Source of the DNA: Gordonia gummivorans
GTDB taxonomy: Bacteria > Actinomycetota > Actinomycetes > Mycobacteriales > Mycobacteriaceae
Assembly: GCF_022513585.1 (NCBI RefSeq)
Contig: NZ_JAKWBF010000012.1
Location: forward strand, 62,001-126,000
Direction: 5' to 3'
DNA length: 64,000 nucleotides
In this document: positions 1 through 64,000 of the stretch, piece after piece
How the letters are laid out: each line of letters starts with the position of its first letter
Numbering within the stretch: position 1 is the first letter of the stretch
Notes under the pieces: model-generated
Told to the model about the DNA's origin: nothing
Databases searched by the model: none
What the model saw: only the letters and a program-made list of their open reading frames with translations
Program-made: the position numbers and the translations under genes

Positions 1-816
1 TTTGACCCGATGCAGCGTCGACATCCAGCGTTCGTTGGTCCAGCGCGCCATCAGGTCGCCGAGATTGATCAGCAGCGCTCCCTCGGTGGGTGTGACGTCC
101 TGCCACTGTCCGTTAGGGTCGAGCACCTGCAGGCCGCGGACCTGATCGGCCCACAGCACGGTGACGATGCCGTAGTCCGTGTGCTCGCCCATCCCGGTCA
201 GTTCACCATCCAGCGTTACCTCACCCGGCTCGAGCGCGTAGTTGTTCATGCGCAGGACATCGAGCGAATGGTCGGTGTAGCCGTCGAAGAAGTCCGGCGG
301 GAGGTCGAGGGCGTCGGCGAAGATCCGCGTCAGGGTGTGCGCCACGCGTCGGGCCTCGGAGAAATAGGTCGACACCGCGGCCTGGAAGTGGTCGACCTGC
401 GGCCAGGTGTTGTCGGCGTACTGATCGGCGGGGAGTTCCAGCTCGGGATACTCGCCCGCCTCGACGCCGACATTGAACGCCTCGAAGAAATCGTTCATCC
501 CGGCCGCCGACTCGAGGCCGAGACTCAGCGACAGCGACTCCGATTTCGGCGGCGCATACCCGCGGTTGATCTCCGGCGGTGTGCGATAGGCCTTCTTGTC
601 CTCCAACGGCAAGGCGAAGAAGTCGTCCATCACCGCGGTGAACTCCTCGATCACCGCGGACGGGATCTCGTGACCGACGATCTGGATGAAGCCAACGGAA
701 CTGGCTGCGTCGTCGATCTGGGCGGCTACCACCGCGCGGTCGGCCGCAGTTCCGTTGGCGGTGTAGGCACTGATGTCGACAATGGGCACACGAAAACCGG
801 TGGTGGCGGCGGTCAT
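1..816 (-). CDS. 2OG-Fe(II) oxygenase, isopenicillin N synthase-like (C-terminus cut by window edge)
   Basis: Non-haem iron, 2-oxoglutarate-dependent oxygenase of the isopenicillin N synthase superfamily; the substrate cannot be told from sequence. 272 residues are visible, running off the left edge. The N-terminal DIOX_N region (about residues 8-120) is followed by the double-stranded beta-helix core. Iron ligands are visible as HTD (H212, D214) and the second His in STLHRV (H269), preceded by the family motif NLGDLMARWTN. The RxS motif that binds 2-oxoglutarate lies beyond the window. An in-frame ATG at 825 is an alternative start; neither has a clear ribosome binding site. It is the last visible gene of a minus-strand run with the MFS exporter and pdxH. 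Family sure, role unknown. Confidence 0.85.
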   Translation of the reverse strand, partial: MTAATTGFRVPIVDISAYTANGTAADRAVVAAQIDDAASSVGFIQIVGHEIPSAVIEEFTAVMDDFFALPLEDKKAYRTPPEINRGYAPPKSESLSLSLGLESAAGMNDFFEAFNVGVEAGEYPELELPADQYADNTWPQVDHFQAAVSTYFSEARRVAHTLTRIFADALDLPPDFFDGYTDHSLDVLRMNNYALEPGEVTLDGELTGMGEHTDYGIVTVLWADQVRGLQVLDPNGQWQDVTPTEGALLINLGDLMARWTNERWMSTLHRVK

Positions 817-853
817 GGCATCCATGGTGACATCGAATCGGCAAACGCGCTGA

Positions 854-2149
854 TCAGGCCGTGGGCGGTGCGGCGTCGCGTCCCTTCGGCTGCCCGACGC
901 GATAGCGCACGAAGGCCGGAATCAGCAGCGCCGCAACGATGGTCAGCACCACCACGCCGATGCCGCCGAAGGCTGTCGTCACCGCGACACCGAAGGACGC
1001 GGCGGCCGCACCATGCAACACGTCGGCGATCCGCGGTCCGCCCGCGACGACCACGATGAAGACGCCCTGCAGACGACCCCGCACCTCGTCGGTGGCGGCG
1101 GCCAGCAGGATCGACTGCCGGAACGCAGCCGACGCCATGTCGGCCGCACCGCCGATCATCAGCAGGACAAGCGTGATCGGCAACATCGGAATGGCCGTCC
1201 CGCCGGCCAGTCCGACGGCGATGCCCGTCCCGGTGATCGCCAGACCCCAGATGATGATGCAGACGATCACCGCGAGCCCTTGCCGCTTGACCCGGGTCAC
1301 CCAACCGGAGAAGATGCCGCCGACCACCGCGCCCGCCGAGATGGCGGTGAACAGCAGCGCAAATGCCCACCCGCCCTCTGTTGGACCACCGAAATTCTCG
1401 TGCGCCATCTGCGGGAACAGCGCCCGCGGCATGCCGAAGATCATCGCGATCAGATCCACGAGGAACGATGCGAGCAGGATCTTGTGCCCGCCCAGGTAGC
1501 GGAGGCCATCGATCACCGACCGCAGGCCGGGCACCTTGGGCGCGTCGTCGCTCTCCGGTCGCAGCGACGGCAGCCGGATGACGGCCCACAGCGTCGGGAT
1601 CAGGAAGATCGTGTCGAGGAAGTAGAGCAGCGAATAGCCGAGCACCGGGATCATGGCTCCGCCGACCAGCGGCCCGGCGATCGCGCCCGCCTGCATCACC
1701 GTCATGTTGAGCGACAACGCCGCCGGAAGCTCACGATCGTCGAGCAGCCGCGGGAGCACGGCCGTCCGCGTCGGCTGGTTGATGGCGAAGAATGCCTGCT
1801 GAATTGCGAAGAGCACCAGGATGATCCAGACATTTCGGACACCCATGGCCGACTGTGCCCAGAAGAGAGCACTACAGACGATCAGGCCGCACGTGGTGAT
1901 GACGAGCAACGTCCGACGGTCGAAGACGTCGGCGAGCGCGCCTCCCCACAGCCCGAAGACGACCAGCGGCACCAGACCGAACACGCCCGTCAGGCCGACG
2001 TAGGCCGAGCTCCCCGTCATGACGTAGATCTGTGCTGGCACCGCGACGATGGTCAGCTGCGCCCCGATGACGGTGATGATGTTGGCCGTCCACAGCCGCC
2101 GGAAGTACGGATTCTGCAGCGGGGTGGTGTCGGCGAGAAGACGTCGCAC
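854..2149 (-). CDS. MFS transporter, EntS/MFS_3-like
   Basis: Integral membrane protein of 431 residues with about 12 hydrophobic segments, fitting the major facilitator superfamily. The loop after segment 2 carries the family motif as GGALADVFDRR, and the conserved NQPTRTAVLPRLL and LSLNMTVMQAGAIAGPLVGG stretches are typical of the enterobactin-exporter-like MFS_3 subfamily. The likely role is proton-driven efflux of a small molecule or siderophore-like compound; the substrate is not evident. It lies 70 bp downstream of pdxH and 38 bp upstream of the oxygenase on the same strand, so co-transcription is possible. No truncation is seen. Confidence 0.85.
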   Translation of the reverse strand: MRRLLADTTPLQNPYFRRLWTANIITVIGAQLTIVAVPAQIYVMTGSSAYVGLTGVFGLVPLVVFGLWGGALADVFDRRTLLVITTCGLIVCSALFWAQSAMGVRNVWIILVLFAIQQAFFAINQPTRTAVLPRLLDDRELPAALSLNMTVMQAGAIAGPLVGGAMIPVLGYSLLYFLDTIFLIPTLWAVIRLPSLRPESDDAPKVPGLRSVIDGLRYLGGHKILLASFLVDLIAMIFGMPRALFPQMAHENFGGPTEGGWAFALLFTAISAGAVVGGIFSGWVTRVKRQGLAVIVCIIIWGLAITGTGIAVGLAGGTAIPMLPITLVLLMIGGAADMASAAFRQSILLAAATDEVRGRLQGVFIVVVAGGPRIADVLHGAAAASFGVAVTTAFGGIGVVVLTIVAALLIPAFVRYRVGQPKGRDAAPPTA

Positions 2150-2219
2150 CAGAGAAGCTTAGGTGAGGTAACGGACCATGTGGATCGCCGCCGCCCGCGG
2201 GGTCAAGCTCCCGGGTCGG

Positions 2220-2945
2220 TCAGGGCTGTAGCCGACCGGCATGCCAGCCGTCGTCGGAGTGCGTGAGTCGTACCCGGTTGTGCAGGCGATTCGCGCGGCC
2301 CTGCCAGAACTCGACGACGGTCGGAATCAGCCGGAACCCACCCCAGGTGGGTGGCACCGGAACGTCTGCGTCGCCGTCGAACCCACCGAACTGCTCGGCC
2401 ACGGCAGCGGCCTTCGCCTCGAGGTCGGGGCGGGTGCCGATGGGCCGGGACTGGTCGGAGGCCAGCGCCGACAGTTGCGAGCCGCGCGGCCGGTTGAACC
2501 AGTAGGCCTCGGTTTCCTCCATGCTCACGTGCTCGACGGGTCCACGGAAATGCACCTGACGCTCGAGGGCGATCCACGGAAAGGTCACCGACGCGAACGG
2601 ATGGGCGGCGAGGTCGCGGCCCTTGTCGGAGTCGTAGCCGGTGAAGAAGACGATGCCACTCGCGTCGACCCCCTTGCACAGGACGGTGCGGGTGGCGGGA
2701 TGACCCTCGGCGTCGGTGGTGCCCAGCACCATGGCATTCGGTTCGGCGATGCGCGCGTCGACCGCTTCGCGCAGCCACACCGTGAACAGCTCGAGCCAGG
2801 GCGGATCACCACGCAGCCAGCTCGGGTCCAGATTCTCTCGGATGCCGTCGGCACCGGCGGCGCGATCCCCTTCGCCGATGTTCGGCGGAATACCGCCGCC
2901 ATATCCGACGCGCATGTTCGGAAGGTCTATCGGTTGGTCCGCCAC
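2220..2945 (-). CDS. pdxH: Pyridoxamine/pyridoxine 5'-phosphate oxidase
   Basis: FMN enzyme that oxidises pyridoxine or pyridoxamine 5'-phosphate to pyridoxal 5'-phosphate in the cytosol. The 241 residues match the family throughout: the N-terminal RVGYGGG segment, the FMN-binding ATRTVLCKG and FFTGYDSDKG motifs, the central WFNRPRGSQ segment, and the C-terminal dimerisation block FWQGRANRLHNR. The start is GTG at 2945, chosen because the protein then begins just before the conserved RVGY motif and because a TAGCCT box lies 8 nt upstream. The gene is divergent from citA. The window contains several PLP enzymes (serC, dapC, a D-threonine-aldolase-like protein), but none is adjacent. Confidence 0.95.
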   Translation of the reverse strand: MADQPIDLPNMRVGYGGGIPPNIGEGDRAAGADGIRENLDPSWLRGDPPWLELFTVWLREAVDARIAEPNAMVLGTTDAEGHPATRTVLCKGVDASGIVFFTGYDSDKGRDLAAHPFASVTFPWIALERQVHFRGPVEHVSMEETEAYWFNRPRGSQLSALASDQSRPIGTRPDLEAKAAAVAEQFGGFDGDADVPVPPTWGGFRLIPTVVEFWQGRANRLHNRVRLTHSDDGWHAGRLQP

Positions 2946-2953
2946 CCTTGGAA

Positions 2954-2959
2954 AGGCTA
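2954..2959 (-). promoter_or_regulatory. Putative leaderless -10 box of pdxH
   Basis: TAGCCT reads toward pdxH and ends 8 nt before the GTG. Actinobacterial leaderless transcripts typically have a TANNNT box 6-8 nt before the start codon. No Shine-Dalgarno sequence is present. Confidence 0.4.
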
Positions 2960-3054
2960 CTCCCCGGTATGCCGACGGGGGCGGACTGTCCTACAGTTCA
3001 GTTAGTTCGTATCAACTCAGCACACGATGGCGTGTCGACGAGGGGTAGATCAGC

Positions 3055-4182
3055 ATGTCCAACACGGTTCCCGACGATTTCGTCCCCGGTCTCGAAGGCG
3101 TGGTGGCATTCACCACCGACATCGCCGAACCCGACAAGGATGGCGGCAATCTCCGCTACCGCGGCGTCGACATCGAAGACCTCGTCGAGAACAAGGTCAC
3201 CTTCGCCGACGTGTGGGCGCTGCTGGTCGACGGGAAGTTCGGGGACGGATTGCCGCCCGCCGAACCGTTCCCGCTGCCCATCCACACCGGCGACGTTCGC
3301 GTCGACGTGCAAGCCGCATTGGCGATGCTCGCCCCGATCTGGGGTTACGAACCACTTCTCGACATCGACGACGCCACCGCGCGCGAGAATCTCGCCCGGG
3401 CGTCGGTGATGGCGCTGTCGTACGTCGCACAGTCGGCGCGCGGCATCCATCAGCCAGCGGTACCGCAACACGTCATCGACGAATGCGACACCGTTACCGC
3501 GCGATTCATGACCCGCTGGAAGGGCGACCCGGACCCGCGTCACATCGCGGCGATCGACGCCTACTGGGTGAGCGCCGCCGAACACGGACTCAACGCGTCG
3601 ACGTTCACCGCGCGGGTGATCGCGTCGACCGGGGCCGACGTCGCGGCGTCGTTGTCGGGCGCGATCGGCGCTATGTCGGGACCGCTGCACGGTGGGGCTC
3701 CGGCGCGAGTACTGCCGATGATCGAGGAGGTCGAGGAGACCGGCGACGCACGCGCATTGGTCAAGGGCATCCTCGACCGCAAGGAGAAGCTGATGGGCTT
3801 CGGTCACCGGGTGTACCGGGCCGAGGACCCCCGTGCACGCGTATTGCGTCGCACCGCAAAGGATCTCGGCGTTCCACGCTACGAGGTGGCGGCCGCGTTG
3901 GAGCAGGCCGCCCTCACCGAGTTGCGTGAGCGTCGTCCCGACCGCGCGATCGAGACCAACGTCGAGTTCTGGGCCGCGGTGATCCTGGACTTCGCCGAGG
4001 TCCCGACGCACATGATGCCCGCCATGTTCACGTGTGGCCGCACCGCCGGCTGGTGCGCGCACATCCTCGAGCAGAAGCGTCTCGGCAAGCTGGTACGACC
4101 CGCCGCGATCTACACCGGCCCCGCACCGCGACGCCCGGAGGACGTCGAAGGCTGGGGCGACGTCGTGAAGCCCGGCCTCTGA
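3055..4182 (+). CDS. citA: Citrate synthase 2
   Basis: Condenses acetyl-CoA with oxaloacetate to citrate at the entry of the TCA cycle; the related 2-methylcitrate synthase activity cannot be excluded. 375 residues, the usual size of the Gram-positive type. Active-site histidines are visible in AEHGLNAST (H177), GPLHGGAPA (H212) and GFGHRVYR (H251). The ATG at 3055 follows an AGGGG-like ribosome site. It is divergent from pdxH, as expected next to serC/sepH in this backbone. The stop codon TGA runs directly into a 21-bp tandem repeat whose core begins TGACCGT. M. tuberculosis Rv0889c (citA) is the positional equivalent as I recall it. Confidence 0.92.
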   Translation: MSNTVPDDFVPGLEGVVAFTTDIAEPDKDGGNLRYRGVDIEDLVENKVTFADVWALLVDGKFGDGLPPAEPFPLPIHTGDVRVDVQAALAMLAPIWGYEPLLDIDDATARENLARASVMALSYVAQSARGIHQPAVPQHVIDECDTVTARFMTRWKGDPDPRHIAAIDAYWVSAAEHGLNASTFTARVIASTGADVAASLSGAIGAMSGPLHGGAPARVLPMIEEVEETGDARALVKGILDRKEKLMGFGHRVYRAEDPRARVLRRTAKDLGVPRYEVAAALEQAALTELRERRPDRAIETNVEFWAAVILDFAEVPTHMMPAMFTCGRTAGWCAHILEQKRLGKLVRPAAIYTGPAPRRPEDVEGWGDVVKPGL

Positions 4183-4191
4183 CCGTCACCT

Positions 4192-4275
4192 CGTCGACCG
4201 TGCACCCCAAACCGTTGACCGTGCGTCGTAATCCGTCGACCGTGCGTCGTAATCCGTTGACCGTGCATCAGTAAG
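4192..4275 (+). repeat. 21-bp tandem repeat array, 4 units (family C, left array)
   Basis: Four consecutive 21-bp units start at 4192, 4213, 4234 and 4255. The core is CGTYGACCGTGCGTCGTAATC, with the first unit ending in CCCCAAAC and the last diverging. The array fills the whole gap between citA and the convergent DUF559 gene, and its last unit contains that gene's stop codon (4268-4270). The same motif recurs in opposite orientation at 5216-5310, on the other side of the DUF559 gene. Confidence 0.9.
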
Positions 4276-5152
4276 CCCCACGCGCTCGCAACGCGGTGTT
4301 GATCTCGACGACGACCCCGAATGGATCCTCGCGAAGTCGCTTCTTGTCGACACGGATGATGATCCAGCCCAGCTCTTCCAACTTGGCTTGACGTTCCTCA
4401 TCGTGCGCTTGCTGTTCCGGTGTCGAGTGAAAATCCTCACCGTCGTACTCGATCCCAATTCTCAGGGCCTCGTATCCGAGATCGATCTTCGCGAAGACCC
4501 AGCCCGACTCGTCGGCCACCTTGATCTGTACGTCGGGCGTCGGCAATTCCGCCTTGAACATCAGGTGGGCCACCCAGCATTCCGGCGGCGACTCCGCTCG
4601 CTTGTCCACGAGCAGGGCGAGTTCTCGAGCTTGCACGACGTGACGAACATGTCGTTGGCGTTGCGCGTATCGCAGCAGTTCCTTGGGATCGATTTCGACG
4701 GCGCGGGCGAGCATGGAGACGTATCCGAGTGCCCGCCAAGCAGGCTTGATCCGCAGGAGATCGAATGCCGTCCGCAATGGGGAGGTCACCTTGATGCCGT
4801 CGATCATCACGATGTCTGCCGCGTCGAGGTCCACTCTGCGCGTCACCGATCCCTCTGCGGGGCGGCCGGAGCAGGTCGGCTGTCGAATCAGCTCAATCGT
4901 GAAATCATCGTCGTACCACTCAGTTCCAAGCATGATGCTCGCTGCGGTCCCACACACGACGGGATCGCCCTGGGCCGACCGAGCCGTGTTGATGATCCAC
5001 TCACGCGCGCTCAGGATTGCCGATCGATCGATCGAGTTTCCGTTACGCAGGTGCCGAAAGGCCTTGCTGAACTCTGGTGGTGTCATCCCGCTCTGTTCGA
5101 GAGTCCGGCGTCGCCGAACGAGACCCGGGGATTCTGACCGAATTGTTGTCAT
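4268..5152 (-). CDS. AbiEi/DUF559-type protein (wHTH-like N-terminus, Vsr-like nuclease-fold C-terminus)
   Basis: 294 residues. The N-terminal half resembles the actinobacterial proteins annotated as type IV toxin-antitoxin AbiEi-like antitoxins (a helical region followed by a VTSPLRTAFDLLR-type motif at about residue 120). The C-terminal ~90 residues form a DUF559 domain related to Vsr endonucleases, with acidic residues in AKIDLGYEALRIGIEYDG, then a conserved His (DFHS) and a basic RVDKKRLRED tail. Such proteins are common, often multicopy, in mycolata; no function is proven, and no AbiEii nucleotidyltransferase partner is encoded nearby. The gene stands alone, convergent with citA, and is bracketed by inverted arrays of a 21-bp repeat, which suggests a mobile or recently inserted cassette. 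Confidence 0.75.
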   Translation of the reverse strand: MTTIRSESPGLVRRRRTLEQSGMTPPEFSKAFRHLRNGNSIDRSAILSAREWIINTARSAQGDPVVCGTAASIMLGTEWYDDDFTIELIRQPTCSGRPAEGSVTRRVDLDAADIVMIDGIKVTSPLRTAFDLLRIKPAWRALGYVSMLARAVEIDPKELLRYAQRQRHVRHVVQARELALLVDKRAESPPECWVAHLMFKAELPTPDVQIKVADESGWVFAKIDLGYEALRIGIEYDGEDFHSTPEQQAHDEERQAKLEELGWIIIRVDKKRLREDPFGVVVEINTALRARGAY

Positions 5153-5215
5153 GTGAAGTTGGACGCAACCCAGCCGTATCCGGTTCCCTCCGTCGGCGTC
5201 GTTCCCGATTCAGAA

Positions 5216-5310
5216 CGCACGGTCAACGGTTTGGGACGCACGGTCAACGGTTTGGGACGCACAGTCAACGGTTTGGGACGCACGGTCAACGGTTTGGGAC
5301 GCACGGTCAG
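5216..5310 (-). repeat. 21-bp tandem repeat array, 4.5 units (family C, right array)
   Basis: Units start at 5216, 5237, 5258 and 5279, with a partial unit at 5300-5310. On the minus strand the unit reads TCCCAAACCGTTGACCGTGCG, nearly perfect across copies. The partial unit contains the TGA stop of the ABC permease (5307-5309), so the array starts at that stop codon and reads in the sense direction of the permease gene. Its orientation is opposite to the array at 4192-4275. Confidence 0.92.
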
Positions 5311-6929
5311 CCGACGTCGCGACGGCGGAAGGCAGCCCATCCCGCGACCGTCACCACTGCGGCGACACACAGCATCACGACGATCGGGGTCCACTGCATC
5401 CGCGCGACCGGGACCTGCGGTGTGTGCGTGAACGGCGAGAGGTCTTCGGCCCACTGCGGGAGACCGAACATCCCCGACAACGGACCCAAGAACAGTGCGG
5501 CGATCACCAGAATCCACCCGGCCGGCACGAGTGACGATCGAAAACCGTACAGCGCCAGAGCAACAGAGGCCATGACGAGCGATGCCGGAATCTGGGCCGC
5601 GCCGGCGCGCAGGGCATCGGAGCCGGCCGACGACCAATTGCCGCCCGCGATCGCATTCCCGACCGTCATCGCCGCGACCGCCAACAGCAGGATCACCACC
5701 ACACCGCCCGCCGCGATCGTGACATAGGCGAGGTGCTGGCGGGTGCGCGACGTCGGACTGGACAGGATCAGCTCGGTTCTCGACGACTCCTCTTCCGCAC
5801 GCATACGGGTGGCAACATTCACCGCCCACGCACTCGCGGCGACCGCGAAGAACCCCATCATCGTCATCCCGAACAGTGTGCTCAGGTCTGCGCCGAGCTC
5901 GGAGGATCGCACGACATCCTCGAAAGGTGAATTGCCCGACGCCAATTGCTCGACGGAGGGCTGCATGAACCCGACGATGAGCCCGTATGCCGCCACCCCA
6001 CCAGCCCATGACGCGAGCAACGGCACCGTCAGCCACCCGTGGATCGACAGCACCGACCGCAGTCGGTCCGACCACGCCGGCCCTGGCCGCGGGGCGATGA
6101 GTCCAGCGCCGAGATCGCGCCGCATCACCACGCTGCACGCCAACGCCAGGCCGATGACGAACACCGCCATCGACGCGAGCGCGAACCACAGGTTGTTGGC
6201 GCCGAACGGGTCGATCAACTGCGCCCAGCCCAGCGGAGTGACCCACCGCAGCCAATCCCAGCCGTCGATCGCGTCCGCGACCCCGCGCAAGAGATAGCCC
6301 ACCAACACCACCGACGCGGCCGCCAAGTTCGCGATGTGCGAGGTCTTCGCCACCTGCGCCGTGACGAGCGCAGCCCCGGCCGCAGCCAGACCCGTCGTCG
6401 CATACTGGGCAAACACCGCGACCACATCCATCGGGCCCGCACCGAGCGGAAACAGCATGAGCGACATACCCAATGCCACGACCACCGAGAACAGCAGAGC
6501 GGTGACGGCCGCCGCGACCACGGGCGCCAGCGGCCCGGTGACCGACGCCCGCAACAGTTCGGTTCGCCCGAGTTCCTCCTCCTTGCGGGTCTGGCGAACC
6601 ACCAGAAGCACCACACAGACACCGAGCGCGGCGATCATGAACAGGCCGGCCCGCCACACGGTCATCGACGCGGTGGAATCGATGTGGTCCAGCGGTCCGA
6701 GCAGGAACCGGAACGCGGCATTGCCGCCGAGACCCGCTTGCGCTCCGAGCCTTTCCTGGGTCGTCGAATACCCACTGGCGATCGATGCTGCCGTCGACAC
6801 GTTCAGCGCCACGAACACCACGAACGTGATCAGCATCGTCCAGCGCTCGCGACGCAGCATGAGCCGCAGCAGTTTCCCCGTGTTGGCGAACGCGTCCCGG
6901 GAGATCGACAATTCGGCAGGTGCAGTCAT
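5307..6929 (-). CDS. ABC exporter permease, polyketide-antibiotic-exporter (TnrB3-like) type
   Basis: Membrane subunit of an ABC exporter, 540 residues with about 12 hydrophobic segments arranged as two similar halves (each half has an RRERW/RAEEE-type segment followed by RTELLRASVT or RTELILSSPT). This fused-permease layout is typical of the tetronasin/polyketide-antibiotic exporter family. The start at 6929 was chosen because its ATG overlaps the stop of the ATPase gene by one base (TGATG), giving tight coupling, and because upstream sequence in this frame is a shadow of the ATPase gene. With the TetR gene upstream it forms a self-regulated drug or metabolite efflux cassette. The substrate is unknown. 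The stop codon lies inside a 21-bp repeat. Confidence 0.88.
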   Translation of the reverse strand: MTAPAELSISRDAFANTGKLLRLMLRRERWTMLITFVVFVALNVSTAASIASGYSTTQERLGAQAGLGGNAAFRFLLGPLDHIDSTASMTVWRAGLFMIAALGVCVVLLVVRQTRKEEELGRTELLRASVTGPLAPVVAAAVTALLFSVVVALGMSLMLFPLGAGPMDVVAVFAQYATTGLAAAGAALVTAQVAKTSHIANLAAASVVLVGYLLRGVADAIDGWDWLRWVTPLGWAQLIDPFGANNLWFALASMAVFVIGLALACSVVMRRDLGAGLIAPRPGPAWSDRLRSVLSIHGWLTVPLLASWAGGVAAYGLIVGFMQPSVEQLASGNSPFEDVVRSSELGADLSTLFGMTMMGFFAVAASAWAVNVATRMRAEEESSRTELILSSPTSRTRQHLAYVTIAAGGVVVILLLAVAAMTVGNAIAGGNWSSAGSDALRAGAAQIPASLVMASVALALYGFRSSLVPAGWILVIAALFLGPLSGMFGLPQWAEDLSPFTHTPQVPVARMQWTPIVVMLCVAAVVTVAGWAAFRRRDVG

Positions 6930-7822
6930 CACGCCTCCGAATATGCTTGCAGGAAAAGCTCTTCCAGACTGGGCGGTTCGACCGCGAGCGCTGTCACACC
7001 TTGATTGGCCAGCGCACGCGTGACCTCGGCAAGACCGGATTCGTCGACGGTGAACGTCGCCTGGTGGCCGTCGATGACCAGATCGTGGACGGCGGCAAGA
7101 CGTTCGAGGCCCGCCGGATCGTCGCGGAGGGTGACCGTGACGCGCGACCGCCGAAGATGCCGCAACTCGGTCAGCGTGCCCGACCGCACCGTCTTGCCGG
7201 CCCGGATGATGGTCACCGTTTCGCACAGTTCCTCGACCTCGGCGAGGATGTGGCTCGACATCAGAACCGCGGATCCCGTTGCGGCTCTCTCCCGTACACA
7301 CTGCGTGAACTCACGTGTCATCAGCGGGTCGAGTCCGGAGGTCGGTTCGTCGAGGATCAGTAGTTCACTGTCCGAACACAGCGCGGCGACGAGCGCGACC
7401 TTCTGCCGGTTACCCTTCGACAACGTCGACGCCTTCTTGGTGGGGTCGAGTTCGAATCGTTCGATGAGTTCGGCTTTGCGAGTGGCAGATTGGGAGCGAA
7501 CCTCGCGCAAGGAGAGCAGAAGATCGATACATTCGCCGCCGGTGAGTTGCGGCCACAGATTGACATCGCCCGGCACATAGGCGAGGCGCCGATGGATCGC
7601 CACCGCATCGGTCAGCGGATGCCGTCCGAATACCTTTGCGGTACCGCCGTCGTGGCGGTACATGCCCAGCAGAATCCGGATCGTCGTCGACTTCCCCGAA
7701 CCGTTGGGGCCGAGGAATCCCGCGACCTCCCCGGGTTCGACGGTGAGATCCAGGCCGTCAAGAGCGTGAAATCTCCCGAACCGCTTGCGAAGTCCCGCAA
7801 CCTCGATCACCGGAGTGTTCAT
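6929..7822 (-). CDS. ABC exporter ATP-binding protein
   Basis: Cytosolic ATPase that powers the adjacent permease. 297 residues. Walker A is GPNGSGKST (about residues 39-47), the Q-loop region follows, the signature is a degenerate LSKGN, Walker B is LLILDEPTSGLDP, and the switch His is in SSHILAEVEEL. The C-terminal ~80 residues form the extra domain typical of drug-exporter ATPases (DrrA-like). ATG at 7822 overlaps the TetR stop (ATGA), and its own stop overlaps the permease start (TGATG), so all three genes should be translationally coupled. Confidence 0.92.
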   Translation of the reverse strand: MNTPVIEVAGLRKRFGRFHALDGLDLTVEPGEVAGFLGPNGSGKSTTIRILLGMYRHDGGTAKVFGRHPLTDAVAIHRRLAYVPGDVNLWPQLTGGECIDLLLSLREVRSQSATRKAELIERFELDPTKKASTLSKGNRQKVALVAALCSDSELLILDEPTSGLDPLMTREFTQCVRERAATGSAVLMSSHILAEVEELCETVTIIRAGKTVRSGTLTELRHLRRSRVTVTLRDDPAGLERLAAVHDLVIDGHQATFTVDESGLAEVTRALANQGVTALAVEPPSLEELFLQAYSEA

Positions 7823-8490
7823 TGACCTTCGTCCTCTCGGTTGGCGCCGGTCCGGTGCGCGAGCACCGCATCGAGCAAACTCTCGTCGGCCATCACGCCG
7901 TGGACCGCCAGTTCGGTGGCGGGGACCACCACCCGATCGACGTAGGACCGCAGGATGGCTCCGGCATCCGACCAGTCGTCGGGCGGATACATCACGACGT
8001 CGACGAGGAGCGCCCCCATCGACTGCGCGAGCAGGTAGCGGGCGCGGGCGGCCTCGTCGATCGCGGGTTTGACGGTGCCCGCGGCCACGCCCGCCCGTAA
8101 GGTCGCCTCGCCGTCGGTGGCGAGGTGGTCGAGAAGCTCGCGCGCCATCGCACCACCGGACTGGAGGCTCCGCACGATGTAGATGATGCGCGGGCCACTG
8201 TCTTCGACGGTGTCCATCTGGGCCAACAACGCCCCGAACGGCGATGCACCTGCGTCCTTCTCGAGGCTCCGCCGGTTGTCGTCGCGGGTGCGGGTCAGGA
8301 CATACGAGTCGCACTCGGCGCGGAGATTGTCCTTGCTGCCGAAGTGGTGGATCACCAGCCCCGGACTGACCGACGCGGCGTCGGCGATCGTGCGCACCGT
8401 CGCGTCGAAGCCGTCACGGGCAAACACCTCGATCGCCGCGTCACGTATCCGTGCACGCGTCGTTCGGTCGTCGGCCGTGGTTGAACGCAT
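7819..8490 (-). CDS. TetR-family regulator of the ABC exporter operon
   Basis: 223 residues. The N-terminal helix-turn-helix is clear (RIRDAAIEVFARDGF, then VRTIADAASVSPGLVIHHFG, about residues 10-60), followed by an all-helical ligand domain. I chose ATG 8490 because it immediately precedes the DNA-binding domain; an in-frame ATG at 8550 would add 20 residues translated from the operator region. It is the first gene of the exporter operon and overlaps the ATPase start. The inverted repeat at 8481-8516 covers the start region and is the likely operator for autorepression, with relief by an export substrate (inferred). Confidence 0.88.
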   Translation of the reverse strand: MRSTTADDRTTRARIRDAAIEVFARDGFDATVRTIADAASVSPGLVIHHFGSKDNLRAECDSYVLTRTRDDNRRSLEKDAGASPFGALLAQMDTVEDSGPRIIYIVRSLQSGGAMARELLDHLATDGEATLRAGVAAGTVKPAIDEAARARYLLAQSMGALLVDVVMYPPDDWSDAGAILRSYVDRVVVPATELAVHGVMADESLLDAVLAHRTGANREDEGQ

Positions 8491-8516
8491 GTTAAATACA
8501 TTAAACGCGCGTTCAG
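8481..8516. promoter_or_regulatory. Imperfect palindrome, putative TetR operator
   Basis: The left arm TTGAACGCATGTTAA and the reverse complement of the right arm (CTGAACGCGCGTTTAA) match at most positions around an AT-rich centre that is unusual in this GC-rich DNA. It overlaps the start codon of the TetR gene, so binding would block the three-gene operon. Confidence 0.6.
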
Positions 8517-8621
8517 TCCCGGTCAAGGGTGAGATGTCGGCCAACGTCATCCCGGCGCATGACGATCCGGGCGACCGTGCCCGAGACCGCCTAAACTCGC
8601 AGGCAGCAGACAGGGAGCGCC

Positions 8622-8899
8622 ATGCGGTCGATCACGACGATCTTCACCGACGAGGGACCGGAACTGTCTGCGGACGAACAATCGGCGGCAGTGGGCGAAG
8701 CCCGGCGGCTCGCACTCGCGTCGCTGGGACGTTCCGGACCGTTCACATCCAGTACCGCAGCTATCGCCGCATCGCAGGCCACCGATTCATGGCCTTCCCC
8801 GAGTGGCGTACCCACTACCGCCAGGCCCAACGCGGCTTCATGGCGAACGCCCCCAAGGACCCGACCCACGGGATACCACCGGGCGGCTTCGGATACTGA
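8622..8899 (+). pseudogene. Small conserved-looking gene with an apparent frameshift
   Basis: Two reading frames each look coding over complementary parts. From ATG 8622 (preceded by AGGGAG) the frame is GC3-rich up to about 8740 and gives MRSITTIFTDEGPELSADEQ and onward. From about 8741 the good coding frame shifts to another phase and reads VHIQYRSYRRIAGHRFMAFP and onward to a TGA at 8897-8899. Joined, this would be a protein of about 92 residues. I do not recognise the family. It is either a real frameshift or a one-base sequence error; the two halves are unlikely to be separate genes. Confidence 0.45.
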
Positions 8900-9024
8900 C
8901 GAGTCGCGTCGGCTGTCGACATCGGCGATACGTCATCGAACAGGCCCGCCTGGGGTGTACCCGCTGCCGATCGCGGTGTGACGGTGACCGGCCCGTCGGC
9001 CTGCGCGTCCTGGGAAGGTCGAGG

Positions 9025-10510
<1,486 letters not shown>

Positions 10511-10698
10511 CCGACGCCGCCCCGTGTGAGCGGGGTTGACTTCGCGCGTACCGTGGACACCAATGACCACATCGATCACGCGTGTATCTATGGCCACAGT
10601 AGTTCTGAACTGCGGTTTTGCCGCGTGTCAACCGTGGATTCATCAGAGCAACGGTTAGTGTGGCGATGGAATTGCAGCACTCAGCGGAGGAGGAGCAG

Positions 10699-11787
10699 AT
10701 GCGTGAGCTCCGGGTCGTCGGGGTAGAAACCGATGGCGCGCATGTGATCTGCCAGGATCCTGAGTCCGGTGAGAAGTTCCGCGTCGCCTCCGACGAACGT
10801 CTGCGAGCCGCGGCCCGCGGCGACATCTCACGATTGGGACAGATCGAGATCGAGATGGAAAGTGCACTGAGACCCCGCGAAATCCAAGCACGCATCCGGG
10901 CGGGAGCCACGGTCGCCGAAGTCGCGGCCATCGCCGGGGCGCCGGTCGACAAGATCGAACGCTTCGCCCATCCGGTGCTCCTGGAGCGCACCCGCGCCGC
11001 CGAACTGGCCGGCCACGCTCACCCGATCAGACACGACGGCCCGTCACTGTCGACCCTCGACGAGTCCGTCACCGAAGCGCTCATGGCCTACGGCCAGAAT
11101 CCGCAGGACGCAGCCTGGGACGCGTGGAAGGGCGAGGACGGATACTGGGTCGTCCAGGTGACCTGGCAGGTCGGACGCTCGGACAACGCTGCGCACTGGC
11201 GCTTCCAACCGGGCTCCCACGGCGGCACCGTCGACCCTCTCGACGACCTCGCCGACGAGCTCAGCCACCCGGAATGGATTGCCCCGCGACGTCGCCTGAC
11301 TCCGGTTGCGACCCCCGAGCTGACCCCGCCGGTCGACGTCGCCGCCGATGGACATGAGGCGGTCACGGTCGACGCCAACTCCGTGATCGGCGCCCAACGC
11401 GCCCGACTCGAACGTCGGCTCCCCGACTCCGACGCACACGGCACGGTCCCCTTCGATTTCGACGCGATCGATGACGAGCCGCATCAGGTTCCGCCGTCGA
11501 ACCGATCCGACGATCATTCGTCGACCGTGCATTCGACCACAGACTTCACGGTCGCGGACCCCGATCCCCGCGTCGGGCCCGGGGACGTTTCCGAGCCCGA
11601 CGCGGCCCCCAGCGACCCGACGCCCGCGCAGGATTCCTCCACCGAGGAGTCTGCTGTCGACCCCATCCCGGCAGGTGCCGACAGCGGCCCGGCCGATCAC
11701 AAGCAGCGTCGACGCAAATCGCGTAAACCCGCGGTGCCTGCGTGGGAGGACGTACTGCTCGGCGTGCGCAGCAACGGGAGCAGCTGA
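10699..11787 (+). CDS. sepH: Cell-division regulator SepH (DUF3071)
   Basis: SepH-family protein; SepH in Streptomyces and mycobacteria stimulates FtsZ assembly. 362 residues. The conserved N-terminus (MRELRVVG, about residues 1-160) includes a helix-turn-helix-like segment near RPREIQARIRAGATVAEVAA and the block WKGEDGYWVVQVTWQVG. The C-terminal ~180 residues are acidic/proline-rich and probably disordered, ending in a basic KQRRRKSRKPAVPAWEDVL tail. ATG 10699 was chosen because GGAGGAGG lies just upstream and homologues begin MRELRVVG; an in-frame ATG at 10618 would add 27 untypical residues. It is followed after 3 bp by the DUF6928 gene. Confidence 0.93.
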   Translation: MRELRVVGVETDGAHVICQDPESGEKFRVASDERLRAAARGDISRLGQIEIEMESALRPREIQARIRAGATVAEVAAIAGAPVDKIERFAHPVLLERTRAAELAGHAHPIRHDGPSLSTLDESVTEALMAYGQNPQDAAWDAWKGEDGYWVVQVTWQVGRSDNAAHWRFQPGSHGGTVDPLDDLADELSHPEWIAPRRRLTPVATPELTPPVDVAADGHEAVTVDANSVIGAQRARLERRLPDSDAHGTVPFDFDAIDDEPHQVPPSNRSDDHSSTVHSTTDFTVADPDPRVGPGDVSEPDAAPSDPTPAQDSSTEESAVDPIPAGADSGPADHKQRRRKSRKPAVPAWEDVLLGVRSNGSS

Positions 11788-11790
11788 CCG

Positions 11791-12567
11791 GTGGCCGCGC
11801 GCGCCGTCACGCTCTGGTTCATCGACACCGACCAACCCGTCGATGCGCTCAGGGCCCACGTCGAGCAGGGCCTTCCCAACGACGTCGGACACGCGCAGGA
11901 GCTTGCGACCCAGATCTTCGGCGACAGCGTCCTCGTGCCTGCCATCGACACCGACCTGGTCACTGCTGCCGGCGCGCAGGACTCCCACGTCTACGCCGGC
12001 TGCTACGGACCGTTGGCCGTGGTGTCGTGTTCCCTGTTCGCGACGCGACGACCGTCCACCCTCACCCGCACGATCGCCACGATCCGCCCGAGCGCGGTGT
12101 CGACCTTGCTGTGGACCAACCCCGACGACTCCCTCGGCGTGTTCGCCCGATGGGAATCGGGGAGCCTGCGCCGCTCGTTCGCCGCCGACCCGGTCAACAT
12201 CGACGAGGACGAGGGACTGCCGTTCACCTTCGAGGGCCCGTTCTGGGGTGGTGAGGTTCCGCTGCGCTACGCCGAAGGTGTGCCCGCCGAACCGATGGCG
12301 CTGCCCTTCCATCCCTCGCAGTTCGCCGAGGAATCCAATCGGGCGTGGCTCGGATTCCGGTTCACCCCGCCCGTCGTCGAACCAGATCTCGATCCGCGTC
12401 GAATCCCGGTGACCGGCTTCGTGATCCACCCATCCGACTATGAGCCGACGGAAACCGATCTGTCGGCCTATCGCGATCAGAACGGTCCGAGCACACCCGT
12501 GACCGAGGAAGCCGAACCGGCACCGAAACGCGGACGGATCGCACGGTACTTCGGCTTCGGCGGCTGA
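11791..12567 (+). CDS. DUF6928 family protein
   Basis: 258-residue cytosolic protein of a conserved actinobacterial family of unknown function. It starts at GTG 11791, three bases after the sepH stop, so the two are almost certainly co-transcribed. Recognisable stretches are the N-terminal AVTLWFIDTDQPVDALR, the LATQIFGDSVLVP segment, and FEGPFWGGE. No signal peptide or membrane segment is seen. The neighbourhood suggests a link to cell division, but this is only by association. Its TGA stop is followed immediately by a family A repeat (TCCGAAGAGTTCGG). Confidence 0.75.
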   Translation: MAARAVTLWFIDTDQPVDALRAHVEQGLPNDVGHAQELATQIFGDSVLVPAIDTDLVTAAGAQDSHVYAGCYGPLAVVSCSLFATRRPSTLTRTIATIRPSAVSTLLWTNPDDSLGVFARWESGSLRRSFAADPVNIDEDEGLPFTFEGPFWGGEVPLRYAEGVPAEPMALPFHPSQFAEESNRAWLGFRFTPPVVEPDLDPRRIPVTGFVIHPSDYEPTETDLSAYRDQNGPSTPVTEEAEPAPKRGRIARYFGFGG

Positions 12568-13010
12568 TCCGAAGAGTTCGGTGACCGACGCTCTGACCTG
12601 GGCAAACGCCACAGTGCTCTGTCCCTGAAAATAGGGGAAGAACTTCTTCCCCGGGGTTCACAGTCGTCCCCTAGAAATTCCTAGGGGAGGACTCCAAGAG
12701 TAGGGGACGAGTTTTCTTCCCCTAGTTTCTTGGCAGCAAAGAGCGCTTTCTGTGCTCGACGACGATGTTCGGAGTCCGAGGTCTGCGCTCGCCAGGGACC
12801 TCTGTGATGGTTGACCGCGACGGCGGCTTCGCCGACCTCCCACGCGCGTCGTCGGCGAGTCGTGGTTTCAGAAACCGCGTGTCTGGTCAGAAACCCGAGG
12901 TGCACCAGCGGTTTCTGGCGACCAATGCGGTTTCTGCGATGAGGCCGCACTCTTCCCGCCTCCACGATCGCCGACGACGTCGGCGAGTCGGTCGCTAGTT
13001 CGAAGAGTCT
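12568..13010. repeat. Composite dispersed repeat (family A core plus B-box tail), copy 1
   Basis: Starts at the stop codon of the DUF6928 gene with CCGAAGAGTTCGG. The core has a perfect palindrome GGGGAAGAACTTCTTCCCC (12634-12652), then GTCGTCCCCTAG, a GGGGAGGACTCC segment and a second palindrome arm GTTTTCTTCCCCTAG (to 12726). The tail at 12868-12936 carries two CAGAAACC boxes and two inverted GGTTTCTG boxes, then TTCCCGCCTCCACGATCGCC. The same order is seen at 51129-51575 and reversed at 18955-19295. The rest of the gap to 13254 shows no further structure I recognise. Confidence 0.85.
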
Positions 13011-13254
13011 GGCCTCCGGTCTGATCGGTTCCGCGCAGGCCCCATCAGCCTGATCTCCGCTCCCGCGCAACTTCGCAGAGTGCACCTGGAAGGAGTGCAA
13101 GAAGCGCTACAGCCAGAGCCTGAAACGTAGATGGCATGCGGAGACCGTACTTGGCGCAGAACGCTTTTCAGCGCATCGACCACCGATGGGGGATAACCGA
13201 GCACGATGCGTGGCGGATGGCCGGCCGGTCGGCGGACTTCCGTGAGGCGCCAAC

Positions 13255-13548
13255 TCAACGACCCACGGCGAACAAAGCCACCGACGACGCGGCGCCGGCG
13301 AGCATCCCCAGTAGCAGGCCCCAGACGATCCAGCGCAGCACCGCTCGGAAACGCAACTCCCACAGGGTCCAGCCGAGCCCGCCGGCGACCACCGCGACCG
13401 CCACCAGACCCAGCCACCGCTGCGCGTTGCCGACGAGGTCGTACAGCCCGATCAGGACCAGCGTCGCGAAGACCGCGCACGCCACAGCGACGATCAGTCC
13501 GAACAACCACGGAGTCGGTTCCGCGGGGTGTTCTGCGCCGCCGGTCAT
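13255..13548 (-). CDS. DUF2537 membrane protein
   Basis: 97 residues with three or four hydrophobic segments (PWLFGLIVAVACAVFATLVL, then WLGLVAVAVVAGGLGW, and WIVWGLLLGMLAGAASSVAL). This fits DUF2537, an actinobacterial membrane protein of unknown function. Its ATG overlaps the TrmH stop (ATGA at 13545-13548), so it is translationally coupled to the methyltransferase. The pair matches Rv0882/Rv0881 as I recall. Confidence 0.85.
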   Translation of the reverse strand: MTGGAEHPAEPTPWLFGLIVAVACAVFATLVLIGLYDLVGNAQRWLGLVAVAVVAGGLGWTLWELRFRAVLRWIVWGLLLGMLAGAASSVALFAVGR

Positions 13549-14399
13549 CCCTCCATCGTGCCGGACCGGACGCGTTCATAGAACGCGATCGCCGCGGCCG
13601 TTGCGACGTTGAGCGAATCGGTACCGCGACTCATCGGAATTCGTGCGCGCACATCGGTGGCGGCCATGGCCGACGCGGTGAGTCCCGGGCCTTCCGCACC
13701 CACGAGGAACCCGACCTTCTCCGTCCGCACCGCATCCGCAAGCGTCACCGCAGCGGGATCCGGAGTGAGAGAGACCAGGCGGAAACCCTGGTCGCGCACG
13801 GCGTCGAGACCAGAGGGCCACTCGTCGAACTGTGCGAACGGCACGAGCAGTGCGTGCCCCATCGACACGCGGACGCACCGCCGGTAGAGCGGGTCGGCGC
13901 AGCCGGCGCCGAAGAGGACCGCGTCGACACCGAGTCCCGCGGCGTTGCGGAAGATGCTGCCGATGTTCTCGTGATCGTTGACGCCCTCGAGGATCACCAC
14001 GCTGCGCGCGGATTCGAGAGCGGCATCGACGGAGAGGACCGGTGCGCGTCGGGCGACGGCGAGCACACCGCGATTGAGGTGAAACCCGACCACCTCGGCC
14101 ATCACGTCGGCAGTCGCTCGGTAGAACGGAACGCCGGCCAACGCACCGCTCCGCAGATCGGTGTCGAGTTCGTCGAGACGTTTGCCTACCCCGAGAAACG
14201 CGTGCGGCGCGAACCGCGACGCAATCATCCGCTGTGCGACCAGCACGCCCTCTGCGACGACCAACGCCTTTCCCGGCCGGCCACCCGGCAGCGTCGGGAG
14301 GTCGGGACGACGATCGACCGAGCTGAGGTCGCGGAAATCGTCCACCCGCGGATCGGCGGGGTCGTCGATGTCGATCACGTCGACGGCGAGTTCCGGCAC
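13545..14399 (-). CDS. TrmH-family (SpoU) RNA 2'-O-methyltransferase
   Basis: Transfers methyl from S-adenosylmethionine to a ribose 2'-OH in rRNA or tRNA. 284 residues from GTG 14399. The N-terminal substrate-binding domain (residues ~25-110, with GKALVVAEGVLVAQRMIAS) precedes the SPOUT knot, whose motifs are visible: motif 1 LEGVNDHENIGSIFRNA, motif 2 VGFLVGAEGPGLT, motif 3 IPMSRGTDSLNVATAAAIAFYE. The start was set at the GTG because sequence farther upstream overlaps the divergent acetyltransferase promoter. The target nucleotide is unknown. Confidence 0.88.
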   Translation of the reverse strand: MPELAVDVIDIDDPADPRVDDFRDLSSVDRRPDLPTLPGGRPGKALVVAEGVLVAQRMIASRFAPHAFLGVGKRLDELDTDLRSGALAGVPFYRATADVMAEVVGFHLNRGVLAVARRAPVLSVDAALESARSVVILEGVNDHENIGSIFRNAAGLGVDAVLFGAGCADPLYRRCVRVSMGHALLVPFAQFDEWPSGLDAVRDQGFRLVSLTPDPAAVTLADAVRTEKVGFLVGAEGPGLTASAMAATDVRARIPMSRGTDSLNVATAAAIAFYERVRSGTMEG

Positions 14400-14484
14400 C
14401 GCAACAGTGTGCCATCGCCGCGCATCATCGCCGGCACTCGCGCCGCAACGCGAAGGGTTGCGACGATCGCCGGCCCGGGATGGA

Positions 14485-14490
14485 TACGGT
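14485..14490 (+). promoter_or_regulatory. Putative leaderless -10 box of the Eis-like gene
   Basis: TACGGT lies 6 nt before GTG 14497. The intervening GGAGGT is too close to the start to act as a ribosome binding site, which supports a leaderless start. Confidence 0.4.
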
Positions 14491-14496
14491 GGAGGT

Positions 14497-15732
14497 GTGA
14501 CCATCACTTCTACGAGCGGGCTGTCCCTGCGACGCGCCACCGACGCCGACTGGGACGACATCATCGCCACCGACGCGCGTGCCTTCGCGATGCGCAACCC
14601 GCTGCCCGATGACGAACGTACGGACCTGCGGGGCAAGGTCGCCGACTCCGACATCGTCCTGGTCCGCGACGCCGCCCTCGATCCGGCGCCGCTGGTCGGG
14701 GTGTCGATGTTCTACCGGATGACGATGACCGTGCCGGGCGGCTCGGTGCGCAACGCGGCCGGGTTGTCGTGGGTGTCGGTCGCCGCCACGCACCGCAGGC
14801 GCGGCATCCTGCGCACCATGCTCACGGAGCTGTTCGAGCAGTGGGAGGCCGACGGTCAGATCTTCGCGATCCTCACCGCCAGCGAGGGCACCATCTACGA
14901 GCGGTTCGGCTTCGGGCCCGCCACCTTCGCCCACGACGTGAAGATCACGCCGGGACGAGCACGGATGCGTGCGTCCCAACCGGAGGGTTCGCCGGTCCAC
15001 TATGCCGACGGCGACGAGGTGGACGCGGCGGTTCCCGACTTGCATGCCCGCTGGACTCGCACCACCCCCGGCGCACTCGGTCGCACACCGGCGTGGTGGC
15101 GGCCGCTGCTGGCCGACCGCCCCTCCGAACGACCTTTCGCCGGGAGCGGACTGCACTATCTCCTGCACGACGACGGCTATGCGTCCTACCGGATCATCAA
15201 GCAGGATTCGGGCAAGGTGCACGCCGAGGTCAAGGAGGTGGTCACGGCCACCGACGATGCACACACGGAACTGTGGCGCGTGCTCACGAGCCTCGACCTG
15301 ATCCCGTCGGTGACCGCCGCGATCCCCGCCGACGACCCGTTGCCCGCGAAACTCACGGACCTGCGCGCCGTCGAATTGACCGGACGCGCCGACACCATGT
15401 GGCTGCGCATTCTCGACGTTCCTGCGGCACTCGGCGCCCGGCAGTATGCCGCGGACCTCGACGCGGTGATCGAGGTCGTCGACGAATTCCGTGGGCACGG
15501 AGGTGTTTTCGATGTCGCCGTCCGCCATGGGGGTGCGATCGTCGCACCGTCATCCGCGACGCCGACCGTACGGCTCGACACCGCCGTCTTGTCATCGATC
15601 TATCTCGGCGGCATCCGGCCGTCGACGTTCGCGGCGGCAGGTCGGCTGTGGACCGCATCGCCGGAGATCCTGCAGTCGCTCGACCAGGCCTTCGCCACCG
15701 AACGCGCACCCTTTGCGGGCACGTTCTTCTGA
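14497..15732 (+). CDS. Eis-like GNAT N-acetyltransferase
   Basis: 411 residues, the length of the Eis family (N-terminal GNAT domain, central GNAT-like domain, C-terminal sterol-carrier-like domain). The acetyl-CoA-binding region is visible as LSWVSVAATHRRRGILRTML (V-x-x-x-x-R/Q-x-x-G-x pattern, about residue 90). YERFGFGPAT and the free C-terminal carboxylate region ending APFAGTFF, typical of Eis, are present. Eis proteins acetylate amines such as aminoglycosides or lysine side chains; the real substrate here is unknown. Start is GTG 14497. It is divergent from TrmH and convergent with the MarR gene. Confidence 0.88.
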   Translation: MTITSTSGLSLRRATDADWDDIIATDARAFAMRNPLPDDERTDLRGKVADSDIVLVRDAALDPAPLVGVSMFYRMTMTVPGGSVRNAAGLSWVSVAATHRRRGILRTMLTELFEQWEADGQIFAILTASEGTIYERFGFGPATFAHDVKITPGRARMRASQPEGSPVHYADGDEVDAAVPDLHARWTRTTPGALGRTPAWWRPLLADRPSERPFAGSGLHYLLHDDGYASYRIIKQDSGKVHAEVKEVVTATDDAHTELWRVLTSLDLIPSVTAAIPADDPLPAKLTDLRAVELTGRADTMWLRILDVPAALGARQYAADLDAVIEVVDEFRGHGGVFDVAVRHGGAIVAPSSATPTVRLDTAVLSSIYLGGIRPSTFAAAGRLWTASPEILQSLDQAFATERAPFAGTFF

Positions 15733-15739
15733 CGGCGAA

Positions 15740-16198
15740 TCAGTCCTCGGTGTCGGCGAGGACCTTGTTGAGGATCAGCACCGTGTCGCGGAGGGTGTCG
15801 CGCTCGTCGGGCGTGAGTTCCCGAAGCCGGTCGCTGAGCCACGCCTTGCGGGCCGCCAATTCCTCGGTGACCACTTCCATCCCCGCCGGGGCGAGCGTCA
15901 CGATCGCCTGCCGGCCGTCCGTCGGGTGCGGTTCGCGTTTGATCATGCCCAGATCGGACAGCGAGGCGATCACCCGGGTCATCGACGGCGGGCGGACGCG
16001 TTCGGCGGCTGCAAGTGCACCGGGCGTCATCGGCCCCTCGTGGTGCAGTGTGGACAACGCCGACAACTGAGTGAGTGAAACAAGCTTGTTCTCGCGGCGC
16101 CCCCGAAGGCGCCGCGCGAATCGGACCACGGCCAGCGACAAATCGCCCGCCAGGCTCCCGTCCCCGTACGGTGAGTGCACGCGCTTAGCGTAGTTCAC
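15740..16198 (-). CDS. MarR-family transcriptional regulator
   Basis: 152 residues with the winged helix-turn-helix of MarR (LTQLSALSTLHHEGPMTPGALAAAERVRPPSMTRVIASL, wing DPTDGRQAIVTLAPAG, about residues 43-105). It starts at GTG 16198. It lies convergent with the Eis-like gene and upstream of the permease on the same strand; GTTCAC occurs twice, 9 bp apart, around 16194-16214 just upstream and may be part of its own operator. Positional equivalent of Rv0880c as I recall. The ligand is unknown. Confidence 0.88.
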   Translation of the reverse strand: MNYAKRVHSPYGDGSLAGDLSLAVVRFARRLRGRRENKLVSLTQLSALSTLHHEGPMTPGALAAAERVRPPSMTRVIASLSDLGMIKREPHPTDGRQAIVTLAPAGMEVVTEELAARKAWLSDRLRELTPDERDTLRDTVLILNKVLADTED

Positions 16199-16296
16199 TA
16201 ACTAGTCGTTCACCCTGTTTACGCAGCGCAGACCAGGCCAATTGGGCCAATCAGACGACAACCGTTTCCCAATTCATACCAACTGGGTGAGAATGT

Positions 16297-17778
16297 TCAG
16301 TTGAGCAAATCCGAAATCGGCGCCCTCGCGAAGTAGGCGATGAAGATCGCCGCGATCCCCCACATCAGCGGATGGACCGAACGTGCCCTGCCCGCAGCGG
16401 TGGCCATGACGACCCAACTGATGAATCCCACGCCGATGCCGTTGGCGATCGAATACGTGTAGGGCATCACGACCACTGTCAGGAATGCCGGCAGTGCGTA
16501 GTCGAAGCGGGTGAAGTCGATGGACCGCAGCTGACCGATCATGAGTGCACCCACCACCACGAGCGCGGGCGTCACCGCTTCCAGCGGGATCACCTCGTAG
16601 AGCGGGGTCAGGAACATGGCGGCCAGGAACAGCAGACCGGTGACCACGTTCGCCAGGCCGGTCCGCGCGCCCTCGGCGATACCCGAGGCCGATTCGACGA
16701 AGACCGTGTTCGACGACGACGACGCGGCACCACCGACGATGGCGCCGGTGCCCTCGACCACCAGCGCCCGACCGATCCCGGGCAGATTTCCCTTGTCATC
16801 GGCCAGACCGGCCTCTTTGCCCAGGCCGGTCATCGTGCCCATCGCGTCGAAGAAGTTCGACAGCACCAGGGCGAACACGAACACCGACGCCGCGAGCACC
16901 CCGATCCGTGTGAACGCACCGAAGACGTCGACGTTGCCGACGAGCGCGAGATCGGGCAGCCCGCCGAGACCATCGGGTAGTTGCGGGATGGACAGACTCC
17001 AACCGTCGGGATTGTCCTGGGATGAACCGAGATCGAAGACCGCCTCGGCGATGATCGCCACCACCGACATGATGACGATCCCGATCAACAGGCCGCCGGG
17101 GACCTTCCGCACCACCAGGACACCCATCACCAAGACACCGATCGTGAAGATCAACGTCGGAACGGTGGTGATCGAGTTCTCGCTGCCGAGCTGGACCGGC
17201 GTGGTGCCTGCCTCGGGTTTGGTGACGAACCCGGCATCCACGAAGCCGATGAACGCGATGAACGCGCCGATGCCGGCGGCGATCGCGGCCTTCAGCTCGG
17301 CCGGAATCGCGTTGAACACCGCCGTGCGGAACCCGGTGACCGCGAGCAGCACGATGATGATGCCGTCGATCACCACCAGTCCCATGGCCTCGGGCCACGT
17401 CACCTCGGGGGCGATCGTGACGGCGAGCAGGCTGTTGATACCCAGCCCGGTCGCAATCGCGAACGGGTAGTTGGCAACCAGACCGAACAGGATCGACATC
17501 ACGCCTGCGACCAGGGCGGTCACCGCGGCGACCTGCGCCAGCGGCAGCACGTTGCCCAGGACGTCGGCGTTCTTCGCGGGCTGGCCGTCGGTGGCCGGGA
17601 TACCGCCGATGATGATCGGGTTGAGCAGCACGATGTAGGACATCGTGAAGAAGGTGACGAGGCCGCCGCGGACCTCGCGATTCAGCGCGGAGCCACGTTC
17701 GGAGATCTTGAAGAACCGGTCAAGCGCCCCGGGCGCGTTCGACGGTGTGGTGGGCTCGCTCGACGAATCGGTGGGCAC
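16297..17778 (-). CDS. NCS2-type purine permease (AzgA/GhxP-like)
   Basis: Membrane transporter, 493 residues, about 12-14 hydrophobic segments. Sequence hallmarks of the hypoxanthine/guanine/adenine permease subgroup are the N-terminal RGGLVTFFTMSYIVLLNP, then YPFAIATGLGINSLLA, and the substrate-region EGTGAIVGGAASSSSNTVFVESA. It should import purine bases with protons; hypoxanthine, guanine or adenine cannot be distinguished. It is divergent from the DUF2530 gene, 23 bp apart (17778/17801), so their promoters overlap. Confidence 0.88.
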   Translation of the reverse strand: MPTDSSSEPTTPSNAPGALDRFFKISERGSALNREVRGGLVTFFTMSYIVLLNPIIIGGIPATDGQPAKNADVLGNVLPLAQVAAVTALVAGVMSILFGLVANYPFAIATGLGINSLLAVTIAPEVTWPEAMGLVVIDGIIIVLLAVTGFRTAVFNAIPAELKAAIAAGIGAFIAFIGFVDAGFVTKPEAGTTPVQLGSENSITTVPTLIFTIGVLVMGVLVVRKVPGGLLIGIVIMSVVAIIAEAVFDLGSSQDNPDGWSLSIPQLPDGLGGLPDLALVGNVDVFGAFTRIGVLAASVFVFALVLSNFFDAMGTMTGLGKEAGLADDKGNLPGIGRALVVEGTGAIVGGAASSSSNTVFVESASGIAEGARTGLANVVTGLLFLAAMFLTPLYEVIPLEAVTPALVVVGALMIGQLRSIDFTRFDYALPAFLTVVVMPYTYSIANGIGVGFISWVVMATAAGRARSVHPLMWGIAAIFIAYFARAPISDLLN

Positions 17779-17788
17779 CCTCGAAAGC

Positions 17789-17794
17789 TACCCT
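17789..17794 (+). promoter_or_regulatory. Putative leaderless -10 box of the DUF2530 gene
   Basis: TACCCT lies 6 nt before ATG 17801, again without a Shine-Dalgarno sequence. Confidence 0.4.
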
Positions 17795-17800
17795 GGTGGC

Positions 17801-18049
17801 ATGGTCGACGCAGCGCAGATCCCGCAACTCCCACGCGTGTTGCGTGCGCCGGAACCGGTGATCGTCGTCGGGATGCTGGCCTGGGCCGTGGCCACTGTGG
17901 TCGTCTGGGCCACCGGCACCGGCGGCGACCGCGCACTGGCGGTCTGCCTGGTGGGCCTGGGGGTTGGCCTGCTGGGAACGACGATCGTCGGCGTTCAGCG
18001 CGCCGGTGTGCGCCGAGGCGCGCGCGGCGCTCAGGAGGGGCTGGACTGA
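17801..18049 (+). CDS. DUF2530 membrane protein
   Basis: 82 residues with two hydrophobic segments (VIVVGMLAWAVATVVVWATG, and ALAVCLVGLGVGLLGTTIVG) and a basic C-terminus RAGVRRGARG. This is the layout of DUF2530, a small actinobacterial membrane protein of unknown function. Start at ATG 17801; longer in-frame starts would overlap the permease gene. Its 3' end overlaps the convergent SRPBCC gene by 19 bp. Confidence 0.8.
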   Translation: MVDAAQIPQLPRVLRAPEPVIVVGMLAWAVATVVVWATGTGGDRALAVCLVGLGVGLLGTTIVGVQRAGVRRGARGAQEGLD

Positions 18050-18690
18050 CCCGCGCGGCCGGCCGTCGTCCCTGGACGCCGGAATGGCTTGAGCCGCAAG
18101 ATATGCCGCAGGACAAACGCGAGTACCGGCCGGATCAGCGGAGCAGCCCAGCGCCACGGCAGGAAGCCCACCCACTTCGGTGAACCGGCGATCTCCCACG
18201 TCACGGTGACCGTGTTGAGGCGTTCGCCATCGGTGAGGGTGAAGCGTTCCGCGAAGTTCTTGATGGCGAAGGGCACCGACACACCGGTACCGATCAGCAC
18301 GATCCGCTCCCGCTCTTCGACATCGGCGAGACGCTGTGAAACCGAGAGGACGGTGCCGGACATGGTGCGCGTCGCCCCGACCGCGACGCGCTCAGATCCG
18401 GACACCGACCACTCGGGACCCCGCAGCAACGGCAGGGAACTCAGGTAGGGCGCCTCGGTCAGGCGCTCCCAGACCTCGCGGCGCGGCAGCGGCGTGGTCT
18501 CCACGATGGTGATCGCGAACGCCGCCCGACGCTCGATGTAGTCGTCGACGTCATCGAGCGTCATATCCCGCACCGCGAAGCGGTTGGGCTTCGACGCCAG
18601 TCCGTACAAGACGAACAGCGCCAGCAGCCCGAGGACTCCGAGTACGACGAGGACGGCCACCACCCCGACCACGATGGCCGTCGCCGTCAC
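18031..18690 (-). CDS. Membrane-anchored SRPBCC-fold protein
   Basis: 219 residues. An N-terminal membrane segment (IVVGVVAVLVVLGVLGLLAL, residues ~5-30) is followed by a START/SRPBCC-like domain (about 45-190) in which I see the typical R(R)EVWERLTEAPY start, the central strands around GTVLSVSQRLADVEERERI and a C-terminal long helix. Such folds bind hydrophobic ligands; none can be assigned. It overlaps the convergent DUF2530 gene. A perfect TTCATATATGAA palindrome lies 19 bp upstream of its start. Confidence 0.7.
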   Translation of the reverse strand: MTATAIVVGVVAVLVVLGVLGLLALFVLYGLASKPNRFAVRDMTLDDVDDYIERRAAFAITIVETTPLPRREVWERLTEAPYLSSLPLLRGPEWSVSGSERVAVGATRTMSGTVLSVSQRLADVEERERIVLIGTGVSVPFAIKNFAERFTLTDGERLNTVTVTWEIAGSPKWVGFLPWRWAAPLIRPVLAFVLRHILRLKPFRRPGTTAGRAGQSSPS

Positions 18691-18708
18691 ACCGGTCTCA
18701 CTTCACGT

Positions 18709-18720
18709 TTCATATATGAA
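18709..18720. promoter_or_regulatory. AT-rich palindrome upstream of the SRPBCC gene
   Basis: TTCATATATGAA is a perfect 12-bp inverted repeat in otherwise GC-rich DNA, 19-30 bp before the start. It may be a regulator site or contain the -10 element. Confidence 0.35.
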
Positions 18721-18954
18721 GCATAGCGAGCAGTTGGCGGCGTGTGAACAAGAACCGCTGATTTCGTACTGCCGACGCCGTCGGCAGTCGTGGAGCCGGG
18801 AAGGGCCGGGGGCGTCCGGTGAGACCACAGGAACACGCCGCCAATCCCGTCGGATGTCTGTACGCCCCAGCCCGACCACATCCACTGTGCACTTGACTGG
18901 GCTCCCAGGTACAGATTCCCGCAGGTCAGCAGGCCGAAAGCAGTATTCTTCGGA

Positions 18955-19295
18955 TCAGCGACCCACCCGCCGACGGCGTCGGCGATCGTGGAGGCGGAAT
19001 TGCGTGAGCCTGCTCAAGAATCCGCGCATGCGGCCAGAAACCTCAGGCCTGGCCAGAAACCGCTGGCGCGCATCGGGTTTCTGACCAGACACGCGGTTTC
19101 TAAGTCGCGACATGCCAACGCTCACTCGGACGGGTGGTCGTCCGGCCTTGAGCCGCACCGAAAGTAGGGGAAGAAACTCGTCCCCTACTCCTGGAGTCCT
19201 CCCCGCGGATTTTCTCGCGGACGACTCACAAGCAGGGGCAGAAAGTAGGGGAAGAACCTCCGCTACTTTCAGTGGTCCGGCGGCTCGCCGAGTCA
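18955..19295. repeat. Composite dispersed repeat (family A with B-box tail), reversed copy
   Basis: Reverse orientation relative to copy 1. From left: GGCGATCGTGGAGGCGG, then CAGAAACC boxes at 19039-19072 and GGTTTCTG/GGTTTCTA boxes to 19103, then the core at 19163-19270 with AGTAGGGGAAGAAACT and CTCGCGGACGACTC. The end reads GAGTCA at 19290-19295, which includes the stop codon of the phosphotransferase gene (TGA, 19293-19295). A degraded extra piece (CGTCGGCAGTCGTGGAGCCGGGAAGG) begins near 18778. The rest of the 18691-19292 gap shows nothing else I can support. Confidence 0.8.
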
Positions 19296-20357
19296 CTCCC
19301 CCGCGATCGTCGCCCGCATGCGCGAGCCCAGCAGTCCGATTGCGTCACCCATCCGTGCGAACGCGGGATTGTGGGTTTGACCGTGGTAGTAGCGGTAGTA
19401 GATCTGCTGGGCGATCACGACCGCCCGGAACAGCCCGAACGCCTCGTACCAGCGCCAGCGATCCGGGGTCATGTCGAAACCCATTCGCTCGCAGTACCGT
19501 TCGACGAACTCGCGACGCGACACCATGCCGGGCAGGTTGGTCGGGACCCGCCGGATGGCCTGCATCGCGGCGTCGTCGTCGGCCTGGACCCAGTACGCGA
19601 GCGAACCGGCCACATCCATCAACGGATCGCCCAGGGTCGCCATCTCCCAATCCAGGATGCCGATCACCTGGCTGACGTCGGCGTTGTCGAGGACGACGTT
19701 GTCGAGTTTGTAGTCGTTGTGGATGACGCAGTTCGCCACGTCGTCGGGCTGGTGCTCGGCGATCCAGGCCATCTCGGCCTCGAACTCGGGCACGTCGTCG
19801 GTGTGCGCGTTGCGGAACCGGGTGGTCCAGCCGTCGACCTGTCGGCGAACGTAGCCGAAACCCTTGCCGAGGTCGGCGAGTCCGGCGTTCTCCGGATCCA
19901 CAGAATGCAGTTCGACGAGCGTGTCGATGAAGTTGTGGCACAACCGTCGGGCCTTCTCGGCGTCGAGCGGCACGTCGGCAGGCCAGTCCCGACGCGGGAT
20001 CACCCCGTCGATGCGGCCCATCACGTAGAAGTCCGCACCGAGCACCTCGTCGTCGTCGCAGAAGGCCACCAGCGGTGCGATGTAGGGCAGCACTGTGCCC
20101 AGCCGCGACTGGATTCGGTACTCCCGTCCCATGTCGTGGGCGCCGCGGGCCTTGGTGCCGCGCGGTGCACGGCGCAGGATCAGGTCCCGGTCCGAATAGT
20201 GCAGCAGGTAGGTCAGATTCGACGCACCGCCCGAGAACTGCCGAACCTCGGGTACTTCGCCGATGCCCGCATTCTCGCCGAGCCAGGACGCGACCCGCTC
20301 GACGTCGAACTCGTCCTCGGCCCGGACTGCGGTGGCCCCGCTCTCCCCCTCAGCCAT
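19293..20357 (-). CDS. Phosphotransferase family protein (APH fold, ACAD10/11-like kinase domain)
   Basis: 354 residues of the aminoglycoside-phosphotransferase/choline-kinase fold. The catalytic loop is VIHNDYKLDNVV (HxDxxxxN) and the Mg-binding Asp is in ILDWEMATLGDP; the nucleotide Lys/Arg region is DLILRRAP. In animals this domain is fused to an acyl-CoA dehydrogenase in ACAD10/ACAD11, where it is reported to phosphorylate 4-hydroxyacyl-CoAs before elimination. Here the two are separate adjacent genes, 14 bp apart, dehydrogenase first. The matching role in 4-hydroxy-fatty-acid catabolism is inferred. Its stop codon is the end of a family A repeat. Confidence 0.85.
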   Translation of the reverse strand: MAEGESGATAVRAEDEFDVERVASWLGENAGIGEVPEVRQFSGGASNLTYLLHYSDRDLILRRAPRGTKARGAHDMGREYRIQSRLGTVLPYIAPLVAFCDDDEVLGADFYVMGRIDGVIPRRDWPADVPLDAEKARRLCHNFIDTLVELHSVDPENAGLADLGKGFGYVRRQVDGWTTRFRNAHTDDVPEFEAEMAWIAEHQPDDVANCVIHNDYKLDNVVLDNADVSQVIGILDWEMATLGDPLMDVAGSLAYWVQADDDAAMQAIRRVPTNLPGMVSRREFVERYCERMGFDMTPDRWRWYEAFGLFRAVVIAQQIYYRYYHGQTHNPAFARMGDAIGLLGSRMRATIAGE

Positions 20358-20371
20358 GTCCTGTCCTCTCA

Positions 20372-21622
20372 CTATCGGTACTTGGCCAGTTCCAGGCGTG
20401 CGACGACGCTGCGGTGGACCTCGTCGGGCCCGTCGGCGAGACGCAGCGACCGTGCACCCACCCACGCCGCCGCCAGCGGGAAGTCGTCGGTCAGTCCGCC
20501 GCCGCCGTGCAGCTGGATTGCGAGGTCGATGACGTCGAGCGCCATGTTGGGCACCTCGACCTTGATCTCGCTCACTGCGGAGAGCGCCTCGCGACCCATG
20601 CCCTGGTCGAGCAGCCATGCGGCGTGCAGGACCAACAGCCTCGACCGGTTGATCGCGATACGGGCATCGGCGATACGTTCGGAGTTGCCGCCCAGCTTGG
20701 CCAGTGGCCGCCCGAATGCCTCGCGCGAAAGCGCGCGTCGCACACCGAGTTCCAGAGCTCGTTCGGCAAGCCCGATGGCGCGCATACAGTGATGGACGCG
20801 GCCCGGGCCGAGTCGGCCCTGGGCGATCTCGAAGGCCCGACCGGGCCCGAGCAGGACGTTGGATGCCGGCACCCGCACATCGGTGAACGACACCTCGCCG
20901 TGCCCGAACGGCTCGTCGAAGTAGCCCATCGTGGTGAGCATCCGCTCGACCCGAACACCCGGCGCGTCGATCGGGATGAGCACCATGGTGTGCCGAGCAT
21001 GCCGATCGGCCTCCGCGTCGGTGACGCCCATGAAGATCAGTACTTTGCAATCGGGATGTCCGACGCCTGTCGAGAACCACTTGATGCCATTGATGACGAC
21101 GTCCTCGCCGTCGGGCACCACCGTGGCGGCCATGTTGGTGGCATCCGAACTGGCGACGCCCGGCTCGGTCATGCAGAAGGCGCTGCGAATGTCGGCGCGC
21201 AACAACGGTTCCAACCACTGCGACCGCTGCTCGGCGGTGCCGTAACGCAGCAGCACCTCCATGTTCCCGGTGTCGGGTGCGCTGCAGTTGAAGACCAACG
21301 GACCGAGCGTCGATGCACCCATCGCCTCGGCGAGCGGAGCGTAATCGACATTCGACAGCCCGGCGCCACCGTCGGTCCCGAAGTCAGCTGCGTACTGCCC
21401 TGCGTGCGCCTCGGGCAGGAAGAGGTTCCACAGTCCTTCCTTGCGTGCCTTGGCCTGCAGTTCGGCGATCAGGGGCGACGGCACCCACGGGTCACCACCG
21501 CCCTCGCGACGGCTCGCGATGTCGCGGTGGATGTCCGGCTCGACAGGGTCGACCTCGGCGGCGATGAATGCTCGAACCCGCTCGGTCAGATCTGCCGATC
21601 GCGGTGACGGAGAAAAATCCAT
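20372..21622 (-). CDS. Acyl-CoA dehydrogenase, ACAD11-like
   Basis: FAD enzyme, 416 residues, cytosolic. The acyl-CoA dehydrogenase motifs are in order: N-terminal helical domain; FCMTEPGVASSDATNM (FAD/substrate strand, about residue 150); the GHGEVSFTDVRVP segment; LGPGRVHHCMRAIG; C-terminal AIQLHGGGGLTDDFPLAA. The catalytic base is not the usual Glu position of short-chain enzymes, as in ACAD10/11-type proteins (from memory, not verified). It is first in an operon with the phosphotransferase. Confidence 0.9.
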   Translation of the reverse strand: MDFSPSPRSADLTERVRAFIAAEVDPVEPDIHRDIASRREGGGDPWVPSPLIAELQAKARKEGLWNLFLPEAHAGQYAADFGTDGGAGLSNVDYAPLAEAMGASTLGPLVFNCSAPDTGNMEVLLRYGTAEQRSQWLEPLLRADIRSAFCMTEPGVASSDATNMAATVVPDGEDVVINGIKWFSTGVGHPDCKVLIFMGVTDAEADRHARHTMVLIPIDAPGVRVERMLTTMGYFDEPFGHGEVSFTDVRVPASNVLLGPGRAFEIAQGRLGPGRVHHCMRAIGLAERALELGVRRALSREAFGRPLAKLGGNSERIADARIAINRSRLLVLHAAWLLDQGMGREALSAVSEIKVEVPNMALDVIDLAIQLHGGGGLTDDFPLAAAWVGARSLRLADGPDEVHRSVVARLELAKYR

Positions 21623-21701
21623 GTCGATGACCGTACGTGGCGCGGGTCGCCACCGCAGCCACTTGGGGTAGGTGTCGCAGACGACGTCGAGTGGCCGGGC
21701 G

Positions 21702-24389
21702 TTACGACCAATATCTGGTCGAACCGTCGGGTCCCGCGGTGCTGCTCACCAGCTTGGCGAAACAATGCTCCTTGTCGAATCCTTGTGCCCGACACCAGTT
21801 GTTGGCCTGGTCGGGCCCCGGGAAGGTGGCCGCCGCCACGGTCACCCACCAGCCCTTGTAACTGAACACCGGCCACTCGTCGCTGTAGAGCAGGCGCACG
21901 TCGCTGAACCGCAGGCGCAGGGCCAAGAACTCGTCGAGAATGGCCTGGTTGTCCCAGATCCGGCCTTCCGCGTTCAACCCCGGACGTTTGGAGCTGAGCT
22001 GCGCGACCCACCGATTGTTCAGGTTGGCCAGGATGAACGCGCGGTCCGAATTGGCCTGCACCCGTAACGCATCGACGCTCGTGGCGGTGATGTTGGTGCC
22101 CGCGGGCAGGGCCGGGCCGGTCGCGGTCACCGGCGGTGCGCTCGCGCCGCCGTCCGGCACCGTCAGCGCAGGTGGCTGTCCGTTCGTCGGGCCCTTGTCG
22201 CAATCGACCAGGAAACGGTCCGAACCCGACTGCGTGGCCAGCGTGTCCGGAAGGCGGAAGAACGAGCCCGGCGGATAGGTCAGCTCCATCGTGAGGCCCT
22301 CCCCGGCGTCGTCAAGCGACGGAACCGCAATGGGCGCTTGGGAGAAGTCGAAATTCCCCGACGCGACGAGGTCGCCGCCGTCCTTGATCGTGATCCGCGT
22401 CCGCGGACCGAACAGGATATCGCCGCCGGGGCACTGGGCCGACACCTTCATCCGCACCCCGAGGCCGCCACTCGTCGTCCGGAACGACTCCGGGGTGAAC
22501 ACCGGCGGACTCCCGCACGCGGTCACGTACTCGTCGTCGCCGGAACCGTTGTCGCTGGTCGTGTCTCGCGTGGTACCGGGCACGATGGCGCGTGGGCCGG
22601 TGGGGGCCAGAGCGGTGATGGCATCGGCGGTCACCGTGACGATGCGATCTCCGATCGCAAAGATTCGCGGGGCCGAATTGCCGGTCGCATCCGAACGACT
22701 CCCGACCGCGGGCGCCGAGAGCGACCACACCGACGCGCCGGATGCCATGTCCACCGCCGCGAGACCCCCATTCTTCGCGATGATCACTCGCTCGCCGTCG
22801 ACGACGCCGGGGCCGTCCGACAGATAACTCACGCCGTTCACAGGCTGCGTCCAGCGCTGCGCTCCCGTCGTCGTGTCGAGGGAGACGAGCTGCGCACCCG
22901 AACCCTGATCACGTGTGACGACAACGGTCTCGCGATCGTCGGCGACCAATATCTGGACATCCTGGCTCAGTGCCGAGGACGTCCACCTGGTGGTTTTGTC
23001 GTCGAGGCTCGTGAATCCGCCGCCGATCGCGACATAGCCGCGTTGCGCCGGCGTCGACACCTCGGGAATCGCAAAGTATGAACCTTCGAACGAGGTGGTC
23101 GAACCATCCGACCGAACGTGAAGGACCGGCCCCTTGCTCGGGGAGCCGGAGTTCACCGAGCCCGTGACGGCCAGCAGCGATCCATCGGGCAGTGCCGTGA
23201 TCTGGGCGGTTCCGGGCTTCGACACAATCTCTCGACCGTCATCTGCCGAAACCACGACGACGTTGGCACCACCCGAGGCGACCAGCGACGTGGATGCCGT
23301 GAACCGTGACGAGTCACCGGTCGGCAAACCGTCGGGGAGGGTGAGGCTCTTCTCCCACTCGGTCCCTGACCGTGTGACCTTGGTGATGTGTAAGCCATCG
23401 CTGTCGAAATGGCGCACGAACGCGGCTCGGCCGTTGAAGGCGATTCCGTACGGCTGACTCGTCGGCAAGACGGCCGTCGCCGTGGCAGTACCGGTGCGAG
23501 TGTCGACGAAGTAGACGTTCGACGATCCATAGCACGCGATCGTGTGGTCGACGATGGCGTCTGAGCACGCACGCACCAGTTCGCTGAGTTTCCAGTTCTG
23601 ACCGGTCGTCACGTTGACGCCGACCAGGTTCCGCGTGGCGTCGGTTCCGCCGTACTGAGACTGCGAGATGAGGGTCACGAGTGTGTCGCCGTCGTGCACA
23701 GCGCCGACAGCTCCGTACATGTTGGCCTCGGGCAACACCGACTGGAAGTAGCTACCGCCGACATCCTGCGGAGTCACCGTCCACGCCGCGCTGCTCGGCG
23801 CGCTCGGATAGGACCCGGTGAGTTGTCCGGCGACGAGTTCGGGCAAGTCGTCGTCGGACTCCTTCTGTTGCCAGAAGATCACACCGCCGACGACGAGGGC
23901 GATCACGCACACCAGCACGATGCCCGACACGATCCACGGTGCGCGCGAACGCTTCTGGGGCGGCGGGCCCTGCGGACCCCAATAGCCAGGTGGTGGCATG
24001 CCAGGTGGCGGGCCCTGTTGCGGCGCGATCGCCGGGAACGGCGTGGACGGCGCCATCTGGGTGGCCTGGTAGGGGCTGGCGTTGGGCGGCATGGCGTTGG
24101 GCATGGTCGCACCGATGGACGTCGGGCCGGCGGCGGCCGAACCTGGCGCACTGGGTGGTGCCGGCTGCGTGTCCTTCTGCAAGTCGATGCGATGCTGCAC
24201 CGTCTTGCGCAACTCGGTCCGGTCGATCGGCTCCATGACCGTCGGAGATTCTTCGGGCGCCGGTTGATCCGGGTCGCTCGGTATCACCGTCGGATCGGCG
24301 ACCGGCTCGATCGCGGTCGGCGACTCGGACATCTCCTGCCCCGGAGATTCTGGCGATTCGTCCGATGAACCCGGCCCAGGATGCGGCAT
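21702..24389 (-). CDS. Membrane-anchored PQQ-like beta-propeller protein with C-terminal extracytoplasmic domain
   Basis: 895 residues. Residues 1-150 are acidic then Pro/Gly/Gln-rich and cytosolic; one membrane helix follows (WIVSGIVLVCVIALVVGGVI, about 152-172); then a large exported region. Residues ~200-620 hold PQQ/WD40-like blades, e.g. LVSLDTTTGAQRWTQPVNG and LAAVDMASGASVWSLSAP. After a Cys-containing linker, the last ~85 residues (WVAQLSSKRPG, GWWVTVAAATFPG, NWCRAQGF, HCFAKL) resemble the SPOR-like C-terminal domain that I recall on some actinobacterial kinases and membrane proteins. The whole looks like a sensor kinase ectodomain without the kinase. Function unknown. It is downstream of the PAP2 gene. 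Confidence 0.7.
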   Translation of the reverse strand: MPHPGPGSSDESPESPGQEMSESPTAIEPVADPTVIPSDPDQPAPEESPTVMEPIDRTELRKTVQHRIDLQKDTQPAPPSAPGSAAAGPTSIGATMPNAMPPNASPYQATQMAPSTPFPAIAPQQGPPPGMPPPGYWGPQGPPPQKRSRAPWIVSGIVLVCVIALVVGGVIFWQQKESDDDLPELVAGQLTGSYPSAPSSAAWTVTPQDVGGSYFQSVLPEANMYGAVGAVHDGDTLVTLISQSQYGGTDATRNLVGVNVTTGQNWKLSELVRACSDAIVDHTIACYGSSNVYFVDTRTGTATATAVLPTSQPYGIAFNGRAAFVRHFDSDGLHITKVTRSGTEWEKSLTLPDGLPTGDSSRFTASTSLVASGGANVVVVSADDGREIVSKPGTAQITALPDGSLLAVTGSVNSGSPSKGPVLHVRSDGSTTSFEGSYFAIPEVSTPAQRGYVAIGGGFTSLDDKTTRWTSSALSQDVQILVADDRETVVVTRDQGSGAQLVSLDTTTGAQRWTQPVNGVSYLSDGPGVVDGERVIIAKNGGLAAVDMASGASVWSLSAPAVGSRSDATGNSAPRIFAIGDRIVTVTADAITALAPTGPRAIVPGTTRDTTSDNGSGDDEYVTACGSPPVFTPESFRTTSGGLGVRMKVSAQCPGGDILFGPRTRITIKDGGDLVASGNFDFSQAPIAVPSLDDAGEGLTMELTYPPGSFFRLPDTLATQSGSDRFLVDCDKGPTNGQPPALTVPDGGASAPPVTATGPALPAGTNITATSVDALRVQANSDRAFILANLNNRWVAQLSSKRPGLNAEGRIWDNQAILDEFLALRLRFSDVRLLYSDEWPVFSYKGWWVTVAAATFPGPDQANNWCRAQGFDKEHCFAKLVSSTAGPDGSTRYWS

Positions 24390-24442
24390 CGTTCAAGTAA
24401 AGCGGCACGTCGACAACCCCGCCATCCTTCGGGCGGACCAAT

Positions 24443-25036
24443 TCAGGTGGCCGTCCTGCCGACCCGCACGTCGAGGTCCCTGCGCGACGACTCGAACCAG
24501 ACGAGAGCCAGTGCGCACAGACCCACCCAGGCAGCACCCAACAGCCAGCCAGCGAGCACGTCCGTCGTCCAGTGGACGCCGAGATAGATTCGGGTGCAGC
24601 CGATGGCGATCGACCACAGCGGAGCGATGAGCAACACCCAACGGTGTCGTCGGACCCAGTCGACGTGCCGGTAGGCGACGATGGCCAACAGGCCGAAGAT
24701 CACCATGCTCATCATCGAGTGGCCCGACGGGAACGAGAACGTGTCGATGTCGACGAGCCGGTTCACCTCGGGTGGGCGCGGTCGGCGGAAAAGATGCTTG
24801 AGCCCCACCATGAGCAGGTAGCCGATCAGCGCGCCGGCACCGAGGAACACCGCGTCGACCGTGTACCGACGCACGGCGAGGACGATCACCACGGCAAGGG
24901 TGACCAGCGCCATCGGGAGCGTATTGCCGGTGACCGTGACGACATGCGCGACGGTGATCCACGGTTCGGAGCGGTTGTCGACCACCCACCGCGCGACCGT
25001 CTCGTCGAGGTTGGTGGGAGTGACGAACACCGCCAT
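24443..25036 (-). CDS. PAP2-family membrane phosphatase
   Basis: 197 residues with about six membrane segments and the three phosphatidic-acid-phosphatase motifs: KHLFRRPRP (KX6RP), FPSGH (PSGH), and TRIYLGVHWTTDVLAGW (variant SRX5H with Thr for Ser). Likely substrates are lipid phosphates such as undecaprenyl or decaprenyl pyrophosphate. ATG 25036 is preceded by GAGAGGAG and was preferred to an upstream in-frame start at 25153 that reads into the divergent promoter. It shares a 115-bp intergenic region with the MMPL gene. Confidence 0.88.
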   Translation of the reverse strand: MAVFVTPTNLDETVARWVVDNRSEPWITVAHVVTVTGNTLPMALVTLAVVIVLAVRRYTVDAVFLGAGALIGYLLMVGLKHLFRRPRPPEVNRLVDIDTFSFPSGHSMMSMVIFGLLAIVAYRHVDWVRRHRWVLLIAPLWSIAIGCTRIYLGVHWTTDVLAGWLLGAAWVGLCALALVWFESSRRDLDVRVGRTAT

Positions 25037-25076
25037 CTCCTCTCCCGTACGTCTGCGAACCTCGCCTTGACGGGCA

Positions 25077-25093
25077 CTCAAGTTGAGCACAAG
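25077..25093 (+). promoter_or_regulatory. CTCAAGT-N3-SCACAAG box upstream of the MMPL gene
   Basis: CTCAAGTTGAGCACAAG lies 59 bp before ATG 25152. It contains the perfect palindrome CTCAAGTTGAG. A closely similar box (CTCAAGTGGGCCACAAG) precedes the next gene at 27413-27429, suggesting one regulator for both. Confidence 0.4.
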
Positions 25094-25151
25094 TGCGCCG
25101 CAAGTCCTGCCGACCACCCTATCGGGGAAACCACACCCCGAAAGGAATCTC

Positions 25152-27332
25152 ATGAAGACTCCCCTGCTCTACCGGATCGGGCACGCCTGCGCGTCACACC
25201 CGTTCCGCGCATTGGGCGGCTTCCTCGCCGCGCTCGTCCTCGTCACGGTCCTGGCCACCGCGTTCGGCGGCGCCACCCAGGAGAACTGGGACGTGCCGGG
25301 CACCGAATCCCAGCGCGGAATCGATCTGCTCCGCGATCATGTTCCCGGCGCCGGCAACGCCGACGCACGCATCGTGCTGCACGACGACGGACCACTGGAC
25401 ATGCGCACCGTCGACGACCTGCGCGCTCGGCTTGCCGGCCTCGACCACGTCGCCACTGTCGACGCACCGCAGTTCAGCAGCGACCGCGACACCGCGATCA
25501 TCGTCGTCGGATACGACGTGCCGGTCACCGAGCGGTCGTTGATGGGCAACGTCGAGCCGCTCGAGAAGGCCGTGCAACCCACCCGCGATGCCGGTGTGCA
25601 GGTCGAGATGAACGGCGGATTGCCCGAGACTGCCGCCGCGCCGCTGAAGGGACATGCCGAGATCATCGGAATCACGCTGGCGCTTCTCATTCTGGTGCTG
25701 GCGCTCGGCTCCGTCGTTGCCGCGGGTCTCCCGATCCTCACCGCCATCGGCGGACTCGCTGTCGGATCCGCCGCAATCACGCTGCTCGCCGCCACCATGG
25801 AGGTCAGTCCGTCGGCACCCTTGGTGGCCACCATGGTGGGCCTTGGCGTCGGCATCGACTACGCCCTGCTCGTGGTGTCCCGGCACTCGGAATTCCTACG
25901 GGCGGGCCACGATCCGGTGGAGTCGGCGGCACGCGCGGTTGCGACGGCCGGACGGTCGGCGATGTTCGCCGCGCTCACCGTGTTGATCTCGCTGATGGGG
26001 CTGCGTCTGGCCGGGCTGGCGACCTACTCGTCCTTCGGCTTCGCCACCGCGATCGCGGTGATCGCCATGCTGGCCGCCACCCTGGTCGTCGTTCCGGCGA
26101 TGTGCCGACTGTGCGGTCGGCGGATGTTGCCCCGCAAGGTCCGTAAGGCAAGTGCCGCAACCGCTCCCGTGGCATCGACCGGACGGGAACCGCTGAGCGC
26201 GCGGTGGGCGGCCGCTGTCGGACGACGGCCGGTGGCCTTCGGGCTGCTCGCGGTGATCGTGATGGTCACCCTCGCCGTCCCCGCACTCGGCATGCGCACC
26301 TGGCCGCAGGACTCCGGCGCCCAGTCGACCGAGCTCACCACGCGACGCGCGCACGACATCCTGGTCGACGAGTACGGTCCCGGCGCCAACTCGCAGATCC
26401 TGATCGTCGCACCGACCGACACGGTCAGTGGCGCCGAGCTGGCCTCGGCGACAGCACGTATCACATCCATTCCGGGCGTGGCCGCGGTGTCGGCGCCGGC
26501 GATCTCCCCAGACGGTGAACTGGCCGTCATCTCCGTCACCTCGGCCTACGATCCGGCTGCGGACGGTACGCCGGAGATGCTCGCCGCAGTGCGTTCGGCC
26601 CTTCCCCAGGGCGCGATACTGACCGGTGCGACAACGTATTTCAGTGACATCTCGGACAAACTCCAGGAACGTCTGTGGGTGGTCATCGGGTTCGTCGTCG
26701 CGGCGTCGGTGCTGGCGCTGATGGTTCTCTTCCGGTCGATCGCGGTGCCGATCAAGGCAGCGTTGATGAACCTTCTCTCGGTGGTCGCCGCATACGGAGT
26801 CATCACCGCGGTGTTCCAATGGGGTTGGGGTATGCAACTTTTCGGCCTCGACCACACCGTCGCCGTGTCGAGCTGGGTGCCGATCCTCATCTTCGCGATT
26901 CTCTTCGGACTCTCGATGGACTACGAGGTCTTCCTGCTCTCCCGAATCCGGGAGGACTGGCTGGCAACCGGCGACGCCAAGGGCAGCGTGGTGCGCGGAC
27001 TCGCCCGGACCGGACGCGTCATCACCAGCGCGGCGGCAATCATGGTCGCGGTGTTCCTGAGCTTCGCCACCGAAGCCGATGTGGTCCTCAAGATGCTCGG
27101 ACTCGGCATGGCCACCGCCGTGCTGCTCGACGCGACGCTCATCCGCATGGTCCTGGTGCCCGCGACTATGACGCTCCTGGGCCGGTTCAACTGGTGGCTG
27201 CCGGGCTGGCTGGACCGAATCCTCCCGAACGTCGACGTCGAAGGTCATGGCCATCCGACGCCGTCCGTCGAACAGCAGACCGTGCGGCCGACCGCGACTG
27301 AAGATCCCGACGGCGAACTGCAACCGGTCTGA
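25152..27332 (+). CDS. MMPL-family RND transporter
   Basis: 726 residues with 12 predicted membrane segments in the RND/MMPL layout: helix 1, a periplasmic loop (~50-190), helices 2-6, helix 7, a second loop, helices 8-12. The proton-relay Asp-Tyr pairs of MMPL proteins are visible as GVGIDYALLVVSRHSEF and GLSMDYEVFLLSRIRED. MMPL proteins export lipids or siderophores to the mycomembrane; this short type (no C-terminal domain) is common and its substrate is unknown. ATG 25152 follows GAAAGGA. A putative operator lies upstream. No accessory MmpS is present. Confidence 0.9.
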   Translation: MKTPLLYRIGHACASHPFRALGGFLAALVLVTVLATAFGGATQENWDVPGTESQRGIDLLRDHVPGAGNADARIVLHDDGPLDMRTVDDLRARLAGLDHVATVDAPQFSSDRDTAIIVVGYDVPVTERSLMGNVEPLEKAVQPTRDAGVQVEMNGGLPETAAAPLKGHAEIIGITLALLILVLALGSVVAAGLPILTAIGGLAVGSAAITLLAATMEVSPSAPLVATMVGLGVGIDYALLVVSRHSEFLRAGHDPVESAARAVATAGRSAMFAALTVLISLMGLRLAGLATYSSFGFATAIAVIAMLAATLVVVPAMCRLCGRRMLPRKVRKASAATAPVASTGREPLSARWAAAVGRRPVAFGLLAVIVMVTLAVPALGMRTWPQDSGAQSTELTTRRAHDILVDEYGPGANSQILIVAPTDTVSGAELASATARITSIPGVAAVSAPAISPDGELAVISVTSAYDPAADGTPEMLAAVRSALPQGAILTGATTYFSDISDKLQERLWVVIGFVVAASVLALMVLFRSIAVPIKAALMNLLSVVAAYGVITAVFQWGWGMQLFGLDHTVAVSSWVPILIFAILFGLSMDYEVFLLSRIREDWLATGDAKGSVVRGLARTGRVITSAAAIMVAVFLSFATEADVVLKMLGLGMATAVLLDATLIRMVLVPATMTLLGRFNWWLPGWLDRILPNVDVEGHGHPTPSVEQQTVRPTATEDPDGELQPV

Positions 27333-27401
27333 GTGACCACTGCGCCGTCAGCACCCCTGACCGGGTGCTGTCGGCGCAGGTCACGGGCCGCTGCGCTGCG
27401 G

Positions 27402-27429
27402 CTCAAGTCGCCCTCAAGTGGGCCACAAG
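27402..27429 (+). promoter_or_regulatory. Repeated CTCAAGT boxes upstream of the hemerythrin gene
   Basis: CTCAAGT occurs at 27402 and 27413 (11 bp apart, one helical turn). The second is part of CTCAAGTGGGCCACAAG, which matches the box at 25077-25093 at 13 of 17 positions. It lies 67 bp before ATG 27497. Confidence 0.4.
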
Positions 27430-27496
27430 CGACCACGCGCATGGTTGACCCAGCAACCCGAACACCCACCGATCACGCACAGAGAAAGCCACCACG

Positions 27497-28267
27497 ATGA
27501 CCACCTCCGCCCGCCCCCTCGCCTACGCGTCGCAGATCGAGACCACGGACGAGACCTACCCCGTCCAGTTGCGTCTGCCCGGGCAGGCCGCAGCGCCGGA
27601 AGGCCCGATCGACCCGTTCATGATGTACGTCGTGCACCACGCCTTCCGTCGGGATCTGGCCGATTTCGCGGCGTGCGCACCACGCACCCCGGTAGACGAC
27701 CTCGACACCTGGGGAGCGCTCGCCGAGCGCTGGGCGATGTTCAGCGAGATGCTGCACCACCATCACACCGGTGAGGACGAAACGCTGTGGCCGCTGCTCT
27801 TGGGCCGGAGTTCCGACGCCGAGCAGGTGGTGCTGTACGCCATGGAAGCCGAACACGAGGTCATCGACCCTCTGCTGGCACTGTGCACCGCCGGGTTCCT
27901 GCGGATGGCCACCGACGACCCCGAATTCGGAGGCGACGAGGGCGTCCGAGCCGAACTGTCGGATGCACTCGCCCGGACTCGTGACGTGCTGTCTGCGCAC
28001 CTCGCACACGAGGAGGGCGAGGCCATCGCCATCGTGCAGCGACACATGACACCCGCCGAGTGGAGTGCCTTCGAGGACAAGATGGGCGAGGGTTCGTCGC
28101 TACGGGACACGTTCCGGATGGCACCGTTCATGGTGAAGGGACTCAGCGCCGCCGATCGCGCATCCGTGTTCGCCCGAGTGCCGGCGATCTTGAAACTGAT
28201 TGTGCGACTGGGTGAACCCAGCTTCCGACGTCGCGAACGCCGCGCGTTCTTCTACGATCCTCGGTGA
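27497..28267 (+). CDS. Hemerythrin-like domain protein
   Basis: 256 residues, cytosolic. The four-helix hemerythrin HHE domain spans about residues 40-190 with iron-ligand motifs VVHHAFRRD, MLHHHHTGEDE, EAEHEVID and HLAHEEGEAI. Such proteins bind di-iron and sense or store O2, NO or iron; which applies here is unknown. ATG 27497 is preceded by GAGAAAG. The adjacent MMPL gene shares an upstream box with it, so they may respond to the same signal. Its 3' side is a hairpin repeat shared with two other convergent junctions. Confidence 0.85.
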   Translation: MTTSARPLAYASQIETTDETYPVQLRLPGQAAAPEGPIDPFMMYVVHHAFRRDLADFAACAPRTPVDDLDTWGALAERWAMFSEMLHHHHTGEDETLWPLLLGRSSDAEQVVLYAMEAEHEVIDPLLALCTAGFLRMATDDPEFGGDEGVRAELSDALARTRDVLSAHLAHEEGEAIAIVQRHMTPAEWSAFEDKMGEGSSLRDTFRMAPFMVKGLSAADRASVFARVPAILKLIVRLGEPSFRRRERRAFFYDPR

Positions 28268-28322
28268 ACGAGGCGAACATGAAGTGCTCAAGACGACAGC
28301 CGAGCGCCTCCCCCTCCCCCCG

Positions 28323-28431
28323 CTCCCTGAGGTGCGAGCGGAGCGAGCCTCGAAGGGCTGGTGAGACGACGGTGTCATCTCGCCCGGCCTTCGAGGCTCC
28401 TCGCTAGCGCTCGTCACACCTCAGGCAGCGG
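28323..28431. repeat. Long imperfect hairpin repeat (family B), copy 1, at a convergent junction
   Basis: Left arm CCCTGAGGTGCGAGC...GAGCCTCGAAGG...GGTGAGACGA pairs with the right arm (TCATCTCGCC...CCTTCGAGGCTC...CACACCTCAGGCAGCGG). It lies between the hemerythrin gene (+) and an acyl-CoA dehydrogenase gene (-). Related hairpins occur at 30352-30511 and 55030-55184. A bidirectional terminator or REP-like role is likely. Confidence 0.8.
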
Positions 28432-28492
28432 ATGGCAACTCCTCGCACGCGGGCAGCGGATGGCACCCTCCCGACAAGGCGCGCACCAGTCC

Positions 28493-29632
<1,140 letters not shown>

Positions 29633-29658
29633 TGATACCTCCAACAAGAAACTGAAAT

Positions 29659-29684
29659 AGTACTCAAGTACTGTCTACAGTACT
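29659..29684. promoter_or_regulatory. Three AGTACT boxes, TetR operator between divergent genes
   Basis: AGTACTGT-CT-ACAGTACT (29667-29684) is a perfect palindrome with 8-bp arms. A third AGTACT lies at 29659-29664, giving an 8-bp spacing of half-sites on the left. It sits 26 bp from the dehydrogenase start and 39 bp from the TetR start, ideal for co-repression of both. Confidence 0.75.
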
Positions 29685-29723
29685 ATGAGGTCGCCGGGCA
29701 ACCGAAAGGACAGGGGGTATCCA

Positions 29724-30302
29724 ATGACGTCCTCCGCATTCGCGACTCGTCGTCGTGCGGCGCTGTTCGACGCGATGGTCACACTCTTCCTGCGCGACGG
29801 CTTCGCTCATCTGGCCATATCCGACATCGCGGCGCAGTTGCGCTGCTCCAAATCGACGCTCTATACCCTCGCCGACAGCAAGGAACAGCTCGCGACCATG
29901 GCGGTGACCCACTTCTTTCGCGAAGCGACGACTGAGGTCGAGCAGCGCGTGGCTGCCGTCGACAATCCCCGCGAGCGCGTCATCACGTACCTACTTGCGG
30001 TCAAGGATGCGCTCGCACCTGCGTCGGCCGCGTTCATGCGGGATCTGGACGCGTTCGCGCCGACGCGGGCGCTGTACGAGATGAACACCGAGGCGGCAGC
30101 TCGACGCGTGGGTGAACTGATCGCCGACGGTGCGGCCGCAGGCGTTTTCCGCGATGTCGACCCCGTCTTTGCCGCCGATCTCGCAGCGTCGATGATGACG
30201 CGCATCCAGCGCGGCGAGGTCGCGACGGCGACCGGGCTCGACCACGCCGCCGCGTACCGCCAACTCGCGTCGATCCTCACTGCGGGGATCGACGCGGACT
30301 GA
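29724..30302 (+). CDS. TetR-family regulator, likely repressor of the divergent acyl-CoA dehydrogenase
   Basis: 192 residues. The helix-turn-helix is at residues ~5-50 (RRAALFDAMVTLFLRDGF, HLAISDIAAQLRCSKSTLYTLA), followed by a helical C-terminal ligand domain. Acyl-CoA or fatty acid ligands are typical for TetR proteins next to fadE genes, but this is inferred. ATG 29724 is the start; GAAAGGA lies 15 nt upstream. A 3' hairpin repeat separates it from the convergent GHKL gene. Confidence 0.88.
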   Translation: MTSSAFATRRRAALFDAMVTLFLRDGFAHLAISDIAAQLRCSKSTLYTLADSKEQLATMAVTHFFREATTEVEQRVAAVDNPRERVITYLLAVKDALAPASAAFMRDLDAFAPTRALYEMNTEAAARRVGELIADGAAAGVFRDVDPVFAADLAASMMTRIQRGEVATATGLDHAAAYRQLASILTAGIDAD

Positions 30303-30351
30303 CCCACCCCGCCGGCTGGGTGCGAGAGCCCCCTCCCGACGGGTGAGGCGC

Positions 30352-30511
30352 CGCCCTGAGGAGCGAACTTGCGAGCGTCTCGAAGGGTGCGGGCTTCGCC
30401 CTGGTGAGATGACATCGCAAGCGCACCTGGGCCTTCGAGGCTCTCGGCTAGCGCCTCGAGCACCTCAGGCAGCGGAAAACGGGCTAGCGCCTCGAGCACC
30501 TCAGGCAGCGG
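30352..30511. repeat. Long imperfect hairpin repeat (family B), copy 2, with a duplicated arm
   Basis: Shares CCCTGAG, TCTCGAAGG, CTGGTGAGATGA, GGCCTTCGAGGCT and CACCTCAGGCAGCGG with the copies at 28323 and 55030. The right arm, 30 bp starting GGCTAGCGCCTCGAGCACC, is present twice in perfect tandem (30446-30475 and 30482-30511). It lies between convergent genes. Confidence 0.8.
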
Positions 30512-30519
30512 TACCTGGG

Positions 30520-33291
30520 TCAATGGCCGGCGCGCTCGAGGTGGGTGACGCCCTGATGGTCGATCCACCATCCCACGCGCGACTCGATCACAGAATCGTT
30601 GCGGCGCAACGTCACCCACAACTCGTCGTGCACTCGCACCTCACCGTGTCGCACCTCGACACCCCGCTGAGCGGCAAACCGCACCGCCTCGGGATGCGAC
30701 CACGTCACGGCATCACCCGGATCCCGGATCTCGGCGGCGAAAGCCTCCGATGCGAGCGGCAAGTCCAGCACGACGCCGAGTGTCTCGGCGTCTGCAGCCT
30801 CGGCCGCTGTTCCGGCCAAGACCACAGATTCTCCCGAAACCATCTGCAGCAGATACGGTTTGTCGAGAACAACCGCGTCGGCGACCGCCGTTGCAGCCAG
30901 TGTGCGCACCCGGTCGGGCAGGTCGATGTCGGCTGGGTCGATCACCCCGGACCGACACGCGCCGACGATCGACGCGTGGACCGACACCGCGACACCGGCA
31001 CTCACCTCGCGGTCGGGGTCGCCGAGGCGGTCGAGGAGTCGCGACGCCTCCGCCGCGGACGCGGGCGGAAGTTCGGCGAGCGCGCCGGCGACGGCGTCGG
31101 CCTGTGGGTGATCGAGCGGATCCAGAACCCCGACGAGAGTCTCGTCGGAGGGCGCACGGTAATCGCCGAGCGGGTGGCCGTCGATGATCGCGAACCGCCG
31201 CAACCACCACGCCGTGTACCCGTCTCGATCACCCAGCAGCTCGACGATCTCCTCGTCGTCGGCGAGCAGCGTCAACGCCGCCGCCCAGCGCTGCTCATCG
31301 ACGAGGTCCAGATCACCTACCGCAGAGAGGCTTTCCGGCAGCTCGGTCAGCGAATCCCACCACATCTCCTCGTCGGGAAGGTCGTGGTCGGGGGCGGTGG
31401 GGAGTTCGTCGGAGACCACAAGGAATCCCCAGCCCACCCCGACCCTGCGCAACGTCGACGCACCGTGGCGCTGCGTCAGCTCGCGATCCACCACCCCGAA
31501 GGGATGGTCGTCGACGAGGACGGCTCCGAGAGGACTGTCGGGCAATAGCAGTTCGTCGGCAGGGCGCCACTCACCATCGGCGTCGGGCAGCGGCAGTTGC
31601 GCAAGCCAAGCCGGAAGGGCGGCGTCGGGATCGGCCGCGACCAGCGCGAGTACTTCATCCGCGAGCCCGCCGTCGGAGTCGAGGTCCGCGTCCTCGATCA
31701 GCTGCCGCAGAGCGGGATCCGACAACGCCTGTTCGACGGTCAGTTCTTGGGCACCCATACGTTCGACGAGTGGGTGACGCGCTTGCCGATCGACCATCGG
31801 CAGCCATCGCGCCGCGCCGGTGATCCGATCGGAGACAAACAAACCGCGCGCACCGACCGCCATTCGCCCGTCTGACCGCGGAACCGGCAGCGCGGCAATC
31901 TCTTCCACCTCACGGCCGGTACCCACCAGCGGGGCGAGCGCCGCATACAGGCGCTGCCACCACTGCGACGGACGCTCGACGCCCGTCAGCCGATCGGCCA
32001 GTCCGGCCAACCCCAGTTCGACGACGCCGAGCCGACCCAGCACCGATGTGCTTCCCGCGTCGGAGATGTCGGGGTGGACGAGGTCGCCGAACAGGTCGCC
32101 GAGCACGTCGGCGAGTTCGGCGGTGAGTCCGACCAGTACGACTGATCTCGATGGAACCAGATCGGCACCATCGGCGGCAGGCAACCACGACGTTCGACGC
32201 AGGTCCGCGAGCACCGCGTCGATGAGGCGCGCATCGTCGCGGTTACGCGCGAGGTGCGGCTCGGGTACCAGCCGCAGTCGGCGGCGCGGCCCGAAGAGTC
32301 TGATCAGATCGGCGTAACCCACAGCCGCAGAGGCGATATCGGCACTCGGGTGCAGGTTACGGCGGTCCGGAGTGAGTGGTAGGTCCGCAATCAGCCGGCA
32401 CGGCAAACTCAGTTCGATACCCGTCGGGGTGGGCGCCCGCAGAACGTCATGCCCCGCAACGGTTGGGCCGTCGACCGGGGCGAGCCAACGGGTCGTACCG
32501 GTCGCAACCTGCAGCCAGGCCGCCGACTGCACGCCGTCCCGGGTCGGGGCGATGCGGGTCACGACCGCCCCGTCCGACGACAACTCGGGCAGACGGTGCC
32601 GATCTACCCCGAACTCCACTTCCCCCACCGAGATTCGCTGCAGAGAAGGCAGTTCCAGAAGCAAGTCGGACGCCTCGCTGATCATCGGCGCGACGAGGTT
32701 GTCCGAACCGTCGCGGAGGTAGAGGACAACTTCGGTATCGAATCCCTTGCGCGGCCGAACATCCGACGGCCACGGCAATCGAAGGAGAGGAACCTCCACC
32801 GAATCGGCCAGCCGCGCTCCGGCTTCACGAATGACCTCCTCGGTCAGCGCACGGTCGAAGACCACCGACCCGGTCGTCGACCGCATCTCGACCCGGTCGG
32901 CCACCACCGCGGTCGCCGTGAAACCCACCCCGAATCGGCCGACCTGTCTCGAATTCCTTTCCGCCACTGCGGTTGTCGGCTTCGCGGACACCCGCAACGC
33001 CGACAACGACCGCACTCCTTCGACGGTCAGCGGCGCCCCGGTGTTGGCGACGTGCAGTTCGCGCCCGGACAGCCACACCGCCAACTCTCCCGGCTCACCG
33101 GCGACCGCGGCCGCGTCCGCGGCGTTGGCCGCGAGTTCGGTCAGGAGTCGGTCGCGGTATCCGACCGTCACCAGATCGGTCTCGGCCGCGATGTCCTCGG
33201 CGAGTCGCGTCGGAGACGACCGCCAGGATTCCAGGGTTGCCGCGCGCACGGCGGCGGTGTCGAACGGGTCCGGCGCGGCGGCGGGGTTCAA
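30520..33291 (-). CDS. Sacsin/HSP90-type GHKL ATPase-domain protein
   Basis: About 923 residues. The N-terminal ~250 residues carry a GHKL (HSP90/sacsin-like) ATP-binding fold: N-box LTELAANAADAA, the LHVANTGAPL segment, and G2-box VGRFGVGFTATAVVADRV. The remaining ~650 residues are long, mostly helical and without a domain I recognise. The likely start is TTG 33291, which overlaps the DUF3027 stop (TTGA), since no ATG/GTG occurs before the conserved N-box. Positioning after DUF3027 is known in other mycolata; function is unknown, and a chaperone or regulatory ATPase role is a guess. Confidence 0.72.
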   Translation of the reverse strand: MNPAAAPDPFDTAAVRAATLESWRSSPTRLAEDIAAETDLVTVGYRDRLLTELAANAADAAAVAGEPGELAVWLSGRELHVANTGAPLTVEGVRSLSALRVSAKPTTAVAERNSRQVGRFGVGFTATAVVADRVEMRSTTGSVVFDRALTEEVIREAGARLADSVEVPLLRLPWPSDVRPRKGFDTEVVLYLRDGSDNLVAPMISEASDLLLELPSLQRISVGEVEFGVDRHRLPELSSDGAVVTRIAPTRDGVQSAAWLQVATGTTRWLAPVDGPTVAGHDVLRAPTPTGIELSLPCRLIADLPLTPDRRNLHPSADIASAAVGYADLIRLFGPRRRLRLVPEPHLARNRDDARLIDAVLADLRRTSWLPAADGADLVPSRSVVLVGLTAELADVLGDLFGDLVHPDISDAGSTSVLGRLGVVELGLAGLADRLTGVERPSQWWQRLYAALAPLVGTGREVEEIAALPVPRSDGRMAVGARGLFVSDRITGAARWLPMVDRQARHPLVERMGAQELTVEQALSDPALRQLIEDADLDSDGGLADEVLALVAADPDAALPAWLAQLPLPDADGEWRPADELLLPDSPLGAVLVDDHPFGVVDRELTQRHGASTLRRVGVGWGFLVVSDELPTAPDHDLPDEEMWWDSLTELPESLSAVGDLDLVDEQRWAAALTLLADDEEIVELLGDRDGYTAWWLRRFAIIDGHPLGDYRAPSDETLVGVLDPLDHPQADAVAGALAELPPASAAEASRLLDRLGDPDREVSAGVAVSVHASIVGACRSGVIDPADIDLPDRVRTLAATAVADAVVLDKPYLLQMVSGESVVLAGTAAEAADAETLGVVLDLPLASEAFAAEIRDPGDAVTWSHPEAVRFAAQRGVEVRHGEVRVHDELWVTLRRNDSVIESRVGWWIDHQGVTHLERAGH

Positions 33292-34130
33292 CCGGTCGGC
33301 AGGCTCTGCGCCGCGGCGACGATCTCGAGCGCGCCGTCGTCGTAGGCGTCGTAGGCAGGCGATCCCTCGCCGCCCTTGGGTGGCGGCACGTCCGAATGCG
33401 CCCCACATCCGTATTCCGCGGAGACCACCCGGCCGTCGGCGGCGTACTCGTTTGCACAGGCACCGAAGGCGGCGTGCAGCGCGCCACTCAGCGGAATGTA
33501 GAAGCCGCAACTGCAGCACGAGAACTGCGCAGCTCGCGCCATCTCCGACGCCGGGCCGAAATCACCGTCGTACCAACGCTGTGCGGCGTCGTCGCGGCCA
33601 TCGCGGCTCAGCAGGCGCCGACGGCCCAGTCCGATCTCGCCGTCGACCTGCCCGACCTCGTCCGGGTCGGGCTCGTCGGAGGAGAACCGGAATTCGTCGC
33701 CGGTGTCGATCTGATTGGGCACCAAACGCGGGTCGTCGGGTTCGGCGGCCAACAGGTCGCCGGCCGCGAGGTCTCCCGTGCTGATGCGGTCGGCCCACGG
33801 CACCCAGGCCGGGGCGAGCAGCGCCCCGTCACCCGGTAGCAACACGAGCTCGCTCACCGTGATCTCGTCGGTGCCCGGCGCGCCCGCTAGCACCACACAC
33901 CACTGCCATCCGCGGTAGCCGGCGAGGTCGGCGTCGAAGTAGTGAGCGGCCGCCCAGTCACCTTCGGCCACGCTTCGACGATGCGGTCCCGGGTGCTGAC
34001 CGTCGTCGATCAGCGCATCACGGGCGACATCAACGGCGTCCAACAGCCGGGGCGAGGTGTCGCCGATTCGATCGATGTCACTGGGTTCGCTCACCTCTCC
34101 AGTGTGCAACACCATGCGGGTGTCGTACAC
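33288..34130 (-). CDS. DUF3027 family protein with cysteine cluster
   Basis: Up to 280 residues of the actinobacterial DUF3027 family (Rv0877 position as I recall). The N-terminal helical segment LLDAVDVARDALIDD and the block HYFDADLAGYRGWQWCVVLAG are typical. Near residue 205 a zinc-ribbon-like cluster is visible: FSCCSCGFYIPL, then FGACANEYA and EYGCGAHSD. Starts at 34130, 34115 (ATG) and 34094 (GTG) are all in frame; none has a convincing ribosome site. It is divergent from the MFS gene (33 bp) and overlaps the GHKL gene by 4 bp. Confidence 0.8.
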   Translation of the reverse strand: MYDTRMVLHTGEVSEPSDIDRIGDTSPRLLDAVDVARDALIDDGQHPGPHRRSVAEGDWAAAHYFDADLAGYRGWQWCVVLAGAPGTDEITVSELVLLPGDGALLAPAWVPWADRISTGDLAAGDLLAAEPDDPRLVPNQIDTGDEFRFSSDEPDPDEVGQVDGEIGLGRRRLLSRDGRDDAAQRWYDGDFGPASEMARAAQFSCCSCGFYIPLSGALHAAFGACANEYAADGRVVSAEYGCGAHSDVPPPKGGEGSPAYDAYDDGALEIVAAAQSLPTG

Positions 34131-34162
34131 GGGCGGCCCGCTTCAAGCGGGCAGGGCCCCGG

Positions 34163-36211
34163 ATGAGGAAGAATCGAGGAGTGCACCGACCGAGTTCCCG
34201 ACAACATGACGAGGGGCGCGGGGCCCCCGGCGGTCCGGCGAACCCCCAGTACCGACCGGCCGATGATCCTCGCCGTGCCCAGCCGCAGTATTACGGCCCC
34301 GACAACGGCAGAAGCGATCGCCCCCGAGCCGATCCCCGCGCCGATCACCCTGGTACGGCCAACTATCCGGCGCAGGAAACCACTCGTCGAGCGCGGCGCC
34401 CGGCGCCCGGTTTTGGTCCGCCGACGCCCGGCGGCCCCGGACGCCCCGCTCCCGGCCCACGCGGGCAGAACGCCTACCTGCCGCCACCGACCCACAATCC
34501 CCACCTGCCACCGCTGGACGAGCAGGATGCCACCGACCAATTGAATGACGGCAGGTCCGGCACCCGTGCGATGCCGACCTCCCCGGACAACGTCCGGATG
34601 CCCAAGAAGCTCACCGTGGTGCGCGTGGCGGCGTTGCGCGGACGCGAACTGACCGGTCGCGGCATCGACAAGATCCAGCGGGCCGCGACCGCCGACGGCG
34701 CCGACCAGTCGGGGCTCACCGCGCTGACGCTCCCGGTGATCGCGAACTTCGCGGTCGACGCGGCGATGGCCGTGGCCCTGGCGAACACGCTCTTCTTCGC
34801 TGCCGCGTCCGGTGAGTCCAAGGTCAGCGTCGGGCTCTATCTGGCGCTGACGATCGCGCCCTTCGCGTTGATCGCGCCGTTGATCGGGCCGCTGCTCGAC
34901 CGGTTGCAGCGAGGACGACGCATCGCGATGGCGACGACCTTCGGGCTGCGCGTCGTGCTTGCCCTGCTGATCATGGCCAACGTCAGCTGGGACGAGGCCG
35001 CCGGGCAACTCAACTACGACCCCTGGGTCCTCTACCCGTGCGCACTGGGTCTGCTGGTGCTGTCGAAATCGTTCGGGGTGCTCAAATCCGCGGTCACGCC
35101 ACGCGTGGTCCCGCCGACCATCGACCTGCCGCGAGTGAATTCACGCCTGACGATGTTCGGTCTGGTCGGCGGCACCATCATCGGCGGTGCGATCGCGGCC
35201 CTGATCGAGGTGGTCCTCGCCAAGGCATTGCCGTTCCATCTCCCCGGCGCGATGCTGTGGCTGGCGATCGTCGCGGCCGCCGGCGCCTACCTGTGCATGC
35301 GCATCCCGTCCTGGGTCGAGGTCACCGAGGGCGAGATCCCGACGACCTTCACCTATCACGGCGAACCCGCACGCTCGACGGTCCCCGAGCACGAGAGTGT
35401 GCTGGGCAGCGCCAAGGACGGTGCCAAGGGACTCGCCGCGAAGATGCGGCAACCGCTGGGCCGCAAGGTCGTCGCCGGCTTGTGGGGTAACGGCACCATC
35501 CGCATCCTGACCGGATTCCTCACCCTGTTCATCGCGTTCTACGCCAAGGCGCAGCAGACGGCAAACCCCGACGAGGGCGGGCTCACCCAGCTGCTCCTGA
35601 TCGGCGCGGTCGGTGCGGCGGCGGGTGTGGGAAACGCGATCGGCAACGGTGTCGGCACTCGGCTGGAGTTGAAGAACCCACCGATGATCGTGGTGTGGTC
35701 GACCGCGGCGTGCTTCGTCGTCGCAGTGCTCGCCGCGATCTTCGGCAACGTGCCGGCCGCGTGCCTGGCCGCGCTGGTCGCGTCCGGCACCAGCGCGATC
35801 GGCAAGGTATGCCTCGACTCGTCCATCCAGGACGACCTGCCCGACGAGTCGCGCGCGTCGGCGTTCGGCCGGTCCGAAACCGTCCTCCAGTTGTCGTGGG
35901 TGTTCGGCGCCTCGCTGGGAGTACTGCTGCCGCCGTATCTGTGGCTCGGGTTCACCGTCGTGTCGGTGCTGCTCGGGATCGGGCTGTTGCAGACGATCAT
36001 GACGATGCGCGGGTCGTCGCTGGTGCCGGGGCTCGGCGGCCGCCGACCGGATCACGCGATGCCGACGATGGCCTTCGCCGCGGCCAACACCGAACGAGTG
36101 CGCGCACATCCGCGCACCGAGCGCGCCTCCGGACCCGGTGCCGCACCGACCCGGCCGCACCCCAGTGCGCCGGGGACCCACCCCCGCGCGAACCACGGCG
36201 AATACCGCTGA
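34163..36211 (+). CDS. MFS transporter with long proline-rich cytosolic N-terminus
   Basis: 682 residues. Residues 1-~140 are Arg/Pro/Gly-rich and disordered; about 12 membrane segments follow (from ~190 to ~620, beginning ALTLPVIANFAVDAAMAVAL); the C-terminal ~50 residues are again disordered. Sequence such as LDRLQRGRRIAMATTFGLRVV after segment 2 fits an MFS loop. This is the Rv0876c-type protein as I recall, conserved in mycolata beside DUF3027 and DUF2771; substrate unknown. It is followed by the DUF2771 gene. Confidence 0.85.
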   Translation: MRKNRGVHRPSSRQHDEGRGAPGGPANPQYRPADDPRRAQPQYYGPDNGRSDRPRADPRADHPGTANYPAQETTRRARRPAPGFGPPTPGGPGRPAPGPRGQNAYLPPPTHNPHLPPLDEQDATDQLNDGRSGTRAMPTSPDNVRMPKKLTVVRVAALRGRELTGRGIDKIQRAATADGADQSGLTALTLPVIANFAVDAAMAVALANTLFFAAASGESKVSVGLYLALTIAPFALIAPLIGPLLDRLQRGRRIAMATTFGLRVVLALLIMANVSWDEAAGQLNYDPWVLYPCALGLLVLSKSFGVLKSAVTPRVVPPTIDLPRVNSRLTMFGLVGGTIIGGAIAALIEVVLAKALPFHLPGAMLWLAIVAAAGAYLCMRIPSWVEVTEGEIPTTFTYHGEPARSTVPEHESVLGSAKDGAKGLAAKMRQPLGRKVVAGLWGNGTIRILTGFLTLFIAFYAKAQQTANPDEGGLTQLLLIGAVGAAAGVGNAIGNGVGTRLELKNPPMIVVWSTAACFVVAVLAAIFGNVPAACLAALVASGTSAIGKVCLDSSIQDDLPDESRASAFGRSETVLQLSWVFGASLGVLLPPYLWLGFTVVSVLLGIGLLQTIMTMRGSSLVPGLGGRRPDHAMPTMAFAAANTERVRAHPRTERASGPGAAPTRPHPSAPGTHPRANHGEYR

Positions 36212-36226
36212 GACCATTTGAGCGTT

Positions 36227-36766
36227 ATGAATCTGAGCAGTGGTGAGAAGAAGGCCGTCTCGATCATCGCCGCGGTAGCGGTCGCGTTCGTCGCGGTCGT
36301 CGGGGTGTCGGTGTTCCTCCTGGTGCGTGACGCACCCGAGGAGCACGTGCCGTATCTGCACCTGAGCGTCGATGGCGATCTCCACCAAATCGAACCGGTG
36401 CGTTGGTGCGACATCTTCGTCCGGCACTGCGACCCGCCGCTCTCCGCGCCCCAGTCGCCGACCCCACAGGTCGCGGTGCCGATCGGTTCGACGGCCGCGT
36501 TGTCGGTGTCTGGCGACATCGCGGAGGGCCCCTGGGCGCTAACCCGCCTGTATTCGACGCCGAAGGGTCTCATCGAGGACGAGGGCACCTTTCAATCCGG
36601 CACGACCTTCACGGTGATGCTGCGATCACAGGCGGACCGGGTGCTGATCGGTCTGACGGTCAATCTGCCGTCGGCACTCGTCGGGCCCGACGGCACGATC
36701 GACACCGCGCGTGGCACCTTCGCCATCGACACCAAGCCGCAGGACTACGTCATCCCGCAGGTCTGA
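36227..36766 (+). CDS. DUF2771 membrane-anchored protein
   Basis: 179 residues. An N-terminal membrane helix (VSIIAAVAVAFVAVVGVSVFLL, residues ~10-32) anchors an exported beta-rich domain with a Cys pair WCDIFVRHCDP. This matches the DUF2771 family (Rv0875c as I recall), of unknown function. ATG 36227 is preferred; TTG 36218 is also in frame. It is 15 bp downstream of the MFS gene and probably in its operon. Its 3' side carries a family A repeat. Confidence 0.78.
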   Translation: MNLSSGEKKAVSIIAAVAVAFVAVVGVSVFLLVRDAPEEHVPYLHLSVDGDLHQIEPVRWCDIFVRHCDPPLSAPQSPTPQVAVPIGSTAALSVSGDIAEGPWALTRLYSTPKGLIEDEGTFQSGTTFTVMLRSQADRVLIGLTVNLPSALVGPDGTIDTARGTFAIDTKPQDYVIPQV

Positions 36767-36797
36767 AAAGCGGCGGTCCGATCGCAGTCACCGTGCC

Positions 36798-36967
36798 CAC
36801 AAAAAGTAGGGGAAGAAACTTCTTCCCCGGGCCTTGGAGTCCTCCCCCAGAAATTTCCCGCGGACGACTACGAACCCCGGGGAAGAAGTTTCTTCCCCTA
36901 GATTTTGCGGCAGGACGCCGACGTATCTCCCCAGTTCACAGCGTCGCTCACCGAACGCTTCGAGTCA
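36798..36967. repeat. Dispersed repeat family A, copy between DUF2771 and cold-shock genes
   Basis: Reverse orientation. AGTAGGGGAAGAAACTTCTTCCCC at 36806-36828 is a near-perfect palindrome, then GGAGTCCTCCCCC, CGCGGACGACTACGAA, a second palindrome GGGGAAGAAGTTTCTTCCCC (36879-36898), CCCCAGTTCA, CACCGAACGCTTCGAGTCA. The last TCA (36965-36967) is the complement of the cold-shock gene's stop, so the element ends exactly there. It lies at a convergent junction. Confidence 0.9.
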
Positions 36968-37393
36968 GTGCTCGAGTTCGCGGGCGACCGCGCGTACCAC
37001 TTCGGAGATCCGCTGCGCCGTCTTGCGGTCGGGGTAGCGGCCCTTGCGCAGGTCCGGTTGCACCTTGGCTTCGAGCAGGGTGATCAGATCGGCGACCATG
37101 CCGTGCAGTTCGTCGGGACTGTGCCGCTTGGTCTCCTTGCGCACTGCCTCTCGCGTGTTCTTGGCGACGCTCGGCGCCGGCTCGAGAACCTTCACGCTGA
37201 GCGCCTGCGGCCCACGCCGTCCCGCAGCCATGCCGAATTCGACACGCTGGCCCGGTTTGAGGCCCTCGACACCCTCGGGCAACGCCGAGGAGCGGACGTA
37301 GACGTCCTCGCCCTCGTCCTGCGCGAGGAATCCGAAGCCCTTGTCCGCGTCGTACCACTTCACCTTGCCGGTCGGCACCGTGCTCACCTTCAT
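36965..37393 (-). CDS. Cold-shock domain protein with C-terminal extension (CspB-like)
   Basis: 142 residues. The nucleic-acid-binding cold-shock domain (residues ~5-75) has [24 protein letters not shown] with RNP1 (KGFGFL) and RNP2 (DVYVRSSAL) motifs. A ~65-residue helical, charged extension follows ([19 protein letters not shown] and onward), typical of the mycobacterial two-part CspB (Rv0871 as I recall). ATG 37393 is used; GTG 37387 is equally possible. Its stop codon is part of a family A repeat. It acts as an RNA chaperone or transcription antiterminator, by family. Confidence 0.88.
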
Positions 37394-37562
37394 CTGATCG
37401 GATCTGTCACAACAAAAGACGCCGTCACCCATCCTCACAAGAACAAGCTCGGACCGATGAGCAAGGCGTCTGGTTTGTCCATGGTAGCCAACCGGAGATC
37501 GGGCCGTCACGGGCATTACCGGTGCGCGTACCGCTCGACGTCGGATCGCGGTTGCAGTGCAT

Positions 37563-37568
37563 TACCGT
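37563..37568 (+). promoter_or_regulatory. Putative leaderless -10 box of the small membrane-protein gene
   Basis: TACCGT followed by GGAGGT and ATG 37575. This layout is the same as at 14485-14499 (TACGGT-GGAGGT-GTG). Confidence 0.45.
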
Positions 37569-37574
37569 GGAGGT

Positions 37575-37784
37575 ATGCAACGTGCTGGATCACCACGCCT
37601 GGTCGCGATCGCCGGGGTGGTTTTCGTCATCGGCGTGCTGGCCGTCGTGGCCCTGTTCGTGACACCTCTGGTGGCCGACGGATCCACGGCACCCACCGCC
37701 GTCTACCTGCTGACGATGTGCGCACCGCTCGGTTTTGTCCTCGGCCTGGTGGCCGCGCTGCGTTCCGGGCGAAGGGTGAGGTGA
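37575..37784 (+). CDS. Small two-helix membrane protein
   Basis: 69 residues with two hydrophobic helices (LVAIAGVVFVIGVLAVVALF, and AVYLLTMCAPLGFVLGLVAAL) and a basic C-terminal tail. I do not recognise a named family; Rv0870c-like small membrane proteins occupy this place in mycobacteria as I recall. ATG 37575 is used with a leaderless-type promoter. It lies 4 bp upstream of the flavin reductase gene and probably leads the moaA-moaD operon. Confidence 0.6.
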   Translation: MQRAGSPRLVAIAGVVFVIGVLAVVALFVTPLVADGSTAPTAVYLLTMCAPLGFVLGLVAALRSGRRVR

Positions 37785-37788
37785 GACC

Positions 37789-38328
37789 GTGACCGTCACA
37801 CAGCACATCGGCCCGGATCTGGCGCCCGCGTCGGACGCCGCCGCCCTACGCGCCGCCTACAGTTGTTTCCCCTCCGGTGTGGTCGCGGTGTGCGCGCAGG
37901 ACCCGGCCGACGCAGATTCGCGCGAACTGATCGGAATGGCCGCGAGCTCGTTCACCACGGTGTCGCTCGATCCACCGCTCGTCTCGGTCTGTGTGCAGAA
38001 CACGTCGAGCACGTGGCCGCGGTTGCGCGGGGCACACGCGGTGGGGGTCAGCGTCTTTGCCGGCGACCAGTCGCTGCTGTGCCGTCAGCTCGCCGGCGCC
38101 GCCGAACATCGCTTCGACGGGATCACCCCGCTGCTCGCCGACAACGGCGCCGTCTTCGTACCGGACGCGGCCGCCCACTTGTCCTGCACCATCCACAACG
38201 AGATCCAGGCGGGCGACCACACCGTCGTCCTGCTCGAGATCGAGACCCTGCGAGCCGACCCGACCGTCGAGCCACTTGTGTTCCACGCCAGCACTTTCCG
38301 CGCGCTGGAAGCCCGTAGAGGCGACTGA
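37789..38328 (+). CDS. Flavin reductase-like protein
   Basis: 179 residues of the FMN-binding split-barrel flavin reductase family (HpaC/ActVB-like). The family core is visible: YSCFPSGVVAVCA, LIGMAASSFTTVSLDPPLVSVCVQ, WPRLR, HLSCTIHNEIQAGDHTVVLLEIE. It should reduce free FMN or FAD with NAD(P)H to feed a partner oxygenase, but none is adjacent. GTG 37789. Its TGA overlaps the moaA ATG by one base (TGATG), tying it to the molybdenum-cofactor operon. Confidence 0.85.
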   Translation: MTVTQHIGPDLAPASDAAALRAAYSCFPSGVVAVCAQDPADADSRELIGMAASSFTTVSLDPPLVSVCVQNTSSTWPRLRGAHAVGVSVFAGDQSLLCRQLAGAAEHRFDGITPLLADNGAVFVPDAAAHLSCTIHNEIQAGDHTVVLLEIETLRADPTVEPLVFHASTFRALEARRGD

Positions 38329-39428
38329 TGACCGCGGTCGCGCTGGGGTTACCTACGCGTCGGGTGGCGCAGCCCGCGACGTGGAACCCGCGCGAGCCCG
38401 CCCCGGTCGACGGCCCGCTCGTGGACACATTCGGCCGCGTGGCTCGTGATCTGCGGGTGTCGGTTACCGACCGGTGCAACCTGCGGTGCACCTACTGCAT
38501 GCCCGCCGAGGGCCTGGACTGGATGGATACCGCCGACGTCCTGACCACCGAGGAGATGGTGCGCATCCTCACCGTCGCCGTGCGCGACCTCGGGATCGAG
38601 CGGATCCGATTCACCGGCGGTGAGCCGCTGCTGCGCCGCGACCTCGAAGAGATCATCGCGCGGGTCGCCGGGTTGCCGCAGCGACCCGAGATCGCGATGA
38701 CCACCAACGGGCTCGGGCTGACCCGGCGCGCCCAAGGACTCGTCGACGCCGGACTGAGCCGTATCAACGTCTCCCTCGACACCGTCGATGCGCAGCGCTT
38801 CGCCGAGATCACCCGGCGCGACCGGCTCGACGACGTCCTCGCCGGCCTGGCCGCCGCGCACGCCGCCGGACTCGACCCTGTGAAGGTGAACGCGGTGCTC
38901 GCCGACCACACCGATCTCGCCCGGTTGCCCGACCTGCTCGAGTACTGCCTGCGCCACGGCTACGAGCTACGCATCATCGAGCAGATGCCGCTCGACGCCG
39001 ACCACGCCTGGGTCCGTGGACAAATGGTGACGGCCGACGAGATCCTCGCCACGCTGAGGGGCACGTTCGACCTGCACGACGACCCGGCGCCCCGCGGCAG
39101 CGCACCGGCGGCCACGTGGATCGTCGGGGGCCGGCGGACCGCCTCGGGAAAACCGGCCCGGGTCGGCGTGATCGCGTCGGTGACGCGGCCGTTCTGTGGG
39201 GATTGTGACCGGACTCGCCTCACCGCGGACGGGTCTCTGCGCAACTGCCTGTTCGCCGAGACCGAGACCGATCTGCGCTCCGCACTGCGGACACTCCCCG
39301 ACCACGAGATCGATGCAGCGATCGCCGACAGCTGGCGTGCCAACGCCTGGGCCAAGGCCGCCGGGCACTCGGTCAACACCGCCGGCTTCCGCCAGCCGTC
39401 GCGGCCGATGTCGGCGATCGGCGGTTGA
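38328..39428 (+). CDS. moaA: GTP 3',8-cyclase, molybdenum cofactor biosynthesis
   Basis: Radical-SAM enzyme that starts molybdopterin synthesis by converting GTP to 3',8-cyclo-GTP. 366 residues. The N-terminal SAM [4Fe-4S] motif is CNLRCTYC (C50, C54, C57); the C-terminal cluster motif is CGDCDRTRLTADGSLRNC. The protein ends ...IGG: the double glycine at the extreme C-terminus is required in MoaA. ATG 38328 overlaps the flavin reductase stop. It is followed by moaD after 7 bp. Confidence 0.96.
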   Translation: MTAVALGLPTRRVAQPATWNPREPAPVDGPLVDTFGRVARDLRVSVTDRCNLRCTYCMPAEGLDWMDTADVLTTEEMVRILTVAVRDLGIERIRFTGGEPLLRRDLEEIIARVAGLPQRPEIAMTTNGLGLTRRAQGLVDAGLSRINVSLDTVDAQRFAEITRRDRLDDVLAGLAAAHAAGLDPVKVNAVLADHTDLARLPDLLEYCLRHGYELRIIEQMPLDADHAWVRGQMVTADEILATLRGTFDLHDDPAPRGSAPAATWIVGGRRTASGKPARVGVIASVTRPFCGDCDRTRLTADGSLRNCLFAETETDLRSALRTLPDHEIDAAIADSWRANAWAKAAGHSVNTAGFRQPSRPMSAIGG

Positions 39429-39435
39429 TCGCCCG

Positions 39436-39684
39436 ATGCGCCTGACCGTCCGCTACTTCGCTGCCGCGCGCGCGGCGTCGGGGACCGAGCACGACGTCGT
39501 CGAGATCGACGCCGACGCCACGCTCGGCGATCTGGAGCGGTTGCTCGCGGCCGAGAAGCCTTCTCTCGCTCCGGTACTGCAGCGCTGCTCCTATCTGCGT
39601 GACGAGGTCGCACTGTGCGACCGTGCTCGACGATTGGGCACGTGCGAAGTCATCGACGTCCTGCCCCCGTTTGCCGGTGGCTGA
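39436..39684 (+). CDS. moaD: Molybdopterin synthase sulfur carrier subunit
   Basis: 82 residues of the ubiquitin-like fold. MoaD carries a thiocarboxylate on its C-terminal Gly and passes sulfur to precursor Z within molybdopterin synthase. The sequence begins MRLTVRYFAAARAASG, and ends VIDVLPPFAGG, the essential GG tail. It follows moaA by 7 bp; the partner subunit MoaE is encoded in the convergent group on the other side of rpfA. Confidence 0.95.
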   Translation: MRLTVRYFAAARAASGTEHDVVEIDADATLGDLERLLAAEKPSLAPVLQRCSYLRDEVALCDRARRLGTCEVIDVLPPFAGG

Positions 39685-39698
39685 GGCCACATTTGCGA

Positions 39699-39714
39699 TG
39701 TGACCTTGCTCACA
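39699..39714. promoter_or_regulatory. Perfect CRP-type site in the rpfA upstream region
   Basis: TGTGACCTTGCTCACA is an exact match to TGTGA-N6-TCACA, the site of CRP and of mycobacterial Rv3676/GlxR-type regulators; Rv3676 is known to control rpfA in M. tuberculosis. It is 421 bp upstream of the rpfA start, and a TAGGGT (39721-39726) follows closely. Only one such perfect site was noticed in the window. Confidence 0.75.
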
Positions 39715-39959
39715 TAACGGTAGGGTAACGAGTAGGACACGAGACGACCACTAGCGCCGTGAACTGCAATGACACCAATTTCGGGCCGAAAGTCCCGAAT
39801 TCGACACCGAATTCAGCTTTACCGAGACGTGTGATTCGACCGAATGAACGACGTACTGTACGAGACGACCGCCCACGGGGGGTCACGACAAAGCAAACAG
39901 AACGATAACGTCCCGTCGGCCGCGCCGAGCCTCGCTCCGCTGACGAGACGGACCAAGAA

Positions 39960-40770
<811 letters not shown>

Positions 40771-40805
40771 TCGTCTGACGATCCGCCCACCCGGGCCCCT
40801 TGTCG

Positions 40806-40845
40806 AAGGGCCCCGCACGATGACTGATCCGTGCGGGGCCCTTTT
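40806..40845 (+). terminator. Rho-independent terminator after rpfA
   Basis: GGGCCCCGCAC (40808-40818) pairs perfectly with GTGCGGGGCCC (40831-40841) across a 12-nt loop and is followed by TTTT. It lies 36 bp after the rpfA stop, and a smaller GGGCCCCTT/AAGGGGCCC hairpin precedes it. Confidence 0.9.
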
Positions 40846-40894
40846 CCATTTCTCATCGACGGTCGCGGGGTGGCGACGAAGCTCCTCGCGAGCC

Positions 40895-41063
40895 CGAAAA
40901 AGTAGGGGAAGGAACTTCTTCCCCTGGTCTTGGAGTCCTCCCCCAGAAAATTCTCGCGGACGACTACGAACCTCGGGGAAGAAGTTCTTCCCCTAGATTT
41001 TGCGAGCACGACCAGACGCATTTCCCCAGTTCAGCGGGTGTCGGGCGACTCGCCTTCGAGTCA
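40895..41063. repeat. Dispersed repeat family A, first of two tandem copies downstream of rpfA
   Basis: AGTAGGGGAAGGAACTTCTTCCCC (40900-40923), GGAGTCCTCCCCC, CGCGGACGACTACGAA, GGGGAAGAAGTTCTTCCCC (40976-40994), AGATTTTGCGAGCACGACC, TTTCCCCAGTTCA, then CTTCGAGTCA. It is followed by a tail fragment (TTGCCGACGATCGTGGAGGCGGGAAGG, 41081-41107). Confidence 0.88.
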
Positions 41064-41249
41064 GCGTCCCTCCGTCGGCGTTGCCGACGATCGTGGAGGC
41101 GGGAAGGGTTGGCGGTTGGGCCGGTGGCCAGGATCGGGCCCCTGACGGTGGTCCTCCGGGTATATCCCAGAAGCGGACGCTGACGGGCCCGATCTCAGTC
41201 ACCGATTGCCGGTCGCCGCGTTCCGCCGACGGCGACGCCAGGAACATGC

Positions 41250-41423
41250 GCCCACAAAAAGTCGGGGAAGAAACTTCGTCCCCGACCCTTGGTGTCTTCC
41301 CCCCGAAATTTGTAGGGGACGACTGTGAACCTCGGGGAAGAAACTTCTTCCCCGAGATTTTGCGGGCACGACAGTATCGTGTTTACCCAGGTCAGAAGGC
41401 TGGTCACCGAACTCTTCGGGTCA
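41250..41423. repeat. Dispersed repeat family A, second tandem copy, next to moaE
   Basis: CCACAAAAAGTCGGGGAAGAA (to 41273), CGACTGTGAACC, GGGGAAGAAACTTCTTCCCC (41334-41353), TTTACCCAGGTCAG, CACCGAACTCTTCGGGTCA (41405-41423). The last TCA lies 15 bp, a whole number of codons, downstream of the moaE stop. The tract 40846-41435 between rpfA and moaE holds the two copies and the tail fragment; no gene. Confidence 0.88.
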
Positions 41424-41435
41424 GCGATCCGCGAA

Positions 41436-41870
41436 TCAGGCCGACCCGACCCATTCGTCGCTGCCGTCGACAAAGAACTGATGTTTCCAGACCGGCAGTC
41501 GGGCCTTCACCTCGTCGACCAGGCGCGCGCAGATCTCGAAGGCGGCGCGACGATGATCGGCCGCGACCGCCACGATGAACGCGGCGTCGCCGACCACGAG
41601 GTCGCCAACGCGGTGCGACACCGCAACCGCACGCACCTGAGCATCTTTGACGATCTCGCCGACCACTTCATCGAGCACGTTCGGCGCGGTGGGATGCGAC
41701 GAATACGAGAGCGCCGTCACTCCCCTACCGCCGTCGTGGTCGCGCACCGCACCCACGAATCCGACGATGGCTCCGGCCCGTCCGCCCGCGGCGTCGGCGA
41801 CCCACGCCTCATGTTCGACCAAATCAATGGATGATTCGGCGACGGCCGTGCGGATCTGCGGCGAACTCAC
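41436..41870 (-). CDS. moaE: Molybdopterin synthase catalytic subunit
   Basis: 144 residues. MoaE binds MoaD and converts cyclic pyranopterin monophosphate to molybdopterin. The family core is visible: [59 protein letters not shown], and the active-site segment [22 protein letters not shown] with the catalytic Lys. GTG 41870 overlaps the mog stop (ATG/GTGA type overlap, 41867-41870). It is the last gene of the minus-strand group. Confidence 0.95.
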
Positions 41871-42367
41871 CGGTGGTCACCGCCGTGAATCTGGTCGATG
41901 GCGTGGTGCACGACGCCGGCCAGCACCTCCAGGCCGTCCCGGACACCACCGGTGGAGCCGGGCAGGTTCACCACGAGGGACGAGCCGGCCACGCCCGCTG
42001 TTCCTCGCGACAGCACAGCCGTCGGAACGGCCGGCAGGCCCGCGGCGCGGATGGCATCGGCGAGACCCGGAATCTCGAAGTCGAGCAGTTGCCGGGTCTC
42101 CTCGGGAGTCCGGTCGGTCGGGGTGAGACCCGTTCCGCCGGTGGTGATCACGAGGTGTGCGTCGGCGTATAGGGCCGCTCGGATCGCCTCGCCGACCGGT
42201 GGCCCGTCCGCGACGACGATGTGCTCGTCAACCACAAATCCCTGCGCAGTCAGCCATTCGGCGATGATCGGCCCGGACCGATCCAGGTATTGGCCGCGAC
42301 CGGCCCGCGTCGACGCGACCACGATCCAGGCGCGCAGTTCACGGCCGGGTGCGGCGTCGTCAGACAT
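41867..42367 (-). CDS. mog: Molybdopterin adenylyltransferase (MogA/MoaB family)
   Basis: 166 residues. It adenylylates molybdopterin before molybdate insertion. Motifs: [40 protein letters not shown] (the TGGTG nucleotide loop), and [22 protein letters not shown] 42367 is used; it overlaps the moaC end by 8 bp. The downstream overlap with moaE and upstream overlap with moaC show a coupled operon. Confidence 0.93.
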
Positions 42368-42866
42368 CGTCGTCCCGCCGCCAGGTGCCCGACTTGCCAC
42401 CGGTCTTCTCCAGCAGGCGGATGTTGTCCATGTGCGCGCGGCGGTCGACGGCCTTCACCATGTCGTGCAGGGTGAGGCCGGTGACAGCGACGGCGGTCAA
42501 CGCTTCCATCTCGACTCCCGTCTGGCCCGACGTCGAGGCCGTAGCGGTGACCTCGATCCGATCGTCGCCGATGACGAAGTCGATCTCCACCGCGGATAAC
42601 GCCAGCTGGTGGCACAGCGGGATCAGCTCGGACGTGCGTTTGGCCGCCATGATGCCCGCGATGCGGGCAGTGGCAAGGACGTCGCCCTTGGGCAGTTTGG
42701 CCTGACTGAGCAGGTCGATGACCTCGGCCGTGGTGCAGAACGTCCCACCGGCCACAGCACGCCTGTTGGTGCTCTTCTTGCCGCCCACGTCGACCATCCG
42801 GGCCGTCCCCGACTCGTCGATGTGGGTGAGGCCCGGGTCGCGGTCGGCGGAACTGGCCGACGACAT
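42360..42866 (-). CDS. moaC: Cyclic pyranopterin monophosphate synthase
   Basis: 168 residues. MoaC rearranges 3',8-cyclo-GTP to cyclic pyranopterin monophosphate. Active-site motifs are intact: [49 protein letters not shown], and [26 protein letters not shown] (the Lys and Asp are catalytic). ATG 42866 lies 4 bp after the stop of the 74-residue gene upstream. Confidence 0.95.
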
Positions 42867-42870
42867 CAGA

Positions 42871-43095
42871 TCAGCGGTTGATGACCGTCTTGGCCTGCAC
42901 GAACGGCAGCTCGTCCTGCGGCAGCGGGAACTCGACGTCACCGAACGGCGACAGCGCACCCGAGATGTTGGTCGCGAACTCGGAGACTGCGTGCTCGCCG
43001 TCCGCGAACGGCCAGCCGTTGTCGACGTAGCGCTTCTTGCCGGACTTGTCGGCGCCGGCTTCTTCGGTCACGGTTTCTTCGGTCACAGCCAGCAT
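42871..43095 (-). CDS. Conserved small protein leading the moaC operon (Rv0863-like)
   Basis: 74 residues, soluble and acidic at the N-terminus, with a conserved C-terminal part ([21 protein letters not shown] and [19 protein letters not shown]). It corresponds in position to the small gene between moaC2 and the helicase-like gene in M. tuberculosis, as I recall. Function unknown. ATG 43095 was chosen over an upstream GTG at 43227 because the extension overlaps the divergent kinase promoter and is basic and untypical. It is 4 bp from moaC, so a Moco-related role is possible by association. Confidence 0.65.
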
Positions 43096-43249
43096 TCTGC
43101 CATGGCGCCTGCGACCGCACCGACCTCCTCGGCACCCAAAGATCGTCCAGTCCGTCCCACCCTGACCAACTGAATGAGTCAGCACCACGATCATCAGGCC
43201 ATTCGGTATCGTCCCTCTCGTCCCCACCCACTTGACCAGGGAGATCGAG

Positions 43250-45451
43250 GTGGCGCTGAGTCCCGGAAGTCAGATCGCCGGCTATCGCGTTCTCTCGCAG
43301 CTGGGTCAGGGTGGCATGGGCGCGGTGTATCTCGTCGACAACCCGTCGCTGGAACGACGTGAGGCACTGAAGGTCATCTCGATCGCAGGCGCGGGCGACC
43401 CGAGCTTCCAGCAGCGTTTCACCAACGAGGCCAGAACCGCCGCCAAGCTGAACCATCCGAGCATCATCACGGTCCACCAGTACGGCATCGACAACGGGGC
43501 GCCGTGGTTTTCGATGAGCTACATCGAAGGGCGGGATCTTTCGGCCGAGCGTCTCCGGCCCGCCGAGGTCGCCCAGGTCGTCGGCCAGGTGGCCGACGCG
43601 CTCGACTACGCGCACCGGCACCGGGTGATCCATCGAGACATCAAGCCCGCCAACATCATCGTGACCCGGGAACCCGGCGGGGTCGAACATGGCGGGATCG
43701 AACATGGCGGGGGTGCCATCGAACGCACCGTGGTGCTCGACTTCGGAATCGCGAAACTTGCCAACACGGCGGGACTGACCGGCACCCAGGGCTTCATCGG
43801 CACACTCGCGTACTCCGCGCCCGAGGTGATCGACGGCGGCGAGGCAACACCCGCCGCGGATCAGTACTCACTAGCCGCAACGGCGTACGCGCTGCTGACC
43901 GGGCAGCCGCCACTGGTGGGCAGCACACCGTCGGCCGTGGTCATGGCGCACGTCCGCGGTGCGATCACGCCGGTCTCGCAACTGCGGCCCGACCTGGCCG
44001 CCACCGACCATGTGTTCGCGCGGGCATTTGCGCGCAACCCCGCCGACCGATTTCCGAACTGTCGCGCGTTCGCGGCCGCTCTCGGCAGCGCATTGACCGC
44101 TCAGACGCAACCGTTCACGCCCCCACCACCGCAGACTCCGCCACCGCCGACCCCGCACCACGATCGCATTTCCACTCCGCGGCCGATACCCGGCGCGCCG
44201 ACGCCTCCGCCACCCGCGCGCCGTCGAACCGGCCTCATCGTCGCGTCGGTGGCCGCGGTCATCGTGCTTCTCGTGGCAGCCGGTGTCGGGGTGTTCTTCT
44301 GGAACAAGTCCCGATCGGGGTCCGACGAGACATCCACCACCGTGGCCGCGCAGAAGCTCATCGCGACTGACGGCGGAGCATCATGCGCGGCGCAGGGCGG
44401 CACGCTTCGATGCTGGGGCAACAACAATTTCGGACAACTCGGCGACGGAACGACGACCGAACGCCCCGCGCCCGTCTCACTCAGCGGTATGACCGAGATC
44501 ACCGATATCAGCATCGGCGCGTTCCGCAAGTCGGACAACACCTGGCCGGCGACGACCTGCGCGGTGTCTGCCAGTAAGGCATTCTGCTGGGGCGACAACG
44601 CCTTTGGTCAAGTCGGTGACGGTCAGACCGGCACCACCGTGTCGACACCCACCCAGGTCGGCTCATTGAGCGACGTCACCGCGATCTCTACCGGCTGGGG
44701 CACCACATGTGCGATTTCAGCCGGCGAGGCATATTGCTGGGGCGACAACGACCGCGGACAGCTCGGGGCGTCGACACCCCGGACGTCGACAAGCCCTGTC
44801 AAGGTTCCCGGTCTCACCGGAGTGCGGGCCATCGCAACCGGATTCGGCACCACCTGCGCGATCGCCGACACCGGCCTGCATTGCTGGGGCGACAACCGAA
44901 CAGGGCAGGTCGGAAACGGCTCGACCTCCACGGAACCAGTGGCACCGACGAAGGTCGCGCTGGACAAGGTCACCTCGGTGTCCGTCGGCGGCTACAACTA
45001 CGACCCGAACACGGAAGACAGTGCGGACGGCGAGTACCGCCGCACAACATGCGCCACCGCCGACGGCAAAGCCTATTGCTGGGGTGACAACACGTACGGT
45101 CAGATCGGCGACGGCACGACCACCCAGCGCACGTCACCGACGCCCGTCAACGCACTCGACGGCGTGACGTCGATTGCCACCGGGTGGACTTCCACGTGCG
45201 CCGCCGCACAAGGCAAAGCCTATTGCTGGGGCGACAACGCCGATGGCCAGCTCGGGTTCTCGAGCGACGGGCAGGTGGCAATACCGCACGAGGTGACCGG
45301 ACCGGAAGGTCTGACGACGGTGGCCGCAGGTTTCGGGACTGCCTGCGCACAATCGGACTCCGAAGTGTTGTGTTGGGGCAACAACAGCAACGGCCAAGTG
45401 GGGAACGGCAACACGACCGACCAACCCACGCCGCACAAGGTGTCCTTCTAG
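43250..45451 (+). CDS. Membrane Ser/Thr protein kinase with extracytoplasmic seven-repeat RCC1-like propeller
   Basis: 733 residues from GTG 43250 (AGGGAG 6 nt upstream; TTG 43232 is the alternative). The cytosolic PknB-type kinase domain (~10-270) has [18 protein letters not shown] (Lys), [16 protein letters not shown] and YSAPEV. A proline-rich juxtamembrane stretch (~285-320), one membrane helix ([20 protein letters not shown]) and an exported domain follow. That domain has seven repeats, each with the motif CWG(D/N)N..GQ(L/V/I)G and a second Cys 10-15 residues before, i.e. a seven-bladed RCC1/BLIP-II-like propeller with a Cys pair per blade. It lacks PASTA domains. A signal-binding role is inferred. 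The stop codon is made in part by a MITE-like element. Confidence 0.88.
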
Positions 45452-45610
45452 GGCGTGTCTCCCAATGCCACTGCGAGGGATTGGCGGAGTCGATTGTGCC
45501 CTGGGAAGGCGGAGCAGAGAGCAATAGCGGCGCTATTGTGATTCGACGACAACGAGCCAGGGTGCAATCGAGCCGCCAAGACCCGCAAAGGGCATTGGGA
45601 GACACGCCCT
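45450..45610. mobile_element. 161-bp MITE-like element with 20-bp perfect terminal inverted repeats
   Basis: The ends AGGGCGTGTCTCCCAATGCC and its exact reverse complement match 20/20. Inner arms also pair (ATTGGCGGAGTCGATTG...CCCTGG with CCAGGG...CAATCGAGCCGCCAAG), and the centre CAATAGCGGCGCTATTG (45522-45538) is a perfect 8+1+8 palindrome, so the whole element can form one long hairpin. It encodes nothing. The first base A is inside the TAG stop of the kinase gene (45449-45451). No clear target duplication can be read; a TA/TG-type flank is the best candidate. A parent transposase is not in the window. Confidence 0.85.
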
Positions 45611-45612
45611 GG

Positions 45613-46722
45613 TCAGCTGTTTTCCCCTCGCGCCACGACGTCCCACCGCTCGGTCACATCACCTCGATCGTCGACGATCATCAGCTCGTCGACCAGGTTG
45701 ACGGCGGTACAGACATGATTGGGAATCAACCGGATTCGTGATCCGATCGCCGGAATGCCTTCCGAAGCCGCACCATCGGGGAACTCGACGACGGCATGAT
45801 GTTCCGACAGCGACGTCACGCGGGCGTCGAGGTGATCCGGCAGACGACCGAACCCTGTTGTCCACGAAGGACGGTCCGCGCCGAGGATCTTGCTGCCAGC
45901 ATCGACGACGACGCGGTGGCCGGTGCGGTGGACCACCGTCGTCACCGCCCACAGGCTCGCGTCGTGGATGCCGCACGAGCACATCTCCAACTGCTGCGCG
46001 TCGTTGAACGGGTAGACACCGGGCCGGATCTCGGTGAGTACCCCACCGTCGGCGAAGTCCAGGGTCGGTGTCGAGCCACCACTGCGCACCCGAGGCTCGA
46101 TCCCCTCGTCGGACAGTCGTTGCGCGGCAACGGAAAGCACCCTCGCCTCGTCGTGAGCCGCGTCGCGCCGGGTATCACCGATCCCATATCCGTGCCCAGG
46201 AAAGGTGAACACACCCACCACGTCGAGACCCAGATCTCTTGCCGCCGAGGCTACTTCACCTGACCGCTCGGGCGCCACCCCGGTGCGGTGCTGCCCCGAG
46301 TCGACCTCGATCACCACCTCGACCGACCGAGTGCCCAGCTCACCGGCCAACTGGCGCGCGCCCTCGACGGAATCGACCCCGACCCGAACGCGCACCTGGT
46401 CGGCCAGCGCGGCCAGCCTGCGACCCTTGGTGCCGGTCACCCACAACGGATAGGCGATGAACAGATCACGACATCCGGTCGCGGCGGCGTGCGCGGCGAA
46501 CACCTCGGCCTCGCCGATCGTCGCCACGGTCAAACCCGTCGCGCCGGCAGCGATCTGACGCCGCGCCACCTCGAGGCATTTGTGCGTCTTCGCGTGCGGT
46601 CTCAGTTCCAGTCCCGCGGCGCGGGCCACCCCGGCCACCCGATCCAGATTGTGCTGCATTCGTGCCGCGTCCACGGCCAGAAACGGAGTGTCGGGCCCGG
46701 CCGGCACAGAATCAACTGGCAT
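45613..46722 (-). CDS. D-threonine aldolase/D-serine dehydratase-like PLP enzyme
   Basis: 369 residues of the fold-type III (alanine-racemase-like) family that includes D-threonine aldolase and D-serine dehydratase (DSD1). The PLP lysine is in LRPHAKTHK (about residue 45); the barrel continues with VDSGQHRTG and GVFTFPGHGYG. The C-terminal domain has the metal-binding motif IPNHVCTAVNL (His and Cys) typical of these enzymes. The specific substrate cannot be told. It is convergent with the kinase gene across a MITE-like element, and divergent from the helicase-like gene (60 bp). Confidence 0.85.
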   Translation of the reverse strand: MPVDSVPAGPDTPFLAVDAARMQHNLDRVAGVARAAGLELRPHAKTHKCLEVARRQIAAGATGLTVATIGEAEVFAAHAAATGCRDLFIAYPLWVTGTKGRRLAALADQVRVRVGVDSVEGARQLAGELGTRSVEVVIEVDSGQHRTGVAPERSGEVASAARDLGLDVVGVFTFPGHGYGIGDTRRDAAHDEARVLSVAAQRLSDEGIEPRVRSGGSTPTLDFADGGVLTEIRPGVYPFNDAQQLEMCSCGIHDASLWAVTTVVHRTGHRVVVDAGSKILGADRPSWTTGFGRLPDHLDARVTSLSEHHAVVEFPDGAASEGIPAIGSRIRLIPNHVCTAVNLVDELMIVDDRGDVTERWDVVARGENS

Positions 46723-46769
46723 GGGCCCAGCCTGTCACCCGCGACCCCGCAATCGGAACCCGGCGTCGG

Positions 46770-46775
46770 TAGACT
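46770..46775 (+). promoter_or_regulatory. Putative leaderless -10 box of the helicase-associated gene
   Basis: TAGACT is 7 nt before ATG 46783; there is no Shine-Dalgarno sequence. Confidence 0.45.
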
Positions 46776-46782
46776 CGATCGA

Positions 46783-49113
46783 ATGAGTTCGGATGACCAG
46801 CGGCGCAGCCTCGCGCAAGACCTGGCCGGCCGATCCGACGACGCACTCGCCGAGCTGCTGGCGCAGCGTCCCGACCTCGCCTCGCCACCCCCGCAGGGCA
46901 GCGCCGTCCTCGCACAGCGCGCGCTCGCGCCCGCGTCGCTCGCACACACCGGCGAGGATCTCGACCTGTTGAGCGTTGCCGTCCTCGAGCAGGCGCTGGC
47001 GCTCGGCGCTCGTCGAAACGCAGGCAGTTCGCACGCGACGGCCGGCGCCATCGTCACCGCGATCGGCAATCGAGCTGATCCGCAAGACATCGCAGACCGC
47101 ATCGACCTGCTGACACTCCGCGCCGTTCTCTGGACCGAGGGCGCCACGCTGCAGGCCGGGGCCCATGCCGACGCCGCGCTGCCGTGGAAGGCCCATCACC
47201 TCACCGGCCTGCTGTGCACGCGTACACCCGAGACCATCAGCGCCCTCCTCGAGAAGCTCGACGACCGCCAGCGCGAACTGTTGCAGACGCTCTCTCGCGG
47301 CCCGGCACTCGGCCGCAGCCGCGACGCAGGGCCGGCAGCCGACCCCAACGCACCCATCCCACGTCTCATCGAGGCCGGCCTGCTGGCCCGCGTCGACGAT
47401 CACACCGTCGAACTCCCACCGACCGTCGGCACGATCCTGCGTGGCGAACCACCACTGCGCACCGACGATCTGCGCCCACCAGTGCTGCACGAGCCGGGTG
47501 CGAAACCGCGATTCAGCGCCCGCGCGGTCGACGACGCGGCGGGTGGCGAGGCGCTCGAACTGATCCGCCACATGACGAGCCTGCTGGGTGTGCTCGGCAC
47601 GACGCCGGCCTCGGTGCTCCGCAGCGGCGCGCTCGGAGTTCGCGAGCTGCGCCGCCTGGCCAAGGTCACCGGCCTGGATCAGGGCCGCGTTGCCCTTCTT
47701 GCCGAACTCGCCGGTTACCTGCGCCTCATCGACGCCGGATTCCCGGAACCACCGCCGGCGGGCGACACCGGGGAACAAGCCTTTGCGCCCACCGCGTCCG
47801 CCGACAGCTGGCTGCACCAACCACGCGAAAGGCAGTGGGCCGCACTGCTCGACGCGTGGTTGCACATGCCCCGCAACGCATGGCGGGTCGGCGAGCCAGG
47901 TATCGACGGGACCACCCTGGCGGCGCTCGGCGGCGAACTCCACGACGCCTACGCCCCCATTCACCGACGACTCGTCCTGTCCACCCTCGCCGATGCCCGC
48001 CCGGCGGTCACTGTCTCACCGGAGGCGACCACCGCGGCGCTACAGTGGCGCCGACCGCGTCAGATGCGCCGCTTTCTGCTGTCGACGGTCCGCGAAACCC
48101 TGGATGAGGCAAGACAACTCGGTGTCGTCGCACACGGGGCGCTCACCGCGGTCGGCCGGGCGGCCATCGCCGACGGCGATCCCACTGACATCGAGGCCGC
48201 CACCCACAAGGCCATGCACGCGGCCCTCCCCGAACCCGTGGACCACTTCCTGACCCAAGCCGACCTCACGTTGACCGTACCCGGACCGATGACACCCGAA
48301 CTCGCCGAACAGGTGGAACTCGTCGCCGATCTCGAATCCGGCGGCGCCGCTTCGGTTTACCGCGTCTCCGAGGAGAGCGTACGACGCGCCCTGGATGCCG
48401 GGCGCAGCAGCAGCGAACTGGTCGCCATGTTCACCACCCATTCCCGCACACCGGTCCCCCAGTCGCTGACCTACCTGATCGAAGACGTCGGCCGCAAGCA
48501 TGGCCAACTGCGGGTCGGGATCGCATCCTCGTTCATCCGATGCGAGGACGCCACCACGATGGCGGCCGTACTTCGTTCTCCGGCAGCCGAACCCCTCGCC
48601 CTGCGCGCCCTGGCGCCGACCGTCGCCGTATCACCGTCGGAGCTCCGTGCCGTGCTCGACCAACTGCGTGCAGCCGGATTCGCGCCGGCCGGCGAGGATT
48701 CGTCGGGCACCATCGTCGACCTGCGGCAGCACGGCAGCCGGGTGAACGTTGCGCGCCAGAACCGGCACCTGCCACCCAGACGCACCCCACCGTCGGCCGA
48801 GCAGATCCGAAATGTGGTCAACCGCATGCGATCTCACGACCGCGCTGATGCCGCCACGCCGGCCGGCACCTCGCGCGCCCCGGTTCGGGCGGTCGGCGGC
48901 GGCGAGAGCTCGACGGCCCTGATCCAATTGGCGCTACGGGCCAACCGGCGCCTGCGTGTCGGGTACGTCGACGCCCAGGGATCGGCCAGCCGCCACGTGG
49001 TGAGCCCACGCACCCTGGGCGCGGGACAGCTCGTCGCACTCGAAGATGGCACCGACGACGAACAACGCTTCTCGCTGCACCGGATCACCAGCATCGAACT
49101 GCTGGACAACTGA
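46783..49113 (+). CDS. Helicase-associated large protein (XPB/Ssl2-like helicase family, Rv0862c-like)
   Basis: 776 residues. Annotated in relatives as a helicase C-terminal or DNA-binding-associated protein: repeats of helical, wHTH-like segments (e.g. RRLAKVTGLDQGRVALLAELAGYLRL near 300) and a C-terminal WYL-like end (LIQLALRANRRLRVGYVDAQG, ending FSLHRITSIELLDN, last ~70 residues). No Walker A motif was seen, so it is not itself a helicase. In M. tuberculosis the equivalent lies next to the ercc3/XPB helicase; here they are 4 kb apart. It may assist XPB in DNA repair (inferred). Confidence 0.72.
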   Translation: MSSDDQRRSLAQDLAGRSDDALAELLAQRPDLASPPPQGSAVLAQRALAPASLAHTGEDLDLLSVAVLEQALALGARRNAGSSHATAGAIVTAIGNRADPQDIADRIDLLTLRAVLWTEGATLQAGAHADAALPWKAHHLTGLLCTRTPETISALLEKLDDRQRELLQTLSRGPALGRSRDAGPAADPNAPIPRLIEAGLLARVDDHTVELPPTVGTILRGEPPLRTDDLRPPVLHEPGAKPRFSARAVDDAAGGEALELIRHMTSLLGVLGTTPASVLRSGALGVRELRRLAKVTGLDQGRVALLAELAGYLRLIDAGFPEPPPAGDTGEQAFAPTASADSWLHQPRERQWAALLDAWLHMPRNAWRVGEPGIDGTTLAALGGELHDAYAPIHRRLVLSTLADARPAVTVSPEATTAALQWRRPRQMRRFLLSTVRETLDEARQLGVVAHGALTAVGRAAIADGDPTDIEAATHKAMHAALPEPVDHFLTQADLTLTVPGPMTPELAEQVELVADLESGGAASVYRVSEESVRRALDAGRSSSELVAMFTTHSRTPVPQSLTYLIEDVGRKHGQLRVGIASSFIRCEDATTMAAVLRSPAAEPLALRALAPTVAVSPSELRAVLDQLRAAGFAPAGEDSSGTIVDLRQHGSRVNVARQNRHLPPRRTPPSAEQIRNVVNRMRSHDRADAATPAGTSRAPVRAVGGGESSTALIQLALRANRRLRVGYVDAQGSASRHVVSPRTLGAGQLVALEDGTDDEQRFSLHRITSIELLDN

Positions 49114-49204
49114 GCTCGAGAAACTCGCTCGACCGCCGTCCACCGCGCGCGTACGGTGGTCGAGCCACACCCGTGGCGAATACCTCACGACCACAGGAAG
49201 AATC

Positions 49205-50416
49205 ATGAACACCCAGTTCCCGGTACCCCTTTCCGGCGCGTCCGCCTCCACCCTGCTGTGGGCCGACGAGACGTCGATCGAGTACCAGGCGCTCAACCAG
49301 CTCCGCCGGGTGTCTGCTCTGCCGTGGGTACACGGGGTCCGGGTGATGCCCGACGTCCATGTCGGCAAGGGCGCCACCGTCGGCTCGGTCATCGCCATGC
49401 GCGATGCCGTGTGCCCGGCTGCGGTCGGCGTCGACATCGGATGCGGAATGGCAGCCGTCCGAACCGATCTCACCGCGTCGGACCTGCCCGACGACCTCTC
49501 CGGACTGCGCGGCGCCATCGAGGCGAAGGTGCCGGTGGGCTTCACGTCGCACAAGGAGCCGGTCAACATCCGGCGACTGCAGGTCGGCGGCGGCTGGGAC
49601 GGATTCTGGTCCCGGTTCGCTGATCTGCATCGCGGTGTGCGGCAACTCGATACCCGCGCCGGCAAGCAGATGGGCACCCTCGGTGGCGGCAACCACTTCA
49701 TCGAGATCTGCCTCGACGAGCCCGCCGACGGTGCCGAATCCCATGTGTGGATCATGCTGCACTCGGGGTCGCGCAACATCGGCAAGGAACTCGCCGAGCG
49801 GCACATGTCCATCGCGGCGAAGCTGCCCCACAACGCGGACCTGTCCGATCGTGATCTTGCCGTATTCGTCTCCGGGACAGCGGAGATGGATGCCTACCGA
49901 CACGACCTCGACTGGGCGCAGGAATACGCTGCGCGCAACCGCCGGGTCATGCTGGCGCTTGTGTGCAGTGCGGTCCGGGAGAGCTTCGCGCAGCGGCGCG
50001 TCGTGTTCGACGAGCCGATCAGCTGCCACCACAACTACGTGGCCACCGAGCACATCGACGGCCTTGAGTTGCTCGTCACCCGCAAGGGCGCCATCCGCGC
50101 CGTGGCAGGCGAGCTGGGGTTGATCCCCGGGTCGATGGGTACCGATTCGTACGTGGTGCGCGGCCTCGGGTCGGTCGACTCGTTCTACTCCGCGTCGCAC
50201 GGCGCGGGGCGGACGATGAGCCGGAGCAAGGCACGCAAGATGTTCACCGCCGAGGACTTGGTGGCCCAGACCCAAGGTGTCGAGTCGCGGAAGGACGCGG
50301 GTGTGGTCGACGAGATCCCGGCCGCGTACAAGGACATCGATTCGGTGATCGCCGCGCAGACCGATCTCGTGGAGGTCGTCGCCCGCCTGCGCCAGGTGGT
50401 GTGTGTCAAGGGTTGA
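49205..50416 (+). CDS. rtcB: RNA-splicing ligase RtcB
   Basis: 3'-phosphate/5'-OH RNA ligase, 403 residues. Metal ligands and GMP-site motifs are present: VGVDIGCGMAAVRTD (Cys metal ligand), GTLGGGNHFIE (N-H), ISCHHNYVA, IPGSMGTDSYVVRG, and the guanylylated His in SASHGAGRTMSR. ATG 49205 follows AGGAAG. No archease gene and no RtcR-type regulator is near; a TetR gene follows 91 bp downstream. The RNA substrates are unknown. Confidence 0.93.
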   Translation: MNTQFPVPLSGASASTLLWADETSIEYQALNQLRRVSALPWVHGVRVMPDVHVGKGATVGSVIAMRDAVCPAAVGVDIGCGMAAVRTDLTASDLPDDLSGLRGAIEAKVPVGFTSHKEPVNIRRLQVGGGWDGFWSRFADLHRGVRQLDTRAGKQMGTLGGGNHFIEICLDEPADGAESHVWIMLHSGSRNIGKELAERHMSIAAKLPHNADLSDRDLAVFVSGTAEMDAYRHDLDWAQEYAARNRRVMLALVCSAVRESFAQRRVVFDEPISCHHNYVATEHIDGLELLVTRKGAIRAVAGELGLIPGSMGTDSYVVRGLGSVDSFYSASHGAGRTMSRSKARKMFTAEDLVAQTQGVESRKDAGVVDEIPAAYKDIDSVIAAQTDLVEVVARLRQVVCVKG

Positions 50417-50507
50417 GATGGTTGCCCGGGGTCGGAGGCACCTCCGATCCCGGGTGGCCTTCGGCGTGGACGTAAACTGGTCGGGTGCAACGTTTCCGAG
50501 GAATCCG

Positions 50508-51131
50508 ATGACCGACGCGGACTCGCCGTGGGAATTGCCCGGCAACCTCGACCCCACTGCGCGCAAGATCGTGACCGCCGCGCGAATCCGATTCTCCGAG
50601 AGCGGATTCGCCGACACCACAATGGAAGACATCGCGCACGCAGCCGGGGTGGGGGTCGCCACGGTCTACCGGCGATTCGGCCACCGCAAGCGCATCGTCC
50701 GCTACGCGATCATCGACGAGGCGATCCGGCTCGGAAATCTCCTGTCGGCTGCGGGCGCATCGGCGTCGGGCCCCGAGGAACTTGTCGTCGAGACTTTCAC
50801 CGCCTTCGTCCACGAAGCCTCACAACCCAAACTCCTCACCCGAAATCTGCGCGAGTCCGGCGAGGCCGCCGAATTGTCGGCGTTCCTGAACGACGCGACG
50901 ATCATCAGCCTCGGCCGCTCGACAATCGCCACCAGCCTCCGGCCGTGGCAAGAGGCGGGCCGACTGCCCGCCGACCTCGACCTCGTCATCGTCGGCGAGA
51001 TGATCTCCCGCCTGATGAACTCCCTCATCGAAGCGCCCGACGACAGCGCCATCCCCATCGCCGACCCCGCCGCAGCACGGCGCTTCGCGCAGACCTACCT
51101 GGTCCCGCTGCTCCAAGCGACCGGTCGCTGA
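50508..51131 (+). CDS. TetR-family regulator
   Basis: 207 residues. Helix-turn-helix at ~18-65 (RKIVTAARIRFSESGF, MEDIAHAAGVGVATVYRRFG), then a helical domain that is typical of TetR proteins. ATG 50508 follows GAGGAATCC. It is downstream of rtcB and is the only regulator in this stretch; it could control the DUF2236 genes or rtcB. A strong palindrome was not seen nearby. Its TGA stop begins a family A repeat. Confidence 0.85.
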   Translation: MTDADSPWELPGNLDPTARKIVTAARIRFSESGFADTTMEDIAHAAGVGVATVYRRFGHRKRIVRYAIIDEAIRLGNLLSAAGASASGPEELVVETFTAFVHEASQPKLLTRNLRESGEAAELSAFLNDATIISLGRSTIATSLRPWQEAGRLPADLDLVIVGEMISRLMNSLIEAPDDSAIPIADPAAARRFAQTYLVPLLQATGR

Positions 51132-51575
51132 CTCGAAGAGTTCGGTGACCACAGCGCTGAACTGGGCAAATACGTTAGTGCCGTGCCCGCAGAATCTAGG
51201 GGAAGAAGTTCTTCCCCGGGGTTTGTAGTCGTCCGCGAGAAATTTCTGGGGGAAGACACCAGGGGTAGGGGACGAGTTTTCTTCCCCTAGTTTCTTGTGC
51301 GGCGGATAGCGCCTTCTGTGCTCGACGTGCGAGCAGATCTCAGCAGACCGTCGGGCGAGAAGGGTTTGCGCGGGCGCCCAAGATCGTGGTCGCGACGGCA
51401 GCTTCTCCCACCCCCGGGGCGCGTCGTCGGCGTGTCGCGCTTTCAGAAACCGCGTGTCTGGTCAGAAACCCGAGGCGCACCAGCGGTTTCTGGCCGCACC
51501 GGCGGTTTCTGGCAACAAGTGCGGTTTCTGTAGCGAGGCCGCACTCTTCCCACCTCCACGATCGCCACCACGAGG
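51129..51575. repeat. Composite dispersed repeat (family A core plus B-box tail), copy at the TetR stop
   Basis: Starts with the stop codon of the TetR gene: TGACTCGAAGAGTTCGGTGACC, then CTGAACTGGGCAAATACG, GGGGAAGAAGTTCTTCCCC (51199-51217), GTAGTCGTCCGCGAGAAATT, GTTTTCTTCCCCTAGTTTCTT. The tail 51450-51530 has CAGAAACC x2 and GGTTTCTG x3, then TCTTCCCACCTCCACGATCGCC. This order matches 12568-13010. The remaining gap to 51650 is AT-richer and could hold the promoter of the DUF2236 pair. Confidence 0.88.
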
Positions 51576-51650
51576 TTGAGTGTGCTCCACGTCTCATTTT
51601 GATAGACTAGCGCCGCTTTATCTATCAGACAGGATTCGGGGGGCGCGACG

Positions 51651-51815
51651 ATGCGAGTGGACACCAGACATTCCGGATCGAGCGACGACGTCGGATCGGC
51701 GGAACCATCGGCCCAGCCGTTGGGGCCGGATTCGGCCAGCTGGCAGTACGGCAACGACTGGCGTGGCCTGTTCGGCGCCCTGGACGCCGGGAGCGCAGCG
51801 AGCGGGTCCGAATGA
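51651..51815 (+). CDS. N-terminal piece of a DUF2236 gene, probably frameshifted
   Basis: 54 codons starting at ATG 51651 (GGGGGG upstream). It ends ...GPDSASWQYGNDWRGLFGALDAG..., which is the normal start of a DUF2236 domain (GPDS.TW...DWRG). The DUF2236 sequence continues in another frame at 51812, whose ATG overlaps this stop (ATGA). Read together they would make about 237 residues of one protein. It is either a disrupted gene, a translationally coupled split gene or a base error near 51790-51815. Confidence 0.5.
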   Translation: MRVDTRHSGSSDDVGSAEPSAQPLGPDSASWQYGNDWRGLFGALDAGSAASGSE

Positions 51816-52363
51816 AACGGTCGACCATCTGGTTGGAGGTGGCCCACCCCGTGGTCGGGGCGGGTGTGGGCCAACACTCCAGATTCGACACCGACCGGTG
51901 GGGCACCCTGACCCGGCGGTTCAAGACGATGTTCGCCATCTACGGCGGGCACGGCGACGAGGGTGCCCGCGTCGCTTCCGAACATCTACGCGCGATCCAC
52001 AGCCAGGTGAAAGGTGTTGACAATCAAGGACGTTCGTATCACGCCCTGAACGCCGACGCATTCCTCTGGGTGGCCGCGACCGGCTACTCGACGCAGGCCG
52101 ACATCCGTCGGGCCTTCGGCGGGCGGGTCGACGACGAACTCGAGGACGCCCTCTACGAGGACTGGAAACGCACCGCACGAGTCCTCGGCGAGTCCGAACG
52201 CGTCATTCCGCCCACCCGCGTCGAATTCTGGGCGTATTACTGGCATGTGGTCGACGACGTCCTGGAACGCAATCTGTGCACCGATCGGTATCCGTTCCGG
52301 CGTATCACCCCGACCCCGAAGCTGCCGGACTTCTTCACCACACGAGAGGCGGCCAAGCCATGA
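51812..52363 (+). CDS. Oxygenase MpaB/DUF2236 family, first copy (lacks N-terminus in this frame)
   Basis: 183 residues with the DUF2236 core: WLEVAHPVVGAGVGQHSRF, VKGVDNQGRSYHALNADAFLWVAATG, YEDWKRTARVLGESERVIPPTRVEFWAYY. This family includes mycophenolic-acid MpaB and the Lcp rubber oxygenases (haem enzymes). The N-terminal GPDS part is encoded by the preceding 54-codon frame, suggesting a frameshift. Its stop overlaps the next DUF2236 gene start (ATGA). Confidence 0.7.
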   Translation: MKRSTIWLEVAHPVVGAGVGQHSRFDTDRWGTLTRRFKTMFAIYGGHGDEGARVASEHLRAIHSQVKGVDNQGRSYHALNADAFLWVAATGYSTQADIRRAFGGRVDDELEDALYEDWKRTARVLGESERVIPPTRVEFWAYYWHVVDDVLERNLCTDRYPFRRITPTPKLPDFFTTREAAKP

Positions 52364-53280
52364 CCGCGGCGCCCGAGTTCATCGATCCGCCCGACGTCGT
52401 CGACACCTACCAGCACGACCTCGTGGCCGCGATCCCGCGCGCCCGGCGTCGTCGCCCGATTCGGCAACCCGCCGACCTCGTCACCGGCCTCGGACCGACC
52501 ATCGCCGGCGCGAACGTGATCATGCAGCTGGCCAACCCGAAGGTCGGATACGGCGTCAACGAGAGCCGCGTCGACTCCGGCAACGCCATCAAACGACCCA
52601 TCAAACGCGGCCGCACCACCGGCACCTTCCTGGCGGTGGCGCTCCTCGGCAACGCCGACGATCAGGCGTATGTCCACCGAGAGGTCGGCCGAATCCACCA
52701 GCAGGTGTACTCGACCGCGCAGAGCCCGGTCCGCTACAGCGCGAGCGACGCGCGACTGCAGCTCTGGGTCGCCGTCTGCCTGCTGAAGTACTTCATCGAC
52801 CAGTACGAACTCCTCTACGGTCCGCTGTCGGCGCGGGAGAAGGAGCTGGTGGTGCGCATGGGTCACCCATTGGGGACCGCGCTCAACGTGCCGGTGTCGA
52901 AGTGGCCGCACAGCTACGACGCGCTGATCCGCTACTGGAACGACGAGGTGACACGCCTACGCATCGATCCACCGGTCCGCGAGGAGTTGCAGAGCTTGTC
53001 GGACCTGTCGTTCCTCGAGTATCGCGTCGGGCGACTCGGGACGCTGGCGCACGTGACGCTGGGTTCCTTCCTGACCTATGTGATCAGCGGCGGACTGCCC
53101 GAGGAGGTCCGCGACCTCATGGGGTGGGAATGGACCGAGCGTGACGCACGTCGTTACCGGGCCACGCTCGCCGGATTCCGCCTCGTCGACCCGATCCTCG
53201 GACCCGTCGTCAAGGGCATGCTGCATCTGAACCTGCTCGACCTGCGCGTCCGACGTCGGCTGGGTCTGCGCGTTTTCTGA
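52360..53280 (+). CDS. Oxygenase MpaB/DUF2236 family, second copy
   Basis: 306 residues, intact. DUF2236 features: LVTGLGPTIAGANVIMQLANPKVGYGVNESRV, then VHREVGRIHQQVYS, ARLQLWVAVCLLKYFIDQYE, and a C-terminal helical region. Only weak similarity to the first copy; a gene pair of diverged members. Catalytic chemistry in this family is an O2-dependent cleavage or rearrangement; the substrate is unknown. ATG 52360 overlaps the preceding stop by 4 bp, so the two are coupled. Confidence 0.78.
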   Translation: MTAAPEFIDPPDVVDTYQHDLVAAIPRARRRRPIRQPADLVTGLGPTIAGANVIMQLANPKVGYGVNESRVDSGNAIKRPIKRGRTTGTFLAVALLGNADDQAYVHREVGRIHQQVYSTAQSPVRYSASDARLQLWVAVCLLKYFIDQYELLYGPLSAREKELVVRMGHPLGTALNVPVSKWPHSYDALIRYWNDEVTRLRIDPPVREELQSLSDLSFLEYRVGRLGTLAHVTLGSFLTYVISGGLPEEVRDLMGWEWTERDARRYRATLAGFRLVDPILGPVVKGMLHLNLLDLRVRRRLGLRVF

Positions 53281-53337
53281 TTCACTCGTTTCCGCGGGCG
53301 GTGAACGGGGTGGCCCGGATTTGCACTGACCTGGACA

Positions 53338-55014
53338 ATGGATCGGGTGACCGATGGACCCCTGATCGTGCAATCCGACAAGACGCTGCTGCTCGAGGTC
53401 GACCACCCCGACGCCCCCGCGGCCCGTGCGGCGATCGCACCCTTCGCCGAGTTGGAACGCGCGCCCGAACACGTACACACCTATCGGGTGACCCCGCTGG
53501 CCCTGTGGAATGCGCGGGCAGCCGGCCACGACGCCGAGCAGGTGGTCGACGCCCTCGTCACGTACTCGCGCTATGCCGTGCCGCAGCCGCTGCTGATGGA
53601 CGTCGTCGACACCATGGGCCGGTTCGGCCGGCTGCAGCTGGTCAAGCACCCCAGCCAGGGCCTGACGCTGGTCAGCCTCGACCGCGCCGTCCTCGAGGAG
53701 GTGCTGCGCAACAAGAAGGTCGCCCCGATGCTCGGCGCGCGCATCGACGACGACACCGTCGTCGTGCATCCGTCAGAGCGTGGCCGCCTCAAGCAGATCC
53801 TGCTCAAGGTCGGATGGCCGGCCGAGGACCTGGCCGGCTACGTCGACGGTGAGGCCCACCCCATCGCACTCGATGAGGGCAACTGGCACCTGCGCGACTA
53901 TCAGGAGATGGCCGCGGACTCCTTTTGGGCCGGCGGCTCCGGCGTGGTGGTCCTGCCCTGCGGCGCGGGCAAGACGATGGTGGGCGCCGCCGCGATGGCC
54001 AAGGCGGGTGCCACCACGCTGATCCTGGTCACCAACACGGTCGCCGGACGTCAGTGGAAGCGTGAGCTCATCGCCCGCACCACGCTCACCGAGGAGGAGA
54101 TCGGCGAGTACTCCGGCGAACGCAAGGAGATCCGGCCGGTCACCATCGCGACCTATCAGGTGATGACCCGAAAGTCGAAGGGGGAGTACCGAAATCTCGA
54201 TCTGTTCGACTCCCGCGACTGGGGTCTCATCATCTACGACGAGGTACACCTCCTGCCTGCCCCGGTGTTCCGGATGACCGCCGACCTGCAATCCCGACGA
54301 CGCCTCGGACTCACCGCCACCCTCGTGCGCGAAGACGGCCGCGAGGGCGACGTGTTCAGCCTCATCGGCCCCAAGCGCTACGACGCCCCGTGGAAGGACA
54401 TCGAAGCGCAGGGCTGGATCGCGCCCGCCGAGTGCATCGAGGTCCGGGTGACCCTCACCGACAACGAACGTCTCCAGTACGCCGTCGCCGAGCCGGAGGA
54501 GAAGTACAAACTCTGCTCCACCGCCCACACCAAGGTCAACGTCGTGAAGTCGATCCTGGCCCGGCACAACGGTTCCCAGACGCTGGTCATCGGCGCCTAC
54601 ATCGACCAGCTCGAGGAACTCGGCCGCGAACTCGACGCCCCGGTGATCCAGGGCTCCACCAAGAACAAGGATCGCGAGGTGCTGTTCGACCAATTCCGGT
54701 CCGGCGAACTGCAGACCCTCGTCGTGTCCAAGGTGGCGAACTTCTCCATCGACCTCCCCGAGGCGTCGGTGGCGGTGCAGGTGTCGGGCACCTTCGGTTC
54801 ACGGCAGGAGGAGGCACAGCGGCTCGGACGCCTGCTGCGTCCCAAATCCGATGGCGGACAAGCACACTTCTACTCGGTGGTGTCCCGCGACACCCTCGAT
54901 GCCGACTACGCCGCCCACCGTCAGCGCTTCCTCGCCGAGCAGGGGTACGCCTACCGGATCACCGACGCCGACGACCTCTTGGGACCCGCCATCGGTGACG
55001 AGGCGTCGAACTAG
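53338..55014 (+). CDS. xpb: DNA repair helicase XPB
   Basis: Superfamily 2 helicase, 558 residues, of the actinobacterial XPB/ERCC3 type. Walker A is LPCGAGKTM, Walker B DEVH in IIYDEVHLLPAP, motif III LTATLVRED, and motif VI QRLGRLLRP; the RED motif (REDGRE) typical of XPB follows motif III. The N-terminal ~180 residues include the domain seen in archaeal/bacterial XPB. ATG 53338 or GTG 53347 could be used; homologues start near the VQSDKTLLLEVDH segment. It probably acts in DNA repair. Positional match to Rv0861c as I recall. Confidence 0.93.
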   Translation: MDRVTDGPLIVQSDKTLLLEVDHPDAPAARAAIAPFAELERAPEHVHTYRVTPLALWNARAAGHDAEQVVDALVTYSRYAVPQPLLMDVVDTMGRFGRLQLVKHPSQGLTLVSLDRAVLEEVLRNKKVAPMLGARIDDDTVVVHPSERGRLKQILLKVGWPAEDLAGYVDGEAHPIALDEGNWHLRDYQEMAADSFWAGGSGVVVLPCGAGKTMVGAAAMAKAGATTLILVTNTVAGRQWKRELIARTTLTEEEIGEYSGERKEIRPVTIATYQVMTRKSKGEYRNLDLFDSRDWGLIIYDEVHLLPAPVFRMTADLQSRRRLGLTATLVREDGREGDVFSLIGPKRYDAPWKDIEAQGWIAPAECIEVRVTLTDNERLQYAVAEPEEKYKLCSTAHTKVNVVKSILARHNGSQTLVIGAYIDQLEELGRELDAPVIQGSTKNKDREVLFDQFRSGELQTLVVSKVANFSIDLPEASVAVQVSGTFGSRQEEAQRLGRLLRPKSDGGQAHFYSVVSRDTLDADYAAHRQRFLAEQGYAYRITDADDLLGPAIGDEASN

Positions 55015-55029
55015 ACACCACCGCTCCTT

Positions 55030-55184
55030 CCGCTGCCTGAGGCGCCTTTCCGCTGCCTGAGGTGCTCGAGGCGCTAGCCGAGAGCCTCGAAGGCCCGGTG
55101 AGACAACACATGTCGTCTCACCACGGGCTTCGAGGCTCGCAGGCTCGCACCTCAGCCAGCGGGTGAGCAACCTCAGCCAGCGGC
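55030..55184. repeat. Long imperfect hairpin repeat (family B), copy 3, at a convergent junction
   Basis: Left arm CGCTGCCTGAGGTGCTCGAG...GAGCCTCGAAGGCCCGGTGAGAC and right arm GTCTCACCACGGGCTTCGAGGCTCGC...CACCTCAGCCAGCGG are complementary with mismatches. The left CCGCTGCCTGAGG tip is duplicated (55030 and 55050), as is the right CCTCAGCCAGCGG tip (55150 and 55171). It lies between XPB (+) and a kinase gene (-). Confidence 0.82.
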
Positions 55185-55203
55185 GGGCTCGAGGCGGCGG
55201 GGA

Positions 55204-56937
55204 TCACACCTCGGCGAGACAGTAACCGATCGATTGTGGCCGGGAGAAGGTCCACCGCGACTCTGCCGGTTCGCACGAGATCGATGCATTGGAACGCCGG
55301 GTCACCCTGGCCAATGTCGTGTTCGCGCCCGCCGGGCCGGAGCAGGAGACCTCCTGATAGTCCGCGAGCGAGCCGCCGTTCGTCGGCACCTGGTAGCACA
55401 GTGACTGAATGAAATTCGGTGTGAGGCAGAGCTTCTGATTCGACGACGGGAAAGTGATGATCGCGCTCTTGTCACTCGAACACGACGCACTCGACGCGAT
55501 GACCTCGCCGGCGTAGAAGTTCAGGCCGGCCGAATCGCAATCGACCTTCGACGCGAGCACGGTGCCCGCCGACCCCGGCTGGGTGGCGATGGCGAGGCAT
55601 TCGCCGGGCGTGATCTCGGACGGACCGGTGATCGGCTGTGGTGAGGAATCAGTCGTTCGGGTCGCCGGGTTTCCGTCGGGCACAACGGTGGTGCCGTCGC
55701 GCACCGTCGTGGCAGCAGTGCGGTCGGATGTCGTGTCGGCCTTGTCTGCGGCGTCGGAGATCGATTTGCCGACGTAGATGACGCCGGCGACGATCGCGAT
55801 CAACAACACCACCGCGGCCACACTCAGGCCGATGAGGACGCCCGAGCCGCGTTCGGGTTGGGCCGGTATCGGCGCACTGAACGGCCCGCTCGGCGGCTGG
55901 GCCGCCATCGGCCCACTCGGCGGCGGCCCGCCCATCGGGTACGGATAGCCGGGGGTCGGCGGGGGTTGACCGGGCGGGGGACCACCTGGCCGTTGACCAC
56001 CCATCGGCGCCTGCTGAGGTGGCGGCGGCGGGGGTTTGCGCAACGCCGGCGCCGGACGGTGCGGCGGGGGCGGAGGCAGCGTGCTGCTCGCCGCGGGCGA
56101 GGCCAGCGCCTTCTCGAGGGCCGACGCGAAAGCCCGACACGACTCGAACCGATCGGACGGCGACTTCGCGAGCGCGCGGTCGAGGACGTCGTCGACGGCG
56201 GGCGAGATCTCCGGGCGGGCGCTGCTCGCGTGCGGCGCCGAGCTGTTCAGGTGATGGGCGATGATCGACGCCGAGTTCGCACCCTGGAAGGGCGGACGCC
56301 CGGTGAGGAATTCGAACACGGTGGCCGCCAGCGAATACTGGTCGGACCGGCCGTCCACCGGGTCGCCGAGAAGCTGTTCGGGGGCGGCGTAGGCGACGGT
56401 GCCCAGGAACATGTTGGTCGAGGTGAGATTGCTGACGTCCTGCTGCGACTTCGCGATGCCGAAGTCGGCAAGCAGCACTCGAGGCTCGGGCCCGTCCGCG
56501 TCCTGCAGCAGGATGTTGGCAGGCTTGACGTCGCGGTGCAGCAGACCGGTGGCGTGGGCGCGGTCGAGGGCCGCCGCAACCGAACTCACCACCGCGATCA
56601 CCGTCGACACCGGCAGCCCGCGCTGATGGCGGCGAAGCAACTTGAGGCCGTCGATCCCGTCGATGAACTCCATGGCGATCCACAGGTGACCGTCGTACTC
56701 GCCGGAGTTGAAGATCGTGACGATCGCCGGATGCACGACGCTCGACGCGAGTTCGGCCTCCCGCACAAACCGCTGCCGATACATAGGATCGCGGCTCAGC
56801 TCGCCGGGCAGCACCTTGAGCGCTTCGTTGCGGGGCAGGTGGGGATGGCGCGCCAGATAGATCTCGCCCATACCGCCGCGACCGATGAGCTTGATGATGG
56901 TGTAGCCGGCAAATTGTTCGCCCGGACTGCGCGGCAT
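55204..56937 (-). CDS. Membrane Ser/Thr protein kinase with cysteine-rich extracytoplasmic domain
   Basis: 577 residues. The kinase domain (~10-275) has IGRGGMGEIYLARH, EALKVL, HRDVKPANILL, ADFGIAK and YAAPEQL. Next is a Pro/Gly-rich linker (~285-355), one membrane helix (VLIGLSVAAVVLLIAIVAGV), and an exported domain of ~190 residues with eight Cys (PGECLAI, VDCDS, ASCSS, KLCLT, SLCYQ, VSCSG, ISCEP, GYCLA) that resembles the LppU/SCO3897-type C-terminus. No PASTA. The signal is unknown. It is convergent with XPB. Confidence 0.88.
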   Translation of the reverse strand: MPRSPGEQFAGYTIIKLIGRGGMGEIYLARHPHLPRNEALKVLPGELSRDPMYRQRFVREAELASSVVHPAIVTIFNSGEYDGHLWIAMEFIDGIDGLKLLRRHQRGLPVSTVIAVVSSVAAALDRAHATGLLHRDVKPANILLQDADGPEPRVLLADFGIAKSQQDVSNLTSTNMFLGTVAYAAPEQLLGDPVDGRSDQYSLAATVFEFLTGRPPFQGANSASIIAHHLNSSAPHASSARPEISPAVDDVLDRALAKSPSDRFESCRAFASALEKALASPAASSTLPPPPPHRPAPALRKPPPPPPQQAPMGGQRPGGPPPGQPPPTPGYPYPMGGPPPSGPMAAQPPSGPFSAPIPAQPERGSGVLIGLSVAAVVLLIAIVAGVIYVGKSISDAADKADTTSDRTAATTVRDGTTVVPDGNPATRTTDSSPQPITGPSEITPGECLAIATQPGSAGTVLASKVDCDSAGLNFYAGEVIASSASCSSDKSAIITFPSSNQKLCLTPNFIQSLCYQVPTNGGSLADYQEVSCSGPAGANTTLARVTRRSNASISCEPAESRWTFSRPQSIGYCLAEV

Positions 56938-57046
56938 CCACTCTCCTCATCCGATCGACACGCGAGATGTCCCAGTCTGTCATCCGAGGCCCGGAGGCCG
57001 CGATAGCGCGGGGATCCTCGAATGACAAGTATGACAGCCTGGGTCC

Positions 57047-58201
57047 ATGGCAACCGTTGAACGCCTGCGACCCTTCGCCACCACCATCTTCGCCGAGATG
57101 TCGGCGCTGGCGGTCACCCACGACGCGGTCAATCTGGGTCAGGGCTTCCCCGACACCGACGGTCCGGCGTCGATGCTGGACGCCGCGAAAGCAGCCATCA
57201 CCGGCGGCCGCAATCAGTACCCGCCGGGGATCGGAGTGCCCGAACTGCGCGCCGCGGTGTCGGCGCATCAGCGCTCCCACTACGGCCTCGACTACGACCC
57301 CGACGCCGAGGTTCTGGTGACGGTCGGGGCCACCGAGGCGATCGCGGGAGCCGTCGTCGGGCTCGTGGAACCCGGCCGTGAGGTCGTGATGATCGAGCCG
57401 TATTACGACGCCTACGCCGCGACCGTCGCCATGGCCGGCGGTGTTCGACGCACGGTGCCGCTGGTGGCCGACGGAGCCGGTTTTGTCCTCGACCGCGACC
57501 GTCTCGCCCACGCGTTCGGCCCGCAGACCGCGATGATCATCGTCAACTCACCGCACAACCCGACCGGGACCGTGCTGCACGACGACGACCTCGCCGAGAT
57601 CGCCCGCCTCTGCATCGAGCACGACGTCATCGCGGTCACCGACGAGGTGTACGAGCATCTGCTCTTCGACGGTCGCACGCACACACCCCTCGCGACGCTG
57701 CCCGGGATGCGCGAGCGCACCCTGCGGATCTCCAGCGCGGCTAAGACATTCAACTGCACCGGATGGAAGGTCGGCTGGATCAGTGGCCCGCGCGAACTCG
57801 TGGCCGCCGCCCGGACCGCCAAGCAGTACATGTCCTACGTCGGTTCGGGACCGTTTCAGCCGGCGGTGGCCCATGCACTGGATCATGAGATGGACTGGGT
57901 GGCATCGTCGGCCGCTTCGTTGGCGAAGCAGCGCGATCTGCTGTCGGCGGCGTTGAGCGATGCCGGGTTCGGCGTCCACCGCAGCGAGGCAACGTACTTC
58001 GTCTGCGCCGACCCTCGACCACTCGGCTACTCCGACGGCGTCGAGCTGTGCCGCTCGCTCCCCGGACTGGTCGGAGTGGCCGCCGTGCCGGTCAGCGTCT
58101 TCGCCGACGACCGCGCACCCTGGCAGCACATGGTGCGCTTCGCGTTTGCCAAACGGGCCGACGTCATCGCGGAAGCGGCGGAGCGGTTGCGGAGGTTGTG
58201 A
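57047..58201 (+). CDS. dapC: N-succinyldiaminopimelate aminotransferase
   Basis: PLP class I/II aminotransferase, 384 residues, for the lysine/diaminopimelate pathway. The internal aldimine lysine is K233 in SSAAKTFNCTGWK; other family motifs are NLGQGFPDTDGP, NQYPPGIG, VNSPHNPTG and VTDEVYEHL. It matches Rv0858c (dapC) in sequence pattern and in its neighbourhood near XPB. It is divergent from the kinase gene. Specificity was not proven by sequence; some relatives transaminate other amino acids. Confidence 0.85.
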   Translation: MATVERLRPFATTIFAEMSALAVTHDAVNLGQGFPDTDGPASMLDAAKAAITGGRNQYPPGIGVPELRAAVSAHQRSHYGLDYDPDAEVLVTVGATEAIAGAVVGLVEPGREVVMIEPYYDAYAATVAMAGGVRRTVPLVADGAGFVLDRDRLAHAFGPQTAMIIVNSPHNPTGTVLHDDDLAEIARLCIEHDVIAVTDEVYEHLLFDGRTHTPLATLPGMRERTLRISSAAKTFNCTGWKVGWISGPRELVAAARTAKQYMSYVGSGPFQPAVAHALDHEMDWVASSAASLAKQRDLLSAALSDAGFGVHRSEATYFVCADPRPLGYSDGVELCRSLPGLVGVAAVPVSVFADDRAPWQHMVRFAFAKRADVIAEAAERLRRL

Positions 58202-58205
58202 GCGC

Positions 58206-59189
58206 TCACCGCAGCGCCGGCATCACCTGCTGCTCGAACAACTCGACGTCGCCGCGGTCATAAGCGACGTTCGGGAAGTAGCAGATCGCATACGACATAC
58301 CCTGTGCGGCAAGCGCGGTGAGGTTCTCGACCACCTGCTCCGGCGTCCCGACCCCCGGCATGCCACGGAAGGCGCCCATGGTGGCGGCGGCCATGTCGTC
58401 GCCGACGGTCTTGGCGTAGGTCGCCTGCAGGTCGTCGAGCTTGCGGTCGACCTCCGCCGCCGACTCGGCGAGGATCACGTTGTAGTTGGCCGAGCGGGTG
58501 ATCGCGTCGAAGTCGCGGCCGATATCGGCACAATGCTGTTGCAGCACTTGCGATTTGTGCGCGAACCCATCGGGGGTGCCGTCGAAGTTGGTGTAGTCGG
58601 CGTGCTGAGCGGCGATCCGTAGCGTCTTGCGTTCGCCGCCTCCGGCGATCCAGAGCGGGATGGAGCCGTTGGTCGGACGGGGCGCGCAGATCGCGTCGTC
58701 GACGGTGTAGTGCTTGCCCGCGAAGGTGGCCCGACCGTCCGCCCACGCCCGCCGCATGATCTGCACACCCTCGTCGAGCCGCCCGAGACGCTCACCCGCC
58801 GAAGGGAATCCGTATCCGTAGGCGCGCCACTCGTGCTCGTACCAGCCGCCGCCGATACCCATCTGGACACGGCCGCCGGAAATCAGATCGGCGGTCGCGG
58901 CGACCTTGGCGAGGTACATCGGATTGCGGTAGCTCATCGCGGTGCACATCTGCCCGATGTCGACACGGCTCGTCGTCGCCGCGAGTGCCGAGACCAGCGT
59001 CCACGCCTCGTGGGTCGCCTCGTCGGTCGGCAGCGGAACCGTGTGGAAGTGGTCGTAGACCCATACCGAGTCCCAGTCGTTCTTCTCGGCCGCGCCGGCG
59101 ACCGACGACATCGTCTGCCATTGCGCGGACGGCTCGATGCCGACCAGATCCAGACGCCAACCCTGCGGAATGAACATGCCGAAACGCAT
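58206..59189 (-). CDS. LLM-class F420-dependent oxidoreductase
   Basis: 327 residues of the luciferase-like TIM-barrel fold: N-terminal RFGMFIPQGW, then WDSVWVYDHFHTVPLP, RVQMGIGGGWYEHEW, RLGRLDEGVQIMRRAW, PLWIAGGGERKTLRIAAQHADYTNF. In mycolata such proteins usually use F420 and reduce or oxidise small molecules. The exact reaction is unknown. ATG 59189 is used, with a longer start at 59198. It is convergent with dapC (4 bp apart) and divergent from a TetR gene whose palindrome lies between. Confidence 0.85.
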   Translation of the reverse strand: MRFGMFIPQGWRLDLVGIEPSAQWQTMSSVAGAAEKNDWDSVWVYDHFHTVPLPTDEATHEAWTLVSALAATTSRVDIGQMCTAMSYRNPMYLAKVAATADLISGGRVQMGIGGGWYEHEWRAYGYGFPSAGERLGRLDEGVQIMRRAWADGRATFAGKHYTVDDAICAPRPTNGSIPLWIAGGGERKTLRIAAQHADYTNFDGTPDGFAHKSQVLQQHCADIGRDFDAITRSANYNVILAESAAEVDRKLDDLQATYAKTVGDDMAAATMGAFRGMPGVGTPEQVVENLTALAAQGMSYAICYFPNVAYDRGDVELFEQQVMPALR

Positions 59190-59225
59190 GGGTTCCAACC
59201 TACGCCACCCGGAACGGACCGAACT

Positions 59226-59249
59226 TACAATCAGTCTGGACTGTTTGTA
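59226..59249. promoter_or_regulatory. 24-bp palindrome, TetR operator
   Basis: The arms TACAATCAGTC and GACTGTTTGTA pair at 10 of 11 positions around TG. It lies 24 bp before the TetR GTG and 37 bp before the F420-type oxidoreductase start, so it can control both divergent promoters. Confidence 0.7.
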
Positions 59250-59259
59250 GATTTCTCGC

Positions 59260-59265
59260 TAGCAT
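59260..59265 (+). promoter_or_regulatory. Putative leaderless -10 box of the TetR-monooxygenase-GMC operon
   Basis: TAGCAT is 7 nt before GTG 59273, and the operator lies immediately upstream. Confidence 0.5.
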
Positions 59266-59272
59266 CACCACC

Positions 59273-59851
59273 GTGAGCGAGGAACCTGAACCACGACCAC
59301 GGCGCAGCCAGGCGGAACGCAGCGCCGCGACGCGCGCGCTGGTGCTCGACGCGACGATCGAGTCCCTGGTCGAAGTTGGCTACGCGCGCACCACGACCCA
59401 GGAGGTCAACCGGCGTGCCGGGATCTCGCGCGGCGCGCTCCTGCACCATTTCCCCACCCGCGAATCGCTCGTCGTCGCGGCGGTCGCACACCTCGTCGAG
59501 GCCCGAATGACCGAACTGCTGTCCCGACCACGGACCGGTGACGAGGACATCGAGATCCTCCTCGAGGCGTTCAGCGGACCGCTCTTCGACGCGGCGCTCG
59601 AACTGTGGGTGGCCGCCCGCACCGAGCCGGTCCTGCGGGCCGCGATGGTCCCGCTGGAACAGAAGGTGTCCGACGCCATCGCCACCGGCGCGCTCGAACT
59701 CTTCGGCGATCTCTACACGCCCGAGCAGATCGCACTCAGCGCGGAGTTGGCCCGCGGCATCGCGGTGTCGTCGATCCTGCGCGGCCCGGCCGCCAACCGC
59801 GACTTCATCGCCCGACTGCTGCCCGTCTGGAAGGACCTCCTCAACCCATGA
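59273..59851 (+). CDS. TetR-family regulator of a Baeyer-Villiger monooxygenase operon
   Basis: 192 residues. The N-terminus is charged (RPRRSQAERSAATRALVLDA), then the helix-turn-helix TTTQEVNRRAGISRGALLHHFP (about 35-60) and a helical domain. GTG 59273 follows a leaderless-type box. Its stop overlaps the monooxygenase start (ATGA), so regulator and enzymes share an mRNA. The palindrome at 59226-59249 is the likely operator; the ligand may be the substrate of the operon. Confidence 0.88.
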   Translation: MSEEPEPRPRRSQAERSAATRALVLDATIESLVEVGYARTTTQEVNRRAGISRGALLHHFPTRESLVVAAVAHLVEARMTELLSRPRTGDEDIEILLEAFSGPLFDAALELWVAARTEPVLRAAMVPLEQKVSDAIATGALELFGDLYTPEQIALSAELARGIAVSSILRGPAANRDFIARLLPVWKDLLNP

Positions 59852-61365
59852 ACGCTTTCAGTCGTCTCCCCGTGTACGTCGACGTGCTGGTCGTCGGCGT
59901 CGGCTTCGGCGGTCTCGCCGCCCTGCACAGTCTGCGACGCGACCATCCCGACCTGAGCGTCCTCGCCATCGAACGCGCCGCGACCGCCGGCGGCGTGTGG
60001 CGGGAGAACAACTATCCCGGCGCCGCGTGCGATGTTCCGACGTCGCTGTACTCGCTGTCCTTTGCCCCCAACCCCGACTGGTCGCACACCTACGGCGCTC
60101 AGCACGAGATATATCGCTACCTGCGCGACGTCGCGGAAGGATTCGCCGACGAGATCCGGTACAACTGCGCGCTTCTCGACGCCTCATGGAACGACACCGA
60201 TCAGGAGTGGACCGCACAGACCGAGCACGGACCGATCCGCTGCCGCTTCCTCGTTGCCGCGCCGGGCGCGCTGTCGGAGCCGGGCATACCGAGCATCCCC
60301 GGTTCAGATGACTTCGGCGGCACGACCTTTCACAGCGCGCACTGGGACCATCGCCATCGTCTCGACGGCCGGCGGGTGGCGATCGTCGGCAGCGGCGCGT
60401 CGGCCATCCAGATCGTCCCGGAGATCGTCGACAAGGTGGAGCACCTGACCGTTCTCCAACGCACACCCGCCTGGGTGGTGCCGCGGCTCGACCGGTCCAT
60501 AGGACTGCTCGAACGCGGACTCTACCGGCGTATTCCCGCCGCCCACCGCCTGATGCGGAAACTCGTCTGGGCCTACCGCGAATTCTACGTCCTGTTGATG
60601 GCGCGCCGCCCAAAGCTGTTGCCGATCGCCACGGCGATCGCGAAAGCCCAACTGCGCGTGCAGGTGCACGACCGCGAGTTGCGACGTCGACTCACGCCGT
60701 CCTACACCATCGGCTGCAAGCGGATGCTGCTCACCAACAAGTGGTTTCCCGCGCTGCAGCGGCCGAACGTCACCGTCACCGGCGCGCTCACCGGCCTCAC
60801 GCCGGGCGGCGCCATCGACGACGCGGGCACCGAACACAAGGTCGACACGGTGATCTTCGCGACAGGCTTCACCCCGACCACTCCCCCGATCGCGTCGGCG
60901 ATCCGAGGCCGCACCGGCGACACGCTCGCCGACACCTGGGCCGGATCTCCCCGGGCATATCGCGGTGTGTCCGTTCACGGATTTCCCAATCTGTTGTTCC
61001 TGTACGGCCCCAACACCAACCTCGGCCACAGCTCGATCGTGCTCATGCTCGAACCCCAGGCCGACTACGTCAGCACCACGATCGGCACCCTGCGACGCAT
61101 GAACAAGACGACCGTCGAGGTCACGCAGGCCGCACAAGACCACTACAACGCCCACCTCGACCTGGAACTCGATGGCACCGTGTGGAATTCGGGCGGATGC
61201 TCGAGCTGGTACCTCGACGACACCGGTCACAACTCGGTGATGTGGCCGAACTACACCAGCACCTACCGGCGGCTCATGGCCACTTTCGAACCCGCCGATC
61301 ACATCCTGCGCAGCGAGTCGCGTCCGATGGCCGATCCCGTCGACGACGTGGAAGTCGTTCGGTGA
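59848..61365 (+). CDS. FAD-dependent Baeyer-Villiger-type monooxygenase
   Basis: 505 residues, class B flavoprotein monooxygenase. The FAD Rossmann motif is GVGFGG (17-22); the NADPH motif is GSGASA (about 181); the BVMO fingerprint FxGxxxHxxxW(P/D) is exact (F156, G158, H162, W166, D167). It should insert oxygen next to a carbonyl to form an ester or lactone, with NADPH and O2. The paired GMC oxidoreductase downstream suggests oxidation of an alcohol to the ketone that this enzyme uses (inferred). ATG 59848 overlaps the TetR stop. Confidence 0.92.
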   Translation: MNAFSRLPVYVDVLVVGVGFGGLAALHSLRRDHPDLSVLAIERAATAGGVWRENNYPGAACDVPTSLYSLSFAPNPDWSHTYGAQHEIYRYLRDVAEGFADEIRYNCALLDASWNDTDQEWTAQTEHGPIRCRFLVAAPGALSEPGIPSIPGSDDFGGTTFHSAHWDHRHRLDGRRVAIVGSGASAIQIVPEIVDKVEHLTVLQRTPAWVVPRLDRSIGLLERGLYRRIPAAHRLMRKLVWAYREFYVLLMARRPKLLPIATAIAKAQLRVQVHDRELRRRLTPSYTIGCKRMLLTNKWFPALQRPNVTVTGALTGLTPGGAIDDAGTEHKVDTVIFATGFTPTTPPIASAIRGRTGDTLADTWAGSPRAYRGVSVHGFPNLLFLYGPNTNLGHSSIVLMLEPQADYVSTTIGTLRRMNKTTVEVTQAAQDHYNAHLDLELDGTVWNSGGCSSWYLDDTGHNSVMWPNYTSTYRRLMATFEPADHILRSESRPMADPVDDVEVVR

Positions 61366-63065
61366 CAACCACTCCACGGCACTTCGACGTGGTCGTCGTC
61401 GGCTCCGGTTTCGGCGGTTCGGTAGCGGCACTTCGCCTCACCGAGAAGGGCTATCGCGTCGGCGTGATCGAGTCCGGGCGGCGTTTTGCCGACGACGAAC
61501 TACCGAAGACGAGTTGGCGGCTGCGCGACTATGTCTGGGCGCCGGCGCTCGGCTTGTTCGGTGTGCAGCGCATGCACCTGCTGCGGGACGTGCTGGTGAT
61601 GGCCGGCGCGGGCGTCGGCGGCGGTTCGCTGAACTATGCCAACACGCTCTACCGTCCGTTGCCGGCGTTCTTCGACGACCCGCACTGGGGTGCCATCACC
61701 GACTGGGCCACCGAACTCGACCCCTACTACGACCAGGCGTCGCGCATGCTCGGCGTCACCACCAACCCGCACGTCACCCCGGCCGACGAGGTGATGCGCC
61801 GCGTCGCCGACGAGATGGGCGCGGGCGACACCTTTGTGCCGACGCCGGTGGGCGTGTTCTTCGGGACACCCGGCCAATCGGTCGCCGACCCGTTCTTCGG
61901 TGGCGCGGGCCCCGACCGCACCGGCTGCACCGAATGCGGCGCCTGCATGACCGGCTGCCGGGTCGGCGCCAAGAACACGCTGGTGAAGAACTATCTGCAC
62001 CTCGCGGAGGCCGCGGGCGCCGAGATCATCGACATGACAACGGTTCACGCCATCACCCCCGAGGGCAGCGGCGGATACGTACTCGACGCCCATCGCAGCG
62101 GCCGACGCCGAACCCGCCGCACTTTCACCGCCGACCACGTGGTTCTCGCGGCCGGTACGTACGGGACCAACAAGTTGCTGCTCGACATGCAGCGCGGGGG
62201 ACGGCTACCCAGGCTGTCGTCGCGGCTCGGCCGAGTGGTCCGGACGAATTCCGAGGCCGTCCTCGCCGCCAGTGCGCGCAGCGTCGGCGACGTCGACTAC
62301 AGCCACGGCGTCGCGATCACGTCGTCGTTCCACCCGAACGACCACACGCATATCGAGCCAGTGCGATATGGCAAGGGCAGCAACCTCATCGGGCTCTTGC
62401 AAGCGGTTCTGGTGGACGGCGGTGGACGCATCCCGCGCCTCCTCAAGGCGATCATCGTCATGCTCACGCATCCGTTGACCACCGCCCGCAGCCTGTCGGT
62501 GCGCCGGTGGTCCGAACGCACGATCATCGCGCTGGTGATGCAGACGGTCGACAACTCGATCGAATTGACCTCGCGCCGAGGCAGATTCGGGCCGATCCTG
62601 CGCAGCCGGCCGGGCGCCGGAGATCCGCCACCGCGCTGGATACCGGAGGGACACACGGCCGTCCGGGCGGTGGCCCGCGAGATCGACGGCGATCCCGGCG
62701 GCTCCGTCGTCGACCTGCTGAACATCCCGATGACCGCCCACTTCCTCGGCGGATGCTCGATCGGCACCAGCGCCGACGATGGTGTGGTCGACGCCTACCA
62801 TCGCGTGTTCGGGCATCCGGGACTGCACGTCGTCGACGGTTCGACGGTGTCGGCGAACCTGGGCGTCAACCCGTCGCTCACCATCACCGCCCAGGCCGAA
62901 CGCGCCCTCGCGATGTGGCCCAATGCCGGCGAACTGGATCGGCGTCCACCCCTCGGCAGCGTCTACTCGCCGATCGAGCCGACGCAGCCGCTGCACCCGA
63001 CGGTTCCGACCCACGCGCCCGGGGCGCTGCGGCTGCCAATCACGCCCGTACGTCAGCGAGCGTGA
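61362..63065 (+). CDS. GMC oxidoreductase (cholesterol-oxidase-like) with ferredoxin-like Cys motif
   Basis: 567 residues. The FAD motif VVVGSGFGGSVAALRL (10-26) is followed by AGAGVGGGSLNYANTLYRP and, at 189-199, the cysteine motif CTECGACMTGC (CxxCxxCxxxC), then the GMC C-terminal block HFLGGCSIGTSADDGVVDAY and VVDGSTVSANLGVNPSLTITAQAERAL. This is the ChoD-like branch of actinobacterial GMC enzymes. The motif could bind a [4Fe-4S] cluster; no experimental support is known to me. GTG 61362 overlaps the monooxygenase stop by 3 bp. A sterol or other alcohol is the likely substrate. Confidence 0.9.
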   Translation: MTTTPRHFDVVVVGSGFGGSVAALRLTEKGYRVGVIESGRRFADDELPKTSWRLRDYVWAPALGLFGVQRMHLLRDVLVMAGAGVGGGSLNYANTLYRPLPAFFDDPHWGAITDWATELDPYYDQASRMLGVTTNPHVTPADEVMRRVADEMGAGDTFVPTPVGVFFGTPGQSVADPFFGGAGPDRTGCTECGACMTGCRVGAKNTLVKNYLHLAEAAGAEIIDMTTVHAITPEGSGGYVLDAHRSGRRRTRRTFTADHVVLAAGTYGTNKLLLDMQRGGRLPRLSSRLGRVVRTNSEAVLAASARSVGDVDYSHGVAITSSFHPNDHTHIEPVRYGKGSNLIGLLQAVLVDGGGRIPRLLKAIIVMLTHPLTTARSLSVRRWSERTIIALVMQTVDNSIELTSRRGRFGPILRSRPGAGDPPPRWIPEGHTAVRAVAREIDGDPGGSVVDLLNIPMTAHFLGGCSIGTSADDGVVDAYHRVFGHPGLHVVDGSTVSANLGVNPSLTITAQAERALAMWPNAGELDRRPPLGSVYSPIEPTQPLHPTVPTHAPGALRLPITPVRQRA

Positions 63066-63164
63066 CCCGATTTCCACCGACGCGCGCTGTCCACCACTGG
63101 TTGATCTCGACAGGTCCCCTCCTCTCCCTGACGTGCGTTATCGCACAATTGTTCGAGCGTGCGG

Positions 63165-63170
63165 TAAGCT
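63165..63170 (+). promoter_or_regulatory. Putative leaderless -10 box of the AlkB gene
   Basis: TAAGCT is 6 nt before ATG 63177, without a Shine-Dalgarno sequence. Confidence 0.4.
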
Positions 63171-63176
63171 CGCGCC

Positions 63177-63806
63177 ATGACCGCCGGCATGCAGACGTCG
63201 CTGTTCGACGCCGATGAGTCGGCGCCGACCCTGAGAGAACTGCACGGCGCCACACGCCGACGACACCTGTCCGACGGCGCCTGGGTGGACTTACGGCCGG
63301 GCTGGGTGGGGTCGTCGGTGCCGCTGTTCGACGCCCTGCACGAGTACGTGCCGTGGCGGGCCGAACGTCGCCGCATGTACGACCGCGTCGTCGACGTGCC
63401 GAGGCTCGTCGCGACCTTCCAGGCCGATCAACCCCTGCCCGAGCCGCTGCTCAGCGAGGCCCGGCAGGCGCTCAGCGCCCACTACCGCGACGAGTTACCC
63501 GAGGGATTCGCCACCGCCGGGCTGTGTCTCTACCGGGACGGGTCCGACTCGGTGGCCTGGCACGGCGATCGGTTCGGCCGTGGCGCGACGCACGACACCA
63601 TGGTCGCGATCCTGTCACTCGGTGCGCCGCGAGTCCTCGCGCTGCGGCCACGGACGGGCGGTGCGTCGCTGCGATTCACGTTGTCGTCGGGCGATCTGCT
63701 GGTGATGGGCGGCAGCTGCCAGCGGACCTGGGAACATGCAGTTCCCAAGGCTCGCGGAGCCGGCCCGCGGATCAGTGTTCAGTTCCGTCCGCCCGGTGTG
63801 TGGTGA
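63177..63806 (+). CDS. AlkB-like alkylated-base dioxygenase
   Basis: 2OG-Fe(II) oxygenase that demethylates DNA or RNA bases, 209 residues. Iron ligands are H129 and D131 (AWHGDRFG) and H187 (TWEHAVPK); the 2-oxoglutarate Arg is R198 in RISVQFR, with R204 completing the RxxxxxR pattern. The protein resembles the mycobacterial/streptomycete AlkB type rather than E. coli AlkB in its N-terminus. It is a single-gene unit downstream of the GMC gene (111 bp) with its own leaderless-type promoter. Confidence 0.9.
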   Translation: MTAGMQTSLFDADESAPTLRELHGATRRRHLSDGAWVDLRPGWVGSSVPLFDALHEYVPWRAERRRMYDRVVDVPRLVATFQADQPLPEPLLSEARQALSAHYRDELPEGFATAGLCLYRDGSDSVAWHGDRFGRGATHDTMVAILSLGAPRVLALRPRTGGASLRFTLSSGDLLVMGGSCQRTWEHAVPKARGAGPRISVQFRPPGVW

Positions 63807-63875
63807 ACCGAACTGCGGCCGACGTCGACGCGCATGCTTTAATCGAATCGTTATAAACCGACCTGAGAGAGTTCG

Positions 63876-64000
63876 ATGAAGCGCACGTACCTGACTTCGA
63901 TCACCGCCGCCATGCTTGCCGCATCCGCCATCACCGTCGCCGCCGGATCATCGTCGGCCGACCCGTTCGGCAGCGCGTCAGGAAGCCTGGATTCCGGCAG
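63876..64000 (+). CDS. Secreted protein, N-terminal part only (window edge)
   Basis: 41 residues are visible. A signal peptide is clear: MKRTYLTSITAAMLAASAIT with cleavage near SSSADPFG. The following GSASGSLDSG stretch is Ser/Gly-rich. The product beyond the edge is unknown. ATG 63876 follows GAGAGA. The upstream TTATAA (63851-63856) may be part of its promoter. Confidence 0.7.
   Translation, partial: MKRTYLTSITAAMLAASAITVAAGSSSADPFGSASGSLDSG

Follow-up and report, generated by a model that had tools for sequence, protein, structure and literature searches.

Units of a dispersed repeat family in the genome of Gordonia gummivorans mostly start directly behind the tetranucleotide CTGA, frequently at the stop codon of a gene, and share their left end with elements of the IS110 family. 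As a whole, and with slightly better than even confidence, they can be read as non-autonomous IS110-derived (ISArsp3-like) cassettes, which carry bidirectional-terminator-like hairpins and are moved in trans to CTGA; the mobilisation, the homology of the right end and the terminator activity of the cassettes we infer. A preliminary description had proposed a dispersed family anchored at the stops of unrelated genes, with a target-specific non-autonomous element as one of its possible natures, and this is supported by the present analysis.

The window, a stretch of 64,000 nucleotides, contains the following features.

12565–12567 (+): native TGA stop of the DUF6928 gene (11791–12567), the last three bases of the CTGA site; the stop of relatives lies two codons earlier
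12568–12612 (+): left-end module a (match to model R1/A1)
12626–12737 (+): GGGGAAGAA palindromic core, interior module m1 (interior census)
12860–12958 (+): interior module m3, AGAAACC / GGTTTCT hairpin repeats (interior census)
12948–13008 (+): right-end module D with hairpin, then CTAG and TTCGAAGAG, a partial second a (model R2 match C16:74948-75008)
18770–18954 (−): phosphotransferase-array unit 2, with a (18907–18954), interior m9 and a partial D-like end (model matches)
18955–19292 (−): phosphotransferase-array unit 1, with truncated a, variant core, m3 and D, directly after the GTGA stop 19293–19295
36787–36964 (−): unit with a (36920–36964) and core (36797–36910), no D (model match, folding)
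36965–36967 (−): native TGA stop of the cold-shock-domain gene (36965–37393); relatives have an equal stop position and no element
40888–41060 (−): moaE-array unit 2, head-to-tail, with a directly after the CTGA of unit 1's D, then core
41061–41420 (−): moaE-array unit 1, with a, core, m6 hairpin and D ending in CTGA, 15 nt past the moaE stop 41436–41438
51129–51131 (+): TGA stop of the TetR gene (50508–51131; gene call, Pfam TetR_N)
51132–51567 (+): unit with a, core, m3 and truncated D (model matches)

The six copies of the preliminary description are present at about the places given there, and their similarity is far above chance: a BLAST search of the 12568 copy against its own genome yielded 97 matching pieces, with a best E value of 5e-243 for the copy itself and 5e-193 for the next. 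The assigned gene identities were confirmed by Pfam (DUF6928, APH phosphotransferase, cold-shock domain, TetR_N and MoaE). Four arrays begin immediately after a stop codon, and that of moaE at a distance of 15 nt. However, the copies at 18955, 36798, 40895 and 41250 are located on the minus strand, with stop-proximal ends at 19292, 36964, 41060 (an internal unit) and 41420, a further internal unit starting at 18954, and they are not all separate, as those at 40895 and 41250 form one two-unit head-to-tail array and that at 18955 belongs to another. The two GGGGAAGAA palindromes exist, but as the arms of one 114-nt near-perfect hairpin, which at 36797–36910 folds as single-stranded DNA with −43.4 kcal/mol (z −10.3); the CCGAAGAGTTCGG palindrome is not conserved as such, position 12 reaching only 0.12–0.29 bits. 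The phosphotransferase copy is preceded by GTGA, not CTGA, and its left end is cut to about 9 nt, so that it is uncounted by the left-end model. A search of Rfam at gathering level gave no match in the repeats and one riboswitch elsewhere.

The family is defined by its two ends, and the GGGGAAGAA palindromes are one interior among several. In 437 kb of sampled loci the left-end model counted 132 full modules a, which are common to the units and begin with YYCGAAGAGTTCGGTGACC, while the right end D, a hairpin followed further on by GGGTCGCTGA, is frequent, not universal. A module D lies downstream of a at the same locus in 71 of the 132 units and is missing from 61. In 69 of these pairings the D end is found at 158–702 nt, many copies thus being longer than the roughly 170 bp first estimated; the remaining two, 18 and 22 kb apart, connect different arrays. 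The units of 158–702 nt are non-coding, the GGGGAAGAA core is present in 89 of 132, and the interiors otherwise vary (interior census). Before 43 of the 132 full a modules a D can be observed, and partial copies of a occur at right ends of units. The hairpin of D, situated 7–8 nt ahead of the terminal CTGA, displays compensatory changes at two pairs; covariation in the core was uninformative, with just six compensatory cells. The comparison of arrays gave no support to their growth at the stop-proximal side (20 arrays for, 8 against, p 0.18) or to an age gradient along them.

Enrichment at stop codons, proposed from the copies in the window, is also seen elsewhere in the genome: 46 of 89 array-leading left ends are located exactly at a stop codon. 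A co-directional gene precedes 81 of the 89, and 56 of 80 leading units face a convergent gene (genes were predicted with a simple purpose-written codon-usage caller). CTGA directly precedes 73 of the 89 leading ends, with no signal further upstream. At positions −4 to −1 the letters C, T, G and A contribute 1.36, 2.6, 1.58 and 2.6 bits in the 46 stop-anchored ends and 0.94, 1.65, 1.0 and 2.08 bits in the 43 others, position −5 contributing 0.07 and 0.02 bits, respectively. Among all left ends CTGA is read in 109 of 132 without any re-positioning, a proportion biased upwards by a model trained on CTGA-carrying copies; 23 of 132 matches lack CTGA at the modelled place, one of them being shifted onto a CTGA.

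For comparison, background and element loci were drawn from identical stretches. The stop-anchored ends read CTGA in 44 and TTGA in 2 of 46 cases, compared with CTGA at 100 of 217 background stops. CTGA sites coincide with stops in 100 of 278 background cases versus 44 of 73 element cases (binomial p 2e-5), and lie on the opposite strand in 113 of 278 versus 7 of 73. Behind co-directional genes, the background is at stops in 61% (100/165) and the elements in 67% (44/66). Since CTGA is equally conserved away from stops and the background behind genes already reaches 61%, it is probably not the stop codon itself that is recognised; of the earlier idea of the stop codon as insertion target, the anchoring therefore stands and the recognition probably does not. 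Insertion apparently takes place behind CTGA, and the anchoring can largely be ascribed to this target choice combined with the survival of units located downstream of genes.

Orthologous sites indicate that the stops are native, because relatives share the protein end without the element. Of the 17 sites for which an ortholog exists, 15 have at least one relative with an equal protein end and no element behind it, and an equal end was found at 7 of 8 sites of a first set and 8 of 9 of a second (12 sites, 3 of them without ortholog); in the downstream stretches of relatives shown (72–110 nt) the element was not seen. Applied to 58 other Gordonia genomes, the left-end model yielded weak matches only, up to 26.1 bits as opposed to at least 36 in the G. 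gummivorans genome, the genome comparison comprising at least 98 left-end matches. Most of the weak R1 matches at the stored loci inspected lack CTGA and are coding-like. Plasmid and phage records contained no match to the whole unit, and for the D–a junction one plasmid match at E 0.09 and none in phages. The exact left-end pattern had no match in a collection of genome contigs, which possibly does not include the G. gummivorans genome, and a 17-base left-end pattern had nine in viral contigs, about the estimated chance level. A literature search, to whose scope IS110-derived non-autonomous elements did not belong, returned no description of the family, which is best read as lineage-specific. 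Two loci in other genomes, L119 (G003) and L128 (G016), show CTGA plus a start similar to a.

IS110 is a family of jumping genes that relies on a guide RNA in other bacteria. The module a matches the end on the transposase-stop side of IS110-type Gordonia elements: 19 of 21 bases agree with the end of the L300 element, which encodes a full-length IS110 transposase (NF033542 250.8 bits, cut-off 140; PF01548, PF02371), and near-identical ends are present in the other six copies of genomes G065, G030 and G021. All 21 bases agree with the end of a multi-copy element of G075 (six contig ends), whose assignment to IS110 rests on visual inspection of its final codons; a protein search gave no match in G075. 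In the G. gummivorans genome itself there are only two matches to its own transposase fragment, and in both of them 72 nt separate the stop codon from a full a; NF033542 recognises the fragment beside a at 7e-6, below the cut-off. An intact transposase of the matching type was not assembled there, fragments being found at contig ends C65 and C16 only, of which that on C65 reads out of frame at its tail. The full IS110 gene on C17 is of another kind, with flanks that carry no convincing a or D (8.3 bits for the a model). The mechanism of spreading, previously called unknown, thus need not be so, as the left end equals that of an IS110-family element. The units contain no recombinase of the DEDD/Transposase_20 type; being non-coding, and with a beside an IS110 fragment at two loci only, they are therefore non-autonomous IS110 derivatives at most.

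Known IS110 targets comprise about 11 bp, and the conservation of no more than CTGA on the left here speaks against the IS110 reading. The intact relatives interrupt a dispersed repeat of the sequence CTGAGGTGCGAG, with ..CT on one side and CT.. on the other, and thus likewise occupy CTGA. CT stands at both junctions in the orientation opposite to that of the transposase; in the G. gummivorans units CT lies within CTGA at both ends. The non-coding ends of the relatives, 31 nt and 256 nt, match the long-LE layout given as an IS110 group feature in the available portion of PMC11208160. For the right end, the D3 variant resembles the end of the L304 element to a degree reached by 0.025% of 4000 background windows (0.7% for L300), and the commoner variants D1 and D2 reach only the 2–20% level against the ends of six relatives. 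The assignment of D as an IS end rests on this moderate similarity, because the other end of the G. gummivorans element itself was not found in 20 further regions.

Location of the intact Gordonia relatives inside dispersed repeats is also what would be expected if IS110 merely parasitised a pre-existing repeat, as with REP, while gene conversion or some other process dispersed the cassettes. That repeats serve as IS110 targets is established (PMC11208160, available portion), and at contig ends C31, C57 and C59 cores are broken by the ends of other IS. In relatives devoid of cassettes, however, these 21 bases are themselves the terminus of the IS, and the host sequence beside them changes; a is thus part of the IS rather than of its target, which renders this explanation unlikely.

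Still less likely is a single-strand HUH-type element, transposing 3' of CTGA by a Y1 (IS200/IS605 or REP/TnpAREP) or rolling-circle (IS91/Helitron-like) mechanism, in which the hairpin of D, 8 nt ahead of the final CTGA, would serve as right-end signal and over-run would give the partial second a. The exact left end behind a tetranucleotide, the hairpin spacing and the partial a at right ends agree with it, and no duplication was seen. However, the left end equals an IS110 end, and the Y1 transposase PF01797 was found in none of five genomes (G. gummivorans and four relatives), with 5 of 14 controls positive. PF04986 (Y2 HUH, IS91/Helitron) also gave 0/5, but its control matched nowhere either and the search is uninformative.

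According to the IS110-derived reading, the cassettes would descend from an ISArsp3-like element, with a as its transposase-stop-side end by sequence match and D presumably as the other, and a few full elements would provide the recombinase in trans. From IS110 biology and the junctions of the intact relatives, a cassette may be joined behind the dinucleotide CT of CTGA, without other target duplication. Insertions inside or in front of genes would be lost, and, as the site statistics indicate, survivors would be co-directional and located at or shortly behind stops, because many Gordonia stops read CTGA. The structure of the arrays suggests that the D end regenerates CTGA, so that units could stack head to tail.

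The interiors are long hairpins, the commonest being the GGGGAAGAA core with a hairpin plus T-rich tail in each direction. A hairpin with at least five T in the 10 nt behind it was found in 57 of 62 cores in forward and 49 of 62 in reverse orientation, and the cores have the G+C-rich hairpin and T run of intrinsic terminators. A terminator role is thus plausible, and the core probably acts as a bidirectional intrinsic terminator; such activity might render insertion behind a gene harmless or useful. A general terminator scan of 36700–51700 predicted 9 sites versus 7.1 expected, 4 or 5 of them within cores. That the units are selected 3' regulatory or terminator elements kept at stops for function, with mobility old or irrelevant, would suit the gene orientations, the two-way T tails and the fact that G009, G015, G028 and G034 have lone core-like hairpins between convergent genes, but is very unlikely, as CTGA is strict also away from stops, orthologous sites in relatives lack the element, the interiors are interchangeable and the rest of the genus gives weak matches only.

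Among known systems, IS110 (IS621 with its bridge RNA; ISArsp3-like Gordonia members) resembles the family in the identical or nearly identical left end, in the core CT at both junctions of the relatives, where inverted repeats or duplication were not seen, and in targets in repeats or at CTGA. It differs from the cassettes, which lack a recombinase, conserve only CTGA on the left, form arrays, exceed 100 copies and carry hairpin cargo. ERIC and other MITEs are likewise short, non-autonomous and intergenic with an imperfect long palindrome, whereas the cassettes have no terminal inverted repeats, are stop-specific and have exchangeable interiors. The MIRU of mycobacteria reportedly have the target DTGA, according to a 1997 description. 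They are small mobile intergenic repeats at the TGA of gene boundaries with tandem units, but, in the available portion of PMC12548453, comprise a small ORF overlapping neighbouring start or stop codons, have start codons as insertion sites, which they overlap by 4 nt, and have no palindromes. The cassettes, in contrast, have no ORF, long palindromes and a C before TGA, and lie at 3' ends. REP/BIME/REPIN with TnpAREP are palindromic, extragenic and mosaic with a tetranucleotide beside the end, and 446 of 4072 predicted E. coli REPs lie within 15 nt behind stops (available portions of PMC8266576 and PMC12306157). The cassettes differ in having CTGA instead of GTAG, unlike ends, exact rather than loose stop anchoring and no detected Y1 transposase.

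Stop-codon anchoring of REP-like repeats has been attributed to function; if the IS110-derived reading is true, it would here be tied to the target rule of an IS110 recombinase. The cassettes would then be a natural example of non-autonomous cargo that IS110 moves in trans, in many copies and to a very short one-sided target, and bear on the natural specificity of bridge-RNA recombinases. A bolder version, unlikely in our estimation, is that an RNA-guided IS110 recombinase of this Gordonia lineage, by now reading little beyond CTGA, writes swappable, head-to-tail stackable terminator cassettes behind stops in trans, a natural genome-wide remodelling of 3' ends with integron-cassette-like logic. 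The family is also a source of candidate bidirectional terminators for Gordonia.

Of the 44 D ends without a following full a, 23 have YYCGR behind CNGA in their right flank, which is far too frequent for native sequence and incompletely explained. A search for solitary CTGAYYCGA sites revealed no native pool of such targets: 2 matches lie at stops and 10 in intergenic positions. One of the two at stops resembles a diverged a, and several of the ten lie within units.

The six palindromic copies of about 170 bp in the preliminary description, the first at position 12568, belong to a genome-wide dispersed family. A BLAST search with the copy at 12568 matched 97 pieces in the window genome (5.31 Mb, 111 contigs), in which the window spans bases 62001-126000 of contig 16. 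As read from the copies, each unit comprises a left-end module of about 45 nt, termed a, a variable interior and often a right-end module of about 60 nt, termed D. A sequence-only model of a yielded at least 98 matches in the own genome, with 36 to 62 bits among the matches listed, and a top score of 26.1 bits among 58 other Gordonia genomes, 36 of which gave some, weak, match at an E-value of 0.01 or better. The D model matched 138 times in the own genome. Sampled stretches around the matches (437 kb) contain 145 a matches, 132 of them full; 43 of these are internal, directly behind a D, and 89 are leading or solitary. The units constitute a high-copy, species-level cassette family with a fixed left end, head-to-tail arrays and exchangeable hairpin interiors, which is unusual in its scale, its strict placement at 3'-ends and its possible use of an RNA-guided recombinase.

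The left end coincides with the last base of the stop codon of a called gene in 46 of the 89 leading a modules, while a further 7 start 1–10 nt and 11 start 11–25 nt behind a stop. A co-directional gene precedes 81 of the 89, and a convergent gene faces 56 of the 80 leading units with a called downstream gene. The four bases preceding a read CTGA at 73 of 89 leading ends, with high information content at stops as well as at non-stop sites and nearly none at position −5; CTGA is the target of the cassette family. In the background, consisting of the same stretches with the elements left out, CTGA is found at 100 of 217 stops, and the 278 CTGA sites in stop or intergenic positions divide into 100 stops, 65 sites behind a co-directional gene and 113 others, versus 44, 22 and 7 for elements at CTGA. 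By these counts stops are enriched (60% versus 36%, p = 2e-5). With sites preceding genes excluded, however, the stop share is 67% for elements versus 61% for the background. The simplest account of the anchoring is a CTGA target, together with the loss of those insertions that fall within genes or ahead of them.

Comparison of 20 stop-anchored genes with other Gordonia genomes gave orthologs for 17. At 15 of these 17 sites (7 of 8 and 8 of 9 in two batches) at least one relative has the identical final residue, the exceptions being the DUF6928 gene and a gene on contig C36, whose ends are shifted by one or two codons. The element was not found in any of the inspected stretches downstream of the orthologs; at a site on contig C24, the next gene begins immediately behind the stop in three relatives. 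Since the protein ends alike in relatives with no element downstream, the stop predates the element, and the stops at the insertion sites are native.

The commonest interior, the core GGGGAAGAA, is carried by 89 of the 132 units. Hairpin modules, each occurring in 2 to 27 units, make up the other interiors; 12 of the 132 units gave no match to any module string. The core folds as one long hairpin (z −10.3), the arms of which form hairpins of their own, with at least five T in the 10 bases behind in 57 (forward) and 49 (reverse) of 62 unique cores. Judged by these features, the core probably acts as a bidirectional terminator. The compensatory cells in the core (6) are too scarce to judge base-pair covariation. 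Looser core relatives occur solitary between genes, without a or D, in G009, G015, G028 and G034. The hairpin therefore predates the cassette family, which may have acquired it. Ends of other insertion sequences cut into or adjoin the core hairpin at the contig ends of C31, C57 and C59 (loci L182, L180 and L187); C31 and C59 have the same one.

The data strongly suggest that the left end derives from an IS110 element. Two contig ends, C16:1-206 and C65:1-341, carry an internal a and, 72 nt beyond it, the 3'-end of a gene in reverse orientation. This gene end aligns with the final 39 positions of the IS110 transposase model (E 7e-6, short of the model cut-off); in tblastn the fragment matched plasmid proteins annotated as IS110-like ISArsp3 family. 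The weak a-model matches in G075 come from a single element end, present in six copies, which is identical to a over its first 21 bases. In G065, G030 and G021 the own transposase has seven full relatives (56–61% identity over the fragment) with the ends CCTAATCCGAAGAGTTAGGTGA or close variants; NCBIfam and Pfam identify one of the seven as a full IS110 protein. In two other Gordonia genomes, G003 (L119) and G016 (L128), single sequences start with CTGA and an a-like stretch; these may be additional IS110 ends or cassettes standing alone.

The IS110 relatives sit in a dispersed repeat, CTCCCTGAGGTGCGAG, which they interrupt between CT and GA; CT is present at both ends. Their opposite end consists of CCACGA, a hairpin and CT. 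The D variant D3 resembles this end more than nearly all background windows do, the commoner variants less so. We infer that D represents the other insertion-sequence end and that the cassettes are mobilised in trans. A similar dispersed repeat, GGCCTTCGAGGCTC..CACCTCAGGCAGCGG, is present in the window at 28372-28432, 30429-30511 and 55047-55109.

In IS621 (PMC11208160), pairing of the target loop covers about seven bases to one side of the core and two to the other, an asymmetry that would suit a cassette target without upstream signal. YYCGR, located behind 23 of 44 right ends, would represent the long half of the target if the IS621 layout applies. By our estimate from base composition, native YYCGR sites in such number lie beyond chance expectation, and free sites of that kind are few; alternatively, YYCGR behind right ends may represent remnants of older units.

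A second stop-anchored repeat, made up of tandem 21-nt copies, is located as follows:
4192-4269, plus strand: tandem of TGACCGTGCGTCCCAAACCGT
5206-5309, minus strand: tandem of TGACCGTGCGTCCCAAACCGT
C35:212400-218700: stretch with the same tandem
C41:16700-20800: stretch with the same tandem
At 5307 and at two of the other loci the array begins within the stop codon of the gene upstream; the array at 4192 begins a few bases past a CTGA stop. Elsewhere in the window, a c-di-AMP riboswitch (RF00379, 48.9 bits) at 39949-40128 closely precedes the gene called at 40135-40770, and six repeats of about 62 nt, TGCTGGGGCGACAAC, occupy 44381-45432 inside the gene called at 43250-45451, which by eye looks like an RCC1-type repeat protein.
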